Under the pieces are notes generated by a model. That model made no database searches, was not told the origin of the DNA, and was given only the letters and a program-made list of their open reading frames with translations. From Yponomeuta sedellus (lineage: Eukaryota; Arthropoda; Insecta; Lepidoptera; Yponomeutidae): a stretch of 64,000 bases of DNA. Positions 1-64,000 of the stretch are shown here, one piece after another. The stretch spans positions 11,695,198-11,759,197 of the forward strand of contig OW203731.1 of the NCBI GenBank assembly GCA_934045075.1. Direction: 5' to 3'. Position 1 is the first letter of the stretch. Every line of letters begins with the position of its first letter. The position numbers were made by a program, and so were the translations under genes.

Positions 1-660
1 TTAAAAATAAATTTGATGGTGTGCGCCATCTCTTGAACTAGTATACAACTAATAGCAGAGCCTTCACAGTAGCCAGCCAGAGAACGGAAGCTAACGCAAG
101 CGAGACCTGTGCCAGTGGGGCGAGGGCACGGATAAGACGCGTCGTCTTTCGGGCCTGGCCACACAGAGGGACATGGCGAGAGTTAGGAAAAGACGCGTCG
201 TGAATCCAATTTCTTCTTCTTCGGGCTATATTAGTCCACTGCTAGACATAGCCCTCCCCTAATAAACGCCATAGCGCAAGATTTTGCCATCACTGGGGGG
301 TAATGCCCATAATCCCCACGCTGGGCATGCGGGTTGGGGATCGCAGTTTGGTGGAATTGTACTGCAGGGGGCACTGCTATTAATTTACTTTTCTAGAAAT
401 ATATTGAAGGGATGGGACGAAGCCCACACAGAAGAGATGGAACGAGGGTGCGAATACTATAGGCCCTGCCCACACATATGGGATGTGTGATGAAGGCGTG
501 GAAAAGAGGCGTCGTTAGTCCAATTCAAGTGAATTCACTTTCATACAAAATGGAAGGGGACGGTTGGGGGACGGGTCGAAGCCCATACAGTAGAGACGGG
601 GTGAAGGCGCGAATTTGATGCACGGGTCGCGTCTTTTGCACGCCCTCACCCGACAGCTCT
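1..660. repeat. Degenerate tandem repeat region
   Basis: GC-richer than its surroundings. Related blocks recur at about 113-200, 405-520 and 565-640: each has a 'gcccacacag'-like string, a 'gatggaacgagg'-like string and a 'gacgcgtcgt'-like string, all diverged. Short open frames here look incidental. I see no gene; it is probably the decayed interior of an unrecognised mobile element. Confidence 0.45.
205..375 (+). repeat. Dispersed repeat R2 copy (LINE-tail-like)
   Basis: Contains the block 'tagtccactgctagacatag', then 'ccctcccctaataaacgcc', then 'ggttggggatcgcagtttgg'. The same blocks occur at 9896-10022 and, reverse-complemented, at 42951-43262, with a partial copy at 9575-9632. The layout resembles a LINE 3-prime region, but no reading frame survives. 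Confidence 0.5.
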
Positions 661-1437
661 ACAGCGTGAGCAGGGGCTTTGGCGACGCTACGTAGAGCGA
701 CCATTTAATTCTGTAAAAACCCCACAGGTGACGTTTCTTCACAACTTCACTGCAACAATGTTCAAAGGTGATTTAAAAATCTAACAGAAGAAAATACGAC
801 ATGCGCAGTTGGCTATCATCATATTTCCTTTCATATATTCATCACATGGAATTAAATAAATAGATGTTAGTGTAAATAATAAGCGTTAGCATAGTATAAT
901 TATATAGCTAAGTTACCTAACATACTCCTAAGTTCTTCCGTTTACTAATATATTATAATACCTAATATGGATTCATTGTGTTTGAAATAAAAATAAATTA
1001 TTATTATTAATATATTTACTACGTTGTGTTTTTACGTCGCTATTTCTGAAGTTATTAATATTTTCTGCATTTCCTTTCCTCCAAACTCTGAAATAAAATC
1101 ACCATTACAGCGTCATCTGAAGTAGAACGTAAATAAATATTTGTTTGTTCTATAGTTACTAGATTTACTTAGGTATACTACAGGCTAATGGTGAAGTAGG
1201 GTGGACGGGAAGTTTATTTGCAATTTCCGCAATGTTTTAATCTTCAAAAGCTGTAGGATACAGGCAATATACGCTGCAATATGCTTCTGTCACCCACTTA
1301 ATTTTTTTTTTTACTGTTTTCAGGCATCTTTTGGAAGAAAGCTCATATAATTGCCCACTGGCCAAAAGTCCTAATCCTACTTCTTAGTCCCAATTACGAC
1401 CGATATCAATTTTACCTCTCTTGTCGAAGGTGTTGGA
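661..1437. other. No gene seen; AT-rich non-coding
   Basis: AT-rich sequence with short poly-T and poly-A runs, many stops in every frame and no repeat that I recognise. Confidence 0.5.
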
Positions 1438-1612
1438 AAATCAATCAATCGATCGATATCAACCCTTGTATGTCCTCACTGCTGGGGCACGGGTCTCTTC
1501 CTGCATCGCAGGAAGGTTAAGCCATAGCGATGCTCCACCACGGGGACCAAGTTCGGGTTGGTGGAGAATTGTAAGGCAGTGGCGGGCCTTACCGTCAGAA
1601 GTTATCTGCTAA
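1438..1612 (-). repeat. 5S-related SINE, tail fragment
   Basis: Reverse-oriented copy of the tail of the SINE that is complete at 41510-42172. It shares 'caacccttgtatgtcc', 'gcatcgcaggaaggttaagc' and 'gtcagaagttatc' with that copy in antisense. The 5S-like head is missing. Confidence 0.6.
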
Positions 1613-1619
1613 GCTTCCG

Positions 1620-1885
1620 ACCCTCGCGCAGTAGGAACGGAGAGTGCGTTGCTGAACATCTCGATGATATCCGTGCTGCAATAGATAACGAAAATCTGTC
1701 CATTGTCGGATTGCTAGACTTCAGTAACGCATTCTACTTGTGGATTTTGATATTCTCCTTGGCATCCTTGGTTTTATCAATAATTCTCTTCCTGTCATCA
1801 ACTGCTTAGATGATTCTTTCTTAGACAGATCCGTGTTGAGTTCTGGTGTCCCACAGGTGGTGTTTTTTCTTATCTATGTTTCTTA
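1620..1885 (+). pseudogene. LINE reverse transcriptase fragment
   Basis: Conceptual translation gives LDDIRAAIDNENL followed by a GLLDFSNAF motif. This is the reverse transcriptase motif A region of APE-type non-LTR elements (CR1/jockey group). About 60 codons further on the frame around 'tctggtgtcccacag' would encode SSGVPQ, the motif B start. Stops and frameshifts separate the two, and no YADD motif follows, so this is a dead fragment. Confidence 0.55.
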
Positions 1886-2382
1886 ATTATGGTATGCAAT
1901 AAAAATATAAAAATAAGTATCACGGGTGCCGCATACTATGTATAGTATAATAAGTGAAGTAATTACTTCATTATCGCAATATCCATCTACTAACAACCAA
2001 CTTTCTTCATTGAACAATTACGTCTATAAATAAAACAGCAAGACAATGCAGTTAAGGCAGTATCGTGTTAACATTGTTGTAATTCAATAAGCGTTAAATT
2101 ACGCAATTATTGGTAAAACCCCAATACATCCAGACTTTCCGTGAGGAGTCCTTGAAGGGAGACGTAGGGAAGCCCGGAGGCTGTTACCAAACACAATCGA
2201 CTCGTATGTAGGTCATCGAGTCAATTGCAACAAAAAATACGTGGAGTCGCATGCGAATTCGCGGTTACGTATTAGGTGAACTTAAAGATAAACGGTCTTA
2301 TTTTTTAAAACACTTAATAGCCGTCGTCGATTAAAATAGTCTGTGATTTTGCAAGAAAAAGATATACCACCGATTAATTGTA
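1886..2382. other. No gene seen
   Basis: AT-rich intergenic sequence with no open frame of note and no recognised repeat. Confidence 0.45.
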
Positions 2383-2384
2383 TA

Positions 2385-2597
2385 TAGTGCGTTCACATTA
2401 ACTTGACGCGTGAGAGAATTGGTAGCACTGAGATGTTTACTGTTACCATGTTAAATAAGAAATCATTCCCATTACTTGGGGAAAATAAAAGGATTGAGGG
2501 CTTGTTTTACCATCTTCCGATTAGCTCCAAAAGCTAATTCACATGTTATGTCCTTGTTACCAATTCTCTCACGCGTCAAGTTAATGTGAACGCACTG
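2385..2597. mobile_element. MITE with 40-bp TIRs and TA duplication
   Basis: A 213-bp element. The left arm 2385-2424 (starting 'tagtgcgttcacattaac') is the near-perfect reverse complement of 2558-2597. It is flanked by TA on both sides (2383-2384 and 2598-2599), the target duplication of Tc1/mariner-type transposons. The interior has no coding capacity, so it is non-autonomous. Confidence 0.8.
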
Positions 2598-2639
2598 TAG
2601 ACTGATTCTAAGGAGTGCTTTAAAGAATTTAGGGACGTG

Positions 2640-2765
2640 AAAAAATAATCGATTAAAAGAAAAGAATCGATTATTATTTCGTAATAATCGACTTATAATA
2701 ATCGATTTATACATAAAAATCGATTAACTAAAAATCGGTTTTAATTTTCAGCGATTATTTTATCG
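2640..2765. repeat. Cluster of AATCGATT-like sites, left
   Basis: About six AATCGATT or near-identical 8-mers within 125 bp, spaced roughly 13-25 bp in AT-rich sequence. It is paired with a second cluster at 3283-3397. Confidence 0.6.
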
Positions 2766-3282
2766 CCATCTAGCGTGTATCTATGGATTCATCCGATCAT
2801 CATCCCTATTGTGTGCACATGATTTCGAAGTGATTTACATATTTATTTGTGTTGGCGTTAGTATAGTGGTATGGCCAACTATTAGTAGCAAAATAATTAC
2901 TAGATGGCGCCTGCCGTAGTAGACACTGTTTTACCGATAGATAGTCGCACTTTATTCTTTTATACAACGTACTGTCAACGTTGAATAGTAAATGTACTGA
3001 GTAATATGTTGACAACAACAACGTTGACAGGTATGGTACATTTAAAAAAATCGTTTCTTTTCTTTTTTCACCAAAGAAAAGAAAAATATAACTTTCGGCA
3101 CCAGATTTTTTGCAAAAAGTTTGCAAAGTGATAAAGTACGGATAAAGAGTCGTTAAGTTTAGTCAAAAAAAGAACAATGTCGACAAACAGAGTGCCAAAG
3201 AGTACTTGGCGCCAATATTTTGATGTAAATTGTAGAACTGGCTATGCCAAATGTAAATATTATGTTTTCTTTTATATGCCAA
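2766..3282. other. Segment between two AATCGATT clusters
   Basis: About 520 bp bounded by the two clusters. A 106-codon antisense frame (2806-3126) has no recognisable domain, and I do not call it a gene. Confidence 0.35.
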
Positions 3283-3397
3283 CAAAAAAAATCGATTGTT
3301 TTTAGAAAATCGATTAATTTTTACAAAAAATCGATTTATTAATAATCGATGTTTTTGTGCTGCACTTTAATCGATTATTTTTTAATCGATTTTTCAT
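3283..3397. repeat. Cluster of AATCGATT-like sites, right
   Basis: Six copies of the 8-mer AATCGATT or one-base variants, similar in density and spacing to 2640-2765. Confidence 0.6.
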
Positions 3398-4240
3398 ATA
3401 CAAAGTCACATCCTTAAAAGAATTCGAGTTTTTTTATAGATAAAATCGAAAGACTTCAGGCACTAGCGGTAGTTCAGGTATTATTTAACACAATATCTTA
3501 AATATATGCTTTTAATAAACCCCCAAGATGACTCTAAGCGAGCCTTTGTGAATGCGGCCATTTCACCACATTTTAAGTAACCGCTAGGCCTTTCAGTCTA
3601 TTTTATAATTTCTAAGCTGTAAGTAAATAGTAGTTATGAATTTAACTGCTTGTTATAAAGTTACACAACTCTACTCGTTTCTTGAGCCGCCGCATGCGAC
3701 CTTAGGCCATGCAGTTTGGAAAACCCGCGCCGCGCCGATCCAACTTGCAACACAATTCTGGGTATTTGACCAAAACATTACATTTATGATGCATACAACC
3801 TTCCTTCGCTCATATCACCAATAGAAAATATTATACATGCCAATGATCATAGAATGTGATGATAATTTAGCGGCATTCATAAAGATATTTTGCCACACTC
3901 AGTATTTAGTTGAAACGTTATTAATAATAAAAAAGAGGACATAATTTAGGTGCTCACATGCCTAGAAATTATTATTTACCAGTAACACCACATTAATCAG
4001 TACACTCAAAAACTATATTTATATTCCTAGGTCGGTGAGAGCATTATGTGGTCTGCTATCTTACACAGGCAGAGTCTGTAAACAGCAATTATGCTGAGCC
4101 TCAGTCCTTTTCATCACGCACCTATTTTAAGTGACTTGGGTAGTTTATTTGCCTTATTAATATAACAACAATTATAACTGCTTATACGAGTTATTATTGC
4201 CAATTTTTTTTAGAGAACGGTAGAAAGACAAAAAAAATAT
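3398..4240. other. No gene seen
   Basis: AT-rich non-coding sequence without recognised repeats; the open frame at 3636-3824 is short and featureless. Confidence 0.4.
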
Positions 4241-4244
4241 TGAT

Positions 4245-4385
4245 TATAATTCACAACTTAATTCACTAAATTCAATATTGTCACAACTTAATTCAATATC
4301 ACAACTTAATTCACTAAATTCAATTCAATAATTCACAATATTTATTATAATTCACAACAAAAAAATATTGATTATGATTCACAAA
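4245..4385. repeat. Short tandem array, 'ttcacaacttaattc' unit
   Basis: Imperfect repeats built from 'cacaacttaattcactaaa' and 'attgattataattcaca', arranged head to tail over about 140 bp. Confidence 0.6.
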
Positions 4386-4420
4386 ATTTTGTACCTACAT
4401 TGATAAACCGAAAGAGGTTT

Positions 4421-4524
4421 ATAGTATTTTTATTTTTAATGCACTAACCCGTGCTAAGGATAGCCAGAGATTGCGGGTTCGAATCCCGGCATGGGTGAAA
4501 TTTTTAGCCTCTAAATAGGTTTTT
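4421..4524 (-). mobile_element. tRNA-related retroposon, 104-bp copy
   Basis: Flanked by a perfect 11-bp target duplication GAAAGAGGTTT (4410-4420 and 4525-4535). The left end carries 'aatgcactaacccgtgctaa' and the right end 'gcctctaaataggttttt', the same two ends as the copies at 8318-8588, 20931-20990 and 30041-30446. Between them only the 3-prime half of the tRNA-like sequence remains ('ggttcgaatcccggc'). Read in antisense the element ends in an A-rich tail. Confidence 0.75.
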
Positions 4525-5034
4525 GAAAGAGGTTTGCCATCTCCTGATAAACTTTAGCTAGTAAAATGTATACTACAGTATAACGATACGCTGCACGCGG
4601 TCGCTGACTCCTCGTCTAGCATATATCTACACTATCTCGTGATGACGTAATATGAACATCCTAGAGCAGACCACTCATACCGGATCACGGTAAAAAAATG
4701 TAAACACATCACTGGCCGACGTCTGACCCCGATTCACGGAGATCGACGACTCCATTTCTCTCGTAATTGTTTTGCTGTTCTACTTTTCTTTTAAAGTAAG
4801 TGAGAGATGTACTTTTTGTTTTTCAAATTTTTACGATGGTACATAAGTATTTATGGGTGTGTCAAGCGGAAGGGTTTTTGATCTTTGGAGAAGTTCATTG
4901 CACTTCGGAGTTGTTTGAGTGATTGCATCACTACGTATGGTACTTATATTTCGACGATCAAAGCATGTAACAATAACTTTGGCCCTTATGGGTGATACAT
5001 AATAACGATGTCTCGTCTAACTATCTATAATCAC

Positions 5035-5200
5035 CCCACATCAACCCACTGCAGGGCATAGGCCTCCTTTTTATTGCGCAATTCCTCACGGTCCTATGCT
5101 AACCTGATCCATCTCTGACCCGCAACCCTCACGATGTCGTCTGACCATCGTGTCTGTGGTCTGCCTACCAACCTCCTACGATGTCTCGTACCCATAGCTA
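5035..5200 (-). repeat. RTE-type LINE 3-prime fragment
   Basis: The string 'ccactgcagggcataggcct' is the reverse complement of the terminal 'AYVQQW'-type coding end of RTE elements (compare 40900-40945 and 54955-55000). The fragment is heavily decayed. Confidence 0.45.
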
Positions 5201-6659
5201 AATTCAAATCATATACAACACTTGTCGCGAAATGAAATCAACTCGTCATGAGTAAGTATCCTGTGATCTCAACCGTATATTAATCCACAATAGACGGTAG
5301 TAAAAATCACCAACAATGACAAGACGGGGAAGAAAACAGACCACTATTACCGTAATAAGTGCACTATTAAGGTATCTACGATATAGAAATGGTTCAGCGA
5401 ACTGTTGCACAAGGCTCGACCGGTCGCAGGCACATTTCAAGGTATTGACAGAAGGTTCGCTTAAGCAATAGATTAAATAAAAGGGAAACTTCTTAACGTA
5501 TAGGAGACTGGTACTTTTAAGTTTTTCATATTAAACCATCGAGTCAACAACACGAATACATAATATTTCAAACTGTAAAATTGAACTCAAAATATATAAA
5601 CATAAGATCGATGATAAATAAAGTCCAAAATACATTACACGCGATAGTTATTGAGGGAAACTATATAATGATGAGCATCGCGAATTATTGAAAAATGTGA
5701 GAAGTCGACAGTAGGTACATCCACAAATTCATCGCGAAGCCAAATATTTGGCCTGGTGATGACTTTGCGGACCAACTGTTTTGGCACTTCCAAGTAGCTA
5801 TGTTATGCAGTTTCTATTAAGTGAGCGTTTTATGGTAAGTTTGTGTTGTTGGGCATAGACCGGCGGCGTCGAGGGGAATCCCTCTTGTGCAAGCGCAGCC
5901 TCGGCGCGCAATGCACTGAAATTACCAGCTAGATCCTGGTTTACAACAACATTTGTTGTTTCGTCAACAATTTAACCGATGTTAGTAGGGTAACTCTCTA
6001 TTGCAATTATGCTTATATTTGATAGGCTTTTTTTACTTTAGACATGGCACTTTTCTTGATGACTAAATTAGAATGATGACTTATTGACTATTCTTGATTT
6101 CTTCTTGACTATGCAGCCTGCATTCACGTATTTTGAAAGCAACTATGTGAATGCAGGTTGTACTTGCTTCAAAAGTTAAATGTCATCTACTAAGTACGTT
6201 TTCCAGCAGCCACATTCAAATAGTATATATATCGCCCCAAAAGTTGCCGCCCCTTGCTGCCCCATCTCAAATTACCACTCTGTATTTAATGAAATTTTAT
6301 AGTGAAATAAAAGGAAAATGTTCTTAAGATACATTAATTTCATTACATTACAGATTGACTTCAAAAATATCTCTTAATGAAGATAAGTATAGGTACTGTT
6401 TGCAGTTTTGCAACTGTGCTTATGCACTTGATTTTTGCGGTAGCGCGTCGATGTCTTTCCTGCGCACGGAACAACGCGCGCGTAGCAATTGGGCTACGAA
6501 GTGTTCGAATGCAAATAATTATGCATTATGATTAAATGTTGTGTTTAATCTGGGTTTGTAGTTCAGAATAATTGTTTGTAGCGTCGGTTCGGTAAACCAC
6601 GTTACTTAGAATCGGGAGGTCATACTTAAATCTAATATATAAAAATCTTGTGTCACAGT
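5201..6659. other. No gene seen
   Basis: AT-rich intergenic DNA. Small frames at 5246-5440 and elsewhere show no domain; I see nothing I can name. Confidence 0.4.
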
Positions 6660-6782
6660 GTTTGTTACAATCCTCCACCAACCCGGACTTGGCCCCCGTG
6701 GTGGAGTATGGCCTAACCTTCGTGTGATGCAAGAAGAGACCCGTGCCCCAGCAGTGGGGACATACAAGGGTTGATATCGACG
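6660..6782 (+). repeat. 5S-related SINE, tail fragment
   Basis: Tail of the SINE in plus orientation: 'tacaatcctccaccaacc', 'gtggtggagtatggcctaac', then 'gggacatacaagggttgata'. It aligns with 41752-41827 plus 42135-42170 of the complete copy, and its uninterrupted 'gagacccgtgcccc' shows what the MITE at 41828 broke. Confidence 0.65.
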
Positions 6783-7439
6783 CTCGACAGTGTTTGTTAT
6801 CGAACTACTCCAAATCGGTTTCACCGGATTTTTGTGCGTATTTGGTAGGTCTGAGAATAGGACGTAGTGTAATTAAAATGGCAAAACATCGTTTGGGGTT
6901 ATCCAAAAAGAAGAAGAAAACACATTTATTACAGCAACAGCTACTCAAAACATTACCATACACACTGACAACTTAATACATTGAGACATTACAAAACAGA
7001 ATACTTAACATTACAAATAGTGGTCACGGTGTGTCTCTGCTGCTGCAAAAGGCATCTGACTCAGCATACTGCTGAGGGCATTACACCTCAGCACTGATTT
7101 TCTGTCAGCGCCTGTCCCATGAGCGTTCCACGCGCGGCACGGTTTCATCAAGTAAAATATAAAGTAAACAAAAACAATGGCAGTATTTTCTGTACTTTAG
7201 GCAAGGCATTTCTAAAAATTACTCCCAGACACTACGCCGTGTAGTGGTCACTGCGCATGTCTGAAAGATTTCAAGATTATTTAAGTACCCTATTACAGAT
7301 AATAATAATTTCCACACAACACAATCACATGTAAGGATCCAAAACTACGGGCTGATTTTGAAATCGTTAGCCATATTTTAAGAGAATGTTCTTTCCATTG
7401 TGAAATACAGTACTATTGGTAATGATATAACATAACGTA
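6783..7439. other. No gene seen
   Basis: Non-coding; the 77-codon frame at 6743-6976 overlaps SINE sequence and has no domain. Confidence 0.4.
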
Positions 7440-7570
7440 GCCTCAAGCCTATATGCCAGAGGGGTAGGCAGAGACCAAGGACTGCCACTTGCCACGATCC
7501 TGACAGATCACCTTCGCTTCCGCAACATTCATATTATGTCGTGGGTTGCTGGCAACTGGTTCCGGGTACT
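7440..7570 (-). repeat. RTE LINE 3-prime end, short copy
   Basis: Strongly similar to 19200-19320: shares 'gaggggtaggcagagacca', 'ctgccacttgccacgatcct' and 'gacagatcaccttcgctt'. In antisense this encodes the end of an RTE-type polyprotein. Confidence 0.6.
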
Positions 7571-8306
7571 AACCGGGAATATTTGTAAATATTCTTGATT
7601 TCCGACATTTTCCGACAGGTTCCCACCACTTTGAATTTGGATTTACAGTAGCATAGTTTTGAAAAACATTTTCTAATAATAAATGTATAAGAGTCTGTCC
7701 TGCGACATGCGTAGGTACACAATCCGCTATTTGACACGTATCAAATTTGACGCGATAAATGAATATTTCCTATAGTATTTAACGTAAGAAACCGAAATAT
7801 ATTGATTTTGCTAAGTAAGTATGCAGGATGGCTGCAATATTTGCAAAGTAAAAAAAAATTTTCCTCGTTTAATTCGTAACGGCGAAAACGCTATCCGCCA
7901 TCTTGAAAGCATCTAAAGTATTTAAACAAACATCTTTCAGCCAGAGCCAGTGGACATTGATTTGATTATTATAGGACTTACATCAAAGTGATCTACAGTT
8001 AAATACACCCGAGTTTCAATTGATAAAGAGTCGGGGTCTCTTTTGGCAAGTTTGAGCCAAGTTTTTCAAATGTTAATTTCACTGGGTACACGAATCCACA
8101 ACTTCTCGGGAGTTTTTATTCACGTGTTTTTTCATTCTCGAACAATGCAATAATGATATTTTAGATGTAAATTCGATGAAATCATGGTTGCGTTGTTTTT
8201 ATTTCACTATGCTCAGAAAACTTTGTTTACAAATTTTTGGACTTTAAACCATAGACTAAAATGGCCGACCGCGTTTTTGGCTGTTTAGGAAAATAAAGTT
8301 TTAAAA
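7571..8306. other. No gene seen
   Basis: Non-coding AT-rich sequence without recognised repeats. Confidence 0.4.
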
Positions 8307-8317
8307 TATATTTTTAT

Positions 8318-8588
8318 TTAAAAACCTATTTAGAGGCTAAAAATTTCACCCATGCCGGGATTCGAACCCGCAACCTCTGGCTATCCGTGCCAGCGCTCTA
8401 CCAATTGAGCCAATGGGCGACTCACGGCATCAGTGAAATTTCGAACCTCTTTACACTATTCTCTGTATTACGTATAGCCAGAGGTTGCGGGTTCGAATCC
8501 CGGCATGGGTGAAATTTTTAGCCTCTAAATAGGTTTTTAAATTTGTTCCTTAGCACGGGTTAGTGCATTAAAAATAAAAATAGTATAA
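8318..8588 (+). mobile_element. tRNA-related retroposon, 271-bp copy
   Basis: Flanked by the 11-bp duplication TATATTTTTAT (8307-8317 and 8589-8599). It starts 'ttaaaaacctatttagaggc', then carries a whole tRNA-like sequence in antisense (about 8350-8420), a spacer, then the 3-prime half of the same tRNA-like sequence in sense, then 'ccttagcacgggttagtgca' and an A-rich tail. The two tRNA-like parts form an inverted repeat. The tRNA-like unit has a D-arm, an anticodon arm and a T-loop GTTCGAATC, but C at position 33 and a mismatched T-stem, so it is not a working tRNA. Confidence 0.75.
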
Positions 8589-8941
8589 TATATTTTTATG
8601 TTGCTTTTAGGTCCTCAAAAAATATACTAAAATATTTTTTGGTCTAATGGAAGAGTTATTTACCTTTTAAGACTTACTTAAAAAGAGAGTCAAATAGCGG
8701 ATTAAAAGAACAAATGAGTTGGCCAGCGCCGACCATAAGACGCTCGAGCCATAGGTATAACTTTTCGATTTTCATAACCTTTCGTCCTGATGTTGTTTAC
8801 TACGCTCATGTAAAAAAATGACGTTTAATTTTTGCCAATAGGTATTCGCCCCATATATTTCTAAATCATGGTTAGAATGCCCCCTTAAAATATATCAATC
8901 GAATTTGAATTAAGTCACCCTGTAGGATACCCTATGCCAAT

Positions 8942-9085
8942 CTATAATATAAAAATGAATCGCCGAATGTGTTGGTAAGCGCAAATCTCGAAAGCAGCTG
9001 AACCGATTTCGGTAATTCCTTTGTTAAAATATTCCGTGAATTACGAGGATGGTTCTTACGGAGAGAAAAAAAATGAATCGACTGT
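8942..9085 (+). repeat. Possible Helitron-type fragment
   Basis: 'tctataatataaaaatgaat' followed by 'ctgaaccgatttcggtaatt' resembles a class of insect repeats often attributed to non-autonomous Helitrons. No terminal hairpin was identified. Confidence 0.3.
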
Positions 9086-9574
9086 TAGGCGGTACGAAGT
9101 TCGCCTGTCCTGGTCCCAATCTAGGATTCCCTGTGCTAGCCAAGAAATGACATCACAAACATGGAAATAAACCCAGAGTGAAGATGAGGCGTGGTTTCTT
9201 GCATTGATACTTTATACCTATGCAAGACAACTGAGTATTTGATAGGTAATTAACCCTTATTAGGCTGCATCAGCCCAGATTATAGCGAAAGTAGGTAAAA
9301 GCTCGCTATGGGCAGATGTTTAGCAACTCAAGTAAGTTGTTAATCTGGAGCGTTATGTCATGCGTGGGCTTCTTGCTTTGGCACACAACACAATACGCAG
9401 TGGGATGCACTTTAGCATTCATCGCACAAAGGCTGCTGCTTCTGCAAACTGCTCGTGAACTGTGTTCACGGCGTTGGACTAAAATATGGGTCATTGCTTC
9501 ATAAGGAAGTCCTAACTTTCCTATTAAAAACAACCCATTTTTATTCGATTGATTGAAGATGTTTCTTCTTTTTC
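9086..9574. other. No gene recognised
   Basis: An antisense frame of about 106 codons (9306-9626) has a CVVC...H pattern but overlaps repeat R2 at one end and has no recognised domain. Nothing else seen. Confidence 0.3.
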
Positions 9575-9895
9575 TCTTCTTTTTCTTTAGTCCTCTGCTG
9601 CATAGCCCTCTCCTAATGAGCGCCACCTTTTTATAAACTGAAATCTAAAGGTCGAGCTGTTGTCCAACCGCACGCTAATAATCTATACCTTTAATTTACA
9701 TTTTTTGGCTATATACGTTACACTGCAGGGCAAGGATAAATTACACATAATATAACGTGTTACTTTTTTATACACTTTTGGTTAGATTTTTTAATAAAAC
9801 CTTGTATTAAATTTTTACTTATCTCGGCTCCTTATAGATCATCAAAAGCTTTTTTCTGATATAATAGAGAGAAGATATAGAAACATGCAATTGTT

Positions 9896-10022
9896 TATTC
9901 TTCTTCTTCAAGCTATTTTAGTCCACTGCTGGACATAGCCCTCCCCTAACTCCACCAAACTGGGATCCCCAACCCGGATTCCCAGCGTGGGGATCATGTG
10001 CATTACCCCCCAATGATGGCAC
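9896..10022 (+). repeat. Dispersed repeat R2 copy
   Basis: Shares 'gtccactgctggacatagcc', 'ctccccta' and 'gatccccaacccg' with 205-375 and 42951-43262, in a different internal order that suggests a deletion. A partial copy lies at 9575-9632. Confidence 0.5.
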
Positions 10023-10600
10023 AATTGTTTATTTTACAAAAGTAATTAATTCCAACTTAGTTTGTTGTCAAGGTCGAATATTTGACCAATATAATTTTTT
10101 CTAGGTTAACTAATATGGAAATAAAACCCCAAAACAACAAGATCCGCCATGCGGCCTCGCGGACACCCCTCTTACCTAACGCGATACTTGGAACCGACTC
10201 ATTCACGCGTTAAGCAAAGGGTTGATCAATGACGGTGACGTCAAGTCCTCTACCAAGATACCACAAAGTCGTCGATATGATGCAAACTGTGCAAAGTCAG
10301 CATTTTCGGCACTCGATGCAGCGATCTGTGCTTAATAATATTTAGAACACATTACTTAAGCAAAACCAAATACTCTTAAAACTTCAGAAATTAATGAGAA
10401 GCATGATATATCATGTATGGTAGTTACCAACATTTTTTTGTCTGTACGTTCCATTTACTTGTATTCTGATCTTGTAGTCACTTTGCAGCGCTTTATAGCT
10501 AACTACCCAGCGGACGTCTTCGATTCGACAGATTCTTAGCGCCATGGAGTGCCGTGGTAGCGGGTGCGGACGCCGCTTCTTACAAAATCGCACCACGAGC
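10023..10600. other. No gene seen; upstream of promoter
   Basis: Non-coding sequence leading into the predicted promoter. An antisense 101-codon frame (10411-10716) runs across the promoter and has no domain. Confidence 0.4.
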
Positions 10601-10619
10601 ATCTTTTTACTGGTAGACG

Positions 10620-10660
10620 TATAAAGCGGCGCGGTGGTGGCAGCGACAGTCATTCGGACA
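10620..10660 (+). promoter_or_regulatory. TATA box plus initiator for protease homolog gene
   Basis: TATAAA at 10620-10625 in GC-rich context, followed about 30 bp downstream by an arthropod-like initiator AGTCATT with the likely start near 10652. A clean donor GTAAGT follows at 10740. The spacing and the matching acceptor at 12149-12150 make this a plausible start of the 12154-16114 gene; this is inference from the sequence only. Confidence 0.5.
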
Positions 10661-10739
10661 CAAGCAGTGTGCCGCAGTGCAACACATATAACATATTTTG
10701 TGATATAACAATACAAGTTACAGGAATACCTAGACCGAA
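10652..10739 (+). other. Predicted non-coding first exon
   Basis: Runs from the predicted initiator to the donor GTAAGT at 10740. It has no long open frame. It would splice over 10740-12150 to the acceptor 'ttctttcacag', three bases before the start codon at 12154. Confidence 0.4.
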
Positions 10740-11939
10740 GTAAGTGTTATTTTTCAAATTGTGATATTAAGCTGAAAACATTAAATCATCAGATTATTTT
10801 AAATTTCATTTAATTGGTCCAATAAGTGTTTTAAAAAGTCAAATCAATAATCAGTGAAAATTTTATTACACTCTTATTAATAAGCAAACAGAAGTTTACG
10901 TTACATTCAAAACTTTCCGTCAACTTTAACGACAGTTTAATGTTGAGTTAGATTTCATTTGCATACAACTATTGTTTCAAAACATCAATTCCTTTTCTTT
11001 AAAAACTAAAGACCAATTTAGCTCGACAAAACAAGAGCGATCTGAGCGGTTGATGCCCTAAGCTTTCACTTTCCACCGGGTGAAGCCTCGCAACGGCAGG
11101 ATCAACCTATGGAACAGAGTCTAGTATACGATATATACAATAATCTAGCAGTGCGTGAAACAGCATTGCGTACGTAGTCCAACACCACTACTGACCATAA
11201 ATTCGTTATACCAATACTCGAACTATCAAACGCATAGTTATAGTCAGGCAATGCTGTAATTGTACTTATGAAAGGTGTTAATTGAACCCCAGTAAACCGA
11301 CCAATTGTTTCCAACCAAACATGCTAGTGGTGTTCAAGGCTTTCTAAGTGAATCTCACTAACTGTCAACGCATAAAACCGTAAGTAATTTTCTCAGAATT
11401 TCTCTTCCACATTCAAAGCATTTTCGCTTTTATCTCGCGCATTTATCCGACGGAAGGAGAACTCGCACGTTCCATTGTTCGGTTAGCTCCCACTTGAGTG
11501 CACGTGACTTTAATTAGACGCTAAGTATATGTATAGTGTTGTAACGTGTTGCATAAAAGTTATAAACCAGATGTGGCCGGTGAGTTCGGGAGTTGCATAA
11601 GTTACGGGTTAGCTTGGTGTCATGACATGACGCATTGTCCGTGCGTCGACTGACAACGAGCTTCGTGGGCCACTTTTAGAATGGCAATGACACCAATAAC
11701 ACTTTTCACAATAACAATAACAATGGATGACACCAATGGACGACTGCAATATATTCATATGCAATTAGGTACAGAAATTTGCCGGACTTAGGCTTGACGA
11801 ATACGTAACAGACTTAACGTGCCTACGTAATATTATGATGACTAGATAAACCTATATTTTGCTAATAAACCGTGACACGTCTATGTACTTTAGCTTCCGT
11901 ATTTGTAGTAACTACTCGTAACCCTATACTTAGATGCAA

Positions 11940-12110
11940 ATGTGAGAGTGCTTTTGCGGGCCCACGCCGCAGCGCCGCCGCCGCCGCACCGCACGCTGAC
12001 ATTATGGCCGCTTACATAACGAGACGACGCTGATTCCATCCGCAAAAGTAAAAGTGTTCCTCGGTTCGGTCGGGTTTCGAAACAATAACACGCTCAGCTG
12101 AAGAAGGATC
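11940..12110 (+). other. GC-rich (GCC)n-containing stretch in 5-prime intron
   Basis: A local GC-rich island with 'gccgccgccgccgcac' in otherwise AT-rich DNA, just upstream of the first coding exon. It could be an alternative promoter or an enhancer; nothing decides this. Confidence 0.3.
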
Positions 12111-12153
12111 ACACTACACGAAAATAACAATCCCCTTTGTTCTTTCACAGATC

Positions 12154-15100
12154 ATGCGGTGGCTAACGATAAGCTGTTTATTGTTACCAATAATATTAGC
12201 CAGCACGTCAGCGCAATGGTCATGGAGTGGCGGCGACAGAGAAAACCGAGAAATTGAAGAGAAGCCCAGTGAATTACTAAAAGGGGAAATGATTCAGGCC
12301 GAAGCTCAAGAGAAGAATTCTGAATCAAACGGCACGGTCCTCGACGGCATCGTTGACGAGCTGATCAGCAGCAAGCAGGGTAGGAGCTTGGGGGGCTTCG
12401 ATGATGTCTACAGCGACCCCACCATCAAAGAGGCATTGGACGCGGGTGATGACTTGGAAGCAAGGAACTTGATCAAGCAGCGATTGTGCACTCTTGGATT
12501 GATGCAAGTGAGTACACGGTTTTAACCACAAAATAATATCATATCTTATGCATTATCACTTTGTAATAATAAATGCATTCATATTCTTTATTCACGTGTA
12601 GGTTATGTTAAATGGTTTTTCTATTGCGTTTTCAGTGTGATGAAGATATCAACGAGAAACGCACGTACGTCTCGCCCGACGAATTGATCTATGCTCAGCC
12701 TGTCGACATCAAGCCTGTAGGTCAGCCTATTCCGTCGATTCAGATCCGCGGCCCGCCCCGATCCTACGGTTCACCCAAACCAGTGTCAATGTACTCACAT
12801 CGCCCACAGAAAATTCCGCCTAAGCGTATGGGTTACGGGGGACCTCCGCGGCCCGGCTTCTCTGAAAAGTATGGACAAGCCTCCGGCGCGAACTACCAAC
12901 AGCAATACCAGGGCAACGGCCTTTACAACGGATTCCATGGCGTGAATGAAAACAACTACGTCACCAAGCCGCCTACATACGGCAGCGACAGTCCTTACCT
13001 TTTCGAAAATAATAACAAGCCAAGTTTCAATAAAGTGCCCCAGCCGTCTTATGGATCCCACAGCGCTGCTAAACCTGAATCGACCGTACAGCAACACGTG
13101 CATCACCACTACGTACATGAAACTGGCAACAAGGAACCCAAGGTTATCATCAAGCCCGTGGCGATCCCAGTCGGCTCAGTCGGCTCCATCAACACACAAT
13201 CGCTAAACCAACAAGAGCCCGATATAATCACCGCCGGAGGAGCCGACTTCAGCGGTTTCGGTAACGGTAACGGAGGCTTCAAACCGATGACCGGAGCTTA
13301 CTCGCCAGACCGAAAACCATTCAACACCGAGACTATTTACGGATCGCAATACGGGCAGAATAACTATAACAAGGGATCTCCTAGTTTTGGACAACAATCC
13401 TTACCTGGGCCTTACAATCCTAATACGTTCGACGATCAGAAGTACGGCAATTCGTTGGGTTCTTACGCCAGTAATACTGACTTCTACAAGAAAGAACTTA
13501 ACGTTGGGTCTGGCAGCAATAACCTGTATAGTCAGGGACCTGCCACTTTTGGCTCTAACAACGGATACGAAAATTACCATGAAGGTAAAGCGCAAGGCTT
13601 GGAATGTGTTTGCGTGAACTACGACCAATGCCCAAGCCAAGAAATCATTGGCCGCAGAGACGACTTGTACCTTCCTATTGATCCACGTAACAAAGGCAGC
13701 GAGATAGTGGCTCTCACCGAAGAACAGCTAGACAACGTAACCGCTTCCGAAACACAAGACGAAACTGCCAAGATTGATACACAATCTAATTCAACTGAAG
13801 TAGAAACTAAGAAAGTTGCCAAGCGAGAAACTAAGGCTGAAGAAAAATCTGGTGAATCTACGAAGGAAATTGAACCGGTAAGTAATTAATACTACTTGGA
13901 CAAAAATCATAATTACGTACCACCGATTGTCATTTATCACTAACAGATCCTAATCACTACCCTTATCACACTCCTTAATATACCAAACTGATAGATGTCT
14001 TCCTTTCCATCACCACCACCGCCATAATCACCAAAACAAGTCTGGGGTAACACTAAGGGACAACACAATAGTAATTGCTGATATTCTGAGTAACTAGATC
14101 AGTTCGTAACAGCTTACAAAGAATCACTAAATATTGGGCCTAGAAATAAACCTAACACTACCTAAAACAATTTGACAAATAATTCACATGCGCATATATT
14201 ACTGCAGCGCTTCATTGGACTGGCCGGCTACGGCGGCAATCATAACGGCGGAAACCCCAACAAACAAGTGCAGCCCACGTTTGGTGTCTCTTTTGGGTTG
14301 CCCCAGCCTTCCTACGGTGGTTACCCTATAAATCCCTTTAACGCTAATCCCATACACAATCCCTACGGGCCAGCGCTCAATAGCGGCGGTCTCAACCTAG
14401 GCCTTGTATCCGTCAACCCTCTGCTTGCAGTGCAAGTGACCAAAAACGATTACGGTGAAAAAGTTGTGAAACCATTCGTCAATTTACATGTCACGCCCAA
14501 TGAGCACGTAGTTAACAAACTAGGTCATCTCTTCCATGAGAAGAAATCGTATTTGTTGAACAAACATGAACATTATCATCACCACAATCCGTACTACCAC
14601 GGGCCGATACATCACCCGCACTATGAGCCGCATATACACCACGCTCCTCACTATCCACCTCACTACCATGGTCCACCGACCTATCCTCCCCATCACGCCT
14701 CTATCTACTCCCCGCACTACAATAATTACGGATACGGAAAGGTTCACGCACACGTACCGGAACCACTTTCAAGTCATGATGATGACTACTACGATGATGA
14801 CACTGGCAATCATTACAACGACGAAGCATTAGATTACAACCCTGGATTTTTCAATCCTGGCTTTGAGCGATCAGCGAACACTAGTGTTGCAAATAACAAC
14901 AATCAGGGCAACTATGCTAACCGATACGCATACTCCCGCTCCTTCACCCTTCCTTCGCCTAAATCTGGGGCAAACCGGGGAGGACAGACCGTTCGATTTC
15001 CTTCAAGTAGAAAGAGGAGAGACCTCGAGAGCCCTAAAAACGAAACTATCCAAGAGGTAACATGTGAATACCAGTGAATGATTCCTCGATTCCCAAGCTC

Positions 15101-16114
15101 GACTAACCATTATGTTTTTTTCAGCGACAAGGTTATTTCGGACGTCCTTCGCAGCAACAGCAATGCAGAGCCAACCAAGTTTGCTGCCGCAGTCCCCTGC
15201 GCCCACAAGCAGCCAACAAGGGACAATGTGGCATCAGGCATTCTCAAGGAGTGAATGGCAGAATCAAGACGCCATCCTATGTCGATGGTGACAGTGAATT
15301 CGGAGAGTACCCATGGCAAGTCGCCATCCTAAAGAAGGACCCCAAGGAATCGGTTTACGTATGCGGAGGCACACTTATCGATGGACTTCACATCATGACC
15401 GCTGCTCATTGTGTCAAATCGTAAGTTTTTATCAGTTTATTACAAACTAAAACAAACATAAATGCATATCCCTCAACTAAAACATCCGTTTCCACTCTCA
15501 GGTACAAGGGCTTCGAGCTTCGCGTGCGCCTCGGCGAATGGGACGTGAACCACGACGTAGAGTTTTACCCCTACATCGAGAGAGATGTGCTGTCCGTCAT
15601 CGTGCATCCTCAGTACTACGCCGGGACCTTGGACAACGATCTCGCCATATTGAAGCTGGAGCACCCGGTGGAGTGGACCAAGTACCCTCATATCAGCCCG
15701 GCTTGCCTGCCCGACAAGTACACCGACTACGCCGGACAGAGATGCTGGACCACCGGATGGGGTAAAGACGCGTTCGGTGACTACGGGAAGTACCAGAACA
15801 TTCTGAAGGAGGTCGACGTGCCCGTGCTGGGTCACGGGCAGTGCCAGCAGCAGCTGCGCCAGACGCGGCTGGGATACAACTACGAGCTGAACCCTGGATT
15901 CTTGTGTGCGGGCGGAGAGGAGGGCAAGGACGCGTGCAAGGGAGACGGCGGCGGTCCGCTGGTTTGCGAGCGAGCCGGCACGTGGCAGCTGGTGGGCGTG
16001 GTCTCGTGGGGCATCGGCTGCGGTCAGCCCGGCGTGCCCGGCGTCTACGTCAAAGTTGCACACTACACCGACTGGATCCAACAAGTCACTGGAAGATATT
16101 CCAACTACAACTAA
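12154..16114 (+). CDS. scaf: Secreted CLIP-domain serine protease homolog, Scarface-like
   Basis: Five coding exons: 12154-12507, 12636-13877, 14208-15056, 15125-15420 and 15502-16114 (stop TAA), giving 1117 residues. All boundaries keep GT-AG and phase. Residues 1-20 are a signal peptide (MRWLTISCLLLPII...). Residues about 120-815 are low-complexity (Gly, Pro, Tyr, Asn, then His/Pro/Tyr-rich). A six-Cys CLIP signature is split: Cys442, 444 and 450 are in exon 2, Cys829, 835 and 836 in exon 4. The trypsin-fold domain spans about 861-1110. His910 (TAAHC) and Asp960 (DNDLAIL) are kept, but the Ser position is Gly1063 (GDGGGP), so it cannot act as a protease. Drosophila Scarface is such a protein; it acts outside the cell in epithelial morphogenesis and modulates JNK signalling. 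A PPAF2/masquerade-type homolog is the alternative. The gene symbol is a best guess. Confidence 0.85.
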
Positions 16115-16864
16115 CAATAGCACAACAAAAACCACGAATACTCCGAGTATTTATACAATGTTTTGAATCTCAATACGTCATTGTAAGTCAGATCAATGTT
16201 TGAAGATATTTTTTGATAAGTTAGTATTTGTACTTCATTAATTAATATTTATAATTTATTATAAGTAAGTACTTTGAATGGTAATATTCAGAGTGAACGA
16301 GTAAATGCGTGTAGCACGATTTTATAAAAAAAAATCAAGTTTTTACATATTAATACTTTTATTCTATTTTAGACAATCAAATAAGACTAGGTAGGTACTA
16401 TCTCACTGATTTACGGTGCTGAAAGTCTTTTACCAAGACATGTGCACTAAAACATTTACACCTTTATAACCTTTAGTGAGAAGCGTTCTATATTGTAGTG
16501 TGCAACGATAGCGCGTTTCCTTACAGCATTGAATTTGAACAGTAATGTTATTTTAAACCAATCGGTATTGCTGCTGATAAAGACAAGTAAGGCCTAATAC
16601 CTGTTTTCGAACTGCAAAGTTGCAGTAAGATGCCAAAGTACCACAAAATGGATAACTAACCTTTCTCCAATTAAAAAAGGACAACTCATTTCTTGGCATA
16701 CTTTTTGCTAGTTGGCTTACTACAAAGTTGATATGTTGTTGACAGAAAGTTATGACAGCACAAAGATTTTTGACCATTTGACACAAGTACAACAACAAAT
16801 CAATACAAACAATAACGATCTCTGATCTAAGGTTTTAGATAGGTAAAAGTTAACCAAACCAAAC
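16115..16864. other. 3-prime flank and spacer to next gene
   Basis: About 750 bp between the stop codon and the next start. AT-rich, with no canonical AATAAA that I could place confidently and no gene seen. Confidence 0.5.
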
Positions 16865-18887
16865 ATGGCAGGTACGGCACGAAAGGGGAAGAAGGTTGTG
16901 TCTGAAGCACCAACATTCACCCTCCCGGACAGCCTGCCATGTTCCGAGGTAGACTTCCCGATCTTGCTCAAAAAGAAGGTCTACGCTAATTGGAAAACCA
17001 TACTGAATGAAAGGGAACATCACCTGAAAGACATCGAAGAATTCAAAATGCGAGGGAAAGAGATCATTCCCAAGGCTCCATTTCTAAGTATTAATAGTCG
17101 AAAATACCTGGGCGACTCGAAGGAACCCCTTTGTCTCTTTATTGGCTGTTTAGTCCAATGGCCAAACTACCAGATTCAGTAGTTAAGTGATGCACGAAAC
17201 TGGAGTACTAGCCTGACTTTTGGTCAGGGATTGGACGAAATAGTAGGCTCTGTCGTCCAGTTGTAGGTAATGCATCGCTTAACTACAGCAACTGCGACGG
17301 AAAAGTAGTCTGTTGACCGAACTAGCATGCTCAGTAGTCCGGTGGTGAATCATCACCGAACTAGTGAGACGATAATCTCACCACACCGACCATGGGACGA
17401 AACAACCGAACTATTGAGTCCCGTGTTGCTTTTCACCTCCTTCGGTCTCTATAGTGACGTGTGAAACGCAGAAGTATGTACATTTCGGGACGTTCCTTCG
17501 GGGTGCCTATATACTTTCGGCGAGTTTTATATTAACAAGCTAGTTGAGACAAATTGTAGTCAATAGAACCAACAAATTATTTAAAGTTCGGATAGGGATG
17601 CTAATAACAAGCATTTTACATGATGGATGGACTTATCTTGAGCTTGACTCACGTCCGTATCTTGAGGGCAGGCGGAGACCAGTGTTGCTACAATCCTGGC
17701 AAAACCTCTTTGGCTAAATGATATTCAATCATTGGGTCATATCGAAATCTATCGAAATGCTCTTACATAGTTATATATTTAACGGGTCTAATAGCAATGA
17801 TTTATTACGTGAAACGTAATTACCTTAGTAATAATTCACGTCGGGAATTAAGGTAATTACGTTAATCCTAACAAATAAACGCGATTAGAATATAACTGTT
17901 TAATAGGTATATATCCCACATCGAAGTCCGATCATTTAAGGTATAAACATAGTAAATGTTAGTTATTTATATTCTCTAAAACACTCCATAAACGGCAAAT
18001 ACTCGTAAATAGTCTGTGATAGAGAGTCACGGGACGGTCACCCATCTTGCACCTGACCGCGCGTTTTGTTGCTTAACTCAAGTGATTGATTCCAATTACT
18101 CGGTTCGGTTAGGCCACGAGCGCTTCACACTCTTTTGCACAACCGAAGCATGGATCGAGATTTGGAAGAAATGGCCCTTTTTTCTACAGTCTTCTCCACC
18201 TAAGTAGTTTAAACATATACAGCCTTACTAATAAACTTGGTGTAAGTATTGTATAACTATGCAGTGTTTTGTCTCTTTTCTTCCAACTGAAAATTACATT
18301 CAAATGACGTCAACAAAACACTGTGTAACGATACCAGGCTTATACGGAGTTTATTAGTAAGAGCCATAAAGTTTATCCTCTAAATAGGTTTATAAAAAGA
18401 TGAACTATTGACAGAAACTGAGACCGACTACATCCAAAACGAGGTATTCAAATTGCTCATACCTGCGCTGGAGGAAACTCTGACCAAGGCCAAAATGTGG
18501 GAGGCTCTACACATCCAGAAGTGTTTCTTTAATGGAATCGATCACATCGCTCAAGTTAGTACCCAGTCCCTGCAAGTTACGTAGGCGGATAGTTAATTTG
18601 AATTAGATATGTCAATCGCTATTTGTAAAGGGTGAGGTACCTAAAAATGGTAAGGAAACCTGAGTAGCTGATCTGTTAACATACCCTAGCGCTTGTAGTT
18701 GCCAATCCGCGATGGGTAGTCTCATACTCTCTCTCTTTTCTCTCTCCCTGAGAATAGGCCTGTGTCCTGTATTAAGGCGTATACAGAGTGATAAAGAACT
18801 GATGCCCGAACCGTAAGCATTCTGGATATTTCAAACTAGGTACTTCTTCATTTTGCTAGGAAATCAATAAATTATTTGGATTAGTAA

Positions 18888-18942
<55 letters not shown>

Positions 18943-21900
18943 CTTACATACATACACATACATACATACATACATACATACATACATACATACATACATA
19001 CATACATACATACATACATACATACATACATACATACATACATACATACATACATACATACATACATACATACATACATACATACATACATACATACATA
19101 CATACATACATACATACATACATACATACATACATACATACATACATACATACATACATACATACATACATACATACATACATACATACATACATAACCT
19201 CACGCCTATATCTCAGAGGGGTAGGCAGAGACCAGGGACTGCCACTTGCCACGATCCTGACAGATCACCTTCGCTTCATCAACGTTCATAAGTCGTTGCA
19301 TGCACGCACGCCGGTTCCGGGTACTTTTTATCTTTGCTTTTGCTAATACATCCCCTATTTGGTCGATGTATGTCCGCCTGGGACGTCTCTTACCAGCCCT
19401 TCCACTCACATTCACAATATATATTTGTTTCGTCAATCTTTCTTCCATCATCCTCTCCACATGTCCAAACCAACGCAACATTCCTTTGTAGTCACTACAC
19501 CCTCTGTCAGTCCACAACGTTCTCTAATCAGACTATTGCGTATCCTGTCATTCAAAGTAACACTATACATACTTCTCAAGGACCTCATTTCTACTCCATT
19601 CATTCTACTTTCCTGCTTCTTTTGCCACACCCAAGTCTCGCTACCATACTTAAGTGTTGGGACCAGCACACCATTATGAATAGCCAATCTAGCTCTTTTG
19701 GAGATGTTTCGGCTGCACACAATGGAGTGCAAGGCACCGTTTACACAATTTCCCGCTTTTACTCTTCTTTCTATATCACCTTCACACTTTCTATCCCTCG
19801 TAAACAGGCTCCCCAAATAGACAAATTCTTTTACCTACTTGTTCCACTCTTTCGCCTCTAATCGTTATTAAAATATTTGCTAATATTTAATTTTAAACAC
19901 CCGGATTCTTGTACACGAAAAATCTGTTAATTTATCTACTGTTAAGAGCTGTCAATCGCTTTTTTTTCCTTTGGACAACATATTTTGTTAGTAACATATC
20001 AATAAATATTTTGTCGAAAGGGAAACAGGAGTTTAGTGCCTATAACTGTGTCAAAAAGTACAAAAACATTATTATCTATCTACTTACTAGACTGAGTAGT
20101 AGGATAATACAATTCACGCCTTTTGTGGCGCTAAAATAATTAACTGTTAAGTGTACGAGAAACGGGGTCCTAGAAACATAATGTGAATCGTAAGTGGGCT
20201 CACCACCCCTTCTAGATCCATAATGAATATGGTCAATGGATCTATTGAGATTGAGGCTTCAAATAGTAGCAGAAGTAGTACCTACCAAATAGTACCTACC
20301 AGAAGTACCGACCTTCAAATAGTACCTACCAGAAGTAGATTGATAAAGTGAAATTACAGATATTTCTTAACATGAGAGACTGCGGTCACAAGTTCTGCAT
20401 AAAATACAAATATTTTTTTCCAGCTTTTATGGAACAACAATCCACGATATCCAATTAGAAAGTCTGATAATTTGCATATTTTCAATATGCCATGGACGCA
20501 AGCATATTTAAAAGAAAAGTATGTACTTATCTTTTAAATTAAATTATATAGTTCTAAGATATTTTTAAGTAAAACTAATATTTCTACCACAGTCCTCGTC
20601 CATACTATCCCAAGTCATGGCTTTGGCCAGAAGAATATGCCGCGGTTATAATACAAAAGACCGTTAGGAGATACTTTGTGCAGAGAGAAGACGAAGTACA
20701 GGAAATGCGTGAATTCTGGAAGGTAAGATTATTACTAGTTTCTTGTTCCTCTTTTTCACGTAATTATCTCAATCATAGTCATGTTACCTGTGAACTGCGT
20801 GCGTTCTTTCTTATTCATCTCTAATTTTGATGCCTTCATTAGCTTATTGTGTCCTAATTTTTCTACGTATTCATCATCATTATTATCATAATCAGCCAGT
20901 GTCAGTCCACTGTTGGACATAGGCCCATGTTTATACTATTTTTATTTTTAATGCACTAACCCGTGCTAAGGAAATAAATAGGTTTTTAAAATAGGCCCAT
21001 GTATTAAAACCTTGTAATAGATAATCTAGTCAAACTAGGAAACGAACTTTTGTAGTTTGGCTCGGGTCTTGGATGTTTTATCTATGTATTTATTGTATTA
21101 AATGTATCGTCGAGTTAGCACCTAAAACACAAGTCATTTAGTTGTACTTAGTATAGGGCTAACAAGACTGTGTAATATGTCCAAGAATATTTCGATTCAA
21201 TCCAAAATAAATGTGTTTCATACTAAGCTTGTTGGAAGTCAATGTCCTGTGTAATATGTCCAAGAATATTTCGATTTCGATTCAATCAAAAATAAATGTG
21301 TTTCATACTAAGCTTGTTGGAAGTCAATACCCAATACCAGGCTTTTACGAGGGCTGCTACTTATGTATGCGGAATAGAAAAAATAAACAATGTATATGGC
21401 TAAATATGCTTTTGTTTTGTTTTTCAAAGTATTCTCCACTATGATCGATGCACTTTTGCATTCGATGAAACCAATTTGTAAAACACTTTTTCCACTCTGA
21501 TTGAGGTATCTCCAAAACGTGCTGTTTGAACGCATCCAGGGCGTCTTCACGGGTCGAAAATCGTTGACCACGTAATTTATTCTTTACATTTGGGAATAAA
21601 TAGAAATCATTGGGTGCCAAATCAGGGCTGTACGGTGGATGACCCATCAATTCTATTTTTTGACCATCCAAAAATGTACTTGTTTCCTGAGATGTATGAC
21701 AGCTGGCATTGTGATGGTGAAGTATGATTCTGCGTCGCTGGTTGTTTTGGCGTATTTCTTCAAATACTTCCGGCAAATAAATGGTCGTGTACCACTCCGA
21801 ATTAACCGTTCTGCGATTCTCCAGTGGTATTGTAGCCGCATGGCCATTAATACCAAAAAAGCAGGCCACCAATTGCTTTACAGTGCTTTTTGCACGAGCC

Positions 21901-24900
21901 ACTTTCATAGGGTTCGGCTCATTTTGAAACACCCAAACTGTTGATTGTTGTTTAGTTTCGGGATCGTACGCGTAGATCCAGGATTCGTCACCTGTGTAGA
22001 TAATTATAAACATATTTTGAGTCGCCTCCGTTGAATTTTTTCAAGGCTTTCTTGCACCATTCGACGCGAGCATCTTTTTGATCCTGAGTTAAGTTGTGCG
22101 GGATCCAACGCGAACAAAGGTTAAGGGGCATTTTGTTCGGACCTGTGACCCACCAGCGATCACTAACGAATTTACTCAGAGTATGCTAAAGACCATAAAT
22201 ACTACCCACTGAGATCTGTCACATTCCTCAAAACTATGAGAAAAAAATTTTTGCAAAATAATAACTTATATAAAAAAAATCGAATCGAATATATTTCAGC
22301 AGTGCCGATTTTATAGAGTACATTTTTAGGCAAAAACAGTTAAAGCAGCATTTTTACCACAGCTGTCTGACACCAAATAATAGCTTGATCTAGCTATAAA
22401 AATGCTAAGTTGGCGAGTCAGCGCACAGTGAAACCGGTATTGGCCCAATACCGGTTTCACTGTGCGCTGACTCGCCAACTTAGCATTTTTATAGCTAGAT
22501 CAAGCCTTATTGTGTGAAAGAGAGGGCTGCTAACCTCTGTACTGTAGTGTGTATTGCGCCTTACGAGCGCCAGAAAGCCTAAAACAGTTAGTAGTAATGA
22601 TTGAAAATATATAATTGGGAAAAATATACATTTTGTGTTGAACAACATAACTTTTTTTCTTCATACATTTGGGTTAAAATAAAAACATTCCGTGAAATGG
22701 TAACCCTAACCCTTCAAAACGAACCACATTTGAATAATGGTCGTGAACTTTGATGTACCGGGTCAAAAATGCCCGGTTACCTTTGCTCGTCATACATAAT
22801 AAAATATGCCCAGAATAGCCTCTATCTCGCGATGCGTAACATGGCGGTCTTGCATTATTAGTTTTCGCACAGCTTCAATATTTTATGCCACACCTGGCAA
22901 GAAAGTGGCTTTTTCCGCACGCTGCGCGTACGGAAAAAGCCGCTTTCTGGCCAAGTGTAGACATAAAAAGATGTACACAACACGGGAGGTAATAAAGAAA
23001 GCTCTCGATCGCATATTTACGTCCCTCGCTTGCAGCTCGGGCCGCAAACTTCTGCGATCTCGGCCTTTCTTTGTATTACCACCCTAGTTGTGTAATGTAC
23101 TATTATAACATATTTGCTCGTAAAGTGGTTGTAATTACACCAATTTTAATATCGTAATGTATCTCATTACGTACTTGTGCGATAATGTAATGTAAAAGGC
23201 ACGTGTTTTTTTTTTAATAAAGTTTTAAGATACTCCGTCTAAAAATGAACGATACTTTTAAAAATCTTAGCAAAGAGGTTTTATGTCAAGAAAGTGGTCA
23301 ATATTTTATGAATAAAATTAACTTTGGGAAATAAAATATAACAAATAAACATTTAATTCTTTAATTTAATTAATTTTGACAATAAATTACAACCATTTAT
23401 CTGTAACAAAAACACAAAAATATTAATTTACTTTATTAGTAATACTGGCGGTTTTTGTACCTTTGCCTAAAAAAAAAGTTGATGCGCGCGCATCGCTTAT
23501 TTGTGGACAAGTAAAAATAAATCCGCGCGCTTTTTCTTTTCGATGTATTGTTTTTATTTGAAAATGTCGTCAAGTAGTGATGATAACAAAGTCAGTTTTA
23601 TTAATTTCCTCGTAAATATGTTATAAAACGTCGTATGACATACGTGCGCTTTGAAAATTACAGCCTCTGCTTCCTTCCTCGCCGATGGCTCGGGCTAGTA
23701 ATATCGCCTCGGCTGTAATTTTCAACTTACCGCACTTATATCATAATGTACTATTGTGGCACAACCAACGATTTCGGGCGACCTTCTTTAACTTCGTCCG
23801 TGAGCTTACTGCGCCCGCGATTAAACTCACTAAACCAGTGATAGGGACACAGTCGTTTTTGATGGAGCTTCACCACCAAAAGTCGAAGTTAAATTGATCT
23901 ACGCACTGTTGTTGCGTTAAACCACGTCGAAAATCGTAATAAATCATAGCACGAATATTTTCACGAGTGAGTTCCATTTTTTCAGCGATATGACATTTTA
24001 AACCCAACAAAAACAAAACACTAACGTATATAAGAGAAAAATATTAGCGGCCAGTACTTAAAAAAAAAACGAATTTGACCATGGAGGTCAGACATTGCGT
24101 TTAAAATTATTGGAATCCCAGATTCCGCATACATAAGTAGCAGCCTATGTATAATGGCACGAATTCAACAATTTACTTACGTACTTACATGATCGTATTC
24201 TAACATACAATGGACAGCCGATAATTTTTTACAGGTTATAAGAATAATAATATTTATTTGCTAGCATTCACAGTTGCATAGTCGCCGGTAAAGTAACCGG
24301 GTATAGTTCAAAGTATAAAGCTTGCGGAATGATAAATGGTACCTATTCCTTTTCTAAAAAGAGCGACACGTGCAAGACAAAAATTTTTATATGTCTTTTA
24401 GTTCAGCCTTTATCGGTTTCTTTTCAAGCGTATCCATCATGATAAACATACCGTGATGGAGGCCGTGGGTTCGGTCTCACCAGGGGCCGCCGCACATTTG
24501 TACAAATGGCCTCAATCTGAGTGTATTTCCATGTTTGATCTCCTTGCCTGGTTACCAAAGCACAGGGTATCCAGCTTGGAACCAGGACAAGTGATTGTGT
24601 TGTGTGGTTTTTTTTATGTAGCCTATACAGGATGTCTCATTCAAATCGGTCAGTATGGGAAAGTCTGAAACTATAAGATATACGAAGATCTGTTCTGAGG
24701 AACCATGTCATCGATTTTAATAACAAGAAAAACTGCATTCGTACATTTTAAAAAACATCTGTACTCTGTTCGGGAATCGAACCCGGTTGTTTTGAAAAAA
24801 AAAAACATAAAAAACGTAAAAGTAGTAGTAGTAGTAGTTACTCACTGACAGGTTGCCTCGCACCTCCATTCCTTGTCCACGGTCTGTGTTCGCGTGCGCG

Positions 24901-25746
24901 TACTAATGGCACGCACTTTACGGTCCATATTAGAGTGAACGGGATGTTTTCTCGCAGGTCACCACTTTACGTATTGAACTTCTCTCGTTTGTATTTTATT
25001 CGCTTACCCGTAAGTCTATCAACATAATATTTGTATATCACAGACTTATTTGTTTCACTGTTTATCCGATTATATTATGTATTTATTACCTTCACTCTTC
25101 ACAAGCACTGCACAGTATAATATTTAAGTAGGTATTGTATTCTATTGTATATGTCACACCACGGGCAGCTTATTAATTTATTTTTTCTCACGTACATGGC
25201 TAACCGCAGCTTAGACCCGACTGAAAATCAGCGTTGCAACTGACAAGTCTGTTGCTACATTATGCTGAGTCGGGCCCATTTTGGGGGCTCAATACTTAAA
25301 ACCTTTGTATTAAATTATGTTGTTTTCGTGTTGTAAAGTTGATTTATTTTTTAACTGTGTCCTTTTTTTTTTGCTTTCTGTGTAATTTTTTTTTTGTAAG
25401 GTTTGTGTGTTTTTTTGTTTTGTTTTGAGTATTTTGTCGTCAAATAAACACATTTTCTTTCTTCTTTCTTTCTATAATTATTATTATCCCAATTTAATTT
25501 TTAAAAGACTTAACGCTAACCGCATTTGAATACATATTTTTAGACTTTGCGTTATATCAATAACACGTTGTAGTTTTTTTTTTACAGTCTATTTTTACAA
25601 ATTTCCAGAAATTACAGAAAGAACGTGACAACCCTGACATCGAAGCCAACTATTTCTTAGCAAAGGAATTCGCATCAGAGACTCAACATCCGCCAACGAA
25701 GCCAATTTCTAAGACAGTAGTTACAAAAAAACAAAAAAATAAGTAG
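16865..25746 (+). CDS. IQCK: IQ motif-containing protein K homolog
   Basis: Five exons read by splice signals and phase: 16865-17087, 18415-18554, 20424-20518, 20593-20722 and 25609-25746 (stop TAG), about 241 residues. Exon 2 encodes LLIPALEETLTKAK, matching the vertebrate IQCK region that precedes a basic helix. Exon 3 has a WNNNPRYP-type block, matching the NQNP block of IQCK. Exon 4 has NPRPYYPKSW followed by an IQ motif (AAVIIQKTVRRYFVQRE), which would bind calmodulin-like proteins. The Lys-rich tail ends at KKQKNK. Vertebrate IQCK is about 287 residues and poorly characterised. The exon 1 donor (GTATTA at 17088) is weak; GTCGAA at 17097 fits the same phase, and a missing exon between 1 and 2 is possible. 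The introns hold an RTE fragment, a microsatellite and a mariner. Confidence 0.72.
17175..17290. repeat. Imperfect hairpin, intron 1 of IQCK
   Basis: 'gtagttaagtgatgca' near 17180 pairs with 'tgcatcgcttaactac' near 17275; imperfect pairing continues inward. Downstream to 17420 the motif 'ccgaact' or 'agtccg' recurs several times. It is probably the end of an unrecognised mobile element. Confidence 0.5.
17815..17862. repeat. Short hairpin
   Basis: 'cgtaattacctta' and 'taaggtaattacg' are inverted copies separated by about 20 bp. Confidence 0.55.
18015..18140 (-). repeat. 5S-related SINE, head fragment
   Basis: Antisense copy of the head at 41510-41610: shares 'acctgaccgcgcgttttgtt' and 'gcttaactcaagtgattgat' in reverse complement. 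In antisense the blocks GGCGCGGTCAGGT and GATGGGTGA recall the internal promoter half of 5S rRNA. Confidence 0.55.
18887..19195. repeat. (CATA)n microsatellite with (CA)n block
   Basis: About 60 near-perfect CATA units from 18950 to 19195, with a (CA)n run at about 18903-18938 and a short CATA block before it. It abuts the 3-prime end of the antisense RTE fragment starting at 19196. Long open frames such as MYVCMYVC... are products of the repeat. Confidence 0.95.
19196..19868 (-). pseudogene. RTE-type LINE, 5-prime truncated
   Basis: Antisense translation gives the C-terminal part of an RTE polyprotein: SETWVWQKK, MLRWFGHVERM, then RPRRTYIDQIGD and a final DRGKWQSLVSAYP. It is split by at least one frameshift near 19450-19517. 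The 3-prime end runs directly into the microsatellite, which in antisense is a TATG-type tail. Confidence 0.8.
20931..20990 (-). mobile_element. tRNA-related retroposon, 60-bp minimal copy
   Basis: A perfect 12-bp duplication ATAGGCCCATGT (20919-20930 and 20991-21002) encloses only the two family ends joined: 'aatgcactaacccgtgctaa' and 'aaataggttttta'. The tRNA-like interior is absent. Confidence 0.75.
21170..21330. repeat. Two tandem copies of an ~80-bp unit
   Basis: The unit starting 'gtgtaatatgtccaagaata' and ending 'gcttgttggaagtcaat' occurs twice head to tail with few differences, next to the mariner end at 21352. Confidence 0.85.
21357..22140 (-). pseudogene. mariner transposase, C-terminal part
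   Basis: Encodes the D,D34D catalytic region on the minus strand. The first Asp is present in TGDESW and the third in SPDLAPNDF. The second Asp, expected in the HHDNAS-type motif, reads His (LHHHNASCH). The frame is broken near 22010 between the helix-turn-helix part and the catalytic part. The family moves by cut and paste at TA sites. This copy cannot be active. Confidence 0.85.
22383..22505. repeat. Perfect palindrome, 61-bp arms, 1-bp centre
   Basis: 22383-22443 and 22445-22505 are exact reverse complements around a single C at 22444. The arms begin 'gcttgatctagctata'. It lies inside the sequence separating the two mariner halves. Confidence 0.95.
22888..23727. repeat. Row of three GC-rich stem-loops
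   Basis: Stem 1 (about 22890-22960): 'agtggctttttccgcac' against 'tacggaaaaagccgct'. Stem 2 (about 22976-23096): 'ggaggtaataaagaaag' against 'ctttctttgtattacc'. Stem 3 (23652-23725): 'tgaaaattacagcc' against 'ggctgtaattttc'. The loops are rich in 'gctcggg' or 'cctcggc'. No gene. Confidence 0.65.
24146..25255. other. Intron 4 of IQCK, no gene
   Basis: Non-coding. A tRNA T-arm-like string 'ggaatcgaacccgg' near 24775 is an isolated SINE scrap. Confidence 0.4.
25256..25478 (+). repeat. LINE-type 3-prime tail with (CTTT)n
   Basis: T- and G-rich 3-prime UTR-like sequence ending 'aaataaacacattttctttc' and a CTTT-rich tail, like 56280-56490. No coding part is attached. Confidence 0.45.
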
Positions 25747-26082
25747 TCATCATACATACAATTCAAGGGTTAACACGAGGCCCACAAAAGAACTTTAATA
25801 CTTTTATTAATTTTTAATGCAATCAGCGTCTTACAAATGTTCATAAGTGAGATCGCACTATAGGTAAAATAGCATACCTAAAGCGAAATTTTTGCATGAA
25901 GCGACTGTTTAGTAGCACATCGCTCACTGTTACTGTCTACCGCACTTCGAAATGCGTGGAATGCCACTAATTTAAATAGTCATGAAGAAAAACTGTTAAC
26001 TATTTTATAATTAATCATTACTTTTAGTAATAAGGCCGCCAACTGTTCTGTACTATGTTACTATTTAAGTCCCTACATACAA

Positions 26083-26172
26083 TAGTCCCGTGGTGGAGTA
26101 TGGCCAAACATTCCTACGATGCAGGAAGAGACCAGAGCCCCAGCTTTGGGGACATACAAGGGTTGATATCGA
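26083..26172 (+). repeat. 5S-related SINE, tail fragment
   Basis: 'cccgtggtggagtatggcc', 'acgatgcaggaagagacc' and 'ggggacatacaagggttga' match the SINE tail at 6660-6782. Confidence 0.65.
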
Positions 26173-28049
26173 TACAATATAGAATGTTCTATTTCTCTAC
26201 CTATAATTAAAGTCGTCATAATTGTGAATCGTACGACGATATGCAGCAGTATATAGCGCTACCGATGAAATGAGAATTGAAATAAAAGTAACCGTGTTAT
26301 AGTCGTGCAAAGAATTTTGGGTAAAACGTGCTTGACATGGTGCTATAATAGCGAGTGTAAAATTTCCATTATGTCGGAACATGGTTTTATTTTACTCAAT
26401 TCGATTAATTTTACTAAAACACGGACTTATTTATAAAAGCACTATTGCTTAAAACACTCGAAAAACGCCGAAAGTCTGTGGTGGAGATTTTACAAAGAAA
26501 AAAGGTAAGCAAAGATTAAATAATCTGCCTGAAAAGAATGCTTTAGAGGAGTCGTGTTCTTATAAATAAGATAGATATTGCAAAAAAATATCACGTGTTG
26601 CAAATATTATTCCTCACGGTACCTATATTGCTTATATAATATATTATTCCGTAGGCTTTCCGAACATGTGAAATTTTTTCGAGATGTCTAAAGAGCGACT
26701 TGCGCCAACTGACTGAATAAGTAAATAGATAATTAAGTATCCTTTGATAAATGAATAAGCAGCCGATTGACCGGGTGGTCAGTCATACAATATACCTACA
26801 GAGAGCTCTGAGAATTTCATGGTGAAAGAAGTTTTTGGACTTACTGGAGATACTAGACGATAATAGAGATAATAGACGAGTAGTGCTGTCCGGTATGTAT
26901 GAAAACAAGTCGGCCTAGATGGTGTTGGAGAATAGTACCACCCTATGGGTATTGCAAAGGTAAGTCTGTGTTAAAAATAAAAAAAACAATGTAAACTAAT
27001 ACTAAAATTTCTTTTTATTCTTTTAGAATACTAAAAACAAACAATGTAACAATTCAAAATTATGCTTTTCAAAATCTACACTAGATAAACTATCCCTACG
27101 CACTATATTTGCTCTTCGACTTCGAAGTTGCAATGATAATCATTAGAACAGAGCTAACCCCAGTTTATCATACATTAACAGTTGTTTGTTGGTACACAAT
27201 CATACAAATGAATAAAATCCAATATTTTTTTAATTAATACATATTAAATTTCGAACATACGGACAAAGCGAAATAAATTTCCACCTTACCAGTTTCGTTA
27301 TTCGGTATTTCATACGTAGGGCTAAATGATTTTCGTTTTTTTTTTTACTTCAGCATTATAATAAAATTTTTGGTAACATGGCAACTAGCCGATGTCGACT
27401 ATTTCTGCCAGGATCACGTCCAGCATTATAATATATGTAGCTGAAAAAAATTTACATAACTGATGCTTTCGATTTCATTGACATAGACCCGAATTTTTTA
27501 CACCTTAATATCAGCTTCGTTGCTTTATCCATTCCTGACAAAAAGGGTCTTGAATACTTGTTAAACAGACAAACCACAAAGAAGTACTGAATCGAGGTAC
27601 TGAATAACAAGCGATAACTGTCAACTATTTGCTTACGGATTGTTAACGTAATAGAAACTATAGTGATCATTCAATAATGATTTTTCATACTTTAGCCATA
27701 ACGAAAAGGCTGTCCAGTGTCCTGGAGTCCTCCTATGGGACTAGATGATAACTGTTACTACATGACACTTTTCATACAATGATCGACCAAAGCCATAGAA
27801 AATGTATGAAACTAGATGCCTTGTGGTTACGGTTATCTGATGAGAAACCGTCCATTTACTAACGAAATTAACGATAGTGGTCTGTGAATTAAAAACAAAA
27901 TACTTTGCTTGTGATCTATGAATTACAAATCATTTATTGAACTTAACTGATACATTGATGATGATCAAGTTATGGTAGAATAAAGAAGCTTATGTACATC
28001 CATTATCCCGACTATGGTAGTGCCAAAGACACTTTTTTTATAAATTTAC

Positions 28050-28240
28050 TTGAGGTTCCAGTGGCCTGGCCACATGTGCCGAAGAATCACGGTTCCCGAG
28101 TGGAGACCAAAAACTGGCTTGAGCAGCGTAGGAAGACCAGCTCGCTAGACTGATGCTGGAAAGCAGATTGCTGACAACGGCTGGCTGCGAATGGCCGAGG
28201 ACAGAAATAACTGGCAGAGGCCTTACGTCCAGCATTTTAC
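28050..28240 (+). repeat. RTE-type LINE 3-prime fragment
   Basis: Conceptual translation includes QWPGHM, PEWRPKTG, GRPARWTD and AEDRNNW. These match the conserved RTE C-terminus also seen at 40690-40950 and 54795-55030. Confidence 0.6.
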
Positions 28241-28349
28241 GATTACAGGATGATAACAGTATATTATATATTTTGTCTTGGCAGTCATGTAAGAAAGCCC
28301 ACTATTGCAATTGTCGTTGGCGAAGGACCTCAGCAAAGTTGCTACTCAG

Positions 28350-31300
28350 TTATTTCAAAGGCACACCTTCATAGAGTGAGGGGCTGGCGGGCGTGCCGAG
28401 GCCCATAGTGAACTGCACAGTCGGGGTCTCTCCCGGCTTTGCGATGCGCTTCACGCGGTTGGGACTGAAGTTGTAGACCAGTGGCATAGTGTAGTCTTTC
28501 ACTGCCTGGAAAATACAATACGAGGCTTCAATATCACGTGAAATTAAACTAAATTAATTTGTCTCTTAAAACCCTGTTACAGTTGTGGATACAATATTTA
28601 TTATATAAAAAAAAGATTCCTCTACCAACCACTCCTTAGAGGCCATTTAAATTATCTGTGGTTCTCTTTACCACAGACTATTTAAACTGTCTCTGACGAG
28701 TGTCGTAAGGATCTTGCTTTTATAAGAGTAACAGCCGGTTTCCCGTACATATTTTTTGCTAAATGTTACGATAACAGACTGTTAATCTCCTGTTAAACGT
28801 ACTTTGAGTTGCTAGAAGATTCAACTGACATAATGTTAACAGTCTGTCAAGGCAAGTGCTAATCTCCAATTAATCACAGATTAGAGCCATTTTGGATTTC
28901 TAGAACGCATATTCTCATGTCAACAGATTGTTGACATGCCATTGACATCTGATTTTTAATTGTAGAATATCGAGCAATTAGTAGCGTGTTCATATCGAGA
29001 AATAGCATTTATTTCCCATTTCGTGCCATAAAAAGAATTGAATTGGATTATTTTCTATTTCATACGTGTTTCAAAGGGTGTTTAAAAGCACGGAGTAAGT
29101 ATAAAATACTACACACTATTATATGTACTTCAAAGTTTACAAAAAATTTAAATGAGCAGGTAAGTAGGTACTTGTACACAACTTTATTATTAATTGTACC
29201 TTTCAGATAGAAAATGTCAGATTTTTCGGATTTGTCCGATTTATCTAGTGATGAGGAGACGACGAGAAATCGCAATTGAACTTTTATTTTCAATTACAGA
29301 CTTGTACCTACAACAAAACATACAGCGTTCCTTACACATTATATTATTTAACAATTACGCCATAAAATCCCGCACATTAGCATAGTAAAGTATAGCTTGG
29401 TAGATACTTGTTCACCAATGATAATAGTTCTGTTTTCTCTTTCTCAGTATAATTTCTTCGATACATTTCTGCGAATATTATGGTGATCGTAAACGGGCTA
29501 GTTTTTTGACAATTTCTTGCTGCAATAGTATAGCCGCCAGGTTGCCGATCAGTGCAACAATTGCTGCAATATTGCTGTGTAGCCCGGAGATATTGCCAAG
29601 ATATTGCATTATAGTCGCAAGAATTTCATGTCTAGCCGGCTATATTGCAAATCATTTATCCCGCTTTGATTCACTGCAATATTGCCGTATATCGTCTTTG
29701 CTCTGCTGTATAGGTGCATCTCTTTCCCTCGCTAGCCTCCCCCCGCCTCGTCCTGTAGCTACCGCTGCTGTCTTCTCGCACGCGCACCTAACCTATTCAA
29801 TTCACCACGTGTTCTGCGATTAGTGAAGTTGTTTTGTATCCGTCCGTTGTTGTTTATTCTGTTCGTCATGGCCGAGTGGTTAAACGAAAAGATTTTGAAC
29901 TTTATTAATGAAATCCATGTACGTCCTGAATTATGGGATGTAGAAGCTAGTGTGTATAAAGATCGCAACCTTAAGAAGGATGCTTGGGCCGTCATTAGAT
30001 AAGATAAGATAATTGTTTATTTAAAAAGAAATCACATCTTTACACTATTTTTATTTTTAATGCACTAACCCGTGCTAAGGAACAAATTTAAAAACCTATT
30101 TAGAGGCTAAAAATTTCACCCATGCCGGGATTCGAACCCGCAACCTCTGGCTATCCGTACCAGCGCTCTACCAATTGAGCCAATGGGCGACTCACGACAT
30201 CAGTGAAATTTCGAACCTCTTTTCAATATTCTCTGTATTACGTAGGTACAGGCAGCGACATCTGACTTAAGCAAATTGCATTACTTACAGCCCCGACTAC
30301 CTACTTTGCAGTTAGAGAGGTTCGAAATTTCACTGATGTCGTGAGTCGCCCATTGGCTCAATTGGTAGAGCGCTGGTACGGATAGCCAGAGGTTGCGGGT
30401 TCGAATCCCGGCATGGGTGAAATTTTTAGCCTCTAAATAGGTTTTTAAATCACATCTTGTTGTACAGTATCTTAGACAATTATGTTTACAACGTAATCCT
30501 TATAAAAATCAACAAGACATATTTATTTGCAGATATATTACAGAAATTAACCAATGGTCTTCACACTAGATTAATAATCTGTGTGGTGAGGACCGGGGTC
30601 AAGCGAATTAACATTTTTGATTAGAGGGCAAGTTAAGAGTTTTTTTTTTAAGCGAGAAATAAGGATTTATGCTTAAAGCTAAATATTATTACTTTTAATT
30701 ATTTTGAGTACAGCTCGTGTTTGTGTTGGGTTGTGTTGTGTTGTGTGTGTGTGTGTGTGTGTGTGTGGGTGTATGAGGGTGTGTGTGTGTGTGTGAGGGT
30801 GTGTGTGTGTGTGTATGGGCGTGTTTTAGATTTAGGTTGTAGAAGATTATTTTATTATGCATAAGATAGTTTCAGTTGCTTCGTAGCTTAAGCCGTTAAG
30901 GTAGTTAAATATATTTTGATTTACTTCATGAGGAGTGCAGTTTTTAAGTTGGCAGGTTAGAAATAATTTGTTTAATAGAAAAGGTCCTAAAAATGCTTCA
31001 AATCGTTGAGCAAAAGTAGTCCTCATACTAGAGACGGGAACTTAAGGGTTTCGTTTAAAAATAATGGATTGATAATTGGAACAGTTGATAAGACGAAGAT
31101 ATTGAGAAAGGACAGTTTTAACAATAAACAGTTGTCTAATTGACAGAACCTTACAGTCTATACAGATTTACGGTAGGATATCTAAATGGTTTTTTAAATG
31201 CTACCTTTAAGATAGATCTTTGTGCTCTCTCCAAAGACAGCAAATGGGTCCTTGCAGAACCACCCCAGCAAGAGATGCAGTAAGTGAAGACTGACTGACA

Positions 31301-34300
31301 CAGCGCCTTGTATATAGAAATCAAGATGTTTTTATAATTTATTGTACGCAATTGTTTCATCACATAAATGAATTTTCTAGCTCTTGCTGAAAGATCTATT
31401 AGATGAGGAGCAAAGGTGAGGTTCTCATCGAGAACAATACCCAAGTATGTGATAGTGTTAGCTCTAGTTATTAATTCACAGGAGCAGTGAAGATTAGAGG
31501 ATGTACACGTATGGATTTTAATAGATGGGGTATATTTAGGAGCGGATACCTTGGTTTTCGAGAAACATAAAATAATTGTTTTACTGGTGTTAAGGGTGAG
31601 TAAGTTATTATTGAGCCATGAAGCGATGGAAGCCAATCCTTTTTCAGTTTGGGCTAGTACAGATTCCCAGGTTTGGTCGTGGAATATTAAGGCGGTATCA
31701 TCAGCGTAGCAGATGACTTCAACATTGCTGTTATTTTTCAGGGGAGAGCTGATATCGTTTATATATAATATAATAGGTCCAAGAATACTCCCTTGAGGCA
31801 CACCGAAAGAAACGTCACTATGGTCACTGATGGAATCGTGTCCCAGCTTAATATGTTGCTTTCTTTCAGACAGGTAACTTTGGAACCAGTCAAGTGCTCT
31901 TCCACGAAATCCATACCTCTGCAATTTCTCAACTAAAATTGGTGTGGACACGGTGTCGAAAGCCTTAGCTAAATCTAAGAAAACCCCGACACACGGTCTA
32001 CCCAAGTCCAGCTGTGAAGTTAAGGTACTAATTAGGCAGAGGACTGCATCTTCTGTAGATTTCCCCTGTCTGAAACCAAATTGTTTCGAAGAGAGAGCAT
32101 CAGTTGATTCCAGGAAGCTAACCATTTATGTATTTACAATTTTTTCTAGGATCTTTGACAGGTTGCTAAGAAGCGAAATTGGTCTATAATTATTAGGTGA
32201 AGTTTTTTCTCCACCCTTATGAATAGGAACAACCGATGCAAGCTTCCAACAAGAAGGAAAAACTCCTGATTCGAGGCTTAAATTAAATATATGTGTTAGA
32301 GGGCCTGATAACAACTCACATGAGATTTTTATGAGATAGTTACTAATGCCGTCAAAGCCAGGTGCACTGTTTATTTTAAGATTTCGAATTATTCTTGTAA
32401 CCTCGTCTTTGTCGGTCGGCCGCATGAAGAAGGAGTTTGGTGTTTCGGGGATTCGTATGTTTGCTGCGAGTTCTTGTTGTGACTTCGAAATTTTATTTAG
32501 TATTATATTTGCCAACTTTGGTCCCACTGAAGTGAAAAAGTTATTTGTAATGTTAAGAGTAGGATCTACATTAAGAAGCTCTGAAGAAAAGTTAGGTTTG
32601 TTTGGCATATTGCACATAGTTTTAATGGTTTTCCATAGTTTTTTAGGAGTACGTCTATTTATCTCAATTTCACAGTTAAAGTAAGCAATTTTAACTTTTT
32701 TTAAAAGATTATTACAAAAATTTCGGTATTGATTAAAAATTAGATTGGCCACTGGATCATTTTTGTTTTTCCTTGATTTTGTATGGAGCTTGTCCCTTTG
32801 CCTAATGCATTTTAGTAACCCAGGAGTTATCCAGGGTTTTATTATGTTTTTAGAGTTTGAAATTTTAACTGGCTTTGTATATTTCTTAATTGATTCGCTA
32901 ATAATGTCCGACAGAGCGGACGCGGCTTCTTCTGTGTCTTGTGACTTAGTAATCTGGGACCAGTCCACATGAGATAGGTCTTTTGTGACTGCCTCGAAAT
33001 TAGTATTAAGCCGAGTTTTGACTTCAGTTTGCCTAGGGCTGTTACATGACATGCTGAGAAGGACAATATCGTGATCAGTGATGTCGCTTGAACAAACCAA
33101 TGTTTCTAGACTGCATTTGGTTCGAACGAAAAAATGATCAAGGCAGGCGTTTCCTCGGGTGGGCTTAGAAATTGCGGGTAATAGACCATGTTCTGATAGT
33201 AGACATAAGTATTCATTGCTGCTATCACTACAAACATCTAAAATATCGATGTTTATATCACCAGTGAGAAACAGACTGGGAGAATGTTTTAAAGGGAAAA
33301 GAACTTCATTCAGGGATGACAGGAAGTTATTTAAGTTGTAGAAAGACGGCGAGCGATATAGACACAAAAGAGTGATTCTGTTTGGAAAGTTAATTTGCAG
33401 CCCTTCTGCGTCTTCTAGGTCCAGCTCATTTACGATAACATTCCAATCGTCCCTAACGAAGACAACACCACTTGCTTTGTTAAGAAGCTTAGTTGAGTTT
33501 AAACAAGTATATCCTGATAGCTTATTGGAAACATTGTGTTTTAGCCAGCATTCGGTGAGGACTATAGCATCAAAAACTATCCCTAAGCGATGTGCAGCAA
33601 TGACAAAAGCGTCGAAATTATGATTTATGCTTCTAATATTAAAAGAATTTTGAAATTGTTGTTGTTTGAAAAAAACGGTATATTTTTGCAGGATTCAAGG
33701 GATTCTATATTGTTAAAATTAATAGATAAACAGTTGTTGATTTCGTCAACTAAATCTACATTAGCCATAAGAACCATGGTAATAACAGGTGTGATTTACT
33801 TTAATGTTTAGTCTTGAATCCTGAAAACCTAAAATTTCTTCAAATTGATGTGTGTTTCTGTAAATAAAATTGTGTTTGTGTTGAGTATAGTATGTGTGTG
33901 TAATGTTTAGTGTTTTGTGTATAAAACGACTACTATGTTTCTTTGGGGAGTCGTTGCCTTGGTAATGAGCTGCAAATGTAATTATAAAACTAAGAAAAGT
34001 GCTGAGCACATTATAAATCAAATACTGTCTTTGAGAATTTGAGATCAGATAACCATAATTAACCTTAAGGGCTATCAGTACTGGTACCGGTATCGCTTTT
34101 TCGCTGTTAGGCGGTTTGTGTCCCCTAGTTGGCTGCAGAAACTTCGACTGGGGATCCCATGTGACAGAGGAGATCTTCTTCGCATCGTATGTCGATTGCT
34201 GCCTTTCCGTCGTCTTTACGTACATATATGAGCCCATTTTTGGTCCAGCAGTATTTGAAGCCATAATGCTTTGCTCGAGTTCTTGATTCCCGAAATAACA

Positions 34301-37300
34301 GTCGTGTTTCCTTCGTCAGTCTTTCGTTAAAGTACACTTTGCAGAGTGGGCCCGGAGTTATATCGCTTGATGAGATGTTCTTGCGGGTTCTCGCGGCCTT
34401 AAGTAATTCCTCACGCTTAATACGGCGGGCTAACCTTACTACGACCGGGCGAGGGATATTGGTAATGCTTTCTACTGGCTTCTTTCCCTTTGAAATACGC
34501 GGACCAGCTCTAGAAACCCAGTCTATATCATGCTCATCCAGCTTGACTCCAATCTTACATGCCGCCACCATCACTATTTGTTGTAGGTTCTCATTGACAT
34601 TCTCGGATAGCCCTACAATGTCAATCTCATTTGCTAGAGAAAGCTGTTGCTGCCACTGGCTTTGATCATGGAGTTGCTTGATGACAGCTCTAAGATTCAG
34701 AATCTCGCTGTCGCGTTCGAGAAGCTTCTTCTCCAGACTATCAAGCCTAGTGTTGTACTGCTCCATCATTAAGGTAAGTTGGGCCTGAATATCGTTGCGC
34801 AAAAGCTTGATTTCGCCGAGAATTTCAGTATTGGAATCGTTTTCAACCGCCACTGCATCGTTCTTTTTTCGGTTAGCATTTTTTATTTTAGTTTTTATGT
34901 ATTTTGTTGGTCAGATGACTACTAGCGCAATCTGTTGTCGAGTAGGTGAGGCTCCGCACAATAATCTATGCGAAAGTGACTGATGGTGATGAGTGTAGTA
35001 ACGGTACTCAAACAAAGATGACGCCACTGGTAGAGCACCGAGCTAATTATTGAAGTTATCTTTATAATAGTTATCAGAACAATAAATGAATTAAATTCAA
35101 GAATATTTTGAGTTTGATTATTCAAACTGTTTCATTAAATAAAGCACTTTTACACTGCCTACCAGTCGAACATCCACAAAAACACGCGGGCTTCTGCTTT
35201 GAGGTTAGCGAGATAAAACTTTGGAGTTTTCGTCACTGTTTCACTTAGCAAACACTTTTCAGTGTATTACTGGTAATATAGGAATGCAGTAAAACTACAG
35301 TGGTGAGTCTTAACTTAAAAACTGATTTTTAAACTGCGGAGCTCTTTACTAACAATGTTTACATTTAAGCGCCCTCTATTCCGCTTCAATTGCCGCGAAG
35401 TTTAATGTAACGACCGAAGAGGCATACAAAAAATTTAGAAACTTGCGAACATATGCGAAAACGGAATTAAAGAAAAAGAAGAGTGGAAGTGGTGCCGGAA
35501 AAAAGGTGACCTGGTTCGCATTTGAAGCCATTTCATTTGTACTGTCACGGGATATTCCAGATGCAGGAACAGATAGTGAGACCAATACAATGGAAACCAC
35601 CGTAAGTTTATTTTTACATAATTTAAGTTTATTAGATTGCTTATACTTAAGTAGGTACAATGAAAGTAACCTAGTGACAGAATCTTATCAACCTACCTAG
35701 TTGTTTATAAACTTATTCTTGTATATGTACATGTACACTTACATGCTTTTATAATTATACACATGACACATTGCTACTTCTTTTTTGCACCAATAAAAAC
35801 TTATTACAGAAAAGTTGCCGACGACACTTGGGCGGTAGCCCCACTGGTTCTATTAGTTTTAACCTAAATAGATGTCTTGCCATGCAACTCTTCCACGATG
35901 TGACATGAAATAGTGCATGAATTCGTCTCTTGTCTCCTTTGCTAGTGCGGTTGAATTTCTAGCATGATAGTGGCTTAAGTCATTTAGACGTTGATCATCA
36001 TTTCGCCATGATCCTGGTATGATGGCTCCATTATCAGTATCTTCAACATCAAAAGTCCCTATGAGGTTGTATAAATTTTGCGCATGTTTATTTCTACGCA
36101 AAAAATTGTGTAAATACGCACAAGTCATAACAATACTTTGTACATTTTCCAAGTTTACATTCATAGTTGAATGAAAAATTCGAAAAACAGACGACATTAT
36201 ATCGAAAACATTTTCTACAATCCTACGTGTTCTAGATATTCTATAATTACAAATACGCTTAGGAGATCCAATGTTTAAATCCACTGTATATGGCTTACAA
36301 ATAATTTGTGTTAATGGGAAAGCATCATCGGCAACAAAAACATATGGCTGGAGCTTGTTTCGTCCAGGAAGTGGTTCTGATTCAGGAATACTTAGACTAT
36401 GATCGAGTATACTCTTCCCGATAGCTGTATGTCTAAATACACCTCCATCTGATATTCGTCCTTGACATCCCGCGTGAACGTACAGAAATTTATATTGTGC
36501 TTCTACTACAGCGAATAATACAAAACAAAAAAATTGTTTGTAGTTATAATGTTTGCTTCCGCTGTTAGGTGGGCATGTAATTTTAATGTGCTTGCCATCC
36601 ATAGCTCCAAGGCAATGTGGAAAATTCCAGCGGCTTTCGAAGTCACTTGCAATCGCTCTCCATTCCCGCGCAGATAACGGCATCTGCAAATAAAATAAAA
36701 CATCGTATATTTTTTTTCAGTTAACTGAGGAGACCGATAATGATGAAATGTTCAATTCTGAAGAAACATCTGATTCATTGATAGCTCCACCGCCGCCAAA
36801 AATTTTTCGCAAGAAGTCAAATTCTAACAGATTTCAGGCAATAGATACAACGTATGAAAAAGCGGCTCAAATAATAAATAGCAGTGGAAAAGAAAGAAAC
36901 CCATATTCTGGGTTTGGAGAGCATGTGGCCAATAAATTAAGCACATATGATAGCTACACGCGAGCGCAAGTTGAATTTAAAATAAGTGAAATTTTATATA
37001 ATGCAGACATGGGAATGTTTCTTAATTCCAATCTTGCACCGGACGTGGCAGGTTCTAGGATTCAGACTACTCAGGACTCACTACAAAGTACACATCGCGG
37101 CGTCATGCAAACTTTGGGACTTCTGATTCTATTATTCAAGGACTTACTTACGAAGAACTAGTAGCATCTACTGTAACATATGTTTTTTTAAGAAATAAAA
37201 ATAAATAAAGATACTTTAGTAAACTTACTTTGATGTATTCTTTTAATCCACTTGTCAGAGTTGCACAAACTTCTGGAACTATGTGAGCGATTGAACTGTC

Positions 37301-40300
37301 AGAGACTCTAAATAAATACATTAAGCTCTTGTAAGAGTCACCGGTTGCCAAAAATCGAAGTGTTATTGCTAGTCTTGTATTGATTGGTATTGCCTTTCTC
37401 ATATTTGTATCTTCTTTTTGATCCTTGGTCCAATTGTATTCAACAAATACTCGAAGTCACTTTTGGACATCCTAGTGAAGTTTTGAAACAGATATCGAGA
37501 ATCAGCTCCTTGTCAAGGTTAGTTATGGTTTCTCGTCTGTTTAAATATGGCCGGATCCACACTCTTCTTCTAGATTTATGTTTCTTTAAACGATGATACA
37601 AAACAATAAAAGCTGCAGCAACGGCAACAGCTTCGGTATCCACCATTTTGTCCTGCGAGATCTAGCCGCAATATGCCGCGCGTGTACGAACACAATCTCT
37701 CAGCAATCCAGTTGCCGAATGTTGCTGGGCTACTCTCGGCAATGTATTGCAAAATGAAATTGCAGCAAGGGTACCATTGCAAATATACTAAGATATATTG
37801 GTCAATAAAAATTGCCAGCAGATGCATTTTTTGTAGCCCGTTTACAGGCACCTTTAGATAATAATCGACACGTTATGTAGACGCCGGTGATGATTGTTTC
37901 TTTTGATTCATCATCACAGAAAAAACCGCCTAACGTCAAAAATATTTGACCCAGATAGAGACAAACCTATTTGTTAGACAGAAACAAAACCACAGATTAG
38001 CAAGTAAAGAATAAAAGTGAGTGAGTGAAAATGAACGAGTTTAGCTGAGTGACCAGAAGAATAATCAAATCAGCAGTTAACAGTAGATTGGCTAATTTTC
38101 CAATGATTTGCTTTCTAGAAATCCAACGCATGTTAACCACATGTTAACAGATTGTCAAATGTGACAGTCTGTTAGCTGATTCGTTGAGTTAAGATTGTCT
38201 CGGAAACCAGCTGTAAGAGTCGTTAAAAACCTACTTTTTAAGTTTTTTAAAGTCTCAAAATAACTATTTGACAGGTTTCTGAAAACCAACTCAGGTTTTT
38301 CGTTGGTATTTAATAAGTGAAAGTGATTTAGTGATAAATTTTAAATCTTATGTGTATTTTTTATAAAATAATAATTCATTTTAAAATAAGCCGCCAAAAC
38401 GCTCTTGGGCAATATGGCGCCGCACAGAAATTAGTGACGGCACTGGTTAGTATACAGACACAAACCTCAAGTCAACTCTCGGGTTCGGGGATCACTAACT
38501 ATATTTACTGACCTGTGACGTCACTGGTTAGTATACAAATCTCAAGTCAACTCTAGGGTTCGGGGATCACTACTTATATTTACTGACCTATGATGTCATT
38601 ATAGATTCAAGCAATCCTGGCCGTTTTTGATAAAATTGCTACAGATACAAAATTATCAAGTTTTATCCCGTTATTTTGTAGATATGATCCAGATTTTTTG
38701 GGTTAAAATGCCTTAAATCGGTTTTATCACATCACACTAATATTATAAAGTTTGTAAATGTGTATGTTTGTTACATCTTCACGTCTAAACGGCTGGAGGG
38801 ATTTTAATAAAATTTGGTATGGAGTTAGCCGTCACTCGGGATTAACACATAGGCTACGTATTACTGCGGGAAAATATCTTATTCCCATGGGAAAGTCAAT
38901 AATTTTCCCTAATAAACCGCGGGTAACACCACGAGGCACAGGTACTAAGTCATAATTAATACAAATATATAATGAATAATGTTTTTGGGAGCGAGTTTGA
39001 GAACGTTTTCTTGAGTTTTATCGTCTAACCTAATCAATGAGTGGTTGTTTACGCAATTTGGAACAATTAAACCCTCGTGCATCGACGTTTTAATCGCATC
39101 TGATACACCATGCGTGTCAGATCTAGAACCACACTTGTCTTATACGAAGTTTACACGTTCAGTCTAGCGTCAGTTCAGTCCGTGACCTTGATCAAGCTCG
39201 GATTGATGCCAGACTGATGATGAAGCATCATAATATTCGAATATCCGTCAGTCTGGTCCATCAGTCCACTGAATTGACAATCAGTATGCGCCGTCAGTCT
39301 AACCAGACTGATGGAATTGACTGCCGCCAGACTTAACGTGTAAATTCCGTCTTACAGATCGGATAGCGTCGTGTGGCTTTTAACAACCTTACGATACCGA
39401 TCTGGAGAGTCAGATCAGATGTCCCATCAGACGAATTGCATAAGAAGCGTTTTGCTAGGCTTAGGCTAAATTTCTTAGTATAAAAATCAAGTGGCCAGAT
39501 CTCAAGTTGCGTTGTGTATGACGAGTATGTAGAACATTATGGTTCTAGCTTAATTATTTCATTCCCGCATTGGATGGCTTTCTTTGGAACCGTAACAAGT
39601 AGCTAGTCGAAATTTGAAAATTTCATAGAATAAGTGGTATTATGGCGAATTACCTAACGAATAATGGAATCTACCGGAATCTCTGGTCTATCCGAAGTTC
39701 GAAGGGGAAGGACACGATGGAAATCCACTCTACTTCAGAGAGGCAAACCACCTATCCCAGGACGGCGTAGGTTTTCTCGTCAATAAAGTCCTCGCTAAGA
39801 ACATTGTGTAAATCAGTAGTGTGTCGAACAGAGTTGTGCTTAAATTGACCAAGAGATACACCCAAAGTAACATGCACTGATATACATCAGTGCATGTTAC
39901 TTTGGGTGTATCTCTTGGTCACCTAAGAAATGAAACAATCCGCCAACGAGCTAAGGTGACTGAGATAGCCTATAGGATTAGCAACAAGTTCACAAACAAC
40001 AATTATATACTAGAGTAGAGTGCCACCAAGAGTTAGAAAAACTGTCCATGAACAAGCCCTACTGTGGATAAAGGATCATAGCGGCTCTCTACAATGATGC
40101 CGCGGATGAGCTCGCTAGAAGAGGCTCGAAAACTACAGTAGAAGGACCAGAACCTCTACTCCCGCTACCATTAGCGGGAGTAGAGGTTCTGGTCCTTCTA
40201 CAGCCGTGTGGATGGTATGGACCATCAGCTTCGGAAATCGCTAAGGCTGCAAACAGAAACCCAGATTGCCGTACTATGGAAACCGAAAACGAAATGCAGA

Positions 40301-43300
40301 CAAGCCAGAGAGGCTTTACCAACAATGTCGAAGCACCTCACACACAAGCTGCGTCTGAGGAAAAACGATCTGCGCAAAGCTGTAGCACTTATGACGGGCC
40401 ACGCCCACTGGATAAACACTTCCACAATATGGGACTGACCGACAGCCCTTTATGCCGAGGATCCCTCAAGGAAGACGAAACACATGCCCACGTGACTATT
40501 CACTGTGAGAGCATGGATGAACATTGCACATCCAACGGACATGATGGGAAAGCTGGGATCCCTTCGGGAGGCCAATGGTAACATTGGTGCACTGCTCGCC
40601 TTTTGGAGAGAGATTGGCTGGCTGGCGTGACCTCACAGCCCTGCTACGTACAATGGCCCTACTATGAGGCTAAATGCGGAAACCACAGGAAAAAATAACT
40701 GAACTAACTAGGATTAGCAAGCTGAAGTGGCAGTGGGCTGGTCACATGTTTATGCCGAAGAACTGATGATCGATGGGGTGCAAAAGTTCTCGAGTGGAGA
40801 CCACGAAGTGACAAACACTGCCTAGAACGCCCAGCCGCTCACTGGGCCGACCGATCTGAGGTAGATTGGTGGCAGCGGCTGACAGAGGGAATACCGCTTC
40901 CCTCCGCCTATGAAGCCTATGTCCAGCAGTGGACGAGTACAGGCTGATTAATGAATAAGGGGGGCGACCATATAACAAAAGCATTTTTCCGCCGTTTTTT
41001 TGTTTATGCTCTATCGTAAAAACGGTAACATATACAGGGATAAAATATGGCGTGATGGTGGAACTTATTATTCATTGTTTTGTTCATTATGTAGACAAAT
41101 AATAAAAAACGACCAAGAGCGATTTGAACTACCTACCTGGATTTAAAATAATATTTATCACAGGACTAACTGCCGGTTTCCCGTACATATTTTTTGCTAA
41201 ATGTTACGATAACAGACTGTTAATCTCCCGTTAAACGTACTTTGAGTTGCTAGAAGATTCAACTGACATAATGTTAACAGTCTGTCAAGGCAAGTGCTAA
41301 TCTCCAATTAATCACAGATTAGAGCCATTTTGGATTTCTAGAACGCATTTTCTCACGTCAACAATCTGTTGACATGCCATTGACATCTGATTTTTAATTG
41401 TAGAATATCGAGCAATTAGTAGCGTGTTCATATCGAGAAATCGCATTTATTTCCCATTTCGTGCCATTAAAAGAATTGAATTGTAATTTCTATTTCATAC
41501 GTGTTTCAAGAAGCGCTCGTGGCCTAGGCGAACCGAGTGATCGGAATCAATCACTTGGTTAAGCAACAACAGGCGCGGTCAGGTACAGGATGGGTGAGCG
41601 TCCCGTGTCTACCGCTAGTGGCATTTTTCCGACCGCTTCCGTGCTTAGCAAGGCACGTTAAGCCGTTGGTGCCGGCTGTCATATAATGGCAGTCGTTAAG
41701 CCATGTCAGAGGCCTTATGGGCGGCTTGATAACTTCTGACAGTAAACTGTCTTACAATCCTCCACCAACCCGGACTGGCCCCCGTGGTGGAGTAGGGCCT
41801 AACCTTTCTACGATGCAGGAAGAGACCAGAGTGCTTAGTGCGAGTTTGACAGATCCAATCGAATAACTTTACTACCGCGTTAATCGAGCATTGAGTAGCG
41901 AGTATGAGTAAGTTAACCGTTCGAACTGGCAGAACGCTGTCACAGTACAACTCGCACTCGCGTTTATTCGTGTTTTGGCTGGTTAACGTGTTCACTTCTC
42001 AACGTAAACCATAACAACTCGCACTCAGCAATTTTAATTTCCATACTTGTCGCTAGGTGGCGCTTCCTCGATGCCATAGAAATGAGTTTACGTTAACGCG
42101 ATCGAGTAGTTAAAAAACTCGCACTAAGCACTCTGTGCCCCAGCAGTGGGGACATACAAGGGTTGATAACGAACGTGTTTCAAATGGTGTTTAAAAACAC
42201 GGAGTAAGTATAAAATACTACACACTATTATATTACCTACCTATGTACTTCAAAGTTTACAAAAAATTGAAATGAGTAGGTAAGTAGGTACTTGTACCCA
42301 ACTTTATTATTAATTGTACCTTTCAGATAGAAAATGTCAGATTTTTCGGATTTGTCTGCTTTATCTAGTGATGAGGAGACGACGAGAAATCGCAATTGTA
42401 CTTTTATTTTCAATTACAGACTTGTACCTACAACAAAACATACAGCGTTCCTTACACATTATATTATTTAACAATTACGCCATAAAATCCCGCACATTAG
42501 CATAGTAAAGTATAGCTTGGTAGATACTTGTTCACCAATGATAATAGTTCTGTTTTCTCTTTCTCAGTATAATTTCTTCGAGACATTTCTGCGAATATTA
42601 GATAATAATCGACGACGGTGATGATTGTTTGTTTTGATTCATCATCACAGAAAAAACCGCCTAACGTCAAAAATATTTGACCCAGATAGAGACAAACCTA
42701 TTTGTTAGACAGAAACAAAACCACAGATTAGCAAGTAAAGAATAAAAGTGAGTGAGTGAAAATGAACGAGTTTAGCTGAGTGACCAGAAGAATAATCAAA
42801 TCAGCAGTTAACAGTAGATTAGCTAATTTTCCGATGATTTGCGTTCTAGAAACCCAACGCATGTTAACCACATATTAACAGATTGTCAAATGTGACAGTC
42901 TGTTAGCTGATTCGTTGAGTTAGGATTGTCTCGGAAACCGGCTGTAAGCCATTTATGCCTAACTATATTAAATAGGCTGTGTGGTGTCAGCCTAGAGAAT
43001 AGCACCAACCCAAATTGTTCCCGCGGGTGTCGTAAAAGGCGACTAAGGGATAAAAACCGGGGGGGTGGGCAGCAGCGCCTCCTGCAGTACAATTCCACCA
43101 AACTGCGATCCCCAACCCGCATGCCCAGCGTGGGGATTATGGGCATTACCCCCTATATGATAGCACAACGTGGCGTTCTTTAGGGGAGAGCTATGACGGC
43201 ATAGCCTTGCGCTAATTAGGGGAGGGATATGTCCAGCAGTGGACTAATATAGCCTGAAGAAAATATAATATAGTACAGATAGGTATACTTATATAACATA

Positions 43301-46300
43301 TTCGGAAAGAGGTGGTACAGAACCCTGGATGAATGGCTGGCTGGACAGAAGAATGAACTCATAAACAGTTAAAAATAAACTAAATGAGTTACCTCCAAGT
43401 TTTTCTTTTCATGGTCAGCAGCGATAAATTTCTTCATAAGTGCTGGCATCTCAATATTATTTGGCAAGATAACCTCAGGATAGTCATGTACCTTGTCCGT
43501 TTTGAAATATTTAGCCTCTTCATTCTTAGGTACAAGCTGATAGTCAGGTTTGTATGACGTACGGTAAATCTCAGTCAAATTGGGAAGCTTACGGCCACGG
43601 AATGTTTTCTCAACCCAAACCCGGACTCTCCGTCTTTCCTGAAATGCATGTGAAGATAATGGTTATGGTATGAGGTAGATCTCCATGAGATAAAATATCT
43701 TCCACTTACAAGTCATATAATAGTTAACTGTACAATCATATTCTATCTAAATTTTTGAAGTTTTTCATTATTATAGGTGTGCTGAATGCGGGCAGCCCAA
43801 GTGTGGGAAGCTTGGACAACAATGAAGCAGGCCTGTGTCATAAAGTGGGCATAAAATGGCTGATGATAACATTAATTGTTGTACTTAAGAAACAAATATG
43901 ATGGTGGTACTCTACTACTAGAAAAATAAATTTGCATATTATGATATAATGTACCCCAATCTTACAAAAACCGATGTTTTTGTGGCTGTTGATGATTGAA
44001 TTTTATTTTTGTTTTATTGAAGAAAACTTTTACATAATAGGTATATGCCTATAGCTAAAGCTTGGGGTTTTGTGGAAACTTTTAGACTCTGGTTTACTTT
44101 TTTTAGAATTTAGTTTCATACCGTTTTGACGGCATTATTATATGCATTTTGTATATGTTTATATGAATTTTCACCTTTCGAGTACTTGTCGCCCTCTGCT
44201 AAATGTCCGTATACCCAGCAGGACCCTACGTCTGATTCGATTAACGATTAAAGTTTCACTTACCTAGTAATTAGTAATTAGTACCTTCTGAAAAGTATAA
44301 GTAAAATAATAGTACCTTAACAGTTAGCCAGAAAACTTACATGTTTTGCAAGCAGGACTCTCCGTTGTTAGAAGGTCTTTAGACCAGTAGTGTATGTCCC
44401 CGTATAGCGGTCAATTAGTACATTTAGATTTTCCTCCTTTTCTTAGAAAAAAGTTATTAGTTTATAAGAAATATGGTACCTACAAAAGATTTATTTTGCC
44501 AGCAGGACCCTTTTTAGTTTTAGGGTTTTCAGTCCAGACAATCATATTTCCGAACAGCTTAATATTAGTACCTTTCATGTTTACGAGGTTCGTAATACGG
44601 ATGTTGACACATGTTACCAATTCATGTTAAGTTATTTTTTTTAAATTAAAGACCGTATTTAAAAACGTATAATAACATTCTAAGAATATATTTATTTGCC
44701 ATAAAATAAATAAAAATAGTTTAAATTGCATTATTTAATACCCATTATCACGTGACTGCGAACGTCAATCAAAGCGCGGGTGACGTCACTGACCGCTAAA
44801 CAAAACAAGCTGACGTAGTCAAAAGTATCACCGGCGAACTAATTTCAACGATATTATTATAATGTTATTGTAATATTATTGTAATATTATAACAATGGAG
44901 ACTGGATTCATCAAAGGAAGTAGTTCTAACTTACCGAAGATAGATTCGTTGATGGTGGCAAGTTATTTTGCCCGAAATAAGAATTTTTGTGCAGCGGAGC
45001 TTAGAAACGTAAAAATGTCATTGCAAGTACGTTTGAAATACCTACCTATGGTTGGTGGGTAAAGTCAAAACTACCTATCTAAAACTATTTTGTACCTAAG
45101 TAGGTACATACTCGTATTTAAATTGTATCCTACAATACTTTTAGAATATTTGGCTTACCTACGAGTATATCAAAGTGGTCTTCACAAAAATAGCTGTTAC
45201 TTGTACTTAGATGTCAATGATGTTGAACATCTTCTAGCAAGCGTTAGCCACTTTCTCCTTATTTTAGCAATTTTTGGAACATGTATGAACATTTTTTGCG
45301 CCATACTTATTGACGTACTTTTACACATGGGTACTGCACAGCATTTGTTCATCGTATTCATTTTTACACCATTCAGAAAACTTATTTATTCGTAAGAATT
45401 CACTGAATATCAGGTTAACTTTCATAGAGCGCGAGATTGTTTATCGGTCTGTGACGTCATCATACTCACGCGTTAGTTTAGAACGTTTTGGCGGGAATTT
45501 TAAAAAGTAGTTTTAATTAAGTATTTTTTTTAGTAAAATGTGACGTATTTTTTCATGAAAATATTTTTTTCGTGTTTAAATCGCGTCTATCTATAAAACA
45601 AAATCCATTCCGAACATTAGGCCACATCCCTATTAAATAACATCGAAATAAATAAAAAAAATGCTTTTCATTTTTAGGTGATATTAGACAGTGCTAGTCT
45701 ATGCATAAAAAGTATTTAAGGGAGTGTAGCTTCTGAAAACTGGTTGATCTGTGAACTGCTATCAGTGTTACCAGTATACTCAGTGTTACCAAAAAAACCG
45801 ACGATTTCCGTCGAAACCAGTTACCGTCGAATTTAAAAAATGTGTACACTTTATTAGGGTGAATTGCCGCAGCAAAAAAACCCACGGCAAACCTGAGAAG
45901 GGTAGGGCAAAATGCTGTTTTATGATGTGCTATATTTTTATATTCTTTTTAATGCAGTAACCCGTGCTAAACACTTCTTTTAAAATTAAAGCACTATGGT
46001 ATAAACGGGAATAGCCTAAAACTTATAACATCATATTTAGAAGGGAGAGTTCAAAGAGCTGATATAAATAGAACTAAATCTTCAGGGTCAGAGGTCAGGA
46101 TAGGAGTGCCACAGGATCGATTTTGGGGCCGTTCCTCTTCCTCGTATATGTAAATGATTTGCCGTTCATGGTTCAAAATATGTCAGAGATAGTATTATTT
46201 GCAGATGACACGTCACTTATTTTTAAAATTAAGAGACAAGAAAATTACCTTGACAATACAAATAATGCTCTCTCTCGGGTACTAAATTGGTGCACTTCTA

Positions 46301-49300
46301 ATAACTTATTGTTAAATTCAAAAAAGACGAAATGTATAAAGTTCACTCTTCCAAATGTCAAAACGGTAGACAGCAATGTTTTACTGGGGAATGACAAATT
46401 AGACCTTGTGAATGAAACTGTATTTCTAGGTATCACAATTGATGCAAAGCTTCAATGGGGTCCTCATATAGAAAAATTTGCAAATAGGCTTAGTTCAGCA
46501 GCATATGCAGTCAAAAGAATTAGGGAACTAACTGACGTCGCAACTGCTAGGCTTGTTTATTTTAGTTACTTCCATAGTCTTATGTCCTATGGCATACTAC
46601 TGTGGGGACGGGCAGCAGACATTGAGACCATCTTCGTCTTGCAGAAGAGAGCGATCAGATTCATTTATAGGCTGGGTAGTAGAGATTCGTTAAGAGATTT
46701 CTTTAAAGAAACTAACATCCTGACAGTTGCCAGTCAGTATATATATGAAAACATTATGTACGTTAGGAAAAATATCAGTAACTTTTAAACTTTAGGGAGC
46801 CAACACAATGTAAATACTAGAAATAAACATAAAGGCAAAGGTTAATACATCCTTCATGGGGCATTGTATACGCTTCTATAATAAAATCCCTGAAGATATA
46901 TTAAGCTTGCCTAAATCGCGTTTCAAAACATATGTTAAGCACACTTTGTGCCAAAAGGGCTACTATAACATAAAGGATTATTAAGATGACAATGAGGTCT
47001 GGAATTAAAGCCAGTACAATGTATGAGTTCTATGTTTATAATAATTATGTAAACTATGGTAATTAAGGACTTTTGAAAAGACTAAGTTAGGAGTTTTTTT
47101 TGTCCATTTTTTCACCTAAATGATCTAGATTTTGAAATGGACACCTAGTTTGAATTGTAACGTTCACTAAGCCGCAGTTGCTGTGCTACTTTGAATAAAA
47201 CCTTTTCATTTCATTTAATTTCATTTCATTAAGAGAGAGTATTATAAAGAGGTTCGAAATTTCACAGATGTCGGTAAGTCGCCCATTAGCTCAGTTGGGA
47301 GAGCGCTGGCACGGTTAGCCAGAAGTCGCGGGTTCGAGTCTCGGCATGGGTGGAATTTTTTAATCTAACAAGGTTTTTTGCTATATTTTTTCTTAGTAAA
47401 GTAAGTACTTCTCTACCTTGGCAAAAAAAAAATAAGTTACTGTGTATATTACACCCAAAAAAAATTGTCAGTCATTTTATCATCACTGTGACCTGTCCTG
47501 AACCCAATTCCGCTCATTAAAATCATAGCCTGAAAATACGATCTATTATATGGATTTGAATCTATTTTCATTTCATCAAATTAAATAGTCTATCAAAAAA
47601 ACCATTTGTTTGTCTAAAATTTTCCTCCTTATACATTTGAAAGGCAGACAACTTTTGTCCGGAAAAAAGTTATCATTTTAGTGGACAGAAAGTTTTAGTA
47701 AAATAGCTCTGTCAACATTGTATTGCTGCGCCCCCCTCAAATTTACTCACTTCGGTTGAGTCCGGCTCGAGCTCTCGGTGCGTTTGCACCGGTCGCAACG
47801 GCTTGTTTTTCCCGCCAAAAAATTTAGTTTATCATTTCATTGACATGGGGACAATTTTTTTTTCGTTTTGGTGGCCATTAACAACAAAATTTACAAAACC
47901 TATTTAGCGGCTTATTTATTTTTTAAATTGTCCTTAGCACGGGTTAGTGCATAAAAAAAAGAATATTCGTTATTATCATTATTAACTAGTTTTATATTCA
48001 TTTCATTTATTTCAAAATTGTGTATTTAATAATTCTTTGTTTGATCATTGTTTATATTCCGCACAATAATAACATATTTAATATCCAACAGACAACCAAA
48101 TATATTATTTCAGTGGATACTTTTCATTTCAGTTTTAAGTAAGTTTTAATGATAATTGACGTCCACTCGCATGCATGTTACAAAAAAAAGGCTAAACTTT
48201 TATTTGTTACCAAAGAAACATATTAGAATGGGGCTGGAATAAAAAAATCTCACCGAAATTACACAAAAAAAACTTTTGATAAAATTCACCCTAATGTATC
48301 CATGCCAAATTAGTCTTTGAAATTAGGTAATTGGATTCGACGGAAATCGTCAGTTTTATTTATTCTTACTGATATTTGTATGCTGTTGACCAAACTCCTT
48401 TGGTAACACTGAGTATACTGGTAACACTGATAGCAGTTCATAGATCAACCAGTTTTCAGACTCACTCCCTTAAGTTCTTTATATGCATTGACTAGCTCTG
48501 TCTAATTTTACCTAAAAATGAAAAACATTTTTTTTATTTATTTCGATGATATTTAATTACGTACCACATAAACATGAAAGGTACTAATATTAAGCTGTTC
48601 GGAAAAATGATTGGACTGAAAACCCTAAAACAAAAAAGGGTCCTGCTGGCAAAATAAATCTTTTGTAGGTATATTTCTTATAAACTAATAACTTTTTTCT
48701 AAGAAAAGGAGGAAAATCTATAGGTACTAATTGACCGCTATACGGGGACATACACTACTGGTCTGAAGAAATAACAACGGAACAAAAACAAAACATGTAA
48801 GTTTTCTGGCTAACTGTTAAGGTACTATTATTTTACTTATACTATTCAGAAGGTACTAATTACTAGGTAAGTGAAACTTTAATCGTTAATCGAATCCGAC
48901 GTAGGGTCCTGCTGGGTATATGGACATCTCTGCTAAGCATCGGGACAGACGAAAAAAATCACACATAATAATTCTTATCTAGTAAAAGCATGAGGTTTCC
49001 AACATATTCTGTGGAAACTAAACTTTTAAATTGCTTACTCTGGTGTAATTTGTTTAGGATTTTGTTAATATACCAATTTTCATGTTTCAAGTACTTGTCG
49101 CCCTCTGCTAACTAAAGCGGATAAACAAATGAATGGAAATAGTGAAACTATAAAAGTTCTTTGTTGTCTACAGCAAACAGAATAATACTAGTGGTGAGAA
49201 CAACAATTTGCTTCCTTAGGAATGCAAGCAAGGTAGTGAATAATAATGTTAACATTGAATTATATGATTTAGTTACTTAATGGTGGTTGGAATGTGTCTG

Positions 49301-49892
49301 CATAACACAGTCCAATTTAGAATTGTCCTTATCTAATTACATTTACCGCAATACAATTTCGCATTTTTTAACGAAGACAAGCTCCATTGTTCGGGGTCCA
49401 TAGTTCGGTAGGTGAGTAAAGTTGGCGGCAGTATGAATTAAGGATCAAGCAGAGGTGTTTATTTATAGTTTACGTTTAATCGTTATCAACCCATGTTGAG
49501 GCCACCACTGCTGAGGCACGGGTCTCTTCCAGCATCGCAGGAAGGTTAAGCCATACTCCACCACGGTTACGTTTTATGTTATTGTCTAATATGTATTTAC
49601 AATAGGAACATATACCCACAAGCGGTAACTATTATTATCAGGGAGTGGACAGTTTTGAGGTTAGTGGGATGAGCGGTGGGTTTCGGAAAGACTGTCTTAC
49701 CTCATCAGGACAAGTTTCAACTTTCACAATTTTCATAAAACTCGGTTCCGGGTACCTCGAGAAGACTGAGCGGACCACAATCCTTCCGACGCCAAAGTTT
49801 TTGAGGCTGCCAACTATCTCCCACAAAGTCTTTCCCTTGAAGTCGGTTGTTCTACCTACATACTTAATTACAGTACCCGCAGTAGCTGCCAT
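28350..49892 (-). CDS. mRpS34: Mitochondrial ribosomal protein S34
   Basis: Three minus-strand exons: 49701-49892 (64 codons from ATG), 43393-43638 (82 codons) and 28350-28505 (51 codons plus TAA), all phase 0 with GT-AG ends; 197 residues. Exon 1 reads GRTTDFKGKTLWEI and NFGVGRIVVRS; exon 2 has RVRVWVEKTFRGRK, PDYQLVPKNEEAKYF and MPALMKKFIAAD; exon 3 ends GVPLK. These blocks correspond to human MRPS34 (FGLGRLV, DWRLVPKHEEEAF, PPLLRAMIIAE), a metazoan-specific protein of the mitochondrial small ribosomal subunit. A TTTTTAG four bases before the ATG hints at a 5-prime UTR intron. Intron 1 (6.1 kb) and intron 2 (14.9 kb) are almost wholly transposons. Confidence 0.88.
30041..30446 (-). mobile_element. 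tRNA-related retroposon, 406-bp palindromic copy
   Basis: Perfect 12-bp duplication AAATCACATCTT (30029-30040 and 30447-30458). The arms 30098-30226 and 30323-30446 are near-perfect inverted copies, each with a complete tRNA-like sequence ('ggctcaattggtagagcgct', 'gggttcgaatcccgg'); a spacer of about 95 bp separates them. One end also bears 'gcactaacccgtgctaagga' and the T-rich (antisense A-rich) tail. The anticodon loop lacks U33 and the T-stem is mismatched, so these are not functional tRNAs. Confidence 0.8.
30727..30825. repeat. (GT)n-rich simple repeat in LINE 3-prime UTR
   Basis: GT dinucleotide runs interrupted by 'gggtgtatgaggg'-like strings. Confidence 0.85.
31151..33777 (-). pseudogene. 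LINE ORF2: endonuclease and reverse transcriptase
   Basis: Likely start at 33777. After about 40 codons a one-base frameshift near 33650 moves the frame into FNIRSINHNFDAF, the start of the APE endonuclease. The endonuclease then shows LTECWL, FLTGDINIDIL and SDITDHDIVLL. The reverse transcriptase follows: APGFDGIS, NYRPISLLS, FLDLAKAFDTVS (motif A), GVPQGSILGP (motif B) and CYADDTALIF (motif C, catalytic Asp pair intact). One in-frame stop (TAA at 32126-32128) lies between NYRPISLLS and motif A. The motif set places it in the CR1/jockey group. Two lesions only, so it is fairly young but inactive. Confidence 0.88.
34125..34853 (-). CDS. LINE ORF1 protein with coiled coil and FP25K-like domain
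   Basis: An intact frame of 242 codons. Residues about 10-70 form a coiled coil (EIKLLRNDIQAQL...LEKKLLERD). Residues about 75-225 carry the pattern IDIVGLSENVNENL, RPVVVRLARRIKREE and FKYCWTKNGLIYVRK, as in the domain shared by insect LINE ORF1 proteins and the baculoviral FP25K protein. Such proteins bind the element RNA. It lies about 350 bp upstream of ORF2 on the same strand. Confidence 0.8.
   Translation of the reverse strand: MAVENDSNTEILGEIKLLRNDIQAQLTLMMEQYNTRLDSLEKKLLERDSEILNLRAVIKQLHDQSQWQQQLSLANEIDIVGLSENVNENLQQIVMVAACKIGVKLDEHDIDWVSRAGPRISKGKKPVESITNIPRPVVVRLARRIKREELLKAARTRKNISSSDITPGPLCKVYFNERLTKETRLLFRESRTRAKHYGFKYCWTKNGLIYVRKDDGKAAIDIRCEEDLLCHMGSPVEVSAAN
35859..37646 (-). 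pseudogene. PIF/Harbinger DDE transposase
   Basis: Minus strand, two exons. The upstream exon, 37646-37229, starts MVDTEAVAVAAAF and carries LFQNFTRMSKSDFEYLL and RLAITLRFLATG in different frames; frameshifts near 37535 and 37400 (the latter in an A-run) break it. The second exon, 36683-35859, is open: GAMDGKHIKI (first Asp), CQGRISDGG, FVADDAFPL (second Asp) and RRIVENVF (Glu), a complete DDE triad of the IS5/Harbinger type. It cuts and pastes at TWA targets, in line with the TTA duplication. Its exons alternate with those of the MADF gene on the other strand. Confidence 0.88.
38441..38600. repeat. Tandem duplication of an ~80-bp unit
   Basis: The unit 'cactggttagtatacaga'...'gggttcggggatcacta'...'ttactgacctgtga' occurs twice in a row with few differences. 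Confidence 0.85.
38725..38955 (+). repeat. Possible Helitron-type fragment
   Basis: 'aatattataaagtttgtaaa', 'aaaatttggtatggagttag' and 'gggattaacacataggcta' follow the order of a common lepidopteran repeat usually assigned to non-autonomous Helitrons. No end hairpin identified. Confidence 0.4.
39135..39358. mobile_element. MITE with imperfect ~45-bp TIRs
   Basis: The left arm 'cgaagtttacacgttcagtc' and the reverse complement of the right arm, 'cggaatttacacgttaagtc', match with scattered changes. The interior repeats 'cagtctg' or 'cagactg' several times. No coding capacity. Confidence 0.65.
39847..39920. repeat. Perfect hairpin, 35-bp arms, 4-bp loop
   Basis: 39847-39881 is the exact reverse complement of 39886-39920, with loop ATAC. 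The left arm starts 'gaccaagagatacaccc'. It sits where the RTE endonuclease part meets its C-terminal part. Confidence 0.95.
40010..40680 (+). pseudogene. LINE with RNase H-like end, fragment
   Basis: Translation in shifting frames: HSGSLHNDAADELARRGSK (RNase H end), HNMGLTDSPLCRGSLKEDE, then GKLGSLREANGN and ALLAFWREIGWLA. This is the C-terminal region of a lepidopteran LINE family. It is broken by stops and frameshifts and by the hairpin at 40138-40201. Confidence 0.65.
40138..40201. repeat. Perfect hairpin, 30-bp arms, 4-bp loop
   Basis: 40138-40167 pairs exactly with 40172-40201. The left arm is LINE coding sequence ('gtagaaggaccagaacctc'), the right arm its inverted copy, and the normal LINE frame resumes afterwards. 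Confidence 0.95.
41510..42172 (+). mobile_element. 5S-rRNA-related SINE, complete, with nested MITE
   Basis: Perfect 11-bp target duplication ACGTGTTTCAA (41499-41509 and 42173-42183) in element A; copy 1 shows the empty site. The head (41510-41610) has GATCGGAATCA, GGTTAAGCAAC, GGCGCGGTCAGGT and GATGGGTGA, resembling the internal-promoter half of 5S rRNA, as in SINE3-type elements. The tail ends 'gggttgataacga'. Tails of this family occur at 1438, 6660, 26083 and 49481. Confidence 0.7.
41828..42134. mobile_element. MITE with perfect 20-bp TIRs inside the SINE
   Basis: 41828-41847 (agagtgcttagtgcgagttt) is the exact reverse complement of 42115-42134. It splits the SINE motif 'gagacc...gtgcccc' that is whole at 6735. 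'caactcgcact' recurs inside. The target duplication is unclear. No coding capacity. Confidence 0.8.
42951..43262 (-). repeat. Dispersed repeat R2, longest copy
   Basis: Includes 'gggtgtcgtaaaaggcgact', 'gcccagcgtggggattatgg' and 'gtccagcagtggactaatat', the reverse complement of the blocks at 205-375 extended at one end. Confidence 0.55.
44895..45026 (+). pseudogene. First exon of a transposon-encoded YqaJ/SWIM-type protein (tentative)
   Basis: ATG at 44895 opens 44 codons (METGFIKGSSSNLPKIDSLM...FCAAELRNVKMSLQ) ending at a GTACGT donor. The LPKID-x-MV-x-x-F and N-F-x-x-AELR pattern resembles the N-terminus of YqaJ-nuclease proteins carried by ISL2EU-type elements. No further exon was found, so this is an isolated remnant in the insertion at about 44600-45630. 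Confidence 0.4.
45935..45970 (-). repeat. End fragment of the tRNA-related retroposon
   Basis: 'tttttaatgcagtaacccgtgctaa' is one base different from the conserved end of the family; the LINE begins right after it. Confidence 0.5.
45975..47235 (+). pseudogene. LINE, 5-prime truncated, RT C-terminal part
   Basis: From about 46000: LKLITSYLEGRVQRAD, then after a frameshift GPFLFLVYVNDLPF, LFADDTSLIF (reverse transcriptase motif C, Asp pair present) and the thumb region to 46788. The 3-prime UTR runs to a TTTCATTTCATT-type tail at about 47205-47235. The same tail occurs in antisense at 56014-56250. Non-LTR, CR1/jockey group. Confidence 0.75.
47250..47375 (+). repeat. tRNA-like sequence of the retroposon family
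   Basis: 'cgcccattagctcagttggg', 'agagcgctggcacggttagc' and 'gggttcgagtctcgg' fold roughly as a tRNA with a perfect anticodon stem (CTGGC/GCCAG), but the loop ACGGTTA has C at position 33. It is better read as a repeat-borne tRNA pseudogene. The other family end 'ttagcacgggttagtgcat' lies at 47929-47947. Confidence 0.6.
49481..49566 (-). repeat. 5S-related SINE, tail fragment
   Basis: 'gttatcaacccatgttgagg', 'ggcacgggtctcttcc' and 'gcaggaaggttaagccatac' match the SINE tail in antisense. Confidence 0.6.
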
Positions 49893-50452
49893 CCTCTAAA
49901 AATAAGTTGTATTCAAACACGTCAGTCAACGATCTTCCCTTTTTTATTTGGTTAGTTCTCACAAATTAGGTAGGTACCTACTGAAAAGTACAACAAAATA
50001 GTTTTATTTATACGGGAGACAATAACGCACGTCCCAATGACGCACACCCCGATAACGCACGAACCAATAATGTACAGCCAATAATCCGTGTACAGGTAAA
50101 TGAATGAGTTTTATTGGATTTCCCAAATTAAGACAAATTGCCTCATTTGAAAATGTGAACAATTTTTTTTTGTATCGAAAGGTTATTGACGAGCATGATG
50201 ATAATGCTAATTGTTGTTCTAAAAGACAGCTCACAGGTAATTTTATACTTGATTTGGGACTCTTAAGACTGAGCTCTGGCAACACTGAGTAACGCCGGGC
50301 GTCAATGTTTTCAAATGTTGAACAGCTGATACATGTCCAGTAAAACGCGTTAAACCTATGTGAACTGGACACCGATGGGGATGCCAATTATTGGGTCATA
50401 CGAAATCATGCGTGCATCATTGGTACCATAGACAAATCTATGTTGGTACGTA
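49893..50452. other. Upstream of mRpS34; short motif array
   Basis: Contains the likely mRpS34 promoter side. At 50015-50100 a motif like 'caataacgcac' or 'caataatgtac' repeats about five times; a related hairpin lies at 60959-61017. A 62-codon frame (50104-50292) ending near a GGTAATTT donor-like site is unrecognised. Confidence 0.4.
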
Positions 50453-50601
50453 GACTCTGTCTATTGAAAAGTGAAGCGGTATTATTTAACGTTGGTAACA
50501 TTTTTTTGAAAAAGCTAATGTCACATTTGTCTGCGTAATAACCTCTTTCTTTGCGGTGTATTTTAGTATTATCAAATTGTGTGATAATTTCATTAGAAAT
50601 A

Positions 50602-53029
50602 ATGAATAAAACTATTAAAAGTGGCGATAGAAAGATGTTGTACAGCATGATTACACGTTACAATGATGTAAAAAATGAAATGGAGGCAGTATTTGACCAA
50701 AAACTACAATGTTTACATTCGATTTCGGAGATCACGGATGGTAAGTCCACTTGATTTTGATACTTGTGTAATCGGCCTATTGATCGAAGATAGTGTAGTG
50801 TGTTTAAGTACTTAGTTTTCAATGACTGCCTCCCGTCGTCTCCTGCTCCCTGGTCTTGAATAAATTATTAACCAATGTTGTACAGTCACGAGCAATAATA
50901 TACATAGACTGTCACATTTTCCAAAAATCTTAACTTAAATCAATCTAGAAAGAAGTGAACGACAGTTTTATCTGAATTATGTAACCAATGGTTAGATAAT
51001 TTAGGACAAATTGTCGTACACATGTGCAGTACAAAACAAGATGTATACGTCGTACAAAATGTGACAGTGTATATATATATATATAATTGCTAATGCCTGT
51101 ATGTGTCGTACGACGTTCATTAATCGTGATGATTATTATAGGTCTCATTGAAGATCCAGAAAAGCTACAGATCATCCAAAGCGAGTTGAAAAACTCAAAA
51201 AGCTAGAGGAATCCGAAGTGACACGGTCTGAAACCCAATATATGACAAAAATAGCTTCCATAACAGGTTAGTTTTTGCAAAATTACGTACTGAAATGTTT
51301 AAACCATCAAATGTTCGTAATCAATGTCATTGTAGACTTTTAGTCCGGATTTACTTACGGGTGTTGTTATATCGGAAAAGTCCGACCAGGTTTCGCTCCG
51401 ATTCGCAGAGCTTAATCATGGTGAGCAGAGACGGAGCTCGCGTCGTCGGTTGCTTGTCTCACACTACGGGCAAGCGCGCGGCGCGCCCGCGCCGAGATAG
51501 GTGGGGCGGGTGCCGACACTGGCTGCGGGGGATTCCCGCTGGCTTGTGCCGCAGCGCCTACTGCTTTCCCGTCGTCAATAACTAGGCATGATGGCACAGA
51601 CACAGCTCACGACATCTTCGTTCTTGCAGTGTCTATTTCGATATTCACTATCACTGCACTTTCGTAGAACCGGTTTCAATGTCATGTTAACAGGTATATT
51701 ATGTATATGATGACATGATGTTACGCGTGTTATTGATAACGATATGATACGTTATTTTTTCTTCCGTGATTATTTTGTGAATGGATAGTTATGTAGGTAC
51801 TGTTTTTCTAAACCCAAACATACCTACTAATAGTTTTTTTATTGCAGGCGTAAGTGTACCAACTCTACGAAGAATAAAAAAAGAAGGGTCAATAAATCGC
51901 GGAGAATGGAACACTCCAGGGAAAAAACGCCCACACAAGAGTACAGTTTCTAATTTGGATGACTTTGACATCAATGCCATAAGGAATAACATAAATGAAT
52001 TTTATGTAGTCAAAAAACAAGTACCCACTTTGAGGCCTCTATTAGTAGCACTCCGTGAATCAATTCAGTTCTCTGGTTGTCTTGAAACACTACGAAAAAT
52101 TCTGCTGAACAATGGATTTGAATTTAAGAAGAATGAAAATTAATGATCAGTACTTATGGAACGCTTTGAGATTGTAGCTTGGAGGCACCGTTATTTGAGA
52201 ACTATTACATCAAAACGCAGCGAACAGAAACCAATTATTTACCTGGATGAAACGTATGTGCATCAAAACTATGACATAAAAAAGTCATGGCAAGGCCCCT
52301 CTGTGAGTGGTGTTATAGACAAAATTTCGAAAGGGAAGAGTTACATTATCGTTAATGCAGGCTCACAACAGGGATCCATACCATATGCACTCTTGATTTT
52401 TAGCACCAAATCTTAATTAGCAGATTACCACCACGACATGAATTCCACAAATTTTATGAAATGGCTGTAGGAAAAATTGATCCCTAATTTGCCCTTGAAC
52501 AGTGACGTGGTAATGGATAATGCTAGTTACCATGTTAAGCAAATTAACAGACCACCTACAACAAATAACAAAAAAAGTGATATCCAGGACTGGTTTTCAC
52601 ATAATGAAATTCAATTTGAAGAGTTTTATACAAAAGATGAGCTTCTCTGCTTGGTAAAAAAAACAAATCAGAACCTCTACACGAAGCAGAAGAGCTGCTG
52701 AAACAATATGGTCATGAGGTCCTATACCTGCCACCTTATCATGGCGATCTAAACCCAATAGAGATGATATGGAGCTTGGCAAAACGCAGGGTTGCAAAAA
52801 CAAAAATATTGGAGTTGCATCAAGCATTACACCCGGCGAGTGGAAAAACTGCGTGGATCATGTGATCGATATTGAAAAAAAAAATAAAACAAAAGACGGA
52901 ATACTAGACACTGAATTAGAACCGTTTATTATTAACACTCGTGATGATGACAGTGACGATTTTAGTGATGATGTTTTTGATAGTATTGAATTTTTGGAAT
53001 CAGACTTCGATTACGATTCGCAAATGTGA
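50602..53029 (+). pseudogene. Tc1/IS630-like DDE transposase, decayed
   Basis: Exon 1, 50602-50740 (MNKTIKSGDRKMLYSM..., donor GTAAGT); exon 2, 51142-51266; exon 3 from 51848. Exons 2 and 3 join in phase to give the helix-turn-helix end KIASITGVSVPTLRRIKKEG. Then GKKRPHKSTV, VPTLRPLLVALRE, IIYLDETYVH (first Asp), VVMDNASYHV (second Asp), LPPYHGDLNPIEMIW (Glu) and an acidic C-terminus (DDDSDDFSDD). Lesions: a frameshift in exon 2 before KKLEESEV, stops at 52141 and 52414, another stop before the EKLIPNL block, and frameshifts near 52670 and 52830. The family moves to TA targets. A related copy lies at 62946-64000. Confidence 0.82.
51400..51610. other. GC-rich block inside transposase intron
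   Basis: Strongly GC-rich sequence with 'gcgcgcggcgcgcccgcgcc' amid AT-rich DNA. Overlapping open frames on both strands have no domain. Possibly a separate insertion. Confidence 0.4.
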
Positions 53030-53525
53030 AATTTTAGTTTGGGAAAGTCTGGTAGTTTATATTGTCGTTGGTTGAGATTTAAATTCCGAGGAAACATAAA
53101 ACTTTTGATGGGGTTTAAACAATAAATGTTTGATTTGTCATGTAGAAGTCGTAAAAGCAATATTGTGATGTAAGAATTTTTTGGGTTTGTTTTGATAGAC
53201 TTATTATGTTTTAGAAATGTTAGAATGAACATAAACTGTTGGATAAAGAATGCTTTTATTGGTAAAGTAATGTTTTATAAAAAATCCACCGGATCTCTGA
53301 GAGAATGTTTTGACCAGCCACTGCGCAAAATTAAACTAATTTGATTGTGTACGTTCTTGTGTTTCTCTTTAATGTTAATAAATTTCTTAACAGTTATACT
53401 TTTTATTTATAAAAAAAAAACTAGCAAGTATCAAAACCATTTTTTGTCGTACATCCAGGGATAACATCCCAAAAATTTTCAAATTTGGCGCCTTTTGCCA
53501 CTATCAGCTTTTACTAGACAGAGTC

Positions 53526-54794
53526 TACCTCAGAACACAAAAATAAGGAGAAGTGCCTTGTGGGCTTGGCATTGTCGCCCAACGTTAGCCCATTTGGGCT
53601 AACCTCTGCGAAACTTTAAAATATGGCCGTCAATCGCTTCGCGCCAGCCGTCGTAGTAACATCTGAGAAAAATGCCTAATTGCGCAGTGATTACCTGCAG
53701 AAATCGCTGTGATACATGCTATTCAAATACAGGGGAGTGTCTTTTCACCGGTAAACCTATTTTACTCACTATATTCGTCTTATAAACTACGAAAAATCAT
53801 AATTATAATAATTACATGTGCAATGTGCATCCCATTACTAAGAACATAAATGGGAAGTATTTATTACATTGTAGTTATTCCACTGCTGTTTCTATATAGC
53901 ATTTTCGTGGAGGTTTGCTAACTAGGAAAAGCCAGCCCGCAGTGAACCGTCACGCAAAACTGATCATTGTTCAATGCGATGTTTCGAGGTACGGCCGCAT
54001 GTATTTGCCGCGAAATGTCAAATTCACCAGTAGGTCAGCTGGAGACATAGTGATGGGGTAGTTCCTTTCTTTTCAGACTGATTAAGTATCGATATTATTG
54101 AGGCATTTATAATCGTTCGTCCTGACTTCCAAAATTACTAGAACCAATTATTGTAAGACTAGGTACCTACCTAGTCTTATCGTCGACTATTGCGCGCGAC
54201 TCCATCTGCGTAGACTTCAGCTTGCGTTGCTAAGGAAGCTTTTATTTTAGTAGAAGGATTTTGCCTTATCAAAAACAGGCCTAGCTTCGATCATGTATTT
54301 CAAAGAGTTTCTAATAAAGAAAAATACGAAAGAAAAATGGATCAAAATACAGAGGGTATAACTGATTTTCTCTCAAATATAGTACCATTTGCTCCATCTA
54401 TTTTACAGAAAAGTGTTTCCAGATGCTGAGAGTGGAGGAAAAATATTTCCGTGGGCAGTTCCTACTTTGAAAATACCATTAATAACGAGTTTTATAAAGG
54501 TTGAGGTACCAGTATATTTAAAATCACGATAAAATTTTACATGGTTTAGAATATACAATTATCACTTTATTCTTATATATTTCTTCATTTTATCTTCATT
54601 TCATATGGACGACGCATAACTCTCCAAAAGAAAGTGTTTCTAAAGAAACAAATCAGGTGATGTGGTTGTGGTACTAAATCATAGTCTTATATATTTAATT
54701 ATTTATGTACGTTATGTTATAAATGAAATTTGATTACGTAATGAAAAACAAGTTTTAGAGCATTTTCAGTATTTTAATAATTTACCATTTTAGA
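53526..54794. other. No complete gene seen
   Basis: Apart from the THAP-like exon at 53672 this is AT-rich non-coding sequence with no repeats I recognise. Confidence 0.4.
53672..53750 (+). CDS. THAP-like first exon, partial gene
   Basis: ATG, 26 codons and one base, then a GTAAAC donor. MPNCAVITCRNR has the M-P-x-C-x4-C start of the THAP zinc-binding domain (C2CH). The second half (C-x2-H, and the Trp and Pro) is not found downstream by eye. It may be the start of a host or transposon THAP gene whose other exons are missing or diverged. Confidence 0.4.
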
Positions 54795-55030
54795 CCCGAC
54801 AAGTTCTCGAATGGAGACCACAATATGGTATGTCGGTACTTGCTTATATGTCATATCGGCAAGTGCAGCGTCGGATGACAAGATGGAGAGAAGATCTCAT
54901 CCTAGTCGAAGGAAGACGCTAGATGTAAGCCGCTTTCAACTGGTCTTTTTGGAAATCCATGGAGGAGGCCTATGTCCAGCAGTGGATATCTTGTGGCTGA
55001 ATGATGGCGATAATGAAAATATTCTCCGTA
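54795..55030 (+). repeat. RTE-type LINE 3-prime fragment
   Basis: VLEWRPQYG, RMTRWREDL and MEEAYVQQW motifs appear in successive frames, as at 40700-40945. Confidence 0.6.
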
Positions 55031-55277
55031 GGATTTCAGTCTGATACTGATTTTATTTTTTTAATCTATATATGTTTCGAAAGTTTCATTGAATTTTTTT
55101 TTGACAAGCTTATAAAAGTTCTTACTATTTACTGTATTTTTAATTAGGAAGTTACTTTATTTACAGGCCCATGATACATTTCAATCACAGCCATAAACAT
55201 ATTCTTTAGTTAATCCTTATAATCCAAGCCTGGCTACTGATTTCCAATATATCGCTGTTACGCAGTCAAGTGAGGAT

Positions 55278-55754
55278 ATGCGGGTCAAGTTATGCGAGTC
55301 GCTTATTCTGTCTAAACTTAACTACTGCGACGTTGTCTATGGTGAATGTTTGCTTCGCAGGTCTGAAAGATTGATACAGCGTGTGCAGAATGCGTGTGCT
55401 CGTTTCTGCTTTCGAATTCCCCCTCGAACCCATGTCACCCCGTATTTGAACGACGCGAATCTTTTGAAGATGTCTGCACGTCGTAAACTGCACCTTGCTG
55501 GTTTGCTTTTCGGTGTAATAAAAACCGAGACTCCAGAATATTTGTTCAATAAGTTACAATGGTCACGAAACAAATATAAACATAAAATGAGAACAGCAAT
55601 ACCAGCACATCGAACGGCTGCTTTCCGCGGCAGCTTCAGATTCGCGGCGTCTAAATGCTGGAATGACATTCCTCCTCCTCTCCAAGTCCTTACCAGCAAG
55701 TATACCTTTAAGGTGAAACTTAAAGGTTATTTGTTGACTTCCCAGAAGTCCTAA
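55278..55754 (+). pseudogene. LINE reverse transcriptase C-terminal fragment
   Basis: An open frame of 158 codons: SLILSKLNYCDVVYGE, LQRVQNACARF-like sequence (LIQRVQNACARFCF) and CWNDIPPPLQ, the C-terminal end of APE-type LINE reverse transcriptases after the thumb. Upstream RT motifs are absent, so the insertion is 5-prime truncated. Followed by a GT/AT-rich 3-prime UTR to about 56010. It could be the same family as 1620-1885. Confidence 0.75.
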
Positions 55755-56013
55755 GTTTTCCTCTTCCAGCATGACCTCCATTATTCCTGCGCACGAGTCA
55801 AGTCAAGATATTAAACAGTGTATTTAATTTAGTTAAAATTGCTATGTATTCATTAATATCTACTTAAGTATTTGTAGTGTGTATTATTATTGTGTATTAT
55901 TTATCACTATGTATGTATATAGGTATATAATTGTGAGTGTGCTTGTATGCGTGAAAGTATGGCTGCATATGAGAGTGTGAGTGCGTGTTTGTTCCGTTTT
56001 GATTTTCCGTGAA

Positions 56014-56250
56014 ATGAAATGAAAATGAAATGAAAAGGTTTTATTCAAAGTAGCACAGAAACTGCGGCTTAATGAACGTTACAATTCAAACTAGGTGTCC
56101 ATTTCAAAAACTAGATCATTTAGGAGAAAAAATGGACAAAAAAACTCCTAACTTAGTCTTTTCAAAAGTCCTTAATTAACATAGTTTACATCATAAACAC
56201 AGAACTCATACATTGTACTGGCTTTTATTCTTGAGTCACCAGATAAGGCC
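56014..56250 (-). repeat. LINE 3-prime tail, inverted copy
   Basis: The reverse complement of 47010-47235: shares 'gtcttttcaaaagtccttaa', 'taggtgtccatttcaaaa' and the GAAAT-type tail (TTTCATTTCATT). Only about 235 bp of the element was inserted here. Confidence 0.8.
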
Positions 56251-56279
56251 CTTGCTGAAAATCAGTGTTGTGGGTGCAA

Positions 56280-56492
56280 ACCCTCAGCTTATACTGAGCA
56301 TGAGGCCTTTTTTCCGCTGCATCGACATACTGTGTATCGTTGGAATTTATGTTTATTTCTTTCATCTGTAGTTCGTCTTTTCTTTTGCTTTTGTTTTACT
56401 CCTGCTCTTCTGTATTTTCCTTTTCTGTCAAATTTTGTATGTCTATGTGGCGTTAAATAAATGTTTTTCTTTCTTTCTTCTTTCTTTCTAAG
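56280..56492 (+). repeat. LINE-type 3-prime tail with (TTTC)n
   Basis: Ends 'ggcgttaaataaatgttttt' and a CTTTCTTT-type tail, like 25256-25478. Confidence 0.5.
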
Positions 56493-57471
56493 TGGCATTT
56501 TTTTCAGAAAAATGGTTGTTTTTCGAGTTTACACATGTGTTTGTTCTATTTTTTATATAGCTGGGTGAATTATTTTCAGAGAATGAGAAAGTAAGTGCTA
56601 CTGTATTATTTAAAAGTCAGCACTTCATTCTTTCACCCAACATTAACTGCTTTACAGAGTCCTATCAAACTTACCAATATAAGCCAATTTGTAAATGGTA
56701 ATGTAATTGCATTACACGTTACATTGGGATTCAAATACTAAATAAAATACAAAGAAATATCCAAGATCCAGGTACAAAGCGTCCCTGACCGTGGACATGC
56801 TCTTCACACAAATATTAGTTCTTTCCATTACCAGGATGCAAACCCAGAAGACCTAGCTTTCCGGACAGCGTCACTACCAAGTGTGCTTCAGTGGTGTTCT
56901 GTTCAACAAAGGATGATGGGCGTTTTGGTCCTTATGTCCAATCAAGATGAGTCATATGTCGTTGGATAGCTCTTTTCAAGTGAAAAAATAAATTCTATGA
57001 AGACGAATCCGTATGAATTGTCCATTTTGAAATATGCTCGTCGGAAAGTACCATTTTTTGCTCTAAATAGAAATTAGAAAAATTCATATCTCTGGTTTAA
57101 CTCAACCGATGCTCATGATTTTTACGAAAATCACATCTATGCATACTCTGTCATAAATCATTAGAGCGAGACAGCGACATTGCGCTCTCTCTCCCACTCA
57201 CGGTCACGGGTAACGCTGGAATTCGGTTTTGACCCCTCTCGCGCTCCGGGACACGGCGCGGGGGCAGGTATGTTAGGGTGAGGAACGCTTGGCCGCTTGC
57301 GCAGGTAGTCAGTCGTTTGCTGATATTGTGTTAAGTGCTACGTTATTACGCTCCTCATTGTTCACATCGACTTTGACCTTGGCATCATTTTGGACTCTGT
57401 TACCCGTTTTATTTGTTGACCGTGGCTTTATATTGGACTTGGGTGCTTAACGATTGGATTGTTTCGTTGCA

Positions 57472-60024
57472 ATGGAACGTTACCGTAACTGTGTAATGTG
57501 CCGAAGAGGGCTATACCGAGGCAGATATCAAGTACGCGTTCTGTCGGAAGCCTTGACAAGAACACACGTGGAGCTAGTAACATTTATACGAGAAAACGCT
57601 GCTCTGGAGGTTTGTACCTATTGCACTTTTTTTTTCCACTCGATCCTCACTGAACCTTCGATATAAAAGGAAACCAATTGAAATCATGTGCAACTGCATC
57701 CCAGATCTATTCTAGTAGTAAATGAGGTAACGAAGACGTAAAAGTGAAAACCGATTGATAAGTGATTCTGGTCGCTTAAAGAACATTCAAGTGATTCCTT
57801 TTTCACTTTTACGTCTTCCACGATGTATTTACCACCAAAACAAGGCCTACACAAAACCACAACCAATTACTGTGGTTGCGGTTTTGTGTGGTTGTGTGTA
57901 TGCCTTGTTTTCGTACACACAACTACAGAAAACCGCAACCAGATCTCTGAGAAATCTGTGAATCTGTGGCATATATTTGACGATTCGCACACCTTCTGAC
58001 AGAAAAACAAATCCCTCCCACAAATGACCCCCAATGCGTTATTTTGTTAGGTATTTTTCGGAAACCAAAGTTGTTTTTCTTTTCCTTACATTTTCATATA
58101 TCATTTTCAGGTCGTGTTTGACAACACCCGAAGAGTATGTTACCGATGCTGGCAAAGAGCCGAAAATGCGACTAGAGGTCATGCAAACCCTCAACCCGAG
58201 CCGGAGCCGCAAGAACAAGCAGAACCGCAAGAACAACTACAACCGCAAGAACAACTACAACCGCAATTAGAAGAAATGCTTCATATTCCTGAATATATGA
58301 GAGCACCTAATACCGCGACGCATTGTATCTTTCATGGCTGCGCTAATGAAACCCGCCATCGAATTCCAAATGTTGTTAAAATCCACGTATTTTCTCAACA
58401 TAAATTGTATATCCCCGACAGTGCCAGAGTATTTCACGATCACCTTAATGGGAATGATTGGGATGATTTGCCCCAACATTGCAACATTTCCCATGACTTT
58501 ACGGCTGCCCACTTCAGGGATGTTTGTGACCTAATGCGAAATGCCTTAAACTCACCCAGATTACGTTTTAGCGACCGAGGCATGAATGAAGAAGAAATGC
58601 ACTTTTGGACTGGACGTACTAATGATGAATTTAATGCCATCTTAGAGCAAAATCCATTATTAAGAAATAGAAGTGCAGATCCCAGAACCACTTTGGGCAT
58701 TTTACTAACGAAACTACGCACAGGAGAACCCAACGCGAGACTTGCGACGTTGTTTAACATGTCTCGGAGAAAACTCGAACGCCAGTTGGCCATCGCACGA
58801 GAGTGTCTTAGCACTGACTACGTTGTGCGACACTTGGGATTGGATCACATGAATAGAGAAGATATATTGGAGAGAAACTTGAGGATTCCAAAAGCACTGT
58901 ATGGAAATGAAGACAACAATAAAGCCATTATTATTTGCGATGGTACGTATATTTATATATACAAGAGTTCAAACTTTTTGTTTCAGAGGCAATCCTACAG
59001 TTTACACAAGTTCCAAAACTTGTTGAAACCATTTTTAATCGTAACCACTGACGGATACATTATAGATGTTAAAGGACCATACGCTGCAACAAAAACTGAT
59101 GCGCAGATAATGAGCGACTTAATGACTGACGAGGAAAATCCCCTTCATATATTGCTTCAGCCGAACGACGTATTTATTTTGCACCGCGGGTTCAGGGATA
59201 GTCTGCAGCATATAGAAGCATGTGGCTACGAATTTCACGTCCCCCCGACGAAGAACCGGGAAGAGTCGCAGCTCACGACTTCTCAAGCAAATGATTCCCG
59301 GCTGGTGACAATGTGCCGATGGGTAGTGGAAGTGGTTAACGGGCGTTTCAAAAGAGATTTCAAGCTGTTGCGCCAAAAATATTTTAATAACACAATGCCT
59401 AATATGTTCGGGGATTTTATGATTGCAGCAGCAATTACAAATCACTTCCACAGGCCTATTGTCGATAGCCAACACGCAGAAGCTTTTTTACAAAAAAATG
59501 TTGAAAGAAGGCAAACCCCAAACGTGTTATATGATTATGTAGAAGCAAAAAGATTAAACAACAGAAGAGCCAATTTCCAGAGATTGGAAGCAAATGACAT
59601 TCAAGACTTTCCACGATTGAGGGAACAGGACGTGATTTTGCTGTCATTGGGGACATATCAGTTAAAACTGGCAAAATCATATTGCAGCGAGCACCTCAAC
59701 AACGGCTTATATCTTATAGAAACTTATAGAGAAGCTGCTTTGGAGGATATCCATGAATATGGGATCCACGAAGATGCGTGGCTGTTGCGTGCACGCATAC
59801 AGTCCCGACATGTACGATCAAAACAATATTTTTGCTATATATTATTAGACAGAAATAGTAGAAACATATTACAACATTATTGCACATGTTTGACAGGACG
59901 CCGCACGATAGGTTCCTGTGCGCATATTATATCTATTGTGTGGTATTTAGGATATGCTAGACATGAAGGCTTTACTGAACCAGCACTATTTTTAAATAAC
60001 ATTATCATGGATGAAACACATTAA
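57472..60024 (+). CDS. DDE transposase with Cys-pair zinc region and SWIM finger, D-to-H
   Basis: Exon 1, 57472-57609 (46 codons, donor GTTTGT), and exon 2, 58111-60024 (stop TAA), phase 0, give 683 residues with no internal stop. Two Cys pairs (CVMC at 7-10, CYRC at 56-59) come together only after splicing, suggesting a zinc-binding module. A Gln/Glu/Pro repeat (about 75-100) follows, then a second Cys/His cluster near 118-123, a helical region with NPLLRNRSADPRTT, the DDE core and a SWIM finger (Cys637, Cys639, Cys649, His651). In the core Asp323 (CDGTYIY) and Glu453 (RWVVEVVNGRFK) are kept, but the Asp expected before RGFRD is His404 (LHRGFRD). A CpG-bearing, GC-richer stretch at 57220-57340 is the likely promoter. 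The lesion should abolish cleavage, yet the frame is intact. Confidence 0.82.
57732..57818. repeat. Perfect 19-bp inverted repeat in the intron
   Basis: 57732-57750 (gaagacgtaaaagtgaaaa) is the exact reverse complement of 57800-57818. Just downstream, 'aaccacaacc' and 'gtggttgcggtttt' form further partial inverted copies. Confidence 0.85.
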
Positions 60025-60337
60025 ACGATAAAACTTACTCTGAACTTGTTTTATTTACTTCGATAATAAACAAACAATGATAATATAATAATCAATGCTG
60101 ATCATTTGTAATTAAAATCGATATACAATGTCGAAAAAATATCAAAAAGAATTAAAACAACAGAAAAAAAATTAAATAAAAAAAAACTTTTAACGTATGA
60201 TTACTCAAATTGGACAGAAAATCGGGACTAGCGCTTCGATTATTCTTATTCTACAAAAAAATACCTTTCCAACGACGTATTACTCATTCCGATTGGTGCC
60301 AGGACCAGGTTCCATACATTTGTGCCCATCATCCTTT

Positions 60338-61313
60338 AACGTATAAACATTTTTTACTTATCGTATTAGTATACAGTACAGGGGTCATCATCATTATCAA
60401 AATAATCAAATTATATATCAGTAGAAAGCCAAGTTTGCGTCTTTATCATATACTGAAGCCACAAATACTGTCAAAAAGACACGTAATTAATAAATATTTA
60501 CATTTCACAGGACAGTAAATTAAAATAGGATTATTTGTTTTAATAATATTGTTTTTGTAAATTTAACATGCTCTGTTTTTTTGTATCATCCCAACACGAA
60601 GTATACTGTTAATAAATGAATAACCTCTCATCGGACAATTTTATCGATAGATGTATTATTTGATACAAGTGTTCCATCCCTAAGGAGTTCACCGACGCTG
60701 TTGTTTCCTTGTAGGAGTGTATTCGTACAATTGTTTTTCATAGTGTGCGAACCAATTAAAAGATTAGAACGCTAGTAAATGACTGGACAGACGTTTGCAT
60801 GAACCTTATATTTACAATATTGTGCATGTGGTGAAAACGCACACATATTCAAAAGTGGCGACAGCGGTACCGGACTTATTTCGCGGCTAGGGCATATCTC
60901 CTTCTTTTTATGATCTGAGGAGTCTACCGATATAGAGCGACCCGATAAATAACGGGCAATAATGCACACCCCAATAATTCTTGTCCTTTGGGTATGAATT
61001 ATTGGGGTGTGCATTATAACCTGCACATTATCGAGCCGTACATTATAGTGAAGCCTATAGATTAGTTCTTAATAGGAGCTATAGATGAAACCACAGAACA
61101 AGACGAGACCGAGACTTGGTTTAATTCACGGATGTCAAAAAAAGACTGATGCCATCTCGCATTGAAAGGGTGTGAAGCACCCCTAGTCCGACACTTTCGT
61201 GTGCATACACGAGCTAACCCACGCAGATACACTAAGTCGGTCACTCTGCCGCCATTACGCTCCGGGCAGCAGTGCCAGTAAGTCTTGTTTGACACAAAAG
61301 AAAATTTTAAGAA
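60338..61313. other. Intergenic; hairpin with 22-bp arms
   Basis: Mostly AT-rich non-coding. At 60959-60980 and 60996-61017 there is an exact inverted repeat ('taatgcacaccccaataatt' core) around a 15-bp loop, related to the motif array at 50015-50100. Confidence 0.7.
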
Positions 61314-61390
61314 ATGCCGTCTTGTGTGGTACGGTGGTGTAAACACTTCTCGAAAAAATGCAATAAGTCTCATGGGAGCACCTACCATGC
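61314..61390 (+). CDS. THAP-domain first exon, partial gene
   Basis: ATG, 25 codons and two bases, then a GTAAGT donor. MPSCVVRWCKHFSKKCNKSH fits the M-P-x-C-x4-C start of a THAP zinc finger, and a following TYH could be the residues before the conserved F-P. No second exon was identified in the next 1.5 kb. A DNA-binding role is expected for the family, which is found in host regulators and in transposases. Confidence 0.5.
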
Positions 61391-62400
61391 GTAAGTAATG
61401 TTTTAAGTTACTGATTTGTGATATTTTCCTTATTAGTTTTTGTTTACTTTTCTTTATTTACTTACAAATTGGGATGTCAAATACCGCAGTGATACCAGTT
61501 TTTTTTCGGGAAAAATTCCCGAAAAGTGGAGAAATATGTACTTGTTGCATTTATTAGTGTTTTTATATGGAGTTATGGAAATACGCAACCGTAACCCTTA
61601 TAAAATAACATATCTTTATTATCTTCAAACATCTTATTGTATGAAATTTGCCGCCTCATTTCTGTACAAGCCGTGCTGTGTGTGGACATCTAACAACGTT
61701 GTGCATGTGGGCTATACCACAAACATAAAAAAACAAGAGATAACCTACAAAAATTATTGACAGCTGACATCCAGCTGATATTAGTTAAGTTGTCAAACAC
61801 CCGCCACCGTTGTAGGTGGCAGTGATATTACTTAGATATTTTGTATCCTAAACTTTCCACTTATTCGTCACATGTGATACTATGAGTAAATTGAGCGCGT
61901 GAGTTAGTTGGTGACGCTGTTTCACGTTAATTTGTAAATGTAATTAGTTTCTCTTTCTAATTCTTGTTTCTTATTCGTTTTTATCAATGTTTTAAAAATT
62001 TAAGAAAAAATAAGAGTCAGTTGCTATAGGTATCAGCTACAAAAACAATTTGTCGATTCCAAAACTACCAAATTTTTTTTATACAGTACTTCACTCCATA
62101 TTAGCACCTTAAAATAAGTAAATATAGTTACACCCGATTTGATTCTATAGTAACAAACTAAAAGAAAGTGCTATCAATGTTAGCTAACATCTCAACTTTA
62201 TGCAAATATGCATCCGATTATCCGATCTCTAGTCATAACCAATCCCTCAATCGAGGCCCCACCTCCTTCATTAAAGTCTTTTAAGTCACTCAGTAATGTA
62301 TGATAAAAGTGAAACCGTCACTAGATTAGGTAAGTTAACTTTTTTCTCTGATAACATGATTTAAGGCGTTTCGGAGCAAATCATAACTTTTTTATAGATC
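61391..62400. other. No gene seen
   Basis: AT-rich sequence; the 106-codon frame at 61440-61760 has no domain and could be incidental or intronic to the THAP exon. Confidence 0.4.
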
Positions 62401-62406
62401 GTTTTT

Positions 62407-62631
62407 ATCTTAAAGTGAACATGAGAAATCTTAACAACTGTGACAACCATTTTTCAAACTTACAGTCTAGAACATATGATCAATAGATTATAACTTTAAT
62501 GGATTTCCATTAAACCGGCTGTTTTTGGCGGAAAGTGTAAAAGTCCTTGGTTGTTGATTCTAGTTTCTAGACTGTATGTTTAAAAAATAGTTGTCACAGT
62601 TGTTAAGATTTTTCATGTTCACTTTTAAAAT
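62407..62631. mobile_element. MITE or foldback with ~66-bp arms
   Basis: 62407-62472 and 62565-62631 are inverted copies with a few changes ('cttaacaactgtgacaac' against 'gttgtcacagttgttaag'), separated by about 92 bp. No coding capacity. Confidence 0.75.
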
Positions 62632-62945
62632 AAAACTTATTATAACACAACTTATGACTTTTTCCATTGGTGGCGCTAGTTAGAGTCGTGCAAAGCTAAC
62701 TTTGCAGTGGCGAAAAGGTGGTAGATTTAAAAATATTTTATATGGTATCCCCAAGTGCGTCGCGTGTAATGATCTTGATACTTTAATTAAATTAAAGAGT
62801 TAAAATGAAAATTTAATTCCTGTATACAGATTGCTTTACCTTTCCGCACCGAATATTTTTTACTACTGTTTTATGGAATTTTCGCAAGCAAGGAGGTGGA
62901 TAATAAACTATTTAAGAATCAAATTAATTTGTTTTATTTACAACA

Positions 62946-64000
62946 TTAAATATCTTCATCGGAATCGGATTCCAAGTACTGGATGTCTTCAAATATTGGT
63001 GCAATATCTTCATCACCATCATCCTCATCGTTGTCTGAATCTTGAACATTGATAATAAAAGGAATCATGTCATCATCCAGTAACCTATCTTTTTCTAGGT
63101 GTTCCAGCTCCAGTTTTATGACATGGTCCGCATATTTCTTCCAGTGTTCAGTGCTTACTGATGAGAACGCTTCTTGTATATGTTTTAACATTTCTGTTGG
63201 GGTACTTTTTAAATTTTTTTAGCGATTTTTCTTTTTGCCTCACTCCAAACCATCTCGATGGGATTGAGATGGCAATGATAAGGTGGTAACCTGAGCACCT
63301 CATGGCCATGTTCTTTCAACATCTCGTCTATGTAGTATATTGGGTCTGGTTTATGTCTCTTGACGAGACATAACAGTTCAGCTTTGGTTAATTTATTCGA
63401 CCATTCAATGTTATTTTCGGTCAACCAATCTCTGATTACCTGCTTTTGTGAGCTGGTATTTGGCACCTTATTTATTTGAATGCTGTGGTAGCTCGCATTA
63501 TTAAATACTATCAGACTAGGTGATTGGAGATTGGGTAGCAACTTTTCAATTACCCATTTAAAAAATTATCCGCATTCATGTCATCGTGGTAATCGGCATT
63601 TTTTGATTTTGTGCTGAATACGAGTAAAGCATTGTTCACAAAACCATTTTCAGTTCCAGCATGAACTATGATAAATCGCTTGCCTTTTGAGACACTCTCA
63701 ACCATTTTCGACGATGATGGTCCTTGCCAACTTTTCTTGGGTTTATAATTCAGGTGAACGTATGTTTCATCAATGATTGGTTTTCGGGTTTGTATTGGCT
63801 CGTTTCTCAAGGATATAATTTTTCTTATGAACCGATGCCTCCACGCTGCCACATCGTATTTTTCCATAAGCACAATTCGCTCTTCACTGTCCTTTTTAAA
63901 TTCGTATCCCATATTTAAAAGGATTTTTCTGAGAGTTTCTCTGCAACCATCAAATTGAATGGTTTCTCTCAATTCCAGAAGTAGTTTATTTAACGTTGGT
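62946..64000 (-). pseudogene. Tc1/IS630-like DDE transposase, second copy, cut by window end
   Basis: Minus-strand frames 63972-63550, 63541-63209 and 63191-62946 carry, in order: RETIQFDGCRETLRKILL, AAWRHRF, DETYVHLNYKPKKSWQGPSS, KGKRFIIVHAG, then VFNNASYHSIQ, LPPYHCHLNPIEMVW and an acidic end (DNDEDDGDEDI). This parallels 51848-53029. The second catalytic Asp is Asn here (FNNASYH), and at least two frameshifts separate the frames. The N-terminal exons would lie beyond 64000. Both copies are dead. Confidence 0.82.

Follow-up and report, generated by a model that had tools for sequence, protein, structure and literature searches.

A tRNA-derived SINE of Yponomeuta sedellus with fixed ends and variable inverted interiors: a case for priming from both target strands

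How can one retroposon family give rise to insertions that share both ends, while the sequence between them ranges from almost nothing to an extended palindrome? The question is raised by a 64,000-nucleotide stretch of Yponomeuta sedellus DNA (the window), in which a preliminary description had noticed four such copies. All four are present with their common ends and perfect target site duplications (TSDs), the latter measuring 11-13 bp rather than 11-12 bp, as the TSD of the copy at 8318 is 13 bp long. We think that the element is a tRNA-derived SINE in which each of the two cut target strands primes reverse transcription at its own start site on the RNA, most likely by means of a Penelope-like machinery, and we assign this reading a probability of roughly 0.6.

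The element is a 309-nt unit that occurs singly or in tandem. Copy 1 (4421..4524, minus strand, 104 bp) reads antisense from unit position 260 to 188 and continues with the sense tail from 269; its exact 11-bp TSD, GAAAGAGGTTT, lies at 4410-4420 and 4525-4535. Copy 2 (8318..8588, plus strand, 271 bp; TSD AATATATTTTTAT, 13 bp, exact) runs antisense from 262 to 98 and then sense from 191 to 308, and its arms of 73 nt are 99% complementary. Copy 3 (20931..20990, minus strand, 60 bp) contains roughly 16 nt from the antisense end, fused to the sense tail, and is flanked by an exact 12-bp TSD, ATAGGCCCATGT, in agreement with its earlier description as two joined ends with an intact duplication. At the other extreme, copy 4 (30041..30446, minus strand, 406 bp; antisense 260 to 125, then sense 38 to 309; TSD AAATCACATCTT, 12 bp, exact) is associated with a perfect inverted repeat, the 135-nt arms of which (30086..30220 and 30316..30450, plus strand) are 100% complementary and 95 nt apart, which bears out the claimed span of interiors. 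Two further copies are older. One (47890..47965, plus strand) is a short form with both ends, for which a TSD was looked for and not found; the other (45930..47378, minus strand) has its antisense arm at 47234-47378, its tail at 45930-45970, the TSD TGCTATATTTTT and about 1.2 kb of foreign material in its interior, which includes a second repeat and an ORF similar to reverse transcriptases and probably represents a later LINE insertion. A possible fragment of a fixed end lies at 18371..18396 (plus strand, 92% over 25 nt); its partner end was not found in the window. Each shared end has six matches in the window at three mismatches or fewer, compared with none in 100 shuffles, and an exact repeat of at least 11 nt was encountered at 101 of 20,000 random places searched with identical geometry. 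When five window insertions were tested for empty paralogues, the only spanning match was locus L026, where positions 664-800 represent an uninterrupted paralogous empty site of copy 2 at 88.5%.

The 309-nt unit contains a tRNA-like part, as recognized by ARAGORN and Rfam in the arms of copies 2 and 4 and also in L009, which supports the tRNA-like units reported for the arms. This part matches at about 163-231 of the unit and thus does not form its 5' end. The earlier view of it as internal therefore stands, while its inversion does not belong to the RNA, in which it is in sense orientation, the inverted copy likely being made by insertion. A and B boxes in this region were read by eye from the sequence. 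T-runs are present at 237-241 and 256-260 of the unit, where they are expected Pol III stops. A 20-nt stretch of the tail has 58,063 exact matches in the 657.5-Mb genome, and the element is short, dispersed, flanked by TSDs and of high copy number, as is typical of SINEs. Exact 18-36-nt pieces of the element gave no match in the collections of viral contigs and genome contigs, and a comparison with phage records gave nothing but a tRNA-Trp stretch.

The behavior of the ends was followed in samples from the genome. Loci L001-L040 were picked as the best matches to copy 4 and for that reason lean toward palindromes, a bias of which the window copies and L041-L080 are free. Sample C1 comprised 40 consecutive tail stretches on one contig (the first 49 listed tail places), of which 20 were kept and 20 dropped, either because the repeat was the 309-nt unit itself (L050, L055, L065, L073, L077, L078), because it was found at a distance from every unit match (L057, L062, L070) or because no duplication was found (L041, L043, L044, L045, L056, L058, L060, L061, L066, L076, L079). 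Among the dropped stretches, L057 seems to have two tails, and L061 and L070 seem to contain sense sequence alone. One mismatch was present in 10 of the 20 retained TSDs, and that of L048 was accepted by eye. All 20 readable C1 insertions begin with the fixed antisense end and finish with the tail at lengths of 47-1007 bp, as expected of the proposed retroposon family with fixed ends; since the cut-motif analysis picked the left TSD copy with the expected end adjoining and thereby selected for that end, this count rests on a separate parse without the expected-end rule. In another 32 parsed insertions, the antisense part starts at 259-263 in 27 cases (full range 255-268), and the tail ends near 309 in 31. 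The RNA would thus carry one start site at about 260-263 (GGUUUUUAAA) and a second at about 309, the end of the A-rich tail; the sites are 46-50 nt apart, and the intervening stretch contains a small stem-loop (GCAC/GTGC). Exceptions to the common layout exist, as 6 of 43 TSD-bounded clusters are sense-only, L025:3595 is an inverted copy without tail, and L057 is possibly a two-tailed copy.

While the ends are fixed, the junctions are not. The junction coordinates differ in all 32 parsed insertions, indicating that the palindrome mostly arises during insertion and is neither inherited nor lost later. As alternative, an ordinary palindromic SINE could be inherited whole, with the short copies as later hairpin deletions, and palindromes are indeed unstable in general. 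A common junction in different flanks, as found in L029 and L039, would also suit such a history, and some inheritance or re-use of junctions may occur. The junctions shared by L005:2742 and L035, and by two L013 copies with identical TSD, belong to duplicated segments. However, both ends and the TSD are present whether a copy is short or long, and in many short copies the antisense and sense parts stop at unrelated places, which together with the differing junctions makes an inherited palindrome very improbable. A single palindromic master is thus mostly rejected, with the L029/L039 junction remaining, and later hairpin deletion, including the repeated loss that the preliminary description had considered, is rejected on the differing junctions and on the retention of both ends in C1. 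Interior lengths vary and breakpoints are mostly unshared, which is not the pattern of deletion derivatives. As a point against priming from both strands, the arms within one insertion (0.9%) are only modestly more alike than those of different insertions (2.0%).

The observations can be accommodated by a scheme in which the RNA, one unit or at times several, would be reverse transcribed from both target strands. An endonuclease would cut these strands about 12 bp apart, and of the two resulting 3' ends one would prime a cDNA at about 309 and the other at about 263. Both cDNAs would extend over unequal distances and then be joined, which would yield an insert that is arranged head to head and has constant outer ends, and gap filling would produce the TSD. 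If both stopped early, a stub such as the 60-bp copy would result; if they ran through an RNA of several units, a palindromic array would be formed. Priming from two strands would thus account for common ends in copies that nevertheless range from this stub to large mirror arrays, the largest palindrome of several tandem units being 3.8 kb long (L040). Sense parts shorter than 60 nt, present in 7 of the 32 parsed insertions, fit a second cDNA that starts upstream on the same RNA. Ends of cDNAs at about 33-40 (8 of 64, simulation p=0.09, with later contributing loci chosen for likeness to copy 4) mark a candidate 5' end of the RNA.

The preliminary description had instead suggested, as one of two routes, that folded RNAs are retroposed with template jumps across their stem, but palindromes of several units and the single internal antisense start are better explained by two cDNAs. 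A related possibility is self-priming, in which a cDNA or an antisense RNA folds onto itself and serves as its own template, producing a head-to-head palindrome. The layout and the near-identical arms would be expected from this, a few junctions are near-exact mirrors (L020 170/170, L014 186/187), and snap-back synthesis is favored for rotifer Penelope elements in the part of that study drawn on here (PMC3846280). It should, however, continue to 309, where the first strand began, yet the stop is at about 263; moreover, the majority of junctions are far from symmetric, and the numbers of units in the arms can be unequal, as in the L010 array with 4.5 antisense and 1.9 sense units. We therefore consider self-priming improbable.

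If both strands are primed as proposed, the question is which enzyme does it. The three bases past the cut favor G-T-T on both strands in 32 insertions, with G at the cut in 15 (p=4e-4) on one strand and 17 (p=2e-5) on the other; in a second sample the motif was weaker (G in 7 of 20 per strand, p=0.08). Microhomology of at least 1 nt to the target was found in 25 and 23 of 32 insertions at the two start sites, with permutation means of 14.1 and 17.8 and a first count that is inflated by the TSD definition. Twin priming is known for L1, and a conventional LINE could in principle act in the same way if the second priming site on the RNA were fixed and unusually strong. Microhomology at both start sites and an A-rich tail after a stem-loop are LINE-like features, and several ORFs in the window read as LINE-like. 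L1 inversions, however, are a minority and occur at scattered sites, unlike the one site used in all readable C1 insertions, and the similar cut preference on two strands, the tandem arrays and the one-sided tail fit Penelope better. Tail-only copies in 27 sampled sequences, a small sample, revealed no LINE with this tail and no other partner, and, as a point against a Penelope partner, a regular-expression scan of these sequences found no GIY-YIG motif. On balance, a LINE partner appears unlikely to us, though less so than self-priming, and a Penelope-like one the better candidate.

Most relevant in this respect is the purified protein of the Anolis lizard element Poseidon, which cuts and extends both strands in vitro and initiates at a pair of neighboring sites within the RNA, the interval between which corresponds to the genomic "tail" (PMC11167929). 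The excerpts of this 2024 paper considered here leave the later steps of Penelope insertion to be validated. Penelope copies in the rotifer Adineta vaga form head-to-head inverted and tandem repeats; they have a TSD, and a tail of 31 bp is attached to one of the inverted repeats. In the portion used here, the 2013 paper favors self-priming on an antisense template (PMC3846280). According to these partial accounts, the SINE and Penelope-like elements have in common inverted and tandem head-to-head copies with short TSDs, a tail on one inverted repeat only (L025:3595 and L057 being exceptions here), and two start sites one tail apart, with an interval of 46-50 nt in the SINE and 30-40 in Penelope-like elements (PMC11167929, PMC3846280). 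Cutting and extension of both strands, seen in vitro there, would apply to the SINE by analogy. In contrast to these elements, the SINE has no coding sequence, a tRNA-like core taking the place of the ORF, and is far more abundant, and it shows microhomology at both start sites, whereas the Anolis enzyme initiates without homology to the cut DNA (PMC11167929).

The comparison extends to other nonautonomous elements. Lepidoptera tRNA SINEs, as far as the cited excerpts describe them, are likewise short, non-coding, dispersed and flanked by TSDs, and possess a tRNA-like part with a Pol III-type promoter, which is putative in the present element; in these SINEs the tRNA part is located at the 5' end and copies have a single orientation, whereas here it is internal and nearly all readable insertions are inverted (PMC8010984, PMC3272025). 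Penelope elements often carry a hammerhead ribozyme. In the SINE, an Rfam search of 1.5 kb at E<=5 gave tRNA only, and a regular expression for the hammerhead core found none in the unit, which speaks against Penelope. Metazoan retrozymes, which in the available part of their description occur in genomes with Penelope-like elements, are also nonautonomous with tandem units of about 300 bp, but have a type I hammerhead as their defining feature (PMC7229834), and a retrozyme identity is thus rejected. Short nonautonomous Penelope elements are abundant in heliconiine butterflies, and on the part of that report used here, which gives no structure, tRNA part or mechanism, they share with the SINE nonautonomy, shortness and abundance (PMC6685494); apart from these, our literature search found no SINE that is independent of LINEs.

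The route of Penelope insertion and the cause of inverted and tandem copies are an open question in the field. We tentatively propose, at a little under even odds, that a tRNA SINE parasitizes a Penelope-like element, that each of the two Penelope start sites is used by one target strand, and that Penelope copies with inversions, tails and tandem units reflect normal two-ended target-primed reverse transcription and not self-priming. If this is true, the SINE would be independent of any LINE and, with copies numbering in the tens of thousands, would constitute a genomic record of Penelope insertion, which in so short a family becomes a counting problem. For the genome itself, the palindromic insertions seed hairpins throughout.

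The four copies of the retroposon family that the preliminary description had placed at window 4421-4524, 8318-8588, 20931-20990 and 30041-30446 (copy 4) are borne out, both in their positions and in their target duplications (TSDs), and two older copies are also present in the window (45930-47378 and 47890-47965). When the A-rich end is taken as 3', each copy starts with AAAAACCTATTTAGAGGC and finishes with TTAGCACGGGTTAGTGCATTAAAAATAAAAATAGTRT. The stretch immediately upstream of the A-rich tail recurs, reverse-complemented, at the 5' end, so that a copy is antisense in its 5' part and sense in its 3' part. The "tRNA-Thr" called by ARAGORN at window 47280-47353 is not a tRNA gene; the called stretch is one arm of an older family member.

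Tandem copies at L009, one of the genome loci matching copy 4, define a period of 309 nt. This unit opens with a head and a stretch of about 70 nt that forms the "loop" in copy 4; the tRNA-like part (about 163-231) comes next, and the tail closes the unit. Past the tRNA-like part lie two runs of five T each (unit 237-241 and 256-260), both of which should terminate Pol III before the tail. Several units may flank the insertion centre on either side, with 2.5 antisense and 3.1 sense units in the array of L009, 4.5 antisense and 1.9 sense units in L010, and 6.4 and 5.9 units in the 3.8-kb array of L040 (TSD ATCTTGAGGAAA). The genome (657.5 Mb, 57 contigs) holds at least 139 matches to copy 4, with 40 of 1919 candidates scored, and 58,063 exact matches (28,831 + 29,232) to a 20-nt tail core, the reversed control of which has 0.

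The window contains further repeats, among them a perfect inverted repeat unrelated to the family (22383-22505; 61-nt arms, 1-nt spacer), an inverted repeat with 92-nt arms that are 83% complementary and spaced by 70 nt (62392-62645), and a MITE-like hairpin (18224-18361; 49-nt arms, 78%) that adjoins a possible end fragment (18371-18396). Three pairs of segments, 95-97% alike (29064-29480/42173-42600, 28726-29074/41164-41509 and 37880-38217/42611-42948), suggest another recent repeat family. By reading, ORFs at 31151-34910, 21357-22040, 35859-36716 and 58051-60024 resemble LINE proteins and transposases, and a serine-protease-like ORF is also found. Judged by this ORF and the repeats, the host would be an insect, probably a moth or butterfly.

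The outer ends of the insertions are fixed. Of 32 insertions that were parsed, all have their antisense start within unit positions 255-268 (27 of them at 259-263), and 31 end near 309; the exception, L025:3595, has no tail and a weak 9-nt duplication. Among 43 TSD-bounded clusters from the window and from loci mostly chosen for similarity to copy 4, 31 are of the antisense-start/tail-end type within the set tolerance, and four more (L014:7022, L015:4705, L016:4711 and L028:7764) deviate, by inspection, solely through a duplication that overlaps an end; six are sense-only, and two sit within arrays and do not represent insertions. A less biased sample was drawn from contig C1, using the first 40 stretches that surround a tail site. 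A duplication was readable in 20 of these, and all 20 carry the antisense end at the start. Their lengths (47, 81, 124, 150, 172, 173, 178, 194, 200, 201, 213, 225, 236, 294, 345, 459, 470, 566, 967 and 1007 bp) spread such that "ends only" copies evidently recur.

The inner junctions are variable, the 32 parsed insertions having 32 distinct pairs of junction coordinates. In a wider table of 60 rows covering all loci, the repeated junctions of L013 (twice) and L005/L035 belong to duplicated segments (96.6% identity over 1150 bp for L005/L035), L003/L040 is one locus, L022 (twice) lies within one array, and L029/L039 share an identical junction with different flanks. Antisense and sense parts overlap by up to 13 nt or are separated by short inserts, with a few longer fillers. 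Two of the insertions, L028 7764-8315 and window 45930-47378, have fillers of about 200 nt and about 75 nt, respectively, that are perhaps captured RNA. The arms differ at 30 of 3353 positions (0.9%) within an insertion and by 2.0% between insertions, which is compatible, if weakly, with an origin from the same or sister RNAs.

We propose that two cDNAs, one per target strand, would begin at two fixed sites of the RNA, extend by unequal amounts and then be joined. Such a scheme would jointly account for outer ends that stay fixed, for a tail on one side only, and for the existence of stubs, palindromes and arrays. The sense side consists of the tail only in 7 of 32 insertions, as expected if the second cDNA began upstream on the same RNA. 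We infer that both target strands prime cDNA. The duplications are mostly 11-14 bp long, and the first base past the cut is G in 15/32 (top) and 17/32 (bottom) cases, followed preferentially by T; the C1 sample gives 7/20 per strand (p=0.08), and both samples pooled 22/52 and 24/52. The target ends match the RNA beyond the start point by at least 1 nt in 25/32 and 23/32 cases, the first figure being raised by the way the TSD is defined.

A limited literature search found no tRNA SINE of such structure, and for "nonautonomous Penelope" it yielded only PMC6685494. A Penelope-like protein from a lizard cleaves and extends each of the two strands, and it begins at two neighbouring internal sites, the interval between which is the genomic tail (PMC11167929). 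In rotifers, Penelope copies show tandem repeats, a head-to-head inverted repeat and a TSD, and just one of their inverted repeats bears a tail (PMC3846280). The family described here shares this copy anatomy, but its core is tRNA-like, it has no detectable hammerhead, and unlike Penelope it has microhomology at the start sites. Insertion in the manner of Penelope is well supported, and a Penelope-like element would be the likely agent that moves the family.
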